Positions 1 to 38,494 of a stretch of DNA of 38,494 nucleotides are shown here, one piece after another; within the stretch, counting starts at the first letter, position 1, and every line of letters begins with the position of its first letter. The translations under genes and the position numbers were made by a program. The DNA comes from a virus. The DNA lies in IMG/VR virus record IMGVR_UViG_3300005253_000243, positions 1 through 38,494 of that record. One strand, given 5' to 3'. The notes under the pieces were generated by a model. That model made no database searches and was not told the DNA's origin. It saw only the letters and a list, made by a program, of their open reading frames with translations.

Positions 1-2
1 AG

Positions 3-1211
3 TCATGACCGTGCCTGCCTCATTTGCGCTTTGACTTGTTTCAGTGTCTCGTCGTCTAAGCCTGCGAACAGAATGTCACGGTCTATTTCATGCTTTGATA
101 CGCCTTTCGCTCGTGACTTGCTCGCGAAAATGATTTTCCGAGTCGAAACGATGTGTCTAATTCCAAGCTCGTTTACGGCCGCGCGTAGCTGGTGAACTCG
201 CTGCACAATGTCTTTTGGGCCGAGTCGCTTTTCCAGTGTTACATCGTAGTCAATAAATACCTTGACTAAACGATCCATTGCCGCGCCGTCCTGTTTGAAC
301 CGGCCGACATAATCAGCGGTAGCGCCTTGGCCCCAAGTGTTGAGGGTACATATCGCGGTGTAGCTTGCATGCTTCTCAACTTGCCCGCAAGGGAACGTAA
401 AGAAGGGCTGGTCGTCGGTCATGGCATTGTAAGCCACGATAGCTTCCGGGGAACTGGCGTCGTACTCATCGAACAGGTGAATACCGCCAGTCGTAAATGC
501 CACGTATGCTGGCGTCTCATGGTACTTTCCGCCCGCATCAATGAACCCGATTAAGTCATACTTAGACATGAGCGCGCCGTTCACGTAAAGTTTACGGTCT
601 AATTTTTTCGCCACTTGTGCAGCTAGAAAAGACTTGCCGGTTCCGGCCGGGCCGACTAGCGCCACGTTCAGACCAGCTTCGATGTACTTGCATACTGTCT
701 CGAACATCGGATGCATAATTATCTCGTCTTCGTCTAACGGCCGATATTCTTCTTCTTCTTCCTTCTGCTTCTGTTCTGCCGCTTCCTTCTCTTCTTTTTC
801 TCGAGCGCGAGCGTAGACGCCGCTCTCTTCGTCAGATTGCTGCGGCTGTCCTTTCGCTTCGGCATCGGCATCGGCATCGGCATCCGCGCGTTCGTCTTGT
901 GCCTGCGCCGCCTGCTCGCCAATGTCGTCTCGCTGTTCCACGTTGGCCGGTTCGGGATTCATGTCGTCCTTCTCGTCCTGCTCTGCACCCTGGACACCGT
1001 ACGCTGGCGCAGGCTTGCCGCGCTGCTTGTCCTGCTTGTTTAGCGCGGCTTTGACGCCCAGGTCTGTAATCCACATTTCGCGTGCTGCGTTGGCGAGTGC
1101 ATCCTGTAGCTGGGCTAACGTCATAACGCGAATTGCTTTTGAGTCGTACCATGTCGAGAGTAGGCGTTTTGCTGCGCCTCGGTTTGTACTTGTCACTGCG
1201 AATGTACTCAT
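3..1211 (-). CDS. AAA+ ATPase (MoxR/CbbQ/CobS-like)
   Basis: This 402-residue protein has a C-terminal AAA+ domain with Walker A GPAGTGKS at residues 187-194 and Walker B IHLFDE at 244-249. Residues 60-165 are a charged linker with an Ala-Asp dipeptide run (DNA repeat GGCATC x4 at 861-884) and a Glu/Lys-rich stretch, probably disordered. The start at 1211 was chosen because GAGGGA lies about 8 nt upstream; a longer frame to 1289 would need a TTG. Family knowledge: phage relatives of CbbQ/CobS ATPases often pair with a vWA-domain partner and remodel proteins; a partner would lie beyond the left edge. It diverges from all the early genes. The ATPase assignment is firm; the cellular role is inference. 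Confidence 0.85.
   Translation of the reverse strand: MSTFAVTSTNRGAAKRLLSTWYDSKAIRVMTLAQLQDALANAAREMWITDLGVKAALNKQDKQRGKPAPAYGVQGAEQDEKDDMNPEPANVEQRDDIGEQAAQAQDERADADADADAEAKGQPQQSDEESGVYARAREKEEKEAAEQKQKEEEEEYRPLDEDEIIMHPMFETVCKYIEAGLNVALVGPAGTGKSFLAAQVAKKLDRKLYVNGALMSKYDLIGFIDAGGKYHETPAYVAFTTGGIHLFDEYDASSPEAIVAYNAMTDDQPFFTFPCGQVEKHASYTAICTLNTWGQGATADYVGRFKQDGAAMDRLVKVFIDYDVTLEKRLGPKDIVQRVHQLRAAVNELGIRHIVSTRKIIFASKSRAKGVSKHEIDRDILFAGLDDETLKQVKAQMRQARS
861..884. repeat. Hexanucleotide tandem repeat GGCATC x4
   Basis: Four perfect copies of GGCATC lie in the linker-coding part of the AAA+ ATPase gene. On the coding strand they give an Asp-Ala repeat. Unit gain or loss keeps the frame, so linker length could vary between isolates. 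Confidence 0.9.
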
Positions 1212-1330
1212 TAATCTATCCCTCAGTTGGTTGATGAGTCGTACTTGCTGGAATGTACACACACCCTTATAGACAGGAAAGGGTGTCAAGCCGTTTATTT
1301 TCTAAGTGCTTGAATTATGGGCGAATTTAG

Positions 1331-1359
1331 TTAGACCGCGCGTGCGGATTGCGGTCTAA
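1331..1359. repeat. Inverted repeat made of two TTAGAC hexamers
   Basis: TTAGACCGC (1331-1339) and GCGGTCTAA (1351-1359) are perfect 9-bp arms around an 11-bp centre. It could be an operator for a dimeric DNA-binding protein or an RNA hairpin. There is no T tract, so it is not a standard terminator. The arms are built from the hexamer enriched across the left of the window. Confidence 0.75.
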
Positions 1360-1406
1360 GCTGGCGATATCTGCGCGGTATTCTAGTACCGGAGTACCAG
1401 ATTAGA

Positions 1407-1428
1407 CTACTGTATATATGTACAGTAG
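1407..1428. promoter_or_regulatory. 22-bp operator-like palindrome
   Basis: Perfect arms CTACTGTA and TACAGTAG surround an AT-rich 6-bp centre (TATATG). The TACTGTATAT...ACAGTA form resembles LexA-type operators (CTGT-N8-ACAG): here CTGT at 1410-1413 and ACAG at 1422-1425 are separated by exactly 8 bp. It lies about 20 bp upstream of the -35 of the rightward promoter. LexA binding is an inference from the consensus. Confidence 0.55.
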
Positions 1429-1448
1429 TTTTGGCACGAATCTTGCAC

Positions 1449-1478
1449 TTGACTTTTTCGTGTGATCCGTGATAAACT
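1449..1478 (+). promoter_or_regulatory. Sigma70-like promoter, rightward
   Basis: The -35 TTGACT (1449-1454) and -10 TAAACT (1473-1478) are separated by 18 bp and lie about 50 bp upstream of the first rightward gene. The -10 matches consensus at 4 of 6 positions, so it is weaker than the promoters at 2393 and 7369. Confidence 0.5.
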
Positions 1479-1528
1479 AGCGTCTCTGGCAATAATGCCT
1501 ACTACGACTACGGTAAAGGTAAACCATT

Positions 1529-1882
1529 ATGAGTAACCAAGACGAAGCGGAACGAACGGATCAGGAAATAACAGGCGAGTTCAGGACACGCCGGGACCGT
1601 ATCTACACAGCTATTGGTGAGGTAGTGATACCGCCCGCCGACACACCGGAAGAACTACATCTTGAGTATTTGTGCTGCGGCGTTGCTGCTCAATTTCTCG
1701 CACTTAAGGGATCAGCCTACGCTTTCAAAATGTGTAAGCTAATTTCCGAGGATGCTTACAAGATCATCGACGAAGCACTTGAGCTTACCGAAGCGGCTTT
1801 CCGTAAATCGGTACAGGAAGAATACGCACGGGTACAGGAGCCGGATCAGTCTGCTGATTCTGAGTCCCCGACTGTGCATTAA
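1529..1882 (+). CDS. Hypothetical early protein, 117 aa
   Basis: First gene of the rightward block. The product is acidic, starts MSNQDEAERTDQEI and has a helical-looking middle followed by a disordered acidic tail ending SESPTVH. A purine-rich AAAGGTAAA precedes the ATG. No family recognised. First position behind an early promoter is typical of phage host-takeover proteins, but nothing in the sequence shows that role. Confidence 0.7.
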   Translation: MSNQDEAERTDQEITGEFRTRRDRIYTAIGEVVIPPADTPEELHLEYLCCGVAAQFLALKGSAYAFKMCKLISEDAYKIIDEALELTEAAFRKSVQEEYARVQEPDQSADSESPTVH

Positions 1883-1883
1883 C

Positions 1884-2300
1884 GTGGGTATCCACACACA
1901 ACCGAACAGACGGCCGGTGCATCCTGAGTGCCCGGCCCGACGTTCGTTTGGCGACTTTAAGCCCTGCTGTTGCGACGAATTGTGGGCCGAGTGGGACGGC
2001 ACCTATGCCGAGCTGTTAGACAGGGCGGAAGCTGCGCGCAAACGCGAGCTGCGACGGACCCCTCCTGCTGCACGAGGGCACGGTATAGACAGCGACGAAC
2101 ATGCTGAGGTCGCGCCCGAGGATTTTGAGAGAACATTTAACGAAGACATTCCCCCCTTATGGAGTGAGCGGCGATTTTTAGACCAGCATGCCGGGCCATG
2201 TATTATCCGCGATCCAGGCGACCCTGAGTTACAAGAGTCGTTAGACAGACTGCGAAAATACATAGTGGATAACCACTACTGGGACCATGAAGAAGAGTAG
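1884..2300 (+). CDS. Hypothetical Cys-rich acidic protein, about 138 aa
   Basis: The frame is open from 1752, but the likely start is the GTG at 1884, one base after the preceding stop; an earlier start would lie inside the upstream gene. The N-terminal third has HPEC, then PCCCDELW, a possible metal-binding cluster, followed by a charged helical part. A hairpin terminator lies just downstream. Function unknown; the start is uncertain because no strong ribosome site is visible. Confidence 0.55.
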   Translation: MGIHTQPNRRPVHPECPARRSFGDFKPCCCDELWAEWDGTYAELLDRAEAARKRELRRTPPAARGHGIDSDEHAEVAPEDFERTFNEDIPPLWSERRFLDQHAGPCIIRDPGDPELQESLDRLRKYIVDNHYWDHEEE

Positions 2301-2327
2301 TTGCAAGCGAAACTATCGCGCAGAATA

Positions 2328-2354
2328 GGGCTGCTATGCTTTCCATAGCAGCCC
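2328..2354 (+). terminator. Hairpin terminator after the first early genes
   Basis: GGGCTGCTATG (2328-2338) and CATAGCAGCCC (2344-2354) form a perfect 11-bp stem with a 5-nt loop. No long U tract follows (TAAATC), so it may be a weak terminator or an mRNA end stabiliser. It insulates the first two genes from the promoter at 2393. Confidence 0.7.
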
Positions 2355-2392
2355 TAAATCTGTCTAAATATCAGGGACTTACGTTAGACAGC

Positions 2393-2421
2393 TTGACAGA
2401 CTTGGGTTTATCGGCTATACT
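2393..2421 (+). promoter_or_regulatory. Strong sigma70 promoter, rightward
   Basis: Consensus TTGACA (2393-2398), a 17-bp spacer and TATACT (2416-2421). GTCTAA (2362-2367) and TTAGAC (2384-2389) face each other just upstream, the second ending 3 bp before the -35. The stretch from ATCGGCTATACT through AGAGAGGAA is nearly the same as at the promoter at 7369, so this is a reused promoter-leader unit. It probably drives the primase-helicase operon. Confidence 0.85.
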
Positions 2422-2455
2422 GAAAGTATGAAGAGAGGAAATAGAAATAGACGGA

Positions 2456-2725
2456 ATGAGAAACAGGTTGACAACTAGACAGAAGTATGTTATACGCGCG
2501 CGCAGGTACTTACATAAGTACTTTAGTACGTTAGGTACTTACATATATACTTACCTTACCCTAGTAAGTAAGTATATACTAAAGTTACTTAAGGTACTTT
2601 TCATTTGTTCTTTAGTTATCTACTTTCTACCACTCGCACTGGTAACAGTTATTTTCCGGCTGCTGATCCTACCGGGCATCCGAAAAATACTTAAGTGTAA
2701 ACACGACAGGAGTACTACGGCATGA
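2456..2725 (+). CDS. Small basic membrane protein, 89 aa
   Basis: The basic N-terminus (RQKYVIRARRYLHKYF) is followed by a Tyr/Leu-rich stretch and a hydrophobic segment at about residues 47-72, then a basic tail. AGAGAGGAA lies about 15 nt upstream of the ATG. The stop overlaps the next start as ATGA. The coding sequence is unusually AT-rich and carries repeated TACTT/AAGTA palindromes, so the DNA may have a second role. No family recognised. Confidence 0.6.
   Translation: MRNRLTTRQKYVIRARRYLHKYFSTLGTYIYTYLTLVSKYILKLLKVLFICSLVIYFLPLALVTVIFRLLILPGIRKILKCKHDRSTTA
2504..2600. repeat. AT-rich palindrome cluster, possible origin
   Basis: This stretch holds two near-identical copies of GGTACTTACATA-NN-TACTT (from about 2504 and 2534), a GTACTT-ACAT-AAGTAC palindrome, and 11-bp inverted arms TATATACTTAC (2544-2554) and GTAAGTATATA (2568-2578). 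AT content is well above the flanks. It lies between a strong promoter and the primase and helicase genes, where phage origins are often found. Function is inferred. Confidence 0.5.
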
Positions 2726-3255
2726 AAAAGACAGTATCCGACCCGGCACGCGCCAGCTTAACAACTGAGCAGAAAGGTGCCCTTGATCAAATGCGCGCCG
2801 ATATACACAAGATGCACGACGGCCGCAACTCTCCAATGGAGACGCTGGTGTCTATTTATAGAAACGGCCCTCCGGGGCTTGCAGGTGCGATAGATCAGGC
2901 GGCTATGGAAGTGATGATGGTCGAGCTACCAAAGATTTCCCTCGTTGCAGAGAACGGTATCGAAATGAATCGTGAGAAAGAATACCAGCCAGTCGAAGAA
3001 CTTTTTGTCGCTGGTATGGTCTACGCAAAGAAGCAGGGTATCAACGTGGAGCAGGTGTTGACTGCTACTGTGCGGGATGCAGCGTTGCAGATAGCCGCAC
3101 TAATAGACAAGTCGGTTAGGCGCATACTTCTCGAAGACACGGTAATGAACCGGCACGCATACCTCGACATTATCAGCACTCATGCGAAGATGGTAAGAGG
3201 GCTGCAAGGTCTAACCGAGGGCGTTCCGGCGCGAGCGGATGCAAAATCTAATTAA
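2722..3255 (+). CDS. Hypothetical protein, 177 aa
   Basis: Soluble, mostly helical-looking protein with no recognised domain. It overlaps the upstream gene by ATGA and the next small gene by 17 nt, so it belongs to the primase-helicase operon. The C-terminal tail (GVPARADAKSN) is short and charged. Confidence 0.75.
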   Translation: MKKTVSDPARASLTTEQKGALDQMRADIHKMHDGRNSPMETLVSIYRNGPPGLAGAIDQAAMEVMMVELPKISLVAENGIEMNREKEYQPVEELFVAGMVYAKKQGINVEQVLTATVRDAALQIAALIDKSVRRILLEDTVMNRHAYLDIISTHAKMVRGLQGLTEGVPARADAKSN

Positions 3256-3394
3256 ACAGCTTGCGGAGTCGTACCCCGACTGGCGACGCTACCACAAGAC
3301 GCCTATGGAGGCGGCAGTCGAGATTGGTCTGTTAGACGAAGACGATCTGGCTGTCGAGGAAATGGGCGGGGAGTTGAATTTCAATGACGACTGA
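3239..3394 (+). CDS. Small acidic protein, 51 aa
   Basis: Short open frame starting MQNLIKQLAESYPDW and ending GGELNFNDD. It overlaps the upstream gene by 17 nt and the primase start by 11 nt, filling the gap between them exactly. It has an acidic second half. Its place directly before primase suggests co-expression with the replisome; function unknown. Confidence 0.6.
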   Translation: MQNLIKQLAESYPDWRRYHKTPMEAAVEIGLLDEDDLAVEEMGGELNFNDD

Positions 3395-4187
3395 AGTAAT
3401 TCTATTAGACCAGTTGCCGGCCTACATTCGTGAGCGGATAGAGACTGGCGACCCCGGTAAAATGCGGTGCCCTCGGTGTGACGGTGGACGCTCGGACGAG
3501 CTGTCCCTGTCCGTCTTCGGGGTGGGAGTCGGAGTCGTACGTCTAAAGTGCTGGCGCGCCTCATGTGGCTGGTATGCGACTACGATGACTGATCCCGATG
3601 CGAGGATGTCGCACAAGATAATTAGACCGGCTATGGTCTATCGTGAGCCTATCGAACCCGTAGCAGGGCGCATTATGGCGCGGCTTGAGTGGCAGTACAA
3701 TCTAAAGCAGACCGTATGGAAAGGACATAGCTGGGGAACTACAGGCGACATACTTGTAATGCCGGTACTCTGTCCCTATGGCGGCGTGAGAGGGCACGTA
3801 ACGCGTACGTTCAACACCTCTAAGCGGTGCATGACGTACAAGAATACGGCGCAGCCGTGGCTAGATAACTGGTCGGCCGGCGCAGAGAATAAGCCACTGG
3901 TCATTGTGGAAGACACGCTTTCAGCCTGCCGCCTGGCTGGGCTTGGCTACCCCGCGGTAGCCCTGCTTGGCACCTTCATCAGTGTGCCCCAGGCGCAAGA
4001 GATAGCGGAAGTATCGCGGGGTGTAGACTGTTTTCTGGCGCTGGACGCCGACGCTTTCGTCAAGGCTACGCGTCTCGCTATGCGCCACGCACATATCGTA
4101 ACTATGCAATGCGTGTGTCTAACCGAAGACATTAAGAATATGAAAGACGACGACGATATTCACAAACTTTTTGGAGTGAAGCCGTGA
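3384..4187 (+). CDS. DNA primase (zinc ribbon + TOPRIM)
   Basis: Synthesises RNA primers for lagging-strand replication. The N-terminal zinc ribbon has Cys29, Cys32, Cys56 and Cys61. The TOPRIM fold has IVEDTLSA with catalytic Glu176 and LDADA with Asp221 and Asp223 as metal ligands. At 267 residues it matches a T7 gp4-type primase half without the helicase domain; the helicase is a separate gene about 320 bp downstream. It overlaps the next gene by GTGA. Its recognition sequence is unknown and is relevant to the enriched TTAGAC/GTCTAA motif (T7 primase reads GTC). Confidence 0.9.
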   Translation: MTTEVILLDQLPAYIRERIETGDPGKMRCPRCDGGRSDELSLSVFGVGVGVVRLKCWRASCGWYATTMTDPDARMSHKIIRPAMVYREPIEPVAGRIMARLEWQYNLKQTVWKGHSWGTTGDILVMPVLCPYGGVRGHVTRTFNTSKRCMTYKNTAQPWLDNWSAGAENKPLVIVEDTLSACRLAGLGYPAVALLGTFISVPQAQEIAEVSRGVDCFLALDADAFVKATRLAMRHAHIVTMQCVCLTEDIKNMKDDDDIHKLFGVKP

Positions 4188-4417
4188 AATTTTTAAGACG
4201 ATTACTACCGTGGCGGCTGTCTAAACATCAGACCATCACACTGATTACCATTCTGGGCTATGTCCTGTCTCGGGAAGGGCTAGGCGGCGACGCTCGGCAC
4301 AAGGCAATGACGGACGACATGAACGCAGTTTTGCGGTCGTTGTATAATGACCTTATCAAGAATGATCCGAACTTTGCGCACATGCCGAGAGCGGAGTTTA
4401 CCGACGATGAATCGTAA
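4184..4417 (+). CDS. Hypothetical protein, 77 aa
   Basis: It starts at a GTG overlapping the primase stop as GTGA. The N-terminus is basic with a moderately hydrophobic stretch (ITLITILGYVL, about residues 18-28); the rest is charged. Possibly membrane-associated. It lies in the primase-helicase operon; no family recognised. Confidence 0.65.
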   Translation: MKFLRRLLPWRLSKHQTITLITILGYVLSREGLGGDARHKAMTDDMNAVLRSLYNDLIKNDPNFAHMPRAEFTDDES

Positions 4418-4502
4418 GGACGTAATACTTGCGTTTACTACTATCGTAGGCTTGGCCTTCATTTCGGGGTACTTGTTTGCGACTATTATAGCGGGGCTAT
4501 GA
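4407..4502 (+). CDS. Tiny membrane protein, 31 aa
   Basis: A 31-codon frame starting MNRKDVILAF and ending TIIAGL, almost all one transmembrane helix after a charged N-terminus. It starts inside the end of the previous gene and stops one base before the helicase GTG. The hydrophobic helix after a positive start and the exact fit between neighbours support it as real. Function unknown. Confidence 0.5.
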   Translation: MNRKDVILAFTTIVGLAFISGYLFATIIAGL

Positions 4503-4503
4503 C

Positions 4504-5703
4504 GTGGACGATCTAAAACTTTGCTCCGCTATATGCGGCGAACGGAGGGCGTATGACAGTCTTAAAAGAGTTGGTCTGGATTCGTCGGACTTCACAGAGG
4601 CGGGACGTTGCATTGTGGAGTCGGCTGGTGAGCAATATAGACGGGATGCTGACCTTGCAGCAATTGACAGAGACGTACTACGTCTTCAAGTTGAAAGGCG
4701 CTTCGGTGTGGGAAGCATGGCGACTTCTGTTATGGATTTTGTGGGTAGCTTCCCCCTTGACGTGTCGCAAATCAACGTCGTTGAAGAGTATCGACTACTG
4801 CGTCTCGGACGCTGCGCTACCTCACTGGCGACTCTGCTTGCGACCGGGCAGCACGGTGAAGAGACAGCCGCGTTGCTGGTTCGGTATGGACGTCTTGTCG
4901 CCGGAGAGGAAGGCGAGAAATTCAAGGCCCGTCTAACAGAGGAAGACTTTGAAGAGGATGATTCGGCGAGGATACCACTGTCGCCGAGTTGTCTAAACGA
5001 GTACATCGGGGGCGGTGTGCTACGCGGCCATAATATTGTTGTTTATGGCAGGCCGGACAGCGGTAAATCTCTGTTCGCGCTGAACCTAGCCGCCGGACTT
5101 TGCAAGCAAGGCTACCGCGTGTTATATGTAGGTAACGAAGAGCCAGCGCAGGACATTACGATGCGCCTACTGTCACGGCTGACAGGGTGTAAGCTTAAGC
5201 GCCTACGCTTTACAGACGTACGCAGCGAGGCGTTTAAGCGGTGCCGCGAAGCGTACAAGAATTGGACACTACTACACCGGGCCGGATGCACGCCCCGCGA
5301 CATTGCACGGCAATGCGCCCGTCTAAAGCCGGACGTGGTGATAGTGGATCAGTTGAAAAACTTGTCCACGAAGGATGACAACCGGGCGCTGCAATTAGAC
5401 AGCCTTGCCCGCGCCGTCCGTGAAATCGGAATACAGTACAACTGTGTTACGGTGTCGATCACGCAGGCCGGAGAGTCTGCCGAGGGCAAGCTCCGCCTGT
5501 CTATGACAGATGTCGAGTGGTCTAACACGGGCATACCAGGGGCAGCCGACCTAATGGTCGGGATCGGAATAGATGACGAGTACCTCATTGCGAACAAGCG
5601 CATGCTGTCTATTCCAAAGAACAAGGTCAACGGAGCGCACGGGGCGTTCCCGGTTTGGGTACAGCCCCAAATCACAGCTTTCAAATCGAGGGCAAACGTA
5701 TGA
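4504..5703 (+). CDS. Replicative DNA helicase (DnaB/gp4-like)
   Basis: RecA-fold hexameric helicase that unwinds DNA ahead of the polymerase. The N-terminal half (about 1-150) resembles a DnaB N-terminal helical domain. The motor has Walker A GRPDSGKS at 182-189 and Walker B VVIVDQL at 278-284. The 399-residue length fits a phage DnaB-like protein. The start is a GTG because the nearest ATG is out of frame. The stop overlaps the next gene by ATGA. Confidence 0.9.
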   Translation: MDDLKLCSAICGERRAYDSLKRVGLDSSDFTEAGRCIVESAGEQYRRDADLAAIDRDVLRLQVERRFGVGSMATSVMDFVGSFPLDVSQINVVEEYRLLRLGRCATSLATLLATGQHGEETAALLVRYGRLVAGEEGEKFKARLTEEDFEEDDSARIPLSPSCLNEYIGGGVLRGHNIVVYGRPDSGKSLFALNLAAGLCKQGYRVLYVGNEEPAQDITMRLLSRLTGCKLKRLRFTDVRSEAFKRCREAYKNWTLLHRAGCTPRDIARQCARLKPDVVIVDQLKNLSTKDDNRALQLDSLARAVREIGIQYNCVTVSITQAGESAEGKLRLSMTDVEWSNTGIPGAADLMVGIGIDDEYLIANKRMLSIPKNKVNGAHGAFPVWVQPQITAFKSRANV

Positions 5704-6050
5704 ATGACAAAGAACTAGCAGATAAGGTTGTGGCGCTTGGGGCTGGGTATAAGCTCAAGGCAGACAGTGAACAGTATTGTGTGTTTGCTGATTGCGAATG
5801 GTGCGACACCGTTCCCGCCTCAGAATTAGTCCTAGACTGGCGGGTAGCCGGTGCTTTGATGGAGAAGACGATCAAGGACGATAGGATAGATTTGCGTTGT
5901 GTCTCTGGGTCTTGGATGCCGTGTCTAGAACGATTCGATGCGTGTGTGGCTAGCTCTGCTACACCGACCTATGGTGTCTATCTGGATCGGTCAAGCGAAT
6001 CACTCCCTCGAGCAATCATAGAGGCTTGTGTTGAGGTATTAGACTTATGA
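5700..6050 (+). CDS. Hypothetical phage protein, 116 aa
   Basis: The start at 5700 overlaps the helicase stop as ATGA. The N-terminus MNDKELADKVVALG and the internal DWRVAGALMEK resemble small phage proteins loosely called ABA-sandwich proteins; this is a recollected similarity. No catalytic motif is visible. It overlaps the sulfotransferase by 4 nt. Confidence 0.65.
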   Translation: MNDKELADKVVALGAGYKLKADSEQYCVFADCEWCDTVPASELVLDWRVAGALMEKTIKDDRIDLRCVSGSWMPCLERFDACVASSATPTYGVYLDRSSESLPRAIIEACVEVLDL

Positions 6051-6622
6051 AGTACATTCACGTCCCGAAGTGGAACCTTGCGATAGCCATGACGCCGAAG
6101 TGCGGCAGCACGTCTATCTACCAAGCTATTCACGACGAGTTCAACTGCACTGACGACCATTGCACTGATCGGTTTGAGAACCTGTCTACAGGGCAGGTGC
6201 CTGCCTTCCTGCCGGTGTTGTTTGTTGTGCGGCACCCGGTTGACCGCTTCCTAAGTATATGGCGGCACCGCACACTACCGATGTACGTGAGTGCGTCCGG
6301 CAAGACGCTGCTCGGCCTGACGCCGAAGCAGTTATGGGACGGGCGGGACAAGGGCGACGATCACTGGAAGTCGCAAACCAGCCTATTAGGCGGGTTGCGC
6401 GAGCAGGCTACTATCGTGCGCCTCGAAGACTTGTCTACCTACTGGCGGCACATGACACCGAGTAAGGTAGACCTGCCGCACTTAAACTGGACAGCGTCGG
6501 AATGGCCTGTGGAATTAGACCGCAAGTTCGTAGGCAAGATCGAGACGTACTACGCGGACGATATTGAAATGTACAACGGAGCAGTAAAATGGTTAAGTAT
6601 GCACCCCCAGCTATTGAAGTAA
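6047..6622 (+). CDS. Sulfotransferase-like protein
   Basis: PAPS-dependent sulfotransferases move a sulfuryl group onto hydroxyls or amines of sugars, peptides or lipids. The 5'-phosphosulfate loop is PKCGSTS at 17-23, and the 3'-phosphate site is VVRHPVDRFLS at 60-70 with Arg62 and Ser70. At 191 residues it is compact but covers the fold. It sits in the replication operon, ATGA-coupled upstream, so it is an early gene. The acceptor is unknown; host surface glycans or a small metabolite are possible. Confidence 0.85.
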   Translation: MKYIHVPKWNLAIAMTPKCGSTSIYQAIHDEFNCTDDHCTDRFENLSTGQVPAFLPVLFVVRHPVDRFLSIWRHRTLPMYVSASGKTLLGLTPKQLWDGRDKGDDHWKSQTSLLGGLREQATIVRLEDLSTYWRHMTPSKVDLPHLNWTASEWPVELDRKFVGKIETYYADDIEMYNGAVKWLSMHPQLLK

Positions 6623-6882
6623 ACGAAGACGGCGTAATAACTGATAAGTCGCAGGACGCCGGCTGGCTACGTGCCCGCTACTTTGAGGCCAGCGCTAGAA
6701 TCGAAGAACTAGAGAAGGGCGTCTGCCGGATCATCTGCCGGACAGCTAAAGAAAATTGGATCGTCGGGTACGAGACGGCAGCGCTTATAGACGCGCCGGG
6801 CCTGAGTGCGCGAGGATTGCGAAAGGAAGCAGAACATGAATATAATGATTGGAAAAGGCGACAACCGAAGGCCAATGGATAG
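6589..6882 (+). CDS. Hypothetical protein, 97 aa
   Basis: It begins inside the last 34 nt of the sulfotransferase gene. It is a charged protein with one Cys pair (GVCRIICR) and no recognised domain. It overlaps the next gene by about 47 nt. Coding context supports it as real; function unknown. Confidence 0.6.
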   Translation: MVKYAPPAIEVNEDGVITDKSQDAGWLRARYFEASARIEELEKGVCRIICRTAKENWIVGYETAALIDAPGLSARGLRKEAEHEYNDWKRRQPKANG

Positions 6883-7024
6883 ACAGCGTACTACTAAGGC
6901 GTGGTTCGACACCGAATACGACCGCATCTTCTACGAGGGGAGGCGGCTTGAACAGGCTGACGAGGTAGTCGCGGCTACCGCAGACGAAACACTTGAGGAG
7001 ATTGAGAATGTTAAAGCTAAGTGA
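6836..7024 (+). CDS. Hypothetical acidic protein, 62 aa
   Basis: The chosen ATG has GGAAG about 8 nt upstream; an upstream in-frame start is less likely. The C-terminal half is acidic and helical (EQADEVVAATADETLEEIEN). No family recognised. It overlaps the next gene by 17 nt. Confidence 0.6.
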   Translation: MNIMIGKGDNRRPMDRQRTTKAWFDTEYDRIFYEGRRLEQADEVVAATADETLEEIENVKAK

Positions 7025-7379
7025 TTTAGACGGGTTTAAGCTCGTCAATGACGAGTATCTTGCGACGAACGACCAAGTTACTCGCGCTCTTGAAAATGCC
7101 TTCGAGCAAGGCTCGCAGGGGTGGGGCGTTAGACCAGAGGTTGCGATATTCCTGTCGCTGGTAAGCCAGCTTCGGGTGCAGATTACACTCGCGGACGTTG
7201 CGCGTTATGCGCAGAACCAGCTCAAGGGCGAGCAGATGGCGCACGGGCGTACGAAGAAACGCCGCGACAAAGACCTCGGCGATCTAAACATCGAGCTGTT
7301 GCAGACTAAGGCAGCGTTAGACGCGGCGCGGGCCGTAAAAGGGCCGCTGTGTGAGCAGACGGTCGTACTTGACAAGTAG
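7008..7379 (+). CDS. Hypothetical protein, 123 aa
   Basis: The start at MLKLSDLDG has GAGGAGATTGAG just upstream. The protein is soluble and probably helical, with a basic patch (HGRTKKRRDKD) in the middle that could bind nucleic acid. Its last codons overlap the -35 of the promoter at 7369. Function unknown. Confidence 0.65.
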   Translation: MLKLSDLDGFKLVNDEYLATNDQVTRALENAFEQGSQGWGVRPEVAIFLSLVSQLRVQITLADVARYAQNQLKGEQMAHGRTKKRRDKDLGDLNIELLQTKAALDAARAVKGPLCEQTVVLDK

Positions 7380-7397
7380 CGAAAAATCGGCTATACT
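7369..7397 (+). promoter_or_regulatory. Strong sigma70 promoter for polymerase operon
   Basis: Consensus TTGACA (7369-7374), a 17-bp spacer and TATACT (7392-7397), starting inside the end of the previous gene. The -10 region and leader (ATCGGCTATACT through AGAGAGGAA) match those at 2411-2440, so the promoter and ribosome site were probably duplicated as a unit. It should drive the DNA polymerase operon. Confidence 0.85.
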
Positions 7398-7416
7398 TAA
7401 GGTAAGAGAGGAAGAA

Positions 7417-7641
7417 ATGAACATCCGACTATCGAACATCCTCGCAGTAGGCGTAGTCTCGATTACGGGGGCGCTCGCCATAGCGGCGGTCGCGCGTATG
7501 GACGGCCAGTTGAAATTAGACAGAGCCTACCGCTCTAGTGAACCAGCACTCGTACGCAACGGGTGGGGACAGCAGCGTATGACACAAGAGCAAATGTGTT
7601 CTGCTACTATCAAGCAATGGATGGAGGTTTGTGATGAGTAA
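7417..7641 (+). CDS. Single-pass membrane protein, 74 aa
   Basis: An N-terminal transmembrane helix at about residues 6-27 is followed by a short polar domain with two Cys (MCSATI, EVCDE). AGAGAGGAAG sits directly before the ATG and about 20 bp after the -10. First gene of the polymerase operon. No family recognised. Confidence 0.7.
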   Translation: MNIRLSNILAVGVVSITGALAIAAVARMDGQLKLDRAYRSSEPALVRNGWGQQRMTQEQMCSATIKQWMEVCDE

Positions 7642-7744
7642 CGCCGAAGTGATCCGCATTTTGAACGATTTGGTCGGTAATCTCGACCTATCATTCAAAC
7701 AGCGAGAAGCGCTGTCGTGGGCTATAGCAAAGCTGACTAAATAA
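7634..7744 (+). CDS. Small protein, 36 aa
   Basis: A 36-codon frame MSNAEVIRIL...AIAKLTK preceded by a clear GGAGG about 7 nt upstream. It overlaps the previous gene by 8 nt and hands over to the next at TAATG. Probably a single amphipathic helical domain; function unknown. Confidence 0.55.
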   Translation: MSNAEVIRILNDLVGNLDLSFKQREALSWAIAKLTK

Positions 7745-7935
7745 TGGTTAGAGATACACAAGTACGCACTCATGCCCAGCGAGAGTTGGTAGAGTTGCTG
7801 GTCGATATTAAAGGCATAGACGATGCTGGTACTATACAGAGCATCATTGAGAGCCGGCTTCGCGCCCTTGACTCCGACAAACGGCGTCCGGTAATAAGTA
7901 AACGAACAGCGTGTAATGCTATACTTCGACTTTGA
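7744..7935 (+). CDS. Hypothetical protein, 63 aa
   Basis: It starts on the last base of the previous stop (TAATG) and overlaps the DNA polymerase start by 20 nt. The protein looks helical and charged; no domain recognised. Confidence 0.55.
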   Translation: MVRDTQVRTHAQRELVELLVDIKGIDDAGTIQSIIESRLRALDSDKRRPVISKRTACNAILRL

Positions 7936-9817
7936 AACGACGAACCGCAGTAAAGGCTCCGCGCTCGACTTACGGAATCGCATACTGATGGTTGCGTGGT
8001 GCGAAGACGACGGGCCGATGTACAGCTACGCTGGTGACATTATGAAATGCCCGGCATTTTGGAGCACTTTAGAGAGGTCTGCATCAGCCTGTGCGCACTA
8101 CGCCAAGTTTGAAATGCACTGGCTCAAGCGCCTCGGTTTCGACATAGACAGCAAGAAGTGGCACGATACGATGTTGGCTGAGAAGATTCTGCTTGGCAAC
8201 ATTCCTAAGAAGGTGAATTTAGGCGATGTGGCTGACCGCTACGGCTACCGTACGAAAGACCCGCTTATAGACAGTCTGATGAAGGCAGGTGTATGCCCCT
8301 CGGAAATGCCGCAAGACCTTCTAATGCGGCGCTGCAAGCGCGACGTGTCGATCATGCGCCACATTATGAAGCAGCAGCGCAAGCTGCTCATAAAGCAGGA
8401 GCAGGTACACCTGTACCGTAATCGCTGCGACTTCGAGGTCATACTGACGCACATCGAGGCCGAGGGCATGCTGTTAGACAAGGATGTCGTGCAGAAGCAT
8501 TACGAGGCGAAGGTTCGTGAGCTGGCCGTTATTACGAAAGAATTAGACGAGCTGACCGGCGGGATCAACATGAACAGTCCCGACCAGAAGGCGCACTATC
8601 TATATGGAAAACTCAAATTTCCAGAAATTCGCTCAGCCACCGGGAAAATTAGGAGAAATAAGCCTTCAAAGCAGTTCCCGAAAGGCCGTCCGAAAACAGA
8701 CGCAAATACGCTAACGTGGCTAATGACGCAAGCGAAGACAGAGAAACAGAAATGCTTTGTCGAGCTGTCTAAAAAGTACTCGAAGTTGCACGCAGCCGTG
8801 TCGAAAAATTTGGAGTTCTTTACGGGGGTATGTCGGGAGTATGACGCGCGGTTTTTTGCAACATTCAACCAGACGATAGCTGCCACGCACCGTCTAACGA
8901 GTTCAGGCATACCACTGGCGTTTAAGATGTTCGAGGGCAAAGAGAAGTCAGTACAGTTTCAGAACATGCCCCGCGAGTTCAAGGACTGCTTTTGTGCGCC
9001 GCCGGGTTACAAGGTAGTCGAACTAGACTATCCGCAGCTCGAGTTTCGCGTCGGAGTATTTCTAGGGCAGGACAAGCAGGGTATGAAGGATATACTTGAC
9101 CCGAACTTCGACGCGCATCTATTTAGTGCGTCCGAGATTTTCGGATTAAGTTATACTCGACTGCTCTCTGATTACAGAGGCGACCGAGGAGAAGTAATAC
9201 AAAAGCAAGCGAAAGAGCTTAGACAGCGCTCGAAGCCATACACGTTCAAGCCGTTCTACGGTGGCACGAAAGGCACGCCCGGCGAGGAGAGATACTACGC
9301 AGCGTTCCGCAAGCGGTACGCAGGCGTTCACGCCGAGCAGGAGAACTGGATAGCCGAGGTAGCACGGACGGGCAGGCTCATTACACCGTGGGGTATGCGC
9401 TTCACATGGCGCACGTACGTAGACAAGCGCGGCGTACTGATGAACCGGGCGAACTTTAAGCCGGTCGGCCCTGCCATATCGAACTACCCGGTGCAGAACC
9501 TTGCGACGGCAGAGATTGTACCTATAGCTATCGTGGCGCTGTACAAGCGCTGCAAGGCCGAGAAATTAGACGTGAAGTTTGTCAACACGGTGCATGATAG
9601 CGTGGTCTGTTATATTGGAGAAGGTCTTAAAAATTATGTAGCGTTCAAGCGTGCCGCAGAGCGGGCGTTCACGACAGCAGTATATGAACACTTAAGCATT
9701 TTTTACAACATCGAATTTAACGTGCCTCTCGGTGTTGAAATGGTCACAGGCGACCGCTGGGGTGAGGGCACGGAAACCAAGTACGACGATGTTGATAATT
9801 GGAGTGAAGAGACATGA
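7916..9817 (+). CDS. Family A DNA polymerase with 3'-5' exonuclease
   Basis: Replicative polymerase of the T7/PolA type, 633 residues. The N-terminal DEDD exonuclease has DFE at 5-7, a region AHYAKFEMHW at about 60-69 and CKRDVSIM at about 140-147. Polymerase motif A is ELDYPQLEFR (Asp371). Motif B has Arg436, Lys440, Phe444 and Tyr448. Motif C is VHDSV (His560, Asp561, Ser562), where most family members have Glu at the Ser position. No 5' nuclease domain is present; that activity is a separate gene at 10951. The stop overlaps the SSB-like gene by ATGA. Confidence 0.95.
   Translation: MLYFDFETTNRSKGSALDLRNRILMVAWCEDDGPMYSYAGDIMKCPAFWSTLERSASACAHYAKFEMHWLKRLGFDIDSKKWHDTMLAEKILLGNIPKKVNLGDVADRYGYRTKDPLIDSLMKAGVCPSEMPQDLLMRRCKRDVSIMRHIMKQQRKLLIKQEQVHLYRNRCDFEVILTHIEAEGMLLDKDVVQKHYEAKVRELAVITKELDELTGGINMNSPDQKAHYLYGKLKFPEIRSATGKIRRNKPSKQFPKGRPKTDANTLTWLMTQAKTEKQKCFVELSKKYSKLHAAVSKNLEFFTGVCREYDARFFATFNQTIAATHRLTSSGIPLAFKMFEGKEKSVQFQNMPREFKDCFCAPPGYKVVELDYPQLEFRVGVFLGQDKQGMKDILDPNFDAHLFSASEIFGLSYTRLLSDYRGDRGEVIQKQAKELRQRSKPYTFKPFYGGTKGTPGEERYYAAFRKRYAGVHAEQENWIAEVARTGRLITPWGMRFTWRTYVDKRGVLMNRANFKPVGPAISNYPVQNLATAEIVPIAIVALYKRCKAEKLDVKFVNTVHDSVVCYIGEGLKNYVAFKRAAERAFTTAVYEHLSIFYNIEFNVPLGVEMVTGDRWGEGTETKYDDVDNWSEET
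8607..8629 (+). repeat. 23-bp direct repeat, copy in polymerase gene
   Basis: A 23-bp stretch beginning GAAAACTCAAATTTCCAG is identical to 10764-10786. Here it encodes the KLKFPEI part of DNA polymerase, so this is probably the source copy. It contains AATTT-CCAG-AAATT inverted arms. Confidence 0.9.
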
Positions 9818-10386
9818 GTAGGAAAAAAGGTACAGTTACAGCGGCAGCACGGAGCCAGTACGGCTACTTCGTGCAGTTGCAAGAGACTGACGACTTCTAC
9901 TATAACACGAAGTTTGAGCCGCCTTGCGGCGTCGGCGACGTGGTAGGAATCGCATACGAAGACAAAGGCAAAGGTCGAGGCAACGTGACGAAAATCAAGT
10001 TGCTAGAATCTAACGGCCCAGGTTTTCAAAAGAAAGCGCCAGCTAAGCGCGAAGGCGCTGGCGGCGGTGGTGGCTATAACGACCCCGCTAGACAGGATAG
10101 CATTATCTTCCAGTCAAGCCGCAAAGACGCACTGGTATTCATTGATCTACTGCTACGCAACGAGGCATTTGCTATCAAAGGCAAGGCCGACGCCAAGGCA
10201 GTTCAGATCAGCGAACTGCTTACGAAAGTTACGGCGAAATTCTTTGCTGATGCCGCTGATCCCCGCAACTCGGAAGTTCTTAAGGGCGCAGAAGAAGACG
10301 CCAAGGAAGAGAACGAGTGGGAAGACGGCGGTGAAGAAGCTGCCGGAAAGGACGAGTGGGACGGCGAAGAGGATTGGGACGATTGA
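9814..10386 (+). CDS. Single-stranded DNA-binding protein-like
   Basis: 190 residues: an N-terminal beta-rich part of about 1-65 consistent with an OB fold, a Gly-rich basic linker at about 70-90, a second domain, and a very acidic Trp-containing tail ending DEEDWDD-like (EWDGEEDWDD). Acidic tails of this kind are typical of T7 gp2.5 and other SSBs, where they contact replication partners. It directly follows the polymerase, ATGA-coupled. Assignment rests on layout and context; no exact family match was recognised. Confidence 0.65.
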   Translation: MSRKKGTVTAAARSQYGYFVQLQETDDFYYNTKFEPPCGVGDVVGIAYEDKGKGRGNVTKIKLLESNGPGFQKKAPAKREGAGGGGGYNDPARQDSIIFQSSRKDALVFIDLLLRNEAFAIKGKADAKAVQISELLTKVTAKFFADAADPRNSEVLKGAEEDAKEENEWEDGGEEAAGKDEWDGEEDWDD

Positions 10387-10397
10387 AGTAACCCTTA

Positions 10398-10466
10398 GTG
10401 TGGGGTTGCCCTCTCCCCGTCAAGTGAGACGGGCAGCGCTAGGCGCTGTGGCAACCCCGCACGCTT
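10398..10466 (+). ncRNA. Three-way-junction RNA element
   Basis: P1 pairs GTGTGGGGTTGCC (10398-10410) with GGCAACCCCGCAC (10450-10462), 13 bp with one G-U. Inside are P2, CCCGTC (10416-10421) with GACGGG (10428-10433), and P3, CAGCGC (10434-10439) with GCGCTG (10443-10448). A CUCUC single strand joins P1 to P2. GCTTTT follows P1. It fills the gap between the SSB-like gene and the next gene. It could be an elaborate terminator, an mRNA stabiliser or a regulatory RNA; no known family recognised. Confidence 0.7.
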
Positions 10467-10483
10467 TTAACAGGAGATAGGAC

Positions 10484-10765
10484 ATGAAAGACTGGCAACA
10501 GAGAGCAATAGACGAGCAAGCCGAGTTAGACGGGCGCGGACAAAAGTTGTTCGACTTCGTCGGAGCAGAGGGCGGCGCGTTCGATAGACTGGAAAAAGAC
10601 GACCGCACGATGCTCGTGCTTCAGTTGGGGCACATGCAGGCTTATAACGAGGCGTTGATGCTTCGGATAAGCCACTTTGAGGACGAGGAGGACGACTTGC
10701 CGTCTGACCCGAATGAAGAGTCGCCCTTTGACGAGGCTTGTAGCCCGGCTAAAGAGCAGAGCTGA
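10484..10765 (+). CDS. Hypothetical conserved phage protein, 93 aa
   Basis: It has a strong CAGGAGATAG ribosome site. The N-terminal DWQQRAIDEQAELDGRGQKL resembles a small helical family common in phages (QxRVIxEKxELDxKxxKL). The rest is helical with an acidic tail (FEDEEDDLPSDPNEE). The stop overlaps the start of the 23-bp repeat. Function unknown. Confidence 0.7.
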   Translation: MKDWQQRAIDEQAELDGRGQKLFDFVGAEGGAFDRLEKDDRTMLVLQLGHMQAYNEALMLRISHFEDEEDDLPSDPNEESPFDEACSPAKEQS

Positions 10766-10786
10766 AAACTCAAATTTCCAGAAATT
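10764..10786 (+). repeat. 23-bp direct repeat, intergenic copy
   Basis: Identical over 23 bp to 8607-8629 in the polymerase gene. It spans the last bases of the preceding stop and the short gap before the next gene. It lies 48 bp upstream of another self-derived segment (10835-10899). Confidence 0.9.
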
Positions 10787-10801
10787 ACCGGAGACGAACT
10801 G

Positions 10802-10954
10802 ATGATTTGTAAAAGATGCAGCGCCAAACACCGTCACGCTTCCCGATTAGACGGGGGGTCGTCGTCTACTGACTCCCACCCACCAATCGAGACGGCCTGT
10901 GGTCGAGTTCGTCCCGTTTGTAGACGAGTACGGGCTAAGGAAATGTCGGTATGA
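10802..10954 (+). CDS. Small Cys-rich protein, 50 aa, partly built from a duplicated segment
   Basis: The frame starts MICKRCSAKHRH and ends RAKEMSV, with Cys at 3, 6, 33 and 40 that could form a zinc site. GGAGACGA precedes the ATG, and the stop overlaps the exonuclease start as ATGA, which supports translation. About 22 of its 50 codons come from the 65-bp inverted duplicate of 15681-15745, read on the opposite strand to that gene. It may be a recently assembled gene or an intact old one that donated the segment. Function unknown. Confidence 0.5.
   Translation: MICKRCSAKHRHASRLDGGSSSTDSHPPIETACGRVRPVCRRVRAKEMSV
10835..10899. repeat. 65-bp inverted repeat, copy A
   Basis: It matches the reverse complement of 15681-15745 at 64 of 65 positions. 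The one difference gives TTAGAC here and TTAGAT in copy B. It lies within the coding frame of the 50-aa Cys-rich protein. Confidence 0.95.
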
Positions 10955-11838
10955 TTCACGCACTCATAGACGGCGACTGGATTCTGTACGCTGCCGGGTT
11001 CGCCGGGCAGAAGATGAGGCTGGTCTGTCCGCAACTCTTCGGACAGGAAGAGTTTAGTACGATAACAGAGATACGCACGCGCGCCGCTGAAGAGTGCGGC
11101 GGCGAGTTCAATATGCCTGTCTACTCTCGCTTTGTACTCGACCCCGACTCACACTTCTACCACTCGGCCAAGAATATGATCCAGTCGAAGTGCGATGCGA
11201 TTGAGGAAAAATTTAGAGAGGAAGTTCAACCACACGTCTATATTGACGGTGACGGAAACTTTCGCAACAAGATTGCGACGATCAAGCCGTACAAGGGCCA
11301 GCGCTCAGTGCACGCTAAGCCATTGAAATACAACGACATTCGGCAGTACTTGTTAGACCACTGGAACCCGACTGTCGTCTACGACCAAGAGACTGATGAC
11401 GCGATTGCAATAGAGCAGACATGCACTAACGCCGCCCGTGATGAAGACAATACACCGGGCAAGGCAATCATAGTGTCGGTAGACAAAGATTTTTTGCAAG
11501 TGCCCGGCTGGCACTACAACCCCAACAAGGGATTTAAGCTCGTCGGCGAACGCGAGGCACTTGAGCGGCAGTACGTACAATGTTTGACGGGCGACTCCGT
11601 CGATAACATTGGGGGCTGCTTCAAGGTCGGGGCAGTAAAGGCACGCAAGTTAATCCTCGGCCAAGGCTTAGACGAATGTGCTATGTGGAAGCGGGTCGTC
11701 GCTGCATACATAGAGAGCCGAGGTAAGTGGGGAGCTGAGCATTACAACGGTCTGATAGCCGAAGATGCTGCCCTCGAAAATATGCGTCTGATATATCTCA
11801 GGCGCACACCGGGCGAAACCTGGACGCCCCCAGAGTAA
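10951..11838 (+). CDS. 5'-3' exonuclease (PolA N-terminal/FEN family)
   Basis: Removes RNA primers and degrades DNA 5' to 3', like T7 gp6 or the PolA 5' nuclease domain. The N-terminus ALIDGDWILY gives the first metal-binding Asp. Further acid clusters are QETDDAIA (about 147-154), VSVDKDFLQ (about 175-183) and GDSVDNIGG (about 212-220), the last matching the helix-hairpin-helix entry GDxxDNIPG. It complements the polymerase, which lacks this domain. Coupled to the upstream small gene by ATGA. Confidence 0.9.
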   Translation: MIHALIDGDWILYAAGFAGQKMRLVCPQLFGQEEFSTITEIRTRAAEECGGEFNMPVYSRFVLDPDSHFYHSAKNMIQSKCDAIEEKFREEVQPHVYIDGDGNFRNKIATIKPYKGQRSVHAKPLKYNDIRQYLLDHWNPTVVYDQETDDAIAIEQTCTNAARDEDNTPGKAIIVSVDKDFLQVPGWHYNPNKGFKLVGEREALERQYVQCLTGDSVDNIGGCFKVGAVKARKLILGQGLDECAMWKRVVAAYIESRGKWGAEHYNGLIAEDAALENMRLIYLRRTPGETWTPPE

Positions 11839-11841
11839 CGT

Positions 11842-12039
11842 ATGCAAACCAAGGATAGAAGTTTAGCGGAAGCAATTTTCAATGCGCTAGTTAGTGTGGT
11901 GGTCTACGGCTCTACGGTCGTGGTGCTACTCGCCCTCGGCGTCAACATTTACTGGCAGGGACTAGGACTATTTCTGGTCGCTGTTCTCAAGAACTACACG
12001 ATCCGACGAGTCGCTAACTTAGGAGAACAGGATGGATAA
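11842..12039 (+). CDS. Small two-helix membrane protein, 65 aa
   Basis: Two hydrophobic segments at about residues 15-34 and 38-50, with N-terminal SLAEAIFN and C-terminal NYTIRRV. This layout matches a family of small phage membrane proteins (DUF7220-like, from memory). It overlaps the next gene by 8 nt. Function unknown. Confidence 0.7.
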   Translation: MQTKDRSLAEAIFNALVSVVVYGSTVVVLLALGVNIYWQGLGLFLVAVLKNYTIRRVANLGEQDG

Positions 12040-12466
12040 GGATATTAAGTATTATTTAGCTGGGCCTATGAGTGGTATCGACCAGCACAACATCCCAGCG
12101 TTTGACGAGGCCACGCAGAGGCTACGCGCGCAGGGGTACACCCTCATATCCCCTGCGGAACTAGACGGCGGGGCGTTTCGTAAAGAAGCAATGAAAGATA
12201 GTCCCGATATGGCAGGCGGCGCGACTTGCCTCGGACACACGTATGGCGAGCTACTGTCGCGTGATGTACAAACGATTGCCGATACGTGCGGCGGGATTAT
12301 TTTGCTGCCTGGGTGGCACAAGTCGAGAGGGGCACGGCTTGAGGCGTACATCGGTCTAGCGTGGGGTCTTCGCTTCGGCACTTACCATTTTGGCAGCGTC
12401 GTAGCACTGTCTAATAGGTTTGTCGCGGGAGTCGTGGCGAAGGAACTTGTCGGCGAACAGCCATGA
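12032..12466 (+). CDS. DUF4406 / nucleoside deoxyribosyltransferase-like protein
   Basis: The Rossmann-like start YYLAGPMSGIDQHNIPAFDEA and ILLPGWHKSRGARLEAYIGLA at about 90-110 are hallmarks of phage DUF4406 proteins, distant relatives of nucleoside 2-deoxyribosyltransferases. The Glu in ARLEAY corresponds to the usual catalytic position. A role in nucleotide salvage is inferred from the fold. GGAGAACAGG precedes the ATG. Confidence 0.85.
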   Translation: MDKDIKYYLAGPMSGIDQHNIPAFDEATQRLRAQGYTLISPAELDGGAFRKEAMKDSPDMAGGATCLGHTYGELLSRDVQTIADTCGGIILLPGWHKSRGARLEAYIGLAWGLRFGTYHFGSVVALSNRFVAGVVAKELVGEQP

Positions 12467-12624
12467 GATACTACGTCATGGCACATAGTCGGACCGACGG
12501 CGAGGATGATATTGTCGAGGCTATACGCACGCACAAGAAGTCAGCAGAGCAAGACGTAAAGCTACTTAAAGATATCGCCAGACGGTACACTTGGATTGAG
12601 GAGAGAGAAGATGGGCACAGATAA
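12463..12624 (+). CDS. Small protein, 53 aa
   Basis: Frame MRYYVMAHSRTDGED...REDGHR starts in an ATGA overlap with the DUF4406 gene and overlaps the next gene by 14 nt. The second half is a charged helix. No family recognised. Confidence 0.55.
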   Translation: MRYYVMAHSRTDGEDDIVEAIRTHKKSAEQDVKLLKDIARRYTWIEEREDGHR

Positions 12625-12805
12625 CTTAAAATTACTTGGAGCGCTGGTCGCACAGAGTACGACTGCGCGCAACTTCAAGAAGCCTTTAGAAGATTTGATT
12701 AAGGCGGCACGAGACGAGCTTGATAACAACCCTAAACTGAGGAAGGCACAGCATGACTTGTGGAAAGACGGCGGCACGCCGACGTTCATCACGGACGAAG
12801 AGTGA
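12611..12805 (+). CDS. Hypothetical helical protein, 64 aa
   Basis: GAGGAGAGAGAAG sits directly before the ATG. The product is a charged helical protein (MGTDNLKLLGALV...TFITDEE). It overlaps the nuclease gene as GTGA. Function unknown. Confidence 0.6.
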   Translation: MGTDNLKLLGALVAQSTTARNFKKPLEDLIKAARDELDNNPKLRKAQHDLWKDGGTPTFITDEE

Positions 12806-13185
12806 GCGGGCGACGGTCGCGGGTAAAGGGTGCGGTAGGTGAGCGGGAGTTCTTCGCTATGTCTAACGAACGTACTAAGTCGCTGGACTGGCCTTACCGT
12901 GACAAGAGCGGAAACATATTTATGCGACACCCTGCTCCGCGTCATTCTGAGGGACAGTCAGATAACCATGACGCCCTCGGCGTGCTTCCCGTTAGCATCG
13001 AGGTCAAGCGTTGTGAAACGCTGGCGATCCCCAAGTGGATCAAGCAGGTTCAGGCGCAGGCCCGGCCGCATCAAGTCCCGATACTCGCGTATCGGCAGAA
13101 CGACAAGCCGTGGGTCATACTCGCGGTCATGGACGAAATCGAGTGGCAGCACTATCTTACGTGGAAACTGAATAAGGCGAGGTAA
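12802..13185 (+). CDS. PD-(D/E)xK nuclease, Holliday-junction-resolvase-like
   Basis: The 127-residue product starts at a GTG in a GTGA overlap. The N-terminal GRRSRVKGAVGEREF supplies a conserved Glu. Residues about 55-66 (DALGVLPVSIEVK) give the D-x-EVK catalytic core, and VPILAYRQNDKPWVI completes the fold. This combination matches phage endonucleases that cut branched DNA, related to archaeal Hjc in fold. A role in resolving replication or packaging intermediates is inferred. Confidence 0.8.
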   Translation: MSGRRSRVKGAVGEREFFAMSNERTKSLDWPYRDKSGNIFMRHPAPRHSEGQSDNHDALGVLPVSIEVKRCETLAIPKWIKQVQAQARPHQVPILAYRQNDKPWVILAVMDEIEWQHYLTWKLNKAR

Positions 13186-13188
13186 GCT

Positions 13189-13437
13189 ATGAAGATTGTA
13201 AAGAAAGACGATATCACGTACGCTATGGTAGTACTCCCTAAGTGGTGGAGTCCTAGGATACCAGTTATTCTAGTTCGGAAGCTGCTCATCCGGTACGTGC
13301 TTAAAGAGTGGATGCTCACAGAACGTGCATGGAAGTGGGCAGCACGCAGACAAATATGTGACAGCGTGTTACTTCACATGCTTGGCGCACCCGTATGGCT
13401 AACAGGCATATCCCGTCCACCGAAGGAGAATGAATGA
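13189..13437 (+). CDS. Hypothetical basic protein, 82 aa
   Basis: Basic, Trp-rich protein (KWW, KEWM, WKWAARR) with a moderately hydrophobic middle. GGCGAGG precedes the ATG, and it overlaps the next gene by 4 nt. No family recognised; it may be membrane-associated. Confidence 0.65.
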   Translation: MKIVKKDDITYAMVVLPKWWSPRIPVILVRKLLIRYVLKEWMLTERAWKWAARRQICDSVLLHMLGAPVWLTGISRPPKENE

Positions 13438-14045
13438 TGTTACCAACAGACGCACAAGAACGTAAGAATATCCCGATCTACACTGGGTTCATGGTTTACT
13501 TCCCGCTGGCTATCGTAGAAGTTACGAAGGTATCCGTACGAGGCAACGAACAGCATAACCCCGGCAGCGACCTGCATTGGGATCGTGACAAGTCGAAAGA
13601 CGAGCGCGACTCGCAGGCCCGGCACCTGTTAGACCAAACAGCCCCGTGCCTCTCATTAGACGACGAGATTAAGCACGCTGCCGCAGGTACGTGGCGGGCT
13701 ATGGCTAACTTACAAAAGCTGTGTGAACAGCGCGCTGAGGATGAAGCCGCGTTGCAGCGTATTGAAGGCGCAACATCCGACCTCAAATATGTGAGTAAAC
13801 TTCTGGACAAGGCAAAGCGCCAACATATAGATGCGGTAGGTGAGGGATCAGCAGGCCAGACAGTACGTACGGCTGGGCCGGTAGAGTTGAATAGGATCGA
13901 AAACTCAGAATCCAAAAAAATTGCCTCGACGCCGGGGCAATGGTGGAGGGGAATTGATGAAGAGACGGTTGATGAGTTCCACGAGCGCTGTGCGCCGGGA
14001 AGCTCTGAGCCGTCTACACGACAACGGCCGAGGCCACTGCTATGA
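13434..14045 (+). CDS. dATP/dGTP diphosphohydrolase-like (DUF5664) protein
   Basis: The N-terminal ~100 residues match the phage DUF5664 pattern: MVYFPLAIVEV, then GNEQHNPG, LHWDRDKSKDE, RHLLD and DEIKHAAAGTWRAMANLQ. Members of this family are annotated as dATP/dGTP diphosphohydrolases (MazZ-related). The C-terminal half is variable and charged. No purZ- or datZ-like gene is in the window, so a 2-aminoadenine genome is not supported; dNTP-pool control is the simpler reading. Confidence 0.75.
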   Translation: MMLPTDAQERKNIPIYTGFMVYFPLAIVEVTKVSVRGNEQHNPGSDLHWDRDKSKDERDSQARHLLDQTAPCLSLDDEIKHAAAGTWRAMANLQKLCEQRAEDEAALQRIEGATSDLKYVSKLLDKAKRQHIDAVGEGSAGQTVRTAGPVELNRIENSESKKIASTPGQWWRGIDEETVDEFHERCAPGSSEPSTRQRPRPLL

Positions 14046-14299
14046 CTATGAAAAAAGGCACTGATGTTAAAGAAGGTGTGCTAGTAGTAGTGACTTGGGG
14101 CGATGCGTACGAGCGCTCAGGTTATTACGAGGCTGCCGCCGACCACTCGCCGCTGCTAATAAAGGATGTGGGCTGGGTTTGCGAAGAGAACGACGAAACT
14201 ATCGTGTTGTGTCGCTCTCTTACCGAGGTAGGACAACGTAAGATACTATGTGTCATACCGTGGTGCAACATTATCAAAGTCGAGGAGATTATAACGTGA
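14042..14299 (+). CDS. Hypothetical beta-rich protein, 85 aa
   Basis: Small protein with alternating beta-type stretches (VLVVVTW, LLIKDVGWV, TIVLCRSL, ILCVIPW). ATGA overlap with the upstream gene and GTGA overlap with the downstream gene. No family recognised. Confidence 0.65.
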   Translation: MTMKKGTDVKEGVLVVVTWGDAYERSGYYEAAADHSPLLIKDVGWVCEENDETIVLCRSLTEVGQRKILCVIPWCNIIKVEEIIT

Positions 14300-15054
14300 G
14301 GATTCTTTACTTAGACATTGAGACAGCCCCGAACGAGGGAAAGTTCTGGGGTCTGTTCAAGCAGAACATTGGCACTCACATGGTTAGCAAGTCAGGATAC
14401 ACGCTCTGCTTCGCCGCCAAGTGGGCCGACTCAAAAGAGATTATGTTCTCGTCCGTCTACGGTGACGGCAACGAGCTGATGATGCACAAAATGTGGGCAC
14501 TGTTAGACCACGCCGACGTAGTCGTGCATTACAACGGCAAGAAGTTTGACATACCGAAGCTGAACAAAGAATTTGTACTGCTCCGGCTTCCGCCTCCGTC
14601 TACGTATAAGCAGGCCGATTTGTACCAGTGTGTGCGGTCTAACTTTTCGTTCATGTCTAACAAACTTGACTGGGTCTGCCACGAGTTAGGTATTGGTAAC
14701 AAGGTCAGACACAAGGGCATGAGTCTGTGGGACGGCTGTATGGAAGGCAACGAAGACGACTGGAAGATCATGGAGCGCTACAACAAGCAGGACGTACGGC
14801 TACTGCCGCGTTTGCACCGTCGTCTACTGCCGTGGATTGCATGGCCGCTAAGCTACGCACTGTTCGACGCACATCCTAAGACGTGTCCGAACTGCGGCAA
14901 GCACAGCCTGGAAGCACTGACCATGCCTGTCTATCCCGGTACGGTCAACGCATACGTAGCATATAAGTGTGGACATTGCGGTGCTAACGCACGCTCACGC
15001 CTGCCGATCAAAAGCGGCGTTCACAAACCGCATACAGTGAGGCTTGTAAGATGA
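14296..15054 (+). CDS. DEDD 3'-5' exonuclease with C-terminal zinc ribbon
   Basis: Predicted RNase H-fold exonuclease of the YprB/DnaQ type. Motif I is ILYLDIETAPNE (about 3-14), motif II is VVVHYNGKKFDIPKLN (about 75-90), and motif III is YNKQDVRLLPRL (about 161-172). The last ~60 residues hold CPNCGKHS and YKCGHCGANAR, a zinc ribbon probably used for nucleic-acid binding. The GTG start overlaps the preceding stop. It may degrade host DNA or process branched DNA. Confidence 0.85.
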   Translation: MRILYLDIETAPNEGKFWGLFKQNIGTHMVSKSGYTLCFAAKWADSKEIMFSSVYGDGNELMMHKMWALLDHADVVVHYNGKKFDIPKLNKEFVLLRLPPPSTYKQADLYQCVRSNFSFMSNKLDWVCHELGIGNKVRHKGMSLWDGCMEGNEDDWKIMERYNKQDVRLLPRLHRRLLPWIAWPLSYALFDAHPKTCPNCGKHSLEALTMPVYPGTVNAYVAYKCGHCGANARSRLPIKSGVHKPHTVRLVR

Positions 15055-15887
15055 GAGTTTATGGCGCAACGAGAGGGAAGCACATCCCACGCAGCAAGGC
15101 TCGTCTAACAGCGGAGCTGTTGCTCCGGCTGGGTGGACAGAGTATCAGTAGACAGGATAACCTGCCTATTGACGCCGAGCTGTTGATACAGTGGGGCGGG
15201 ACAGTTACGCCAGCGCTCATGGGTGCATACAAGCGCCGAGTGCCGTTCATCATACTCAACTCAGGGTACTTCGATGCAACGCGCGGGAGACGGTTTAGTA
15301 TCTCGATCAATGGGTTCCACGGCATCAGTATGTACGTCGATGGTCTGTTAGACAGGCCCGCCCGGGCACATCCGAAAATCAAGCCGTGGCGCAAGGACGG
15401 CGAGTTCGTCCTGATCTTGGGGCAAAAGCCCCCTATCTATGAGATATTGGGGCTGCAAATGGAGCCGTGGCTACGTAGGACAGCCCAGAGGGCCGCTGAG
15501 GCGTTCAGGCGACCGGCACTGATCCGTCCGCATCCCTTCCTTCCCGGCCTCCGGCAGAGGAGCTTACAGGCAGTCCTAGAGGACGGTATCTATGCTGCCG
15601 TGACCCTATCCAGCAATGCGTCAGTGGCGACGACGCTGGCTGGCGTGCGCACTTTGGCCCTGCACCCCACCTGCCCCGCGCAGGCCGTCTCGATTGGTGG
15701 GTGGGAGTCAGTAGACGACGACCCCCCATCTAATCGGGAAGCGTGGGTGCAGAGCCTCGCCCAACGAGAGTTTGACGAGTTCGCCCGGGTTGAATTAGAC
15801 AAGGCGGCAGCCTTCATCGAGGAAGTGTACCCGGCCGCGCAGGAGCATGCTAACGCAGGACAGATATATGTCAAGGGAGTGAAGTAA
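15051..15887 (+). CDS. Glycosyltransferase-like protein (paralogue 1)
   Basis: 278-residue protein homologous to the one at 18106: both have VPFIILxxxY / IPFIILEDPYW, a VLILGQKPP / VIIFGQKPDDY core and a NREAW / DREAW motif before a helical end. The layout resembles phage proteins of GT-B or capsule-transfer type, but no catalytic set was recognised. Residues 211-232 are encoded by the 65-bp repeat and form a segment about 10 residues longer than in the paralogue. Substrate unknown; it may modify a glycan or small molecule. Confidence 0.55.
   Translation: MRVYGATRGKHIPRSKARLTAELLLRLGGQSISRQDNLPIDAELLIQWGGTVTPALMGAYKRRVPFIILNSGYFDATRGRRFSISINGFHGISMYVDGLLDRPARAHPKIKPWRKDGEFVLILGQKPPIYEILGLQMEPWLRRTAQRAAEAFRRPALIRPHPFLPGLRQRSLQAVLEDGIYAAVTLSSNASVATTLAGVRTLALHPTCPAQAVSIGGWESVDDDPPSNREAWVQSLAQREFDEFARVELDKAAAFIEEVYPAAQEHANAGQIYVKGVK
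15681..15745. repeat. 65-bp inverted repeat, copy B
   Basis: Reverse complement of 10835-10899 with one mismatch. It encodes QAVSIGGWESVDDDPPSNRE in paralogue 1. The mismatch replaces a GTCTAA hexamer by ATCTAA and is synonymous here (Pro codon). Confidence 0.95.
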
Positions 15888-16369
15888 TGACAACGATTGT
15901 CGCCGATAAACGAGAGCGTTGCATGATGGCTGATAACCAGTCTACCCTGTACCAGAATATAGCTGTGCCGACGCAGAAGATTTGGCGAATAGGCGACGGC
16001 CCTAACGAGGGGACGTTAGTCGGCACGAGCGGAGCGTCCGGCCCATGTCTTGTATTCATAGAATGGTTTAGGACACACGCCGAACATGACTTCAAAGAGT
16101 GCTTTGACGACAACCAGTTTATGCAGATTGAAGAGGAAGAGGACTTTATCTGCGTGCTGCTCACACCAGACAACAAGATACAGATAGTTGACCGCTTCTT
16201 TATTCCCGAGGACGTACCTCTTACGTATTACTCGGTAGGAAGCGGTTCTAAAATCGCGCTCGGCGCGATGGACTTTGGCGCGTCTGCCACGGAAGCGTTA
16301 GATATAGCATGTAAGCGCTGTGTCTACACGTCTAAAATGGGACGCCCATATCAGAGGATGGAATTATGA
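15887..16369 (+). CDS. HslV-like Ntn hydrolase (proteasome-subunit fold)
   Basis: 160 residues starting MTTIVADKRERCMMADNQST, where Thr2 after Met removal would be the N-terminal nucleophile, as in HslV and proteasome beta subunits. KIWRIGD, TLVGTSGASG and YSVGSGSKIALGAMDFGASATEA match the HslV core, including the GSGS turn. No HslU-type ATPase is adjacent, although an AAA+ ATPase of another class lies at 3-1211. It starts at TAATG after paralogue 1. It may be a self-compartmentalised peptidase or a degraded-activity relative. Confidence 0.8.
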   Translation: MTTIVADKRERCMMADNQSTLYQNIAVPTQKIWRIGDGPNEGTLVGTSGASGPCLVFIEWFRTHAEHDFKECFDDNQFMQIEEEEDFICVLLTPDNKIQIVDRFFIPEDVPLTYYSVGSGSKIALGAMDFGASATEALDIACKRCVYTSKMGRPYQRMEL

Positions 16370-16797
16370 ACGTCCGACTAATTCGAGAGATAGCACAAAC
16401 CATCGTCATACTCGTGGTGTGCGTCGGGATAGTGATGCTCATTATAGGGGGCTGTGCGAGCTTCCCGTCGCTGTCACACGACCAGTGTAACGCGACCCTG
16501 TACGAGACGGCTATGGAGCATGAGCAATGCTTACTAGCAGCGACGAAGCATGAAGAGCGCCTTGAGCGCAGGGCCGAGCAGCGAGACAAACTAATCATGT
16601 TCCTTAACGCCTGTGATGCCGCTAACGGTCTTATACTCTTGGAAGTCATAAAGTATGGCAGTAGCAACCTGCCAAGGAGCAACGAAAAGCGCATCGCAAT
16701 GCGAGAGTATGGATACAAGTACACCCACGATAATGTCGGCAAGGATGCCCGCATCAACGACTTCCGGTGTATTAGGGACTTAAGGCGAATATTCTGA
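16366..16797 (+). CDS. Putative lipoprotein / membrane protein, 143 aa
   Basis: A charged N-terminus is followed by a hydrophobic stretch at about 11-28 and IIGGC with Cys30, an acceptable lipobox. The rest is soluble, Cys-containing and charged. An early lipoprotein could block superinfection at the envelope, but the sequence does not show this. Overlaps the HslV-like gene by ATGA. Confidence 0.65.
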   Translation: MNVRLIREIAQTIVILVVCVGIVMLIIGGCASFPSLSHDQCNATLYETAMEHEQCLLAATKHEERLERRAEQRDKLIMFLNACDAANGLILLEVIKYGSSNLPRSNEKRIAMREYGYKYTHDNVGKDARINDFRCIRDLRRIF

Positions 16798-16798
16798 T

Positions 16799-17350
16799 AT
16801 GAGTGTTAAGGGACACAGGCGGGTGGTCAGAATGCCTCCATCTTTTCTAACCAGGGTTCACGACGTAGCGCTCAAGCGCCTGATGGCAAGGCTGCCTCTT
16901 TCTGTGCGTAAGGAGTGGCAGGGCGAGGCGAAGCAGGGCGAAACTGCTCACGACTGCACTAAGCTTGAACTTATACTTACGCATAAATGCGGATACAGCA
17001 CGGCACATAAGAAAGTGTTTCTGAACGGGTCGGTGCGCGACGCCGACGCGGGGACCGCAGGTAAAGCACTCGCCAACGCGATTTACAGGGACATAAACAA
17101 GCACAAGTGTTCCGGGCGTACCTCAGTACCGCACTTGAAGATAGTAAAGCCGTGGCTCTGCCCGATTTGCGGTGTAACAGATGAAAAGTATCCCGAATGG
17201 GAGGGAGAATGTAATCATGCTCGAGTCGATGATAGTAGCAAAGCTAAGAGTAAGAATAGAAGAGCTAGAGCAAGAATTGGGGGCCGCAAAGGCCCAGCAA
17301 AAGCTAGACGAGAGGCTGTGGCAACGGCTCGTCGGGGAGAGCCCGGATGA
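16799..17350 (+). CDS. Zinc-finger protein with Lys/Arg-rich tail
   Basis: 183 residues: basic N-terminus, a middle domain with HKC and HKCSG, then WLCPICGVTDEK...GECNH at about 118-140, a possible Cys2-CysHis zinc site. The tail after 140 is Arg/Lys/Ala-rich and shares its DNA with another frame (17217-17375). The stop TGA overlaps an ATG at 17347 as ATGA. Probably nucleic-acid-binding; no family recognised. Confidence 0.6.
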   Translation: MSVKGHRRVVRMPPSFLTRVHDVALKRLMARLPLSVRKEWQGEAKQGETAHDCTKLELILTHKCGYSTAHKKVFLNGSVRDADAGTAGKALANAIYRDINKHKCSGRTSVPHLKIVKPWLCPICGVTDEKYPEWEGECNHARVDDSSKAKSKNRRARARIGGRKGPAKARREAVATARRGEPG

Positions 17351-17375
17351 GACGCCGAGCAGCGCTGATGAGTGA
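17217..17375 (+). CDS. Small coiled-coil protein in overlapping frame, 52 aa
   Basis: Frame MLESMIVAKLRVRIEELEQELG... forms clear leucine/isoleucine heptads, with an acidic end. GGGAGGGAGAA lies about 9 nt upstream. It overlaps the preceding gene by 134 nt in another frame and the next by 8 nt. Small coiled-coil proteins of this kind are common in phages. It may be the functional frame of the two. Confidence 0.5.
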   Translation: MLESMIVAKLRVRIEELEQELGAAKAQQKLDERLWQRLVGESPDETPSSADE

Positions 17376-17931
17376 CTTCGTTGTTCGCTACGCGGTCATA
17401 GAGGCGACCGCTGTCACACACAGGCTAGTGCGCAACCCGAATTACTCGGGGCACTTGTGCGCTGTGCCTAACTGTCGTGTGGTGCCTGTCGTGGAGCGTG
17501 CTATGAAGCCGAAGTTTTTTGAAGCACTCAAGAAAGATGTAGCTGAGAGGGGATTTCGTAACCCAATACTTGTCTACAACACGCCGGAATTCGGCTTGTT
17601 GTTGGATTTTGGCGGCTCTCGTCTAAGGGTAGCCAAGCAGTTACACATAGGTGTCCCGGCCATTATTGTTGACTATACTATTAAGTACACCTGGGCACCG
17701 AGAGTCACGCCGGAGAACTGGCAGTCATTCTTTACGGATGTGCCAGAGCAGTTCGAGTTCATTGATATAGGTATCGACACGCATTACAGTATCGAACGTA
17801 ACCGACGAGAGACGTTCGACCCGGCGGGAATCGTATGGTTCCCAGAAGACGAGGATTTTGTAGCCGAGGAGTTTCCTTGGCTTAACGACGTAAGCCTGAA
17901 GCATGGCTGCGAGGTGAGGAAAAGAAAATGA
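17368..17931 (+). CDS. ParB-like domain protein
   Basis: About 187 residues. Residues about 50-100 (KKDVAERGFRNPILVYNTPE, then GGSRLRVAKQLHIGVPAIIVDY) match the ParB/sulfiredoxin fold, in which GxxR binds nucleotide. The rest is unique. An alternative ATG at 17347 would add 7 residues and couple to the upstream stop. Phage ParB-like proteins can be nucleases or CTP/ATP-binding; which applies is unknown. Confidence 0.7.
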   Translation: MSDFVVRYAVIEATAVTHRLVRNPNYSGHLCAVPNCRVVPVVERAMKPKFFEALKKDVAERGFRNPILVYNTPEFGLLLDFGGSRLRVAKQLHIGVPAIIVDYTIKYTWAPRVTPENWQSFFTDVPEQFEFIDIGIDTHYSIERNRRETFDPAGIVWFPEDEDFVAEEFPWLNDVSLKHGCEVRKRK

Positions 17932-18113
17932 TTTGGAAATTAGTTTTACTGACGTGGCTCGGGAGTGTACCTAAAATGGTACAAGATGTACCTGTCGATG
18001 ATCTACGAGACTGTAACAGGCAGATTGCTCACTATGAGCAAGAGTGGGTAGACGCACCTAAAGAGTTCGTCGCTGTCATGTACTGCGCGCAGGGCAAGAT
18101 TCATTATGATTAA
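17928..18113 (+). CDS. Small exported or membrane-anchored protein, 61 aa
   Basis: The N-terminal hydrophobic stretch (IWKLVLLTWLGSVP) could be a signal or anchor. The rest is polar, with two Cys (DCNRQI, MYCAQG) that could form a disulfide in the periplasm. ATGA overlap upstream and 8-nt overlap downstream. Function unknown. Confidence 0.55.
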   Translation: MIWKLVLLTWLGSVPKMVQDVPVDDLRDCNRQIAHYEQEWVDAPKEFVAVMYCAQGKIHYD

Positions 18114-18951
18114 TGTAACCGTACACATGCACATCAAGGACAACACGCCTGCTAACGCTCGGCTCTTGGCCCTATACTATGGCCTGAAGCATCAGAGCAA
18201 CGCGCGTGTCACTAAGATGCTGCGCACAGAAATAGACAGGGGCGCGGACTTGATTATCGTCAAGGGGCTGAGTGCGTCACTCCCCCTGCGCTACGCTGTA
18301 GACGAGGGGATACCCTTCATCATATTGGAAGACCCGTACTGGCGTCCCAACAAAGAGTACACACTGTCGCACACGTCTTGGGGATACAACGGTATGTGTG
18401 GCCGGGCATGGTATCCGACCACGCCCTTTGCGTCGCGGCCTAAGCCGCCTTTGCAGCCCTTCAAGACTGAGGGTGACGTAATCATCTTCGGACAGAAGCC
18501 TGACGATTACTCGCTGCGTGGACAAGATCATGTGCAATGGATAGAAGACAAGATGAAACAGTGGCCTAACGCAGAGCTGCGGCACCACCCGCTTATGCTG
18601 TCTAACAAGCCACCAGATGAGAGTATTGATGACTGTCTAAAGCGGTGCTACCGAGCGGTAACATTTAGCTCGACTGTGGGTGCCGAGGCTTTAATTGCAG
18701 GCTGTCTAAGCAGCCCGGAATGTCCCGGCAGCACAGCGTACGGTGTCCACGACCGTGAGGCGTGGTTACATAACCTGTCGTGGAGACAGTTCAGTAATAA
18801 CGAGCTGACCGGCACCCCTGCGGTCAAGTTCATACTCAGTGGCTACGACGAGGCACGCTGGCGTGCGAGTGAGGGCATGATCGAGCATCCCCGAGATAAG
18901 GTCAACAGGGACGTAAATATTCGCAGGTATCAAGAGAGGTTTGGAGTATGA
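18106..18951 (+). CDS. Glycosyltransferase-like protein (paralogue 2)
   Basis: 281 residues, homologous along most of its length to the 15051 protein, with shared IPFIIL, IIFGQKP, AVTFSS, ECPG and DREAWLHNLSWRQF landmarks. The AVTFSSTVGAEALIAG stretch resembles the donor-side loop of GT-B or capsule-type transferases. It lacks the insert that carries the 65-bp repeat in paralogue 1. It is coupled to a methyltransferase gene, which suggests a shared modification pathway. Family placement is tentative. Confidence 0.55.
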   Translation: MINVTVHMHIKDNTPANARLLALYYGLKHQSNARVTKMLRTEIDRGADLIIVKGLSASLPLRYAVDEGIPFIILEDPYWRPNKEYTLSHTSWGYNGMCGRAWYPTTPFASRPKPPLQPFKTEGDVIIFGQKPDDYSLRGQDHVQWIEDKMKQWPNAELRHHPLMLSNKPPDESIDDCLKRCYRAVTFSSTVGAEALIAGCLSSPECPGSTAYGVHDREAWLHNLSWRQFSNNELTGTPAVKFILSGYDEARWRASEGMIEHPRDKVNRDVNIRRYQERFGV

Positions 18952-19541
18952 GCATCACGAGAGAGTACCAAGCAGAATTGCGAAAACAGCATGAGGAGCG
19001 CGGCCATTGGGGTTCGTCTGCCGTACGCTACGGCGCAGGAGACGACATCACAGTCATACTTAACAAGAAAATATACCGTGGCATTAAAACTGTGCTAGAT
19101 TACGGCTGCGGGCAGGGCACGCTCGGAGACTTTATTCGAGAGAACGCGCCGGGGCGTGTAAAGTGGTTCGAGTATGATCCGGGTATTCCCGGCAAGGATG
19201 TGAAGCCCGAGGGACAGTTTGACCTCGTACTGACGACTGACGTACTAGAACACGTTGAGCCGCACCTGTTAGACGAGACCATAGCAGAGTTAGCGAGTCT
19301 GACTAGGCTGGTCATGTATAATAACATACCCAACACTCCCGCAGGTAGTGACTTCATTACTGGGCCGTATGTCGGACAGAACTTACACCTTATAGTAGAG
19401 TCTCCTGAGTGGTGGCACGAGAAGATCAACGGAATCGTATTTCCAAAGTTTGTGCGAGCGGAGTTCCGCACTATTATTAGACACGGCGGCTGCGGCGACA
19501 AAACTCGTTGTATGTTCGTCCACGAGAGGGTAAGGAAATGA
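18948..19541 (+). CDS. SAM-dependent methyltransferase (class I)
   Basis: 197 residues with motif I VLDYGCGQGTLGD (about 48-60), an acidic motif II region (KWFEYDPGIP) and FDLVLTTDVLEHVEP (about 91-105). No DPPY or PCQ motif, so it is not a typical DNA methylase; the layout is closer to Methyltransf_23-type enzymes acting on small molecules, sugars or lipids. Coupled by ATGA to paralogue 2. Substrate unknown. Confidence 0.85.
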   Translation: MSITREYQAELRKQHEERGHWGSSAVRYGAGDDITVILNKKIYRGIKTVLDYGCGQGTLGDFIRENAPGRVKWFEYDPGIPGKDVKPEGQFDLVLTTDVLEHVEPHLLDETIAELASLTRLVMYNNIPNTPAGSDFITGPYVGQNLHLIVESPEWWHEKINGIVFPKFVRAEFRTIIRHGGCGDKTRCMFVHERVRK

Positions 19542-19699
19542 ACAAGAATCCGATCAGTGAGACGGAGCGCCAACATTTGCGCGCAGAACACCGGGCGAGA
19601 GTTGCGCGGTGTACCGAGGACTTGCAGGTGCGCTATGCAGCGCAGAAGATAGTCGATCTTGCACGACAACAGGCAGAAGAGGAGTATTTCAATGAGTAA
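19538..19699 (+). CDS. Small helical protein, 53 aa
   Basis: GAGGGTAAGGA precedes the ATG, which overlaps the methyltransferase stop as ATGA. The product is a charged single long helix (SETERQHLRAEHRARVARC...AEEEYFNE). It overlaps the next gene by 8 nt. Function unknown. Confidence 0.6.
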   Translation: MNKNPISETERQHLRAEHRARVARCTEDLQVRYAAQKIVDLARQQAEEEYFNE

Positions 19700-20315
19700 G
19701 CATCTAATGATAGACATTGAGACGCTGTCTACGCGGTCTAACGCTGCGATAGTGTCTATCGGTGCGTGTATGTTCAACCCGGAGCTTGAGTACGACGAGT
19801 GGCCTTGCGCGGGAATGTTGGACTCGTTCATCGTGGGTGTCAACCCAGACTATTATTACACAGGGCGCTTCCATGTAGACCCGAAGATAGAGGCATGGTG
19901 GAAGAGGCAGAGCAAGGAAGCGAGAGCCGGACTCAAGATCAACATGGCTTCGACGCTGCCCCTGGCAATGGACAAGTTCACAACTTGGGTCGAGGAGCAG
20001 GGTTTCGTGAAGACTTCGTCGCCGTGGAAAGAGGACTCGGGACGAGTGTGGGCTAACCCCCCGCAGTTCGATCTAGTCATCCTGCGTGACGCTGCGCAGC
20101 ACACGTACGGCAGCTATGACGACGTGCCGTGGCACTATCGTCAAGAGACGTGTTGCAGGACGCACTCGTATCTAAACAGGAAGCACGCACAAGTAGCGCG
20201 TGCGTTCCCACCTCTTATAGACGGGCTAGTTGCTCACAGAGCAGACCATGACGCCATTAGACAGGCGCGTATGGTACAGCTCATAAATAGACAGGCAGCC
20301 GAGCTGCTAATATGA
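19692..20315 (+). CDS. DexA/Rv2179c-like 3'-5' exonuclease
   Basis: 207 residues. HLMIDIETLSTRSNAAIVSIGA supplies the DxE motif of the DEDD superfamily; VWANPPQFDLVILRDA and HDAIRQARMV supply the later acidic motifs, and PWHYRQETCCRTH is typical of the Rv2179c/T4 DexA group. It is the second stand-alone DEDD exonuclease in the window. Likely degrades single-stranded nucleic acid or RNA. Confidence 0.85.
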   Translation: MSKHLMIDIETLSTRSNAAIVSIGACMFNPELEYDEWPCAGMLDSFIVGVNPDYYYTGRFHVDPKIEAWWKRQSKEARAGLKINMASTLPLAMDKFTTWVEEQGFVKTSSPWKEDSGRVWANPPQFDLVILRDAAQHTYGSYDDVPWHYRQETCCRTHSYLNRKHAQVARAFPPLIDGLVAHRADHDAIRQARMVQLINRQAAELLI

Positions 20316-20470
20316 TTGATGAAGGCAAACCGTGGGTGTCTAGCAGCGGGAAGTATTCCGGTAGAATTATGGGAGTGCCGCCCCGCGTGACAATACTGTT
20401 AGACACAACGGCAAAAGCACGCCTCGCGCGGGAGAACGTGCTTAGGATGCAACGGAATGATGTTAAGTAG
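20312..20470 (+). CDS. Small basic protein, 52 aa
   Basis: Frame MIDEGKPWVSSSGK...RMQRNDVK starts in an ATGA overlap with the exonuclease and overlaps the next gene by 14 nt. It is basic with a helical C-terminal half. No family recognised. Confidence 0.5.
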   Translation: MIDEGKPWVSSSGKYSGRIMGVPPRVTILLDTTAKARLARENVLRMQRNDVK

Positions 20471-20714
20471 GGAGGAAGTATCGAAGAAACTTGGCCGCCG
20501 GGTTAGCCGGGGCGAGTATGAGAGAGTAATGGATGCCCATTTGCGTAAGCGATTCATGGTCGCTGTAACGTCTACCAGCAGAGGGAGGCATACAGGAGAG
20601 AGGAGGGTGGTAGAAACCCTGTCTCCGAAGAGTCCCAAGAGCCAGAGGAAGGGCAAACATGCCGCCTGTGAGGGACAAGTAGGGAAGGGCAAGAGGGCCA
20701 GATATAATGGCTGA
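20457..20714 (+). CDS. Basic protein, 85 aa
   Basis: The start is at 20457 or 20460. The N-terminal half (REEVSKKLGRRVSRGEYERVMDAHL) looks like a helix-turn-helix or helical DNA-binding segment; the second half is a disordered Lys/Arg/Ser-rich tail. Could bind nucleic acid; no family recognised. Confidence 0.5.
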   Translation: MMLSREEVSKKLGRRVSRGEYERVMDAHLRKRFMVAVTSTSRGRHTGERRVVETLSPKSPKSQRKGKHAACEGQVGKGKRARYNG

Positions 20715-20740
20715 GCCAGCGAAGGGCAAAAGAGCTAGGC

Positions 20741-20938
20741 GTGAATAAACGTACGGCTGAGCCTGATGAGAGGAGGACCACGTCAAGAGTCTTGCGCGAG
20801 CAAATAAGCTCGGGGAGTGCGACATGTATACCGGGGGTGTGCGACAGGGATTACTGTCGGCACTCCCCGGATTGTCCGTGGAAAAAAGCAATCAACGAAA
20901 TCTATAGAATAGGAAGGGAGTTAGATGATGAAGAATGA
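20741..20938 (+). CDS. Cys-rich small protein, 65 aa
   Basis: Probable GTG start at 20741, with later starts possible. Residues about 29-46 (CIPGVCDRDYCRHSPDCPW) hold four Cys and one His in a spacing that could bind zinc or form disulfides. It overlaps the next gene by 14 nt. Function unknown. Confidence 0.5.
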   Translation: MNKRTAEPDERRTTSRVLREQISSGSATCIPGVCDRDYCRHSPDCPWKKAINEIYRIGRELDDEE

Positions 20939-21290
20939 ACTAGAGACGTTTAGACAAATGATACAGAAACAAGCCTTTGCCGAAGACAATGACCAGTATT
21001 GCGGTATTCTGTCGTTCTGTATAACACCGGACGGTAAGGTGATTCAGTATGCTCGGCTGATAGGCGAGGATGTACTCCTCGAAGCCCCTGAAAAAGTACT
21101 ACAGTTCTTAGGAGACGACATGATGCACAACTTTCAGACGAAGCTACGCGCGCTTCCAGATACTAAGGCCGAGTCCGGCGAGGATGGTGGCCTCAAGCAG
21201 AAAGCCGATGTCAACGCCAACGTCACCGAGAGCCTTGATAGCGGTGCCGATTCCGGTGAGGACTTGTGGGTATCCGAGGGCGGTAGCTAA
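20925..21290 (+). CDS. Last rightward gene, 121 aa, antisense overlap
   Basis: The first ~80 residues look folded (GILSFCITPDGKVIQYARLIGED). The last ~40 are acidic low-complexity (ESGEDGGLKQKADVNANV...DLWVSEGGS) and lie antisense to the end of the holin-like gene at 21144-21545. That tail may be a by-product of reading through the opposite gene. No terminator separates the converging operons. Function unknown. Confidence 0.6.
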   Translation: MMKNELETFRQMIQKQAFAEDNDQYCGILSFCITPDGKVIQYARLIGEDVLLEAPEKVLQFLGDDMMHNFQTKLRALPDTKAESGEDGGLKQKADVNANVTESLDSGADSGEDLWVSEGGS

Positions 21291-21545
21291 GCCCCCCACA
21301 ACAATGATGTTGAGGATGCTAACGACTGAGACGGTAACGTACTCGTCCTTCCATGTGTGCTGCATCCCAGCGACGTTCAGGGCTTCCCACTCGTCCTTGT
21401 TTAAGTTGATGGCCTGGGTATCGTCTTGTGCGCTCTGCGAGAGCTTAGCGACAGCCTGCTCTTTGAGCTGCTTGCGCTCTTGATGCTTGTTTATGATCGA
21501 AGCTACCGGCTTGAAGAGTCCGGTCACTATGCTTGCGATACTCAT
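21144..21545 (-). CDS. Holin-like membrane protein, 133 aa
   Basis: The N-terminus is an amphipathic, charged helical part (KPVASIINKHQERKQLKEQ), followed by two transmembrane segments at about 71-90 and 108-128. The layout resembles phage 3TM-type holins or small internal membrane proteins. It is the last gene of the leftward late operon and overlaps the final rightward gene by 147 bp tail-to-tail. Confidence 0.6.
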   Translation of the reverse strand: MSIASIVTGLFKPVASIINKHQERKQLKEQAVAKLSQSAQDDTQAINLNKDEWEALNVAGMQHTWKDEYVTVSVVSILNIIVVGGLATALGYPQVLTGIGTAIKALGDVGVDIGFLLEATILAGLGLSIWKRA

Positions 21546-21763
21546 TAGAGTAACCCCTCAAATAATTCAAAGTGAACGGGTAGCCACGCCAACAGGGCGA
21601 GCATCCCGTAACGAAATAGACGGCTACGTGCTACGAGTCGTCTAACGTAATGGCTGAGTGTGAAATCACCCTCGGCCTTTTTGTCGTCTAAAATAGCCTT
21701 CCCCTCGGTAACGACGAAGCCAACTACCCAGAGTATCCAAGCCCATGCGTATGCGTCTCGCAT
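21545..21763 (-). CDS. Small membrane protein, 72 aa
   Basis: Two hydrophobic segments (about 4-20 and 52-70) separated by a charged loop (KAILDDKKAEGDFTLSHYVRR). It lies between holin-like genes and is coupled to both neighbours. It could be a holin or antiholin; no family recognised. Confidence 0.6.
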   Translation of the reverse strand: MRDAYAWAWILWVVGFVVTEGKAILDDKKAEGDFTLSHYVRRLVARSRLFRYGMLALLAWLPVHFELFEGLL

Positions 21764-21936
21764 TAGTCACGCTCCTCACATATCCAGATAATTTTCCCAG
21801 GGGGCGCGGGCACGCTGTCTACAACGGCCTGCCCAATTTCAGCGCAGTCAGCAAAAGTGTCAAACGTGGGAATCTCTCCTACGTCTAACGGGCTATAGAC
21901 CCCGCCCAAGAAAATGAAGAAGACCAGATTAAACAT
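21763..21936 (-). CDS. Small exported or membrane protein, 57 aa
   Basis: Start chosen at MFNLVFFIFLGGVYS, with GGAAG about 13 nt upstream; a TTG 13 codons earlier is also open. The hydrophobic N-terminus could be a signal or anchor. The rest is short, with Cys pairs (DCAEIG, WICEER). Part of the lysis cassette; function unknown. Confidence 0.5.
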   Translation of the reverse strand: MFNLVFFIFLGGVYSPLDVGEIPTFDTFADCAEIGQAVVDSVPAPPGKIIWICEERD

Positions 21937-22138
21937 CGGCTCGTCGCTTCCGTCTAATTTCTCGGATGCACTCAATCTTGTACCACCCTGCGACCAGCGT
22001 CACGATGATGACGGCTGCCGTGGCTGCGATCTGTAGTATGGGTGCCACTTCTACGACCCACGTTGCTCCCGCAAGCACACCGCTGCCGGTGATGCCTGTG
22101 TTAGCCTGCGCCTGCGTTATCTGTTCTTGGATTTCCAT
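21929..22138 (-). CDS. Holin-like protein, 69 aa
   Basis: A hydrophobic region at about 18-52 (possibly two helices) followed by a strongly basic tail (REIRRKRRADV) is a common small-holin layout. It directly follows the exported HExxH gene in the transcript. Probably the pore-former that releases or activates the endolysin; experimental role unknown. Confidence 0.6.
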   Translation of the reverse strand: MEIQEQITQAQANTGITGSGVLAGATWVVEVAPILQIAATAAVIIVTLVAGWYKIECIREIRRKRRADV

Positions 22139-22632
22139 TAGTGGGACATTCCTGTGTTAGATTTCTTCGGGTTGCATTTGTACAGCTCTCGCCACACTTT
22201 CACAGTGCGCACGAACGTAGGCTTGTTTAACTCGCGTGCATACTCGTTGACAAAGTCCAAAGCCTCGCGCTCCATTATGCACGTCATAAACCTATCGAAA
22301 CCGTTTGCGTCCACGGTGTTACCTACTTGCAAGTAGTGAACCTGCTCGTGGAATATCGTCAGCCATAGCTGCGTACCTTTCAAGTCTCGGTCTAACCACA
22401 CGACCGTAGAATTAGACCAGTACGCTCCTCGTGCGTCGTTGTCGCCAACGACAGGTGAGCGTCTAACCCGGGGTGCTGGTCTAACGCAGTCATACTTGCT
22501 GATGCGGCAGGCAGCCTTATACGTGATGCGTGCTATACGCTGGTCGGTTGCATAGCGGTCTGGCACGTCATTAACAGGGGCCGCCGTGAGGGAAGCCGCC
22601 GCAAGGAAGGCAATCAGGAACCGCGCTCTCAT
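22138..22632 (-). CDS. Exported HExxH zinc metalloprotease-like protein
   Basis: 164 residues with a clear signal peptide (ARFLIAFLAAASLTAA, cleavage near 18-20). The zinc site is HEQVH at 95-99, with downstream MEREALDF, where Glu121 or Glu123 could be the third ligand. Several Cys would suit the periplasm. It overlaps the end of the endolysin gene by 62 bp and precedes the holin-like gene, so it is expressed in the lysis cassette. Substrate unknown; envelope proteins are plausible. Confidence 0.75.
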   Translation of the reverse strand: MRARFLIAFLAAASLTAAPVNDVPDRYATDQRIARITYKAACRISKYDCVRPAPRVRRSPVVGDNDARGAYWSNSTVVWLDRDLKGTQLWLTIFHEQVHYLQVGNTVDANGFDRFMTCIMEREALDFVNEYARELNKPTFVRTVKVWRELYKCNPKKSNTGMSH

Positions 22633-23047
22633 TAGTAAACTCCACGATTTCTAGGTGAAAGAGGTCGTAAAATTTCTGGTCGGTCGTATCGCCATTGCGA
22701 TTCCAGTCCCCGCCCCACCGTAATATGACGCCCTCCTCTTTGGCTATGAGTATAGCAGCGCCAGCTATGTAGCCGAGCGCTCCCCACAGCTTGTTGTCTT
22801 CAAGAGGACGTGGACACGGTTGGAAGTCTACAGCCCACGAAGGACTGCGGTTATGCTTACCGTTAGGAAAGACTACATGCGACTCGCCTGATTGAAACAG
22901 CGCGTCTTGCCGTTCTTGGTTCCGGTAGCCTTCGAGTAGTGTGATGTCCGCGACCTCGTCACGGATGCGAGTAACTACTTTCTGTAGTCGTGGGTGTAGC
23001 TCGGCGTATACTACCTTCGAGCCTCTTCCCCACATTCTGTTAGCCAT
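22571..23047 (-). CDS. Endolysin, M15-family peptidase
   Basis: 158 residues. GKHNRSPSWAVDF (His65, Asp74) and a C-terminal YDLFHLEI supply the metal ligands of M15 L-Ala-D-Glu / D-Ala-D-Ala peptidases, and ITLLEGYRNQERQ is the usual N-terminal motif. It cleaves peptidoglycan peptides to release progeny. No signal peptide, so a holin is needed; holin-like genes lie just downstream. GGAGAGG precedes the ATG. The tail after about 145 is Cys/Gly/Pro-rich. Confidence 0.9.
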   Translation of the reverse strand: MANRMWGRGSKVVYAELHPRLQKVVTRIRDEVADITLLEGYRNQERQDALFQSGESHVVFPNGKHNRSPSWAVDFQPCPRPLEDNKLWGALGYIAGAAILIAKEEGVILRWGGDWNRNGDTTDQKFYDLFHLEIVEFTNESAVPDCLPCGGFPHGGPC

Positions 23048-23057
23048 GTGTCCTCTC

Positions 23058-25364
23058 CTATTGTGCAGTTTGACCGCGAGGTACGATGTCTAGGAGCTGC
23101 GCTTGTCTCTCTTGCTCGCGTACCTTGTCGGCGCGAGCGTCAGCCTCTTCACTATCCTGTATGAAGGATGCGAGAGTAACCATCGCAGCTTTACCGATCC
23201 TGTCTACAGGGCCTCGCTCAGCCAGGGCAATGACAGCTTTGCGCATGGCCGGGTCGAGTAGCATTCTCTCCATGCTCTGCCCGCCTGACAGAGCGCGGGT
23301 AAGAAACCGCGCCATAAACTCGGGGGAGCGAGATATTACGTTAATCGCTATCTCTTCCAGTTTCGTACCCCCGGGAACTACTCCCGTAAAGTACTTGTTG
23401 TTCAAAATTCGTAGAGCCTTGCCTACGGCTACCAGCTCTGCCTGTACGGCAGGCTCGTGTATGCCCATGCCCGCCTTACCGGCACGGCCGCCGTGGCCGG
23501 CTAGTCTAGCGGCCAGCTTGTTCAGGCGAACCCCAAAGTCTACGTGTGGTTGGTCAGGCTTAAACGATGTCTGTGCTATGCGCTGAATGTGCGTAGCGCG
23601 GAGCTGTCCGAGCAGGACTTGCCCTGTCTCGCTTGACTCAAGAAATTCGCGGACGAATACGAGGTCACCCTTCTCGCCCTTCATCAAGCGTTCGAGTATA
23701 GCGTCTGGCTTCTTGGGCAGCTTCTTACCACCGACTAGCGAGGTAAGTATGCTGTTCTCAAGCGCCTCTACTTCGGCCATGCGGTGACGGTAGCCTATGC
23801 GCAAATCATTTACAGCCTGTACAGCAAACGTATTCTGTGGCGCGATTTTCATTTCGTTAGTGAACGCGCCCATGAGCGCACGTCCTACGTTACGATTCGT
23901 ACCCGCCTTGACACCCTCGAATATGATAGCATCGCCGCCTATCAGTTCATTCAAGCCTGTCAGGATGCGTGTGGTCTCCGACGCTGTCGGCCCACCAAAC
24001 GCCTCGTTAATCTCTAGTGCCTTGGCCTCGGCCTCTGCCTTCTTGCCCGGAAACCTTTGCTTGGTCCCGACGCGGGTGTCAACGAGGAAGTATTCCTTTA
24101 TCTTCTTACCGTCGTCCAATACCTTTGTGACTTCTTTCACCTTCATCGGGTTGATGAGTGGTTCAATGTCTTTGCGGTACTTCCGCAGGGCAGCGCTGGA
24201 ACGTCCGCCTACGTGTTGTAGGCCGTCCTCTGTCTGCTTTATCAGGTCATCAATCTTGTTGAGGTAGTCCTTACCTCGCATGATAACGTCGTCGCCATAC
24301 TTGTCCAGAATGTTCTTCGTGCCGATGCCCCACTCTTCAGTCGCCAAGCTATAGATGTCCTTGCGTGCTTTCTTCAGGGAACCGCGTAAGCCGCGTATCA
24401 CCTGTCCTGCGCTTACACCTTTCTCTTGCTGTGCCCGGCCTATCTTAAGAATCTGCTTCCACAGGATATACATATTATTATTTTGCTGTGTCTTAGTCGC
24501 AAGGTCAGCAGACTTCAGCTCTAGTTGATGCAGGAAGCGCGAGCCTGAGACTTGTGCCGAGCTGAACGCGAACTTGTCGTCCCCAGACATCACACGAATA
24601 AGTTCTTGTACCTTTTCGCGTTGTTTGGGAGCGACTTCATTAAACTTTTTTACAAAGCTGCGCGCTGCGGCAACTTTGATAGATGACGGTACTGCGAAGA
24701 CACTGGTAACGCCACCCAATGCTCCACCTATCGTCAAGCCCCACGCCCGGTCAACGAACGTATCGCCGACCGTCTGCATTTGAGAGCCGCCAATAATAGA
24801 GCCTTGTACTGTCCGTCGGATGATAGTCGCCGCTAGGTTAGCGCCCGTCGCTGCTGTCGTAGCCAGCCACGGAGCTATTTCTCCAATGACTTCGGTCGTC
24901 TCACTAGGGAGCTGTCCGAAGGATTGAATCTGTCCTATCCTACGCTTAATCCTGTTCTGTGCGACACCCTGCTTCCACTTGTCGCGGGACTCTTCCGTCT
25001 CTAAGGACATACCAACCGCAGCATCTTTCGCTAAGTCGAACACGCCCTCAACAGCCTGCTTAGCCCCTTCGGCCAAGCCTGACACCTGTAGAGGAGACGC
25101 GCCGCCGCCAAGTGGGCCGGTACGTGTACGTCCGGTGGTGGGTGCGGGAGCCTTGTCTAATTCGAGCATAGCATCCTCGACCTGGGTCTTAGACAGACCG
25201 TCAGCAGTCAGGCGCTCTCGCGTCCCGACCTCGAACTCTTGGCGCTCAGAGACTAAGTCTTTGACGATACGTAGCTGGGCGAGAGATAGGTTCGACGCCT
25301 GCTCAGGATCATTGAGTATATCAACGAGTACCTTAGTCTGCGCGCCTGAAAGCGCTCCTGCCAT
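23058..25364 (-). CDS. Large internal virion / DNA-ejection protein, 768 aa
   Basis: Long, mostly helical protein with Ala/Gly-rich hydrophobic stretches at about 160-230 (IAPWLATTAATGANLAATII, LTIGGALGGVTSVFA) that could insert into the membrane during DNA entry. No enzyme motif is visible. Position between the other internal virion genes and the endolysin matches podovirus ejection proteins (T7 gp15/16 or P22 gp16/20 type) by role, not by sequence. GGGAGAG precedes the ATG, coupled as TAATG. Confidence 0.65.
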   Translation of the reverse strand: MAGALSGAQTKVLVDILNDPEQASNLSLAQLRIVKDLVSERQEFEVGTRERLTADGLSKTQVEDAMLELDKAPAPTTGRTRTGPLGGGASPLQVSGLAEGAKQAVEGVFDLAKDAAVGMSLETEESRDKWKQGVAQNRIKRRIGQIQSFGQLPSETTEVIGEIAPWLATTAATGANLAATIIRRTVQGSIIGGSQMQTVGDTFVDRAWGLTIGGALGGVTSVFAVPSSIKVAAARSFVKKFNEVAPKQREKVQELIRVMSGDDKFAFSSAQVSGSRFLHQLELKSADLATKTQQNNNMYILWKQILKIGRAQQEKGVSAGQVIRGLRGSLKKARKDIYSLATEEWGIGTKNILDKYGDDVIMRGKDYLNKIDDLIKQTEDGLQHVGGRSSAALRKYRKDIEPLINPMKVKEVTKVLDDGKKIKEYFLVDTRVGTKQRFPGKKAEAEAKALEINEAFGGPTASETTRILTGLNELIGGDAIIFEGVKAGTNRNVGRALMGAFTNEMKIAPQNTFAVQAVNDLRIGYRHRMAEVEALENSILTSLVGGKKLPKKPDAILERLMKGEKGDLVFVREFLESSETGQVLLGQLRATHIQRIAQTSFKPDQPHVDFGVRLNKLAARLAGHGGRAGKAGMGIHEPAVQAELVAVGKALRILNNKYFTGVVPGGTKLEEIAINVISRSPEFMARFLTRALSGGQSMERMLLDPAMRKAVIALAERGPVDRIGKAAMVTLASFIQDSEEADARADKVREQERQAQLLDIVPRGQTAQ

Positions 25365-26722
25365 TATTTCTCTCCCGCCGCTTCTCGCCGTTTGATTTCT
25401 GCATCGACAATATCAAGGACTGCCTTGAATTCGGTGTCACTGTCCCGCGGAGCTAACTCTTCTTTATCTAACCCGAGGAACTTCCGTACAAACTCGTCAG
25501 TCGGTAGGTATGACGTAATGTCTGCTCCAAGGGAGTCAGCGTCTTTCGGAAGTAGTCCGGTGTTGCCTGTGCGCAAAGCCTCGGAAGCACGCTGAGTGTA
25601 GCCCAGCATCTTCCTGACTGTACCTTCGTACCTTGCAATGAACTCTGTCGCGCTGTTGTTCTCAGCGTCGGGGAAGCCCTTCCTCAGTCGGTCAGCCTCG
25701 ACGTTAGACATCTGGGCACCCGTTATGAATTTGATGTAGAGGTTCAAACTGTCTAAAGCGTTCTGTGTAAACACGGTGTACTCTGCGACGAACTTCTGCT
25801 GTGATTCAGGAAGAGTCACACCAAACTTCTCCGCACCTGCTAGGACTGCCTTCTTTCCTTTGGCAAAGTACGTCAGATACTCAGGCTTATACGTGTCGCC
25901 TATAGAAGCGAGTAGACCGAGCTGGTTGTTCGACTCAAGTATACTCTCCTGCAACTTACCTGCGACGGTCGGACGCAAGTTGGAGGCGAGGTCTACGTCG
26001 GCCTGGGTACGAGTGATGAACACTTTCTTGGCGATACTTTGCTGTGTGATGTCGAGGTAACGATTAAGTGTTACACGCTCCTCAGGGTTATCGTTGGTAT
26101 CGAGGAGTGCAATCAGATTTTCCTCGTAGCCGAGCAGTTTGTCAATGTCGGGCAGCCCTATACGAGCTGTCTCAGCTTGTGTCTGTTTTTCTTTCGCGGC
26201 TGAAGTAGCTGTGAGCTGTCTAACCTTCTCAACGCCTGCTATGCGTGCGAACTCTTCATTCTTAATTTCAGTAGCAGCTAGACTCATCTGCGTAGCTTCG
26301 TCATCCATGCCTACCTTACGAAGTTCTCGGGCGATGAGCTGCATGCCCTCGACCCGAGCCATAACGATACCAACTGAACCCTGCCGATTTTCGACCAGGT
26401 CTTGCGCTGCTTCTCCGGCTGCTTGCTGTGCCTTGGCCTTACGTACTTCCGTAAAGTCTCGGGGCACCTGCTGTTTCGCCATTGCGCGAGCTTCCGCCGG
26501 AGATACGCCCTGCTCTTGGACGATGCGATCTGCCGCTGCGCGTCGGTCGCGCGAGGTCTCGAAAGTCTTGCGGATACTGCCACCGAATAAAGCGCCTAGC
26601 GAGGCTCCTGCCTCGGCACCTGCTGATCCCCGCACACGCGAGAACGCTTGCTGCGGACTGACTTGCGCACGGATACCTGCGAGAACTTCCTGCGGGGTGG
26701 GTTGTCCAAATGCGTCGGCCAT
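25364..26722 (-). CDS. Internal virion protein, 452 aa
   Basis: Gln/Ala-rich helical protein with an N-terminal Gly/Ala segment (AGASLGALFGG) and long charged helices. No enzyme motif seen. It lies between two other putative ejection proteins, so an internal-core role is inferred. Ends in a TAATG overlap with the 768-aa gene. Confidence 0.6.
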   Translation of the reverse strand: MADAFGQPTPQEVLAGIRAQVSPQQAFSRVRGSAGAEAGASLGALFGGSIRKTFETSRDRRAAADRIVQEQGVSPAEARAMAKQQVPRDFTEVRKAKAQQAAGEAAQDLVENRQGSVGIVMARVEGMQLIARELRKVGMDDEATQMSLAATEIKNEEFARIAGVEKVRQLTATSAAKEKQTQAETARIGLPDIDKLLGYEENLIALLDTNDNPEERVTLNRYLDITQQSIAKKVFITRTQADVDLASNLRPTVAGKLQESILESNNQLGLLASIGDTYKPEYLTYFAKGKKAVLAGAEKFGVTLPESQQKFVAEYTVFTQNALDSLNLYIKFITGAQMSNVEADRLRKGFPDAENNSATEFIARYEGTVRKMLGYTQRASEALRTGNTGLLPKDADSLGADITSYLPTDEFVRKFLGLDKEELAPRDSDTEFKAVLDIVDAEIKRREAAGEK

Positions 26723-26723
26723 A

Positions 26724-27701
26724 TTAAATCCCCTCGGGCTTTATCTGACCCATAAACTGTCCGGCAGCGTTCAGAGCTTCGAGGAACGGAGACTGAGCCA
26801 TCGCAGCGTTCTGTTGCTCGATACCAGCCGCTCCAAAGAGTGAGTTAGACGCTCCGGTAGTCATGCCCTGTAAAGCCTGCATGAACACAAGAGGTAGCTG
26901 CGAAAGTCCGGCAGCTCCCTGCGTACCGGCAAGCGCGAGACCCGCGCCTTGCTGTCTATTCTGTAAGAATGAGTCGAAGAGGTTTGATCCTACGCCGAAC
27001 TGTTGGAGTGCGCGTTGGCCTCCGAGCTGTTCCATACCGAAGGACTCCCCGAACTGCCGGGCACCTATCTGCTCACGGCCACCCATAGCAGCCATGAGTC
27101 TCGACATAGCGTCGCCCTGCATGCCCCGACCGGCCTCTAAGCCAGTGAGGTCAAACTGTAGGCCCTGCTCGAACAGACGTTGCTGCTTGAGGTCGGCCTC
27201 AATTAGACCGGAAGACGATGTGCGTGTACCAGCACTCTGTAGACGGTCGAACATGCTTGAGACATCGCGCCGGTTACGTCTCGCCGAGAGTTGGCGCAGC
27301 CGTCCTGAAATGTCCTCGCCCAAGTCGAAAGGATCGGCCTGAGCTGTACCGAGGGCACTTTGGAAGATGTCGCCTAAACCGGCGAAGTTGGACTCGTTCG
27401 TGAGCTGGCTAACATCCATTTGGCCGAGGCGTTCATTAGTCTGTCCGCCCAGCGCCATCAGCTCAGGCGGTAGTCCGCCCTCTGCTTGCGAGGCACCTGA
27501 CATACCAAGCTGCTGTAGCATCTGCATCAATGGCTCGAACGAGCCAAGACTCGTCTGCGAGCTGCTCTGCCCGCCCTCGAAGTTGAAGCTACCCCCCAGT
27601 CCGCCCGGGCCACTGAAGTCAAAGCCTTCAATGATACCTTGCTGGCCTAGTCTGGACGCTGCTTCGCGGTCGCCTTTGCCGGGATCGAATACTGAACTCA
27701 T
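26724..27701 (-). CDS. Gln/Gly-rich internal virion protein, 325 aa
   Basis: Low-complexity Gln/Gly/Ser/Met-rich composition throughout (QMLQQLGMSGASQ, LAGTQGAAGLSQLP), typical of phage ejection proteins that unfold during injection. Overlaps the GNAT-like gene by ATGA. No catalytic motif. Role inferred from composition and position. Confidence 0.6.
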   Translation of the reverse strand: MSSVFDPGKGDREAASRLGQQGIIEGFDFSGPGGLGGSFNFEGGQSSSQTSLGSFEPLMQMLQQLGMSGASQAEGGLPPELMALGGQTNERLGQMDVSQLTNESNFAGLGDIFQSALGTAQADPFDLGEDISGRLRQLSARRNRRDVSSMFDRLQSAGTRTSSSGLIEADLKQQRLFEQGLQFDLTGLEAGRGMQGDAMSRLMAAMGGREQIGARQFGESFGMEQLGGQRALQQFGVGSNLFDSFLQNRQQGAGLALAGTQGAAGLSQLPLVFMQALQGMTTGASNSLFGAAGIEQQNAAMAQSPFLEALNAAGQFMGQIKPEGI

Positions 27702-28174
27702 GGAGTTTTCCTACTTATTCCGTAATGTATTTGATCGTACAGCTTGCCGTCCCGTTGGAACGAGCCTGTCTGTACGCCTTCCCTCACAAATCCGATAGCT
27801 TCCGTCATCTTCATAACGATAGGGAAGCACTCCGCACAAATAGCGATGATCTTCGTCGCGCCTGTGTCTTCAAACATTAAATCTATGGCTGCCTGACAGT
27901 GGGCTGTGCCCATGCCGTTGCCCCAAAACCTCGGACGAACATTGGCGTGAGCTTCCCACGTTACGTGGTTGATACGCCTGCACCAAAAGGCTCCTACAAC
28001 TTCGCCGCCTTCTATCCGGCTGATGTACCAGCGGGAGTCATCCGTAAGACGGGGTTCGTAATTCTTGAATAGCATGTCGGGTGTGTCGTCAATAAGAAGG
28101 TCAAAGACCTCTTCCATGACGAGCATCACTGGCTGTATCAGCCAAGTCCTGCTTATGATTACCCCCCCACTCAT
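27698..28174 (-). CDS. GNAT-fold protein (DUF2824/gp13-like)
   Basis: 158 residues. WEAHANVRPRFWGNGMG is the acetyl-CoA-binding loop equivalent of GNAT proteins, and KMTEAIGFVREG...DQIHYGI is the typical C-terminal half. Phage virion-region GNAT-like proteins such as T7 gp13 relatives and DUF2824 are found in the same place. It may act in assembly rather than as an acetyltransferase. Coupled as TAATG. Confidence 0.75.
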   Translation of the reverse strand: MSGGVIISRTWLIQPVMLVMEEVFDLLIDDTPDMLFKNYEPRLTDDSRWYISRIEGGEVVGAFWCRRINHVTWEAHANVRPRFWGNGMGTAHCQAAIDLMFEDTGATKIIAICAECFPIVMKMTEAIGFVREGVQTGSFQRDGKLYDQIHYGISRKTP

Positions 28175-28596
28175 TATGTTCTAGTCGCCTTAATATCCCA
28201 TGATGTAGTCTCTAGCAAAGTGCCTCCTGTCGGAGCATTGTAGAACCTGAGAGACCCTGTGGCTTGCTGATCGCCGCTTGTCGGACGTACTACGATTAGT
28301 TCTAAATCAGATGTACATGCGACGCGACTTGCACCAATGTCGTCTGTGTCGAGAGAGCCAGTATCGATGGTACGTTCTACCCACACCTGACTGGTCGTGC
28401 CACGCTCTAACCATGTTTCACTTGCAGCGCCATAGCTACCAACATTGTCTGACACATAGAAGTCACCGTCGCTGTCAATCTTAATACCTTGCGTACAGGG
28501 ACCACCGCTCCGAGTATTGTCCTCAAGAACGGCACCAAGCTCTACTACGACAGGCTTCGAGGCAGAGATAGCTCTCATTAGCATTTGCTGAAACAT
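28174..28596 (-). CDS. Tail-associated hypothetical protein, 140 aa
   Basis: Start at 28596 on the last base of the fibre stop (TAATG). Beta-rich composition (GIKIDSDGDFYVSDNVGSYG; LELIVVRPT; SLRFYNAPTGG) suits a virion surface domain. Between the fibre and GNAT-like genes it is probably a tail accessory protein. No family recognised. Confidence 0.6.
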   Translation of the reverse strand: MFQQMLMRAISASKPVVVELGAVLEDNTRSGGPCTQGIKIDSDGDFYVSDNVGSYGAASETWLERGTTSQVWVERTIDTGSLDTDDIGASRVACTSDLELIVVRPTSGDQQATGSLRFYNAPTGGTLLETTSWDIKATRT

Positions 28597-29585
28597 TAGG
28601 TTACTATGTCGCCGGTCAAATACCACTCGTCTGTCTCTGTCTTAAGAAGAACGGCAGTACCTCCTGCGCTGACCTTATCGCTTGCGGCCGCGCCGCCGCC
28701 CGCATGATATATAGAGTTTAGAGTTACACTTGCTGCTGCTGTGACTGTTACTAACTGTGTTGCGTGGTCATTAACAATAATGATACCTGCGCCTTCAGGT
28801 AAAGCGACACTAGCATTTAGTGGAATTGTCAGAGTAGCGGTGCCGTTGAACTCCATAATACTGTTCATGTCGTCGGCAGCGATAGTCTGAGAACCCATAC
28901 CTGTTTGAACTCTGAGGCCCATGTCCTGATAGGCTATTACTTTCGCAACGCCCCCATCATCGACAAGAAACTCATCCCCCGCAGCTAAAGTGTTGCCTTC
29001 TATGTTGGCTAGGCCCGTAAGGTCTAGGCCCGGAACACCCGAAGCGAAGGTTATCGGCTGGTTTGCTCCTGCGGATACGTCGGCAATTCGCAAATTCGTT
29101 GTGTTGATTTCGAGGCCCCAAGTCGGCACTAACCATGCCGTAGCGCTTGCGCCGTCGTCCCAGAACATTATCTTGTCAGCCCCAGCATCCTCAAGGTCTT
29201 GGATGCCAAGATGCTCAAGATGAACTGTGTTCGTAGAGAAGGCAAGACCGTCTCCGAACGTGAAGCCTATAGCTGCGCCCGCGCTTTGGTCCCAACCAAG
29301 CAGCGCGTCGGCTGCGATGTCGAGTGCCTGAATGTCTCCAATCATGCCATCGTTAGCATCAGCCCACTGTGCGAGTCGTCCTGGCGATATGATCTTACTG
29401 GTACTCGACTCAGCTTCGGCTTCAGCCTGTGAAGCATAGTCCGACGAGTCGTGCTTAGTGGCTACCGCAGTAACGATAGCGTCGAACTCCGTGTCGAAGT
29501 CCACGCCCTTAATAAGTTTCGCAGCGTCGCCGGGACTTAGCGAGTCCTTAGCTGTGAAGTTTGTAGTTTTGCTGTAATCAGACAT
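28596..29585 (-). CDS. Tail fibre protein, 329 aa
   Basis: The N-terminal MSDYSKTTNFTAKDSLSPGD...GVDFDTEFDAI is the conserved virion-attachment start seen in many podophage fibre proteins. The remainder is beta-rich and repetitive, ending in DEWYLTGDIVT, and should carry receptor-binding or spacer functions. It follows the gp10-like tail gene. Confidence 0.8.
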   Translation of the reverse strand: MSDYSKTTNFTAKDSLSPGDAAKLIKGVDFDTEFDAIVTAVATKHDSSDYASQAEAEAESSTSKIISPGRLAQWADANDGMIGDIQALDIAADALLGWDQSAGAAIGFTFGDGLAFSTNTVHLEHLGIQDLEDAGADKIMFWDDGASATAWLVPTWGLEINTTNLRIADVSAGANQPITFASGVPGLDLTGLANIEGNTLAAGDEFLVDDGGVAKVIAYQDMGLRVQTGMGSQTIAADDMNSIMEFNGTATLTIPLNASVALPEGAGIIIVNDHATQLVTVTAAASVTLNSIYHAGGGAAASDKVSAGGTAVLLKTETDEWYLTGDIVT

Positions 29586-29586
29586 C

Positions 29587-31149
29587 TTAAGTTACCAGTC
29601 TCCCGATCTTAGGGGCTATGCTCATGTGCTGTACGGCTACGGCAAAGTCTTTAACTTGCACCGTAACACCGAGCTTCAAAAATTGTCCCTCTCCGTACGC
29701 CGGTATTGATCGTCGTTGGACAACCGCACCACCAGCGTATTCATCTAGGTTATATTCTGCGACGTTGTATTCAGACTGTGCTGCGTTCGTATAGACAATC
29801 TGCCGGGATAGTTTTGTCCCACTAAAGTCAAACTCCCATGTATAGTTGATCGTGCCATTACCGATCACCACGGATGCAAGCAGCTCTTTTAGCATCTTGA
29901 TGTTATGGTTCAACTCCTCGAAGTCAAGCCAGCCTGTCTCGAAGCCGAAGTCGTAATGACTGCCATTGTCATTCTGTAATTGGTAGCGGCCAACCACGCC
30001 TGCACTGCCGAAGTACAACTTTCCACCAACTGTCGTGAGCAGAGCGCCTATGGTGCCGCCTAGCTTCCATTCTGTAACGGGAAAGACTTTGTCTCCCTCG
30101 TCGTCTATAAACGGATGACGTGTGTCCAGTACAATCTGCTTGTCGCTCGCAGGAAAGTTGATGATATACAGCCCCTCTTCCGGGGAGTGTGTCGAGCGTA
30201 CCTGATCGAACTCGCTATCAGCGGTACGCTGCGTGTCGATGGCGCTTAATATCATGGAACGTACGTTCTTTGTCAGCGAGACCGTGGGGTTCGATTTCGA
30301 CTGAATTACGCGCCCTAGCGATTGTATACCGTGACGAGATAAGAAGATCAAGTCGCCTTCGCCGGTCGCTTGTATAGAGTCACGGGCTATGCAGCCCGTT
30401 CCCTCAATCGTATCGACGACCTGCATCCGCGCAGGAGAGAGACCGATCTCCGAGCCGGAGCCGTCCGCCCACAATACAATGTGATTCTTACCGAACACAA
30501 TCAGCGTGCCGCCCATTGCAGCGATAGCAACTATCTCATCCATACCATTCGTCCAGACAGAACTCATGTCTATAGTCGCTGAACCGTCGCCTCCAGCGAC
30601 ATCGTGCTTGGTGTGGTCTAACAGTGCAGAGATACGGACAGTCTGCAAGTCGGCGTCTGCCGCCCAGACACGTCCGAAGGCTGCGACTGCGCAGTTACCG
30701 TCCGGGCCGGTGCCTGTGTATGACACGTCTGCGAAGTCGCTCGACGTGCGTGCAATCGGTGTCTCGCCTCTCTGAAAGCCGAGACAGAATCCATCGAAGT
30801 TTATAAACTGCCAGTGGTCTCCGCTAGCAGGCGCAGCTTCGGTAATGTCGTTACCGGCATCAGTGTAGTCGTCGATGTCCTTATAAATCTTGTTGTCGGC
30901 GCAGGTAATAATCTGACTTACACCTGCTTCTGTTAGATACTCGTGCAATACGTCGATCTGCTTAGTACCAGAGATAGGATTCGTGGTCTGGTCGTTCCAG
31001 CCTAGACGGCTGGACGCTCGGCCCGCCCTGTTAATGACCATATTCAGCGCGACAGTTGCCCACTCAGGCCGTAAGAGCAGCGCACCTTTCTCGGTGTTCA
31101 GCCCAAACGCGCCGGGAGCTACGATGTCGATAGGTTTAATCTGGGGCAT
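29587..31149 (-). CDS. Tail hub / gp10-like stabilisation protein, 520 aa
   Basis: Beta-propeller-like protein with an N-terminal GAFGLNTEKGA...RAGRASSRLGW, a start typical of P22 gp10-type packaged-DNA-stabilisation or tubular tail proteins, and repeated YxGxGPxGNCA, LxVFGKNxIxLW and GDLIFLSRHGIQSL blades. It closes the connector after packaging. Coupled to the adaptor gene as TAATG. Confidence 0.75.
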   Translation of the reverse strand: MPQIKPIDIVAPGAFGLNTEKGALLLRPEWATVALNMVINRAGRASSRLGWNDQTTNPISGTKQIDVLHEYLTEAGVSQIITCADNKIYKDIDDYTDAGNDITEAAPASGDHWQFINFDGFCLGFQRGETPIARTSSDFADVSYTGTGPDGNCAVAAFGRVWAADADLQTVRISALLDHTKHDVAGGDGSATIDMSSVWTNGMDEIVAIAAMGGTLIVFGKNHIVLWADGSGSEIGLSPARMQVVDTIEGTGCIARDSIQATGEGDLIFLSRHGIQSLGRVIQSKSNPTVSLTKNVRSMILSAIDTQRTADSEFDQVRSTHSPEEGLYIINFPASDKQIVLDTRHPFIDDEGDKVFPVTEWKLGGTIGALLTTVGGKLYFGSAGVVGRYQLQNDNGSHYDFGFETGWLDFEELNHNIKMLKELLASVVIGNGTINYTWEFDFSGTKLSRQIVYTNAAQSEYNVAEYNLDEYAGGAVVQRRSIPAYGEGQFLKLGVTVQVKDFAVAVQHMSIAPKIGRLVT

Positions 31150-31904
31150 TACCGCTCCAAATGCACTGTCATGTCGCTCGGCGTCATTTCTCTACCTACT
31201 GCCGCCCAGTGGGCATCCATATAGGCTTGATGCAGGCTTGACCCAGACTTACCCAGCTCTGAACCACGCTCCTCGTTCGCCTTGAACAGAGCCTTTGCCC
31301 ACACTGGCCGCGCAGGAATAGACAGGACAGTCGTTGTGTCCGTGTCAGTCATATCAGCTTGAGGAATGAAGAGGCGTAACTTGATGGTGTAAGTATCGTC
31401 GGGCGTCGGCCATATCTTCATGTCGATACTGTCGCCGTCCGTGTAGAATGAGAAGTAGTGCGGCTTGCCAGTCTCGTCCTGATCCGTGAAATGCATGCGC
31501 TCAAGTTGTTCCTGAGTTTTCTCTACGAGACGTACCTCGACGGAGTCAGTCGTGTCAAACACCATAGGTGAAGACGAGGCGCTCTGATAAAAGCCCTCGG
31601 ACGATACGCCGTCAGTAGTGGTCTCATACAAAAGCCGGGTACGGTCGTTGGTTGCAACGTCCGCATCACCGGCTACTGTTAGTTCATATTCTACTTGCGC
31701 GCTTGTTAAGGTCAGCGTGACTGTGCTACGTAGTGCGTGCCACGGCCACCCGGCCTCCTCGACCTCTGCCTTCGCTTCGTTAAGGAACTGAAGGATCATT
31801 AGGAGATAGTCGTCCGTGATGGTGTCCGTACCTGACGGGATCACCATACCGAACTGGCGGAGTCCTCGCAATACTTTATTTACTAATTCGCGCGTCGTCG
31901 CCAT
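31149..31904 (-). CDS. Head-tail adaptor protein, 251 aa
   Basis: The N-terminal TRELVNKVLRGLRQFGMV, then LQFLNEAKAEVEEAGWPWHALRS, is the helical-bundle signature of gp4/gp11-type adaptors. The middle is beta-rich (YFSFYTDGDSIDMKIWPTP) and the end is helical (AYMDAHWAAVGREM). It docks beneath the portal to receive the tail hub. Confidence 0.8.
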   Translation of the reverse strand: MATTRELVNKVLRGLRQFGMVIPSGTDTITDDYLLMILQFLNEAKAEVEEAGWPWHALRSTVTLTLTSAQVEYELTVAGDADVATNDRTRLLYETTTDGVSSEGFYQSASSSPMVFDTTDSVEVRLVEKTQEQLERMHFTDQDETGKPHYFSFYTDGDSIDMKIWPTPDDTYTIKLRLFIPQADMTDTDTTTVLSIPARPVWAKALFKANEERGSELGKSGSSLHQAYMDAHWAAVGREMTPSDMTVHLER

Positions 31905-32067
31905 CAGGTATCTCTTCCGGTTCCGGTGTGGGGGGTGGGGCGGTCATTATCTTGAAGGTCTCTTCAAGAGCGTCTAGCGCGGCTGCCGCGTCTCGGGCTT
32001 CCTCGCCCTTCAGCGGTGCGCGCATGCATAGTATAATGGCCGTACGTACAGTGTTAGGGTCTAGCAT
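31876..32067 (-). CDS. Small acidic protein, 63 aa
   Basis: A helical N-terminal half (RTAIILCMRAPLKGEEARDAA) and a Pro/Glu-rich tail. GGAGAGAG precedes the ATG. It overlaps the adaptor gene by 29 nt. Probably an accessory of head-tail assembly; function unknown. Confidence 0.6.
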   Translation of the reverse strand: MLDPNTVRTAIILCMRAPLKGEEARDAAAALDALEETFKIMTAPPPTPEPEEIPDGDDARISK

Positions 32068-32099
32068 GACTCTCTCCTCTTTGAAAGTTCAAAACTTCT

Positions 32100-32116
32100 A
32101 AAAAATCGCGTAGCGA
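32100..32116 (-). terminator. Short terminator after the fibre gene at 32118
   Basis: On the minus strand, TCGC and GCGA arms around a 3-nt loop (32106-32116) are followed by six T residues (32105-32100). The stem is only 4 bp, so it is a weak terminator at best. It begins one or two bases after the stop of the gene at 32118. Confidence 0.4.
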
Positions 32117-32117
32117 A

Positions 32118-33203
32118 TTAAGTAATCAGTCCTAAGTTGACCAGCGCGGCGTGAACGCCTGCGGCTGTCACAGCGACGCCTGTCTGTTTTGCGATGGGTG
32201 CTGTGTTGTAAAACCCGACATTGCCAACGACTCTTAACGAATTTCCCTGAATCTGCCCTGTAAGAGTCAAGTCGCCTGTATTTAAGTTGAGTGTCATTCG
32301 TGTGACTGTACTAGGGTCACGATCTTGCCACTGGAAGACTTGCGAGCTAGGAATGTACCGCACTAAAGCAGTAAGTGTTGAGTCTGTGAGATACTGTATA
32401 TCTTGCGCTGAAGTAGCCGTATTACGAAACTTGAGCGTCGTGTTCAACATAGACACTTCAGGTGCGGTTGTGAATACCCAAGCCCCTGCAATACTCTCAG
32501 CGACATTCCTGGCAACGAGGTTCGCTCCGGTGATCCCGCCGTAACTTGTGGCTGTCAGTGCGCCCACCACATCTACAGAGGTTGCGACGGCTCTAATCAG
32601 ATCAACAACTGTACCAGTCCGAGTTATGCGAAGCACATTAGCGCCTACCCCCAAAGCGTCTGTCTTAGTTTGTAAGTATAAATCCCCTATTGAGGTAGTC
32701 CAACGCCAAAACTTTTCGTCAACAGGACCATCAGTTTCATTGAAATCGAAGACCGGCTGTGTAGATGATAGTGTTAGGGCACCTGCGACATCTAGTTTGC
32801 TTGTTGGAACCGCTATTCCGATCCCAACGTCCCCGGCAGAATCAATCCTTACAGCTTCGCTGTTAGCACCTGTAGAAAATACTATCTCCCCCGCTGCATA
32901 ATCAGTAGCAAGTTGCATTATGTCATTACTAGAACTTGCCATGCCCCAAAATCCAACCCTGTTTGTCAGATTTCCACGATAAAGTTCTACCAGAGTCGCT
33001 ACTGCTTGGTCTGTTGCAGCGTTTGAATCTGACAATCTTATTGTTGGGACTGTGCTCTGTATATGTAGGTTTTTTTGTGGGCTTGCTGTTCCTATCCCCA
33101 CATTGCCAGTAAAGGTAGTAATACCTGAAAAGGTATTCTCGCCAGTGAATATATTATCAGCGGCGGTGAACCCTCGGGGGGCGTCATGTCGTTGTACTAT
33201 CAT
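32118..33203 (-). CDS. Fibre protein (head or tail), 361 aa
   Basis: Beta-rich fibre with repeated GNVGIGTASPQKNLHI and GDVGIGIAVPTSKLDV units at about 34-49 and 124-139, LTATSYGGITGANL, and a C-terminal trimerisation-like end (NVGFYNTAPIAKQTG...ALVNLGLIT). The position directly after the capsid gene is unusual for a tail fibre and suggests a head fibre or decoration. AAAGGGG precedes the ATG. Confidence 0.7.
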   Translation of the reverse strand: MIVQRHDAPRGFTAADNIFTGENTFSGITTFTGNVGIGTASPQKNLHIQSTVPTIRLSDSNAATDQAVATLVELYRGNLTNRVGFWGMASSSNDIMQLATDYAAGEIVFSTGANSEAVRIDSAGDVGIGIAVPTSKLDVAGALTLSSTQPVFDFNETDGPVDEKFWRWTTSIGDLYLQTKTDALGVGANVLRITRTGTVVDLIRAVATSVDVVGALTATSYGGITGANLVARNVAESIAGAWVFTTAPEVSMLNTTLKFRNTATSAQDIQYLTDSTLTALVRYIPSSQVFQWQDRDPSTVTRMTLNLNTGDLTLTGQIQGNSLRVVGNVGFYNTAPIAKQTGVAVTAAGVHAALVNLGLIT

Positions 33204-33226
33204 AACACCCCTTTAAGAATAAGGAT

Positions 33227-33250
33227 GAGGGGAGGTACTGACCTCCCCTC
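33227..33250 (-). terminator. Terminator after the capsid gene
   Basis: GAGGGGAGGT and ACCTCCCCTC form a perfect 10-bp stem with a 4-nt loop, followed in the leftward direction by a T-rich stretch (ATCCTTATTCTT). It lies 7 nt after the capsid stop, a common place to limit read-through and keep capsid mRNA abundant. Confidence 0.7.
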
Positions 33251-33257
33251 AAGTGGC

Positions 33258-34217
33258 TTACGCCGCTGGAACCATTACAGCTCTGCAACCGCGCCCAGCC
33301 TCGCCGGAGACATCGCCCCGGATAGTCTGAACACCGTAGATCGCATCGGCAACCAGGAGGGTGCCGAGTGCTTCTAGCTTATACTGCTCCTGAACGCGAG
33401 GCGTCAGTTGCTCAGCCAGAACGAGCGAGTCGCGCTGGAAGAACAGAGCCGGTCTGTACGAGGTACAGTTCGAGCTATCTACAGTTTCTAGGTTGCTTGA
33501 GACAAAAATCTCAAAGCCATAAAGGTCACCAACGAGACCATTTCTGATCGAGTTTTGCTGACCCACTTCGCCAACGAACGCTTGCTCTGTGTAACGAGTG
33601 TTACCGAGCATACGCTTTTTCTCCACGGGCGGAATGACCAAAAAGCGGTCGCGCCCGGGGACGTTTTCGTCGTCGAAGTCCATGACGATTTCTCGTACGC
33701 CAGCGTCGGAAATGGCAGAGCCATTACCAGCGCCAAGGTTCGACCAAGTCGTAGTACCGTCGCCAATTAAGGCAGCCGCATACTGATCTGAGGCAGAACC
33801 CCAGCCGTTCGCAAGCTGAATCAGACTGGTGTCAGTCTGCTTAGCGAGCGCATAGCCAGCGTCGTCGGTGAAGAACCGACGTAGGGAGGGTAGTGCTTGT
33901 ACCTCAGCCATGTCATCAAGAATCCGAGCATAGTGATAATGCTTGTCAAGCGAGATAGACTTATGGGTCGTATCAGCGTACGCAATGACGGTGATAGCGT
34001 TCGACGCTGTCTTGAGGTTCGCGTCGCTTCGTCCCGGGAACGGTATGCGGATCGTGTTACCGATCTTACCGACGTGCGGAATTAGCGAAACGAGACCAGC
34101 TACAACCAAGTTAGCCTTGTATGCAGCGACAGTTTCGAGTGCCCATATCTGAGGGATAAAGTCAGCCGCGTCCGTAATGTCAATTGCATTGACTAAGTCA
34201 AAGTATGACGAGGACAT
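33258..34217 (-). CDS. Major capsid protein, 319 aa
   Basis: Forms the head shell. The N-terminal FDLVNAIDITDAADFIPQIW, then IPHVGKIGNTIRIPFPG, KSISLDKHYHYARILDDMA and DRFLVIPPVEKKRML, is the pattern of phage HK97-fold coat proteins. It ends TIRGDVSGEAGRGCRAVMV. AGGGG precedes the ATG; the scaffold is upstream and a strong terminator downstream. Confidence 0.85.
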   Translation of the reverse strand: MSSSYFDLVNAIDITDAADFIPQIWALETVAAYKANLVVAGLVSLIPHVGKIGNTIRIPFPGRSDANLKTASNAITVIAYADTTHKSISLDKHYHYARILDDMAEVQALPSLRRFFTDDAGYALAKQTDTSLIQLANGWGSASDQYAAALIGDGTTTWSNLGAGNGSAISDAGVREIVMDFDDENVPGRDRFLVIPPVEKKRMLGNTRYTEQAFVGEVGQQNSIRNGLVGDLYGFEIFVSSNLETVDSSNCTSYRPALFFQRDSLVLAEQLTPRVQEQYKLEALGTLLVADAIYGVQTIRGDVSGEAGRGCRAVMVPAA

Positions 34218-34256
34218 AGTGGTGTACCCCTAGTGTGGTGGTTAAAAGTTACAGTT

Positions 34257-35090
34257 TTAGAGTGTGACGAATCGACCCTCTTTAATCGCAGCCGTTAGTT
34301 CGGTCTGGAATGTTGGAGAGCGATACCTCACCGGGTCTTCAGTTACCATTTTTATTACGTCGGCTTCAAAGATTTGCGGCCTTGTGCTGACTGAGCCTGC
34401 GGGGCCGGTGCCTTCCGTTTGCACCTGCTTTGCAATCTCAACCGGCGTCAGTGGCACGGTCTTTGTACCTTCTGCTGGCTTCGTGATTTCTTGAAAATCT
34501 TTATAATCCTCAAGTAACCGGCGAGCAGCCCGGACCTGTTCTAATCCCGCACCTGACGCAGCGACGTTAAAGTCGGCTTGTCGGCCTGGGGTTCGAATGG
34601 CAAACTTCTGAAAGTCTTCAGTTGCTACGATTGCGTCGATGCTTCCGAAATCATTCATCAGAGCGAGACCTTCGGTTTTCACCTGCTGCTTAAGAACAGC
34701 TTCATCAGTCTTTCTCGTGTGTGCATCCAAGTCCTGCTTGACGATGGCGCGTACAGTATCCACTGGATTCTGGATTAGGTCATCGCCTGACACGTCTATC
34801 TGTTGCTGCACTTCTGGTTGAGAATCCGCTGTGGTTCTTTGGAGCGTGGACAAGTCCTGCACTAACCCGCGATACGTGTTATTTTCATTTCGCACGCGAC
34901 CTAACTCGGCCTCTGCGTTCAGGTGCATTTCAGCTACTTGTGCAACTGTCTTACCCTGATACTTGTCGGGTAGTGCCTGCTCCGCTACGGCTGCCTCGGC
35001 TTGGACTTGCTCCGGGGTTAGTGCCTGTGCTACGGGTTCTGCGGCGGGCGCAAGAATCTCAGACATTGGTTTGTGTCTATATGCTGTCAT
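34257..35090 (-). CDS. Scaffolding protein, 277 aa
   Basis: Acidic, Gln/Ala/Glu-rich and helical with little hydrophobic core (LTPEQVQAEAAVAEQALP; AEAELGRVRNENNTYRG), directly upstream of the capsid gene. GGAGG lies about 10 nt before the ATG. An in-frame Met at codon 9 is an alternative start. Confidence 0.75.
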   Translation of the reverse strand: MTAYRHKPMSEILAPAAEPVAQALTPEQVQAEAAVAEQALPDKYQGKTVAQVAEMHLNAEAELGRVRNENNTYRGLVQDLSTLQRTTADSQPEVQQQIDVSGDDLIQNPVDTVRAIVKQDLDAHTRKTDEAVLKQQVKTEGLALMNDFGSIDAIVATEDFQKFAIRTPGRQADFNVAASGAGLEQVRAARRLLEDYKDFQEITKPAEGTKTVPLTPVEIAKQVQTEGTGPAGSVSTRPQIFEADVIKMVTEDPVRYRSPTFQTELTAAIKEGRFVTL

Positions 35091-35156
35091 TACGACTATC
35101 CTCCGATATTTTGCGGCCTCGGGATTGAGGTTTACGCACTAGCATAAGCGTGTCGA

Positions 35157-35417
35157 TTACCGAGCTTTGTCTTCGCCGTGGTTGGCGTAGTGCTTGGCGT
35201 CGATTTTACGCTTGTTTTGTTGTACTCTAGCCCACTTATCATAAGCGGTCGTAAAGGCCGGGTCTGTTCCCGAAAGGGCTATTGTAGGGCTAGAGATTAG
35301 TCTTCGACCCTCGCCTCCGCAATTGCAGGGGGTTATTCGGATATCGGGTTTGACGAATCCTGCAAACTTTTCCCCGCACTTTTGGCAACGGAAGTCAAAG
35401 AACATAAATTTACTCAT
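35157..35417 (-). CDS. FmdB-like zinc-ribbon protein, 86 aa
   Basis: FMFFDFRCQKCGEKFAGF and ITPCNCGGEGRRL give the CxxC...CxC ribbon of the FmdB family. Small FmdB-like proteins are common between portal and scaffold genes in podophages. Role unclear. Overlaps the upstream gene by 8 nt. Confidence 0.8.
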   Translation of the reverse strand: MSKFMFFDFRCQKCGEKFAGFVKPDIRITPCNCGGEGRRLISSPTIALSGTDPAFTTAYDKWARVQQNKRKIDAKHYANHGEDKAR

Positions 35418-35682
35418 ACGGGTTACGCTCGTCTTCGTCGCTGTCCAGTATGACTTGCTTCTGAGACGCTATCGTCTCAGGGAGCGTTATTAGTTCGTGG
35501 AGGAGACGGTAACGTACACGGGTCTCCTCTAAATCCTCGAAGTTCTTCGCATTGTAAAATGCGTTCTCGGCGAGGCTGTCGTATTCTTGCTGCCACCCTT
35601 GGATCAGCAGCGTCCACCCGGCTGAAGCAAATGTCTGCTCCATTGCCGAGTAAAACTCGTTCTGTCTCTCTGTGAGCTGCAT
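35410..35682 (-). CDS. Hypothetical protein downstream of portal, 90 aa
   Basis: Helical, Gln/Glu/Tyr-rich protein (ERQNEFYSAMEQTFASAGW, WQQEYDSLAENAF) with a very strong GGAGGAGGGAG ribosome site. Small proteins in this place are common in podophages; function unknown. Confidence 0.7.
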   Translation of the reverse strand: MQLTERQNEFYSAMEQTFASAGWTLLIQGWQQEYDSLAENAFYNAKNFEDLEETRVRYRLLHELITLPETIASQKQVILDSDEDERNPYE

Positions 35683-35701
35683 GCTCTCCCTCCTCCAATA
35701 C

Positions 35702-37714
35702 TTATTTCTTACTTACGTTCTTATTGACAGCCTGTTGCTGTATGTCGAGACCTCGGGATGTCAGTTTATTCTTGTCCTCTTGAATGTCGAGGGCGCGTTC
35801 CTGAATCTCGTTTTCTTCCAACTCGATGAGAACCTTAGCCTGATCGAGCGGCTTCTTAGCTTTAATGTTCTGCGTCTCAGCCTCAGTCTTATCTGCCTGC
35901 TCTTCCTTAAGCTCGGCCTCGGAAAACAGTTTCTCTGTCTCTGCGGTGATCTTCTTAAGCTCTGCAATCGGCAGTTGAAGCTGGGCCTTCTGTGCATCCT
36001 TGGCAAGTTTCCTTTCCTCGTCAGTCGGCTGGTTCTCTTGCTCAGACTTCTCCAAGGCTGCAAGAACATCGGTGCGTACCGGTGAGCCGCTATGAGCGAA
36101 GATAGCCTTAATGATGGGCATGGCTGCGGGGCTATCCTGACCGACGACGCTCATCAAGTTGACCATGAACTGTGTCTCAAGCTCACGAGCCATAATACCT
36201 ATGCTACCGCGCACTTGGAACTCATAATCCTGCGGATATCCTGCTGGGTCAAACTGCATCTTAAGACGCGCAACCCGGCGGATTAGCTTATTCATAAAGC
36301 CTTCGATGTTGTACATCGTACGCTTCGACCGCTTGATAAAAGAGGAAGCCGCCAAGGCGCTGCCAGTCGCGGTCTCGTCGCGGACGCCACCGCGTAAGCC
36401 TTGACTGTCCAACGCCCCTGTAGCCTGCTGTCCCATTCGCTCCAAGTCCTGAATATGGGCGTAAGAGTTCTGATCGGGACCGCTAACCTTAAATTCTTTA
36501 AGTACGTCGTTCGGGTTACCTCGGGTGCCCCACAACTTGCCCGGCCAAGCGTTCATGTTGCTGTTGGGCGGTAAGCGGGTGAGGTCAGCTCCGAACATAG
36601 GTAGGTTGGCCCATGCCAGCGAGTCTATGCGGGCACGCATTTCAGCGTCCATTGCACGCTGTACGTTCGCTGCCTTCTCAGCTACTCCTCGTCCGTAGAA
36701 CCTGCCCGGCACGGCTTCGTGCTGGTATGCAACCATCAGGCGCTCGCCTGTCATAAGCGGGTTCTCAATAACTCTAAGCAGCGTTGTCTCATTCGCTATG
36801 GTAGCGATGACTTCGATCATTTCCTCTTCAGGAATGGCCTGCAACATCACGTCCGACAAGGGCGTGCCTTTGTCTTCTGCGAGTGCTTGCTGAAAGTGTC
36901 GTAAGGGTATAAGGCCGTAATACTCGGTAATGTACGCTGCATCGCCTTGATTCCGAACATTTCCCTCTTCGGTGTCGCCGCGACGCTGGTTCATTACTCG
37001 AACACCCCAGCTTCCTACCTTTACGTCGTTGTAATAGATGCCATCAGCCTGTCTACGCTGTAGCAGAGTGACAGGCATCATAAATTCATGTGCGCAGCCC
37101 TTCATTTCATCAATATCACGAGTTGCGGGGTCTGCGACGAAGTTACCTGGCTCAATAGCGACAGGTTTGATCTGTACGACCTCTGTCTCGGTGACAGCGA
37201 GTGCTTTTGACTTGTTTCGACTGAGCGTCTTGACCTTTTTGACCGAAATCTGGATTTTGGCAATGCCCGTGCCGTAAAGGCAGCCGTTCAGCGCTATGCA
37301 CGCGAACTCATCAACGAATCCTTCTCTGCGTAGGTCTTGCACGAGCAATTTGCGCGCCATATCTACGTCAGCGTTGTCCTTGTCGGCAACATCGTCTGGC
37401 ATGTCGATAAAATACTCCCGACCAAGTACAGCTTCGACAATTTCGGCGGTCGTCATGTCAACCGCCATCGAAGTTAGGGGACTTATGAGTCGTGAGCGCT
37501 CTGTCTTGTAACTCTTATGCTCCGGTGCCCAGAACCCGCGCCACTTGGCGTAAAACTCGTCCCAAACAGCCTCGAACTTACTGTCGCGGTGCTTCCTCCA
37601 CGCGGGGATATCACCCATGATATCACCGACGATGGCTCCGCGCCCGCCGCCCTGTGTTGGTACGGCACCTTGTCCAGCAGTTTCCGGTTCTCTAATAATT
37701 GATTGCTGAGTCAT
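35702..37714 (-). CDS. Portal protein, 670 aa
   Basis: Dodecameric channel for DNA packaging. The long helical N-terminus (PAWRKHRDSKFEAVWDEFYA, YKTERSRLISPLTSMAVD), a core including PRHFQ-like EYYGLIPLRHF and VPGRFYGRGVAEKA, a Gln/Arg helical crown (ETATGSALAASSFIKRSKR) and a Glu/Lys-rich coiled-coil tail (about 560-660) fit a podovirus portal. TAATG-coupled to the terminase. Confidence 0.85.
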   Translation of the reverse strand: MTQQSIIREPETAGQGAVPTQGGGRGAIVGDIMGDIPAWRKHRDSKFEAVWDEFYAKWRGFWAPEHKSYKTERSRLISPLTSMAVDMTTAEIVEAVLGREYFIDMPDDVADKDNADVDMARKLLVQDLRREGFVDEFACIALNGCLYGTGIAKIQISVKKVKTLSRNKSKALAVTETEVVQIKPVAIEPGNFVADPATRDIDEMKGCAHEFMMPVTLLQRRQADGIYYNDVKVGSWGVRVMNQRRGDTEEGNVRNQGDAAYITEYYGLIPLRHFQQALAEDKGTPLSDVMLQAIPEEEMIEVIATIANETTLLRVIENPLMTGERLMVAYQHEAVPGRFYGRGVAEKAANVQRAMDAEMRARIDSLAWANLPMFGADLTRLPPNSNMNAWPGKLWGTRGNPNDVLKEFKVSGPDQNSYAHIQDLERMGQQATGALDSQGLRGGVRDETATGSALAASSFIKRSKRTMYNIEGFMNKLIRRVARLKMQFDPAGYPQDYEFQVRGSIGIMARELETQFMVNLMSVVGQDSPAAMPIIKAIFAHSGSPVRTDVLAALEKSEQENQPTDEERKLAKDAQKAQLQLPIAELKKITAETEKLFSEAELKEEQADKTEAETQNIKAKKPLDQAKVLIELEENEIQERALDIQEDKNKLTSRGLDIQQQAVNKNVSKK

Positions 37715-38494
37715 TAGTATCCTGCGAGGAGGTCAAGTGGTTTGTGCTGTGTCTGTTTCTCAATCGCCACAATATCGAACTTACTGATGCTTTCCATGCA
37801 CAGTTGGTCGATATATGCGAGAGCGTCGATACAGTCATCATGTACATATCGAGAGGGGAAACTAACCGCTTGGTCGATAAGCTTCGCGTTCCAATCGCCT
37901 TGGAGCAGATATATGTCACCCTTCTGTGCGCGTCCCTGTAGTGCCCATTGCACTCGGTCGTACTTACGCTGGTTGCCGTGCGTCAATGGTTTGATCTCAA
38001 ACCATCGGTTGTACCGGCCCATATATTCGCGTAGGTACGGTTCTACAGCGTTTTTAAGCGCTCCTTTCTCTACTCCTATGATCGGTACTTTGTGCTTGTG
38101 CGCCAGCGTGACAATTTTCAGCGCTGTCTCACGCACGCCCCACTTGCCCGATTGAACCTCTACGACGAACCAGCGTCCTACAGAGTCTATTTTGACTATC
38201 GCTATTGCGCTGTCGTCGAGGCGTCTCTTTTCTGTCTTGTGGTCGGGGTCTGCCTCAAATCCGGCAAGATCGACCGCGAGGTAGGTGTCGAACTGTCTAT
38301 CCTCGGGTATCAACTGCACGATCTTAAACTGCTCAGCGTTGAATAGCTGCCCTGATGACGTGATGAACTTGGCCTTGATCTCTTGTTCGTATAGATCAGT
38401 ACTGCCGCGTGCATACTCCTCGGCGAGCGCTTTGCGCTCATCCTCGTGGATCATTGGGTTATCATCCATCGAGAAGTTGAACACGCCCCAATCC
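37714..38494 (-). CDS. terL: Terminase large subunit, C-terminal part (cut by window edge)
   Basis: Packaging motor; only the nuclease half is in the window and the frame is open to the right edge. The RNase H-fold nuclease has TYLAVDLAGF with the first catalytic Asp, IIGVEKGAL with the second acidic residue and VHDDCIDALAYI with the third. The ATPase domain lies outside. It ends LDLLAGY before the portal start (TAATG). Confidence 0.9.
   Translation of the reverse strand, partial: DWGVFNFSMDDNPMIHEDERKALAEEYARGSTDLYEQEIKAKFITSSGQLFNAEQFKIVQLIPEDRQFDTYLAVDLAGFEADPDHKTEKRRLDDSAIAIVKIDSVGRWFVVEVQSGKWGVRETALKIVTLAHKHKVPIIGVEKGALKNAVEPYLREYMGRYNRWFEIKPLTHGNQRKYDRVQWALQGRAQKGDIYLLQGDWNAKLIDQAVSFPSRYVHDDCIDALAYIDQLCMESISKFDIVAIEKQTQHKPLDLLAGY

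Follow-up and report, generated by a model that had tools for sequence, protein, structure and literature searches.

Gene content and the TTAGAC array

The DNA analysed here, called the window throughout, is a linear IMG/VR virus record taken at its full length of 38,494 bp. Its left part carries replication genes on the plus strand and its right part late genes on the minus strand, with an endolysin, the major capsid gene, the portal gene (35702..37714, minus strand) and a terminase truncated where the contig stops. Family matches identify a CobS-type AAA ATPase on the minus strand (3-1289) and, on the plus strand, a DnaB-like replicative helicase (4504..5703), a PolA-type DNA polymerase (7916..9817), a 5'-3' exonuclease (10951-11838), a RusA-like protein (12760-13185) and a protein resembling a DNA polymerase exonuclease subunit (~14248-15054). 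A stand-alone T7-type DNA primase (3384..4187, plus strand) matches PHROG 47 DNA primase, is of the zinc-binding TOPRIM type with the conserved cysteines present, and has an AlphaFold model (pLDDT 91) whose best PDB fold match is the T7 primase fragment 1nui (E 4e-7). The plus-strand gene at 17347..17931 encodes a ParB-like protein by a weak match (PHROG 3264, E 1e-3), its predicted structure (pLDDT 34) being too poor for use, and the methyltransferase at 18948-19541 matches Methyltransf_23. Family scans of the ORFs scanned recognised neither a lysogeny gene nor an immunity repressor. In a comparison of PolA, the closest isolates (~36% identity) are Stenotrophomonas phage StenR_269 and several Vibrio phages, VpV262 (Zobellviridae) being one.

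The initial annotation had drawn attention to the hexamer TTAGAC/GTCTAA on the strength of a hand count, and the exact tally agrees with it: both strands together hold 79 copies (41 TTAGAC and 38 GTCTAA), where a dinucleotide model expects 17.7 for the whole window. The distribution is heavily skewed (binomial p = 1.4e-9 for the left/right split), with 71 of the copies at or left of 22,479, 8 at 25,155-30,616 and none in the final 7.9 kb. The 71 sites form an array at 54..22484 (37 on the plus and 34 on the minus strand) that covers the early module and runs on into the lysis genes next to it on the minus strand. Markov models bear the enrichment out: for the left 22,632 bp, models of order 0 to 2 place TTAGAC first among over-represented hexamers (71 copies against 9.8-10.5, z 18.7-19.6), and so does an order-3 model (z 9.8).

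Within the early module the density is 1 to 5 sites per kb, inside genes and between them, and through the early genes of this phage and its uncultured relatives it averages about one TTAGAC per 200 to 300 bp. The word occurs on both strands in every reading phase that avoids a stop, and in intergenic DNA, as had been noticed at the outset. A small plus-strand gene at approximately 1884..2300, which has a homologous ORF in the relative L065 (7335-7883), contains three TTA GAC sites in frame (2016, 2178 and 2241), so that the left part divides into 63 coding and 8 noncoding sites. Three of the sites (1331, 1354 and 1402) lie in the intergenic stretch 1290..1528 ahead of the first rightward gene, as read directly from the sequence, two of them forming the inverted repeat TTAGACCGC-N11-GCGGTCTAA (1331-1359), and two opposed sites occupy 2362..2389, between genes and 3' of the small gene. 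The helicase and polymerase genes hold 5 and 6 sites respectively; the portal gene holds 0.

The core of the site is TAGAC and its wider consensus, independent of reading frame, is (G)TTAGAC(V)(R). In the window the first position favours T and accepts A and G but not C, with ATAGAC (29 copies) and GTAGAC (28 copies) also 2-3x above expectation in the left part and CTAGAC not. A T directly follows the word in just 2/79 copies and a purine is favoured one base later. This flank preference (G before; V then R after) recurs in each coding phase and in noncoding DNA. Past ~9 bp the flanks of the copies are unrelated, which rules out a tandem or mobile repeat.

Selection on the word and its conservation among relatives

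In order to separate the word from codon usage, synonymous codons were shuffled within each gene, using a gene set without the gene at ~1884-2300 and its three further in-frame sites. The early-module genes hold 60 copies against 13.0 +/- 3.1 in the shuffles (z 15.3), and the late-module genes are near chance, the 8 sites at 25155..30621 comparing with 4.6 expected (z 1.7, not significantly enriched). Relative to transcription of the early genes both orientations are enriched (37 sense copies, 5.1x; 23 antisense copies, 4.0x), and in three genomes the sense/antisense values are 5.1/4.0, 6.7/5.1 and 6.5/6.6-fold. Leu-Asp pairs are spelled TTA GAC in 27/50 cases on the left and in 3/28 on the right (p 2e-4); TTA codons are about as frequent in the right part, so that its codon preference leaves sites free to occur. 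The initial view that neither codon bias nor strand accounts for the copies is thus upheld: the synonymous shuffles exclude codon and dipeptide or amino-acid bias, and a purely RNA-level signal is ruled out by the enrichment in both orientations. Selection on the word acts on the DNA itself, whatever the strand, the reading frame or the direction of transcription.

Two-sequence alignments of PolA and of DnaB led to two close relatives of the early region; searches that started from one protein alone (PolA, DnaB or the AAA protein) returned none. TTAGAC is the top hexamer both of L065 (PolA 69% and DnaB 67% identical), with 59 copies against 6.2 expected in 15.4 kb, and of L066 (DnaB 66% identical), with 33 against 2.3 in 6 kb, so the enrichment extends to related genomes, where its absence would have counted against it. 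It is weaker in the syntenic 41-kb relative G001 (36 against 11.7 in CDS, z 6.9), and phages whose PolA or DnaB genes are more distant, VpV262 and StenR_269 among them, show no enrichment of TTAGAC.

The portal genes of relatives carry the word as well. In 20 of them there are 60 sites against 11.0 expected, and across 25 TTAGAC ranks first of all hexamers (63 against 14.0, z 12.9; runner-up 6.9), although these counts are not independent because the portals are related. In the capsid gene 11 relatives have 0 sites, where 1.1 would be expected. The early confinement first described therefore stands for this contig and not for the clade, strict confinement being a property of this virus. Judging by the genomes compared, the word is a clade property, densest in early genes, and the late module of the window is unusually poor in it.

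Site retention was measured in codon alignments of the primase, DnaB, PolA and an SSB-like gene. L065 has kept 10 of 15 window sites (67%) intact, ~5x the 13% found for hexamers overall, and L066 has kept 5/14, compared with 8% for hexamers overall. Four of the 5 helicase sites and 5 of the 6 polymerase sites persist in L065. Two sites, one of them in the polymerase gene, are intact in all four genomes compared, and there are also sites that are lineage-specific gains; this amounts to maintenance plus turnover, sites being kept and regained in relatives. Noncoding site-rich stretches occur at the late/early junction of L065 (3.5-4.45 kb), L017 (1-260) and L011 (388-660). L065 and L008, 99.8-100% identical across 4.6 kb, jointly connect the junction region to the terminase and portal, and by analogy with the VpV262 layout these stretches may lie near the genome end.

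With the strands pooled, the sites are spaced a little more evenly than at random (mean CV 0.83 across the window, L065 and L066, p 0.02). Evenness appears at 1-kb bins in the window (p 0.02) and at 500-bp bins in L065 (p 0.003) but reaches significance at no other bin width, which makes the evidence weak. Strands are used at random or with mild clustering, there is no consistent preferred distance or pairing between sites, and the strands are balanced with no orientation bias near the left genome end.

Candidate readers of the word

TTAGAC is a real, strongly selected, clade-wide DNA word. It is selected hard enough to reshape codon choice across replication genes, which implies that some protein reads it constantly, and the existence of such a reader is almost certain. 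We tentatively favour the reading of TTAGAC as a dense array of non-palindromic duplex-DNA sites for a sequence-specific candidate protein that would bind in either orientation. The putative protein, most likely phage-encoded and made early, would occupy the sites as a distributed array, and its occupation of them would coat, organise or silence the early DNA. We counted in favour of this reading the result of the synonymous shuffle, the enrichment in both orientations, the flank preference shared by all coding phases and noncoding DNA, the top rank of the hexamer in L065, in L066 and in 25 portal genes, the retention of sites in L065, the random or mildly clustered strand labels, the slight pooled evenness and the site-rich late/early junctions of relatives. 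Against it we counted that no convincing site-specific DNA-binding domain was found in ten proteins scanned against Pfam or in the ParB-like protein (a possible DNA-binding candidate), that the evenness is weak and depends on bin width, and that the late module of the window is bare whereas the portal genes of relatives are enriched.

The main rival, which we regard as rather unlikely, is that the word marks where the phage's own T7-type primase starts, making that enzyme a candidate reader; it would read the single-stranded template 5'-(Y)(B)GTCTAA(C)-3' and its primers would begin with AC. With a site of six bases and not three, the genome would have to be enriched for a start to occur every few hundred bases per strand. 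The phage does encode a stand-alone primase with the T7 enzyme as its best fold match, and the word includes GTC, the T7 primase site. T hardly ever comes directly after AC, which would give a primer without U at position 3, and the relatives carry the word in late genes too. The mean spacing per strand (~600-680 bp in the window and ~400 bp in L065) would be suitable, yet along each strand the spacing lacks evenness, being less even in the window and L065 than with random strand labels. Usable coverage of each strand would be needed over the whole genome; the late module is nearly bare, its 16 kb also needing replication yet holding only 8 sites, and the gaps are no more even than random. General enrichment of GTC-type words was looked for in phages with homologous primases and is absent. 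In the T7 control the known sites show an enrichment of only ~1.4-fold and do not stand out from other pentamers; the control with SP6, whose primase site is 5'-GCA-3', does not fit. We know of no primase that needs six bases, a requirement that would be without precedent among known primases. T7 primase recognises 5'-GTC-3', and a plant relative uses a longer element with two cryptic bases (PMC10557236).

An improbable explanation, though one that would account for the clade-specific occurrence of the word, is that the reader belongs to the host (e.g. a recombination, uptake or nucleoid factor) and that the phage accumulates the word its host prefers. That more distant relatives lack the word while having these replication genes would be expected if the phages of the clade share a host group, and the indifference to strand and gene resembles that of uptake sequences (PMC1939737). 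Searches of 84,980 species with the portal and PolA yielded nothing that pointed to a host, which leaves room for a host-encoded reader and at the same time weighs against one. A Chi-like signal would be expected to have a preferred orientation, and near the genome end there is none; enrichment driven by a host would also be expected to touch early and late genes alike.

A DNA modification target, as the initial annotation had also considered, is very improbable. The word does have the form of known one-strand methylation motifs such as those of BREX and type III/IIG systems, being a non-palindromic hexamer with A at its fifth base. Phages avoid such targets rather than gather them, however, and this clade avoids many restriction-like words. 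No DNA methyltransferase occurs among the genes examined on this incomplete contig, the sole methyltransferase being of the Methyltransf_23 type, and no PADLOC defence match was obtained in ten proteins scanned; a modification made by the phage itself is thus unsupported. There is likewise no direct support for an uptake or packaging mark. We give next to no credence to an artefact of composition, codon usage, repeats or assembly, although the density does shift sharply at the early/late boundary. The synonymous shuffles, the unrelated flanks and the recurrence of the enrichment in independent contigs all speak against it; the early/late module order is as in G001, and avoidance of palindromes and of CCWGG is common to both halves of the window, which rules out an assembly chimera.

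Returning to duplex binding by a phage protein, it is possible but doubtful that a lytic phage clade writes its own short mark every 200 to 300 bp, to be read without regard to orientation by a candidate phage protein, as a distributed self-recognition or genome-coating code of a kind not described for lytic phages. We found no literature on the word, on over-represented hexamers in phage early regions or on primase sites in phage genomes. The reader, once found, would reveal either a new mode of marking or organising DNA in lytic phages or a primase with unusually long specificity. As the signal is detectable from sequence alone, the same test could be applied to all phage genomes as a way of detecting such systems and predicting what reads them. 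G007, the record of an unrelated phage, holds 88 GGGCAG words in 43 kb, dispersed and strand-symmetric, suggesting that other phages have words of their own. The repeats of 12 bp in L081 were rejected as a comparable case, being ordinary tandem arrays.

Comparison with known systems

The array shares features with several known systems and we do not file it under any of them, since the orientation with transcription of stoperators and the fixed orientation of Chi are absent here and uptake sequences are defined by enrichment in the host genome. Chi is also short, non-palindromic, frequent and intragenic. It acts in one orientation, unlike the present word, whose strands are balanced with no bias relative to the genome end. 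The likeness to primase sites lies in the GTC within the word and the T7-type primase of the phage; known primase sites are of three bases and inconspicuous in T7, unlike the six fixed bases found here, unevenly placed on each strand. The DNA uptake sequences of Neisseriaceae and Pasteurellaceae are likewise short non-palindromic words on both strands, largely intragenic and conserved with turnover (PMC1939737), but they mark the genome of a competent bacterium, whereas here the word is concentrated in the early genes of a lytic phage. The stoperators of Cluster A mycobacteriophages are repressor sites of 13-14 bp, present in 20 to 30 copies per genome and oriented with transcription (PMC9283540, PMC6550527). 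The present array differs from them in its 6-bp core, its 71-79 mostly intragenic copies that follow no orientation rule and a phage in whose scanned ORFs neither a repressor nor a lysogeny gene was recognised. It resembles them in having many asymmetric sites spread over a phage genome, with a motif that drifts between relatives, and in the case of stoperators these sites serve one protein (PMC9283540, PMC6550527).

Site-associated loci and the ends of the modules

Within the window, two copies of the TTAGAC/GTCTAA site are arranged as an inverted repeat, TTAGACCGC-N11-GCGGTCTAA, at positions 1331-1359 upstream of a sigma-70-like promoter sequence, and this arrangement could possibly act as an RNA hairpin or as an operator. 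A gene at 13434-14045 matches the dATP/dGTP diphosphohydrolase N-terminal domain (PF18909) just under the cutoff, a domain which is linked to altered-nucleotide pools in some phages. At the right end the terminase gene (37714-38484) lacks its N-terminal part where the contig stops, full-length relatives being 441-450 aa, and the window genome is therefore incomplete on that side. In two related contigs the late operon is separated from the site-rich noncoding region by a pair of tRNA genes, Met and Gly at 3207-3400 in L065, a close relative of the early region, and Thr and Met at 2283-2531 in L011; the window contains no tRNA genes.

Words and repeats in other phages

In L074, a more distant phage, GTCTA is also the top pentamer (38 observed versus 17.3, z 4.8) and CTAGAC is favoured in place of TTAGAC. 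In a single phage genome, L081, tandem copies of a 12-bp unit, ATCAGGTCAGGG, form several arrays between 2512 and 8677.

A dispersed, strand-symmetric hexamer of another kind, GGGCAG, was observed in G007 (IMGVR_UViG_3300006224_000017; also handled as L064), a phage unrelated to the clade of the window. Across its whole 43 kb there are 45 forward and 43 reverse copies and none of the reversed-letter control, with a wider consensus of TTNGGGCAG and a z of 10 by synonymous shuffle over the 21 kb tested. Its PolA shares only 22% identity with that of the window, and a tblastn search detected no T7-type primase.

Avoidance of restriction-type words

CCWGG is depleted in the window (24 observed versus 61 expected) and absent from eight relatives, namely the syntenic 41-kb G001, where ~64 copies are expected, L065, L008, L004, L005, L017, L011 and L090. 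This is strong avoidance of a Dcm/EcoRII-type site. The AccI-type set GTMKAC gives zero each for GTAGAC, GTATAC and GTCGAC in the sublineage comprising L065, L008, L004, L005, L003 and L012, and GTAGAC is enriched in L011 (23 versus 3.7). The first base taken by the TAGAC word may be shaped by restriction avoidance. Six-base palindromes are likewise under-represented in the window, with observed/expected ratios of 0.45 in the left part and 0.36 in the right, similar to the 0.46 of T7.

Follow-up and report, generated by a model that had tools for sequence, protein, structure and literature searches.

Genes around the element

The sequence analyzed here (hereafter the window) is the whole of the IMG/VR virus record IMGVR_UViG_3300005253_000243, 38,494 nucleotides or 38.5 kb in length. 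Its family A DNA polymerase (7916-9817, forward strand; PF00476, 7e-31; phrog_17, 3.5e-81) shares 35-37% identity with its counterparts in Vibrio phage VpV262 and Stenotrophomonas phage StenR_269, and judged from this similarity the source is a Zobellviridae-like podovirus. Two sigma-70-like sites with identical hexamers (TTGACA-17-TATACT, 11/12) are found at 2393-2421 and 7369-7397. Both are likely early promoters, and the strong site at 7369-7397 could start the transcript that carries the polymerase gene and the gene behind it. The major capsid protein (33258-34217) has many close relatives, with identity reaching 96% (IMGVR_UViG_3300005663_000379) compared with 69% for the best polymerase match; most of the capsid-matching contigs are short fragments. 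Right behind the capsid gene, on the reverse strand, lies a perfect 11-bp hairpin with a T-rich tail (TGAGGGGAGGTCAGTACCTCCCCTCA, 33226-33251), a candidate for an ordinary terminator.

The gene that follows the polymerase (9814-10386, forward strand) overlaps the polymerase stop and ends with its own UGA at 10384-10386. No Pfam or PHROG match was found for it. Its predicted structure has a five-stranded OB-type barrel, a helical domain, and an acidic tail (pLDDT approximately 73-91 by block); Foldseek gave weak matches to OB domains, including that of RPA (E 9e-3), and none in the PDB at E ≤ 0.001. The gene adjoins the polymerase gene in most relatives. Position, acidic tail, and predicted barrel support its identification as a single-stranded DNA-binding protein (SSB) gene, in agreement with the "SSB-like" label of a preliminary description of this locus.

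Behind the SSB stop codon come an 11-nt spacer (AGTAACCCTTA, 10387-10397, forward strand) containing a conserved flank (AGT..CC), the structured element described below, and the same-strand genes for a small cargo protein with a crAss001_48 domain (10484-10765; PF21825, 1.3e-13) and a 5'-3' exonuclease.

A branched structure in the intergenic region

The element is a three-way junction of 65 nt (10398-10462, forward strand) that is clearly intergenic. Its outer helix, P1, pairs a 5' arm (GTGTGGGGTTGCC, 10398-10410) with a 3' arm (GGCAACCCCGCAC, 10450-10462) over 13 bp, of which 12 are Watson-Crick pairs and one is U·G (10401·10459). The 39-nt interior holds two 6-bp hairpins: P2 (CCCGTC-AAGTGA-GACGGG, 10416-10433; 10416-10421 pairs with 10428-10433 around the 6-nt loop AAGTGA) and P3 (CAGCGC-TAG-GCGCTG, 10434-10448; 10434-10439 pairs with 10443-10448 around the 3-nt loop TAG). 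P1 and P2 are joined by the linker CTCTC, P2 directly abuts P3, and a single T connects P3 back to P1. Pairing was computed at probabilities of 0.99-1.0 in P1, 0.98-1.0 in P3, and 0.77-1.0 in P2. A short T-run, GCTTTT, follows on the same strand (10463-10468).

This branched structure is well beyond chance. In its context the element has a minimum free energy (MFE) of -45.3 kcal/mol, compared with -29.7 ± 3.4 for shuffled sequences (z approximately -4.6). When folded by itself, the 65-nt element reaches a z of -5.9, with no equal among 2000 shuffles, and the 39-nt interior by itself is equalled by 14 of 2000 shuffles. Among 15,366 80-nt windows covering both strands of the 38.5-kb record, the element ranks second in stability. 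The architecture given in the preliminary description, i.e., a 13-bp helix enclosing two perfect hairpins with 6- and 3-nt loops before GCTTTT, was therefore borne out by folding and shuffling. Its start at 10398 is correct, and its end at 10466 clips the tail, which runs to 10468.

Both strands can fold at this site (-45 and -43.5), and the site belongs to the replication module, as might be expected of a DNA-level signal such as a cruciform, a single-strand origin, or a recombination site. We consider such a signal extremely unlikely: the GC skew turns at approximately 22 kb, not at the element; the T-run lies on the forward-strand side while the opposite-strand fold is followed by TAA, and this polarity, like the place behind a stop codon, fits RNA; and a hairpin with a T-run is kept in the homologous loci described below.

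Comparisons with sequence collections gave no counterpart. No Rfam 15 family matched the element at the gathering threshold, and the only match was a chance one to a snoRNA (E 0.42) on the other strand. Nucleotide searches of phage and plasmid sequences with the element and its neighbors were likewise without a match. We also considered P2 and P3 as copies of another part of the genome and found no second copy in the window.

The homologous site in related phages

Single-protein scans of IMG/VR with the SSB and with the polymerase gave no match. Searches with the capsid gene and with an alignment of two polymerase sequences led to the closer relatives: L159 (IMGVR_UViG_3300028610_000345; polymerase 69%, SSB 48-49% identical to those of the window) and the more distant G011/L155 (polymerase 57-58%, SSB 39-43%). 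All three share the DNA polymerase-SSB gene order. Past the SSB stop codon, L159 has a GC hairpin and six T (GTACCCCTACTGTGTGGGCGGCTTTCACAGCGCCCACCTTTTTTG), the hairpin being a plain one of 7 bp (GUGGGCG...CGCCCAC, then CUUUUUU). At the same place L155 has an 11-bp hairpin (AGUGUG...CGCACU) followed by two to three T (CTGAGTGCCCTAGTGTGTGTGGACAGGGACGTCCTCCGCACTTTAAC), which is no stronger than its shuffles (z 0.0 to -0.85). The spacer between stop codon and stem is 11 nt in the window, 13 nt in L159, and 11-12 nt in L155, and the 5' flank AGT..CC, then TGTG.GG, is common to all three. P2 and P3 are absent from the homologous site of both near relatives.

The site is thus homologous and terminator-like, with the outer stem kept as a stem and the two inner hairpins present in the window only. 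Because L159 and the more distant L155 both have a simple hairpin, the forked form is most simply explained as a derived addition in the window's lineage. The preliminary description had held that a terminator does not need such an architecture; the homologues reveal a terminator-like site underneath it. It had also named a lack of compensatory changes in homologues as grounds for refutation, and for the inner hairpins this applies in full: they are missing altogether from both near relatives, which leaves the three-way junction without a partner for covariation.

The same comparison bears on the suggestion that this phage encodes a new structured RNA. If the junction were the recognized feature of a new cis-regulatory or protein-binding RNA, such as a site of SSB autoregulation, this would account for two perfect inner hairpins that are improbable by the interior shuffles given above. 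We nevertheless judge this very improbable, given that P2 and P3 occur in no relative, that the homologous loci carry simple hairpins and T-runs at the same site and behind the same flank, and that the Rfam and nucleotide searches were negative. Riboswitch-type RNAs likewise have three helices meeting at one junction; unlike them, the element lies behind its gene and has neither conserved junction or loop nucleotides nor junction homologues. The ribosome-binding site of the next gene also speaks against control of this kind. This AGGAG (10472-10476, forward strand) starts 10 nt past P1, outside the junction. It is unpaired in the MFE structure, and by pair probabilities its GAG is mostly unpaired while the A and first G are partly paired (0.64-0.75). 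Concealment of this site by the junction was thus not seen in the MFE structure. What stands of the earlier proposal is the neighborhood, an mRNA-end element where the replication genes end, and not the new RNA class.

A polymerase alignment gave a wider group of 80 loci, only 28-40% identical to the window. Of the 60 loci in which the SSB end could be read, 15 show a hairpin at least as stable as -9 kcal/mol ahead of a T-run no more than approximately 130 nt from that end; the frequency at random places is 16%. A terminator after the SSB gene is thus not clearly enriched and is not a rule across the whole group. Some distant relatives do have a hairpin, a T-run, and a ribosome site directly after the SSB gene, namely, L004 (GGCGGGGTAACACCCGCC-TTTTT) and L055 (GCCCCGCACTACGCGGGGC-TTTTTT). 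Forked terminators are not a habit of the group either. Across approximately 180 related loci with 5563 TTTT runs, we counted 132 three-way cases with stems of at least 6 pairs, compared with 125 in shuffled sequences, which again does not favor a new RNA class. None of the other forked cases approaches the window element in stability (-45.1; next -31.0). Two other forked folds were set aside: one in the distant relative L156 (3555-3650) has a z of +0.5, and one after the SSB gene of L064 seems to fall within the reading frame that follows, judging by eye from a peptide common to L064 and L067.

A candidate terminator and the genes behind it

Intrinsic terminators have a stable, GC-rich stem and, directly after it, a U-rich tract of approximately 8 nt. 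The element has such a stem, as the 13-bp GC-rich P1 lies directly upstream of the expected end point. Its tail (GCTTTTAAC) has four T, with two other bases between the T-run and the stem, and its T score is 1.11, compared with 2.54 for L159 and more than 4 for L004 and L055. In sharing a position after the SSB gene, a GC-rich stem, a T-run, the 5' flank, and an 11-13-nt spacer, the element resembles the candidate intrinsic terminator at the L159 site. It differs in its longer stem, on which two hairpins sit (65 nt in total), and in having only the four T, two bases off the stem. With such a tail the element may terminate poorly.

In our preferred reading, the element is probably a lineage-specific branched intrinsic (Rho-independent) terminator or attenuator that closes the polymerase-SSB segment. 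Folding of successively longer prefixes gave the order P2, P3, and then P1, which closes at approximately 10461, just ahead of the T-run; in this model P1 closes at the time expected of an intrinsic terminator with a long loop folded away. Once RNA polymerase has passed the SSB gene, the inner hairpins P2 and P3 would fold first, shortening the effective loop and bringing the arms of P1 together. P1 would then close as its 3' arm emerges, while GCTTTT is being transcribed, and a share of the polymerases would halt. The short T-run and the start of the stem only 11 nt past the SSB stop codon make a leaky stop probable, and the cargo and exonuclease genes would still be transcribed at a lower level. 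In Escherichia coli, ribosomes partly repress terminators that lie less than approximately 27 nt from a stop codon (PMC4824070). The tR2 constructs of that study, terminators weakened by translation, have stems that start within the same distance as here and, unlike the element, are not forked.

Standard terminator finders are not built for such a shape. TransTermHP accepts loops of 3-13 nt and a total length of up to 59 nt (limits quoted in PMC12207403), and the element, with 65 nt and a 39-nt interior, falls outside them. A consensus terminator scan of the window did not list the element, and the same scan did not list the T-run hairpin of L159. Because of its length and branched interior, we describe the structure as working like a terminator rather than as a canonical one. 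Forked terminators of this size would escape the limits of such programs, and an ordinary site, judged by structure alone, can be mistaken for a new RNA class.

A very stable closed stem followed by a weak T-run would also suit an mRNA 3'-end protector that brings about no real termination, with the forked stem blocking 3'-5' exonucleases and so preserving the polymerase-SSB portion of a longer transcript after cleavage or Rho-dependent termination farther downstream. Stable, long terminator stems have been linked to upstream mRNA stability, with longer and more stable stems guarding the upstream message (PMC11696848), and protection would account for stability having grown while the T-run shrank. 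This reading is rather unlikely, as the closest relative, L159, has a classic stem with six T in the same place, and no processing site was identified. Under the terminator reading, the stable stem would shield the 3' end of the SSB message as well, likely as a by-product.

A competing pairing in the spacer raises the question of sensitivity to translation. Immediately past the SSB stop codon, the segment GUAACCCU (10388-10395) could form 8 bp with the 5' arm of P1 (10402-10409; -11.8 kcal/mol). In a translation-sensitive attenuator, a ribosome at the stop codon would cover GUAACCCU and let P1 form; with no ribosome there, P1 would be delayed and transcription would go on. The 5' hairpin persists to approximately 10455 in prefix folding, pairing as good was found in only 3 of 5000 flank shuffles (128 of 5000 genomic 11-mers), both relatives retain the CC of the flank, and an alternative of 7 pairs can form in L159. 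At equilibrium, however, P1 is favored by 11 kcal/mol (-45.3 compared with -34.3), the G-rich arm pairs readily with any C-run (2.6% of genomic 11-mers), the alternative pairing is weak in L155, and E. coli ribosomes near a stop codon reduce rather than raise termination (PMC4824070). The competing hairpin is therefore only suggestive of translation sensitivity, and we consider such an attenuator improbable. It is quite improbable that the element is a ribosome-sensing three-way-junction terminator, in which translation of the SSB gene would set transcription of the downstream operon through the contested P1 5' arm.

Returning to the leaky terminator, the stretch behind it differs among the genomes. 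The cargo gene is missing at this point in L159, and another small ORF takes its place in L155, so the stretch at 10484-10765 is an insertion point for cargo. A motif follows the T-run immediately in L159 (GAAAACTGAATTTTTCC); a similar one is found in the window only past the cargo gene (GAAAACTCAAATTTCC, at 10764) and in L155 past the other small ORF (at 3333). The motif abuts the T-run in L159 and lies beyond the inserts elsewhere, and the terminator-like site is thus also the edge of the insertion point. T-runs are shorter where cargo is present, i.e., four T in the window and three in L155 (TTT), compared with six in L159 (TTTTTT). This would fit a need for readthrough, which in three genomes is a hint only. 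If the element does terminate with four T, its forked, very stable stem could compensate for the poor T-run; alternatively, the locus could be an example of phages tuning readthrough into cargo genes.

Several repeats were also observed. An exact 23-nt direct repeat (GAAAACTCAAATTTCCAGAAATT) occurs inside the polymerase gene (8607-8629) and between genes (10764-10786); the intergenic copy has counterparts at L159 6498 and L155 3333, and the repeat is possibly a promoter or a protein site. A 29-nt inverted repeat (86%) links the polymerase gene (9319-9347) with a tail-fibre gene (32135-32163). A 65-nt inverted repeat with 98% identity has its copies 4.8 kb apart (10835-10899 and 15681-15745). 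The copy at 10835 falls in a small ORF of zinc-ribbon-like type (10802-10954), whose frame it seems to have shifted, as the L159 peptide MTCKTCNG...WVPFVDEHGKSR is split over two frames at this ORF in the window. This repeat may have arisen by templated insertion or may be an error of assembly.
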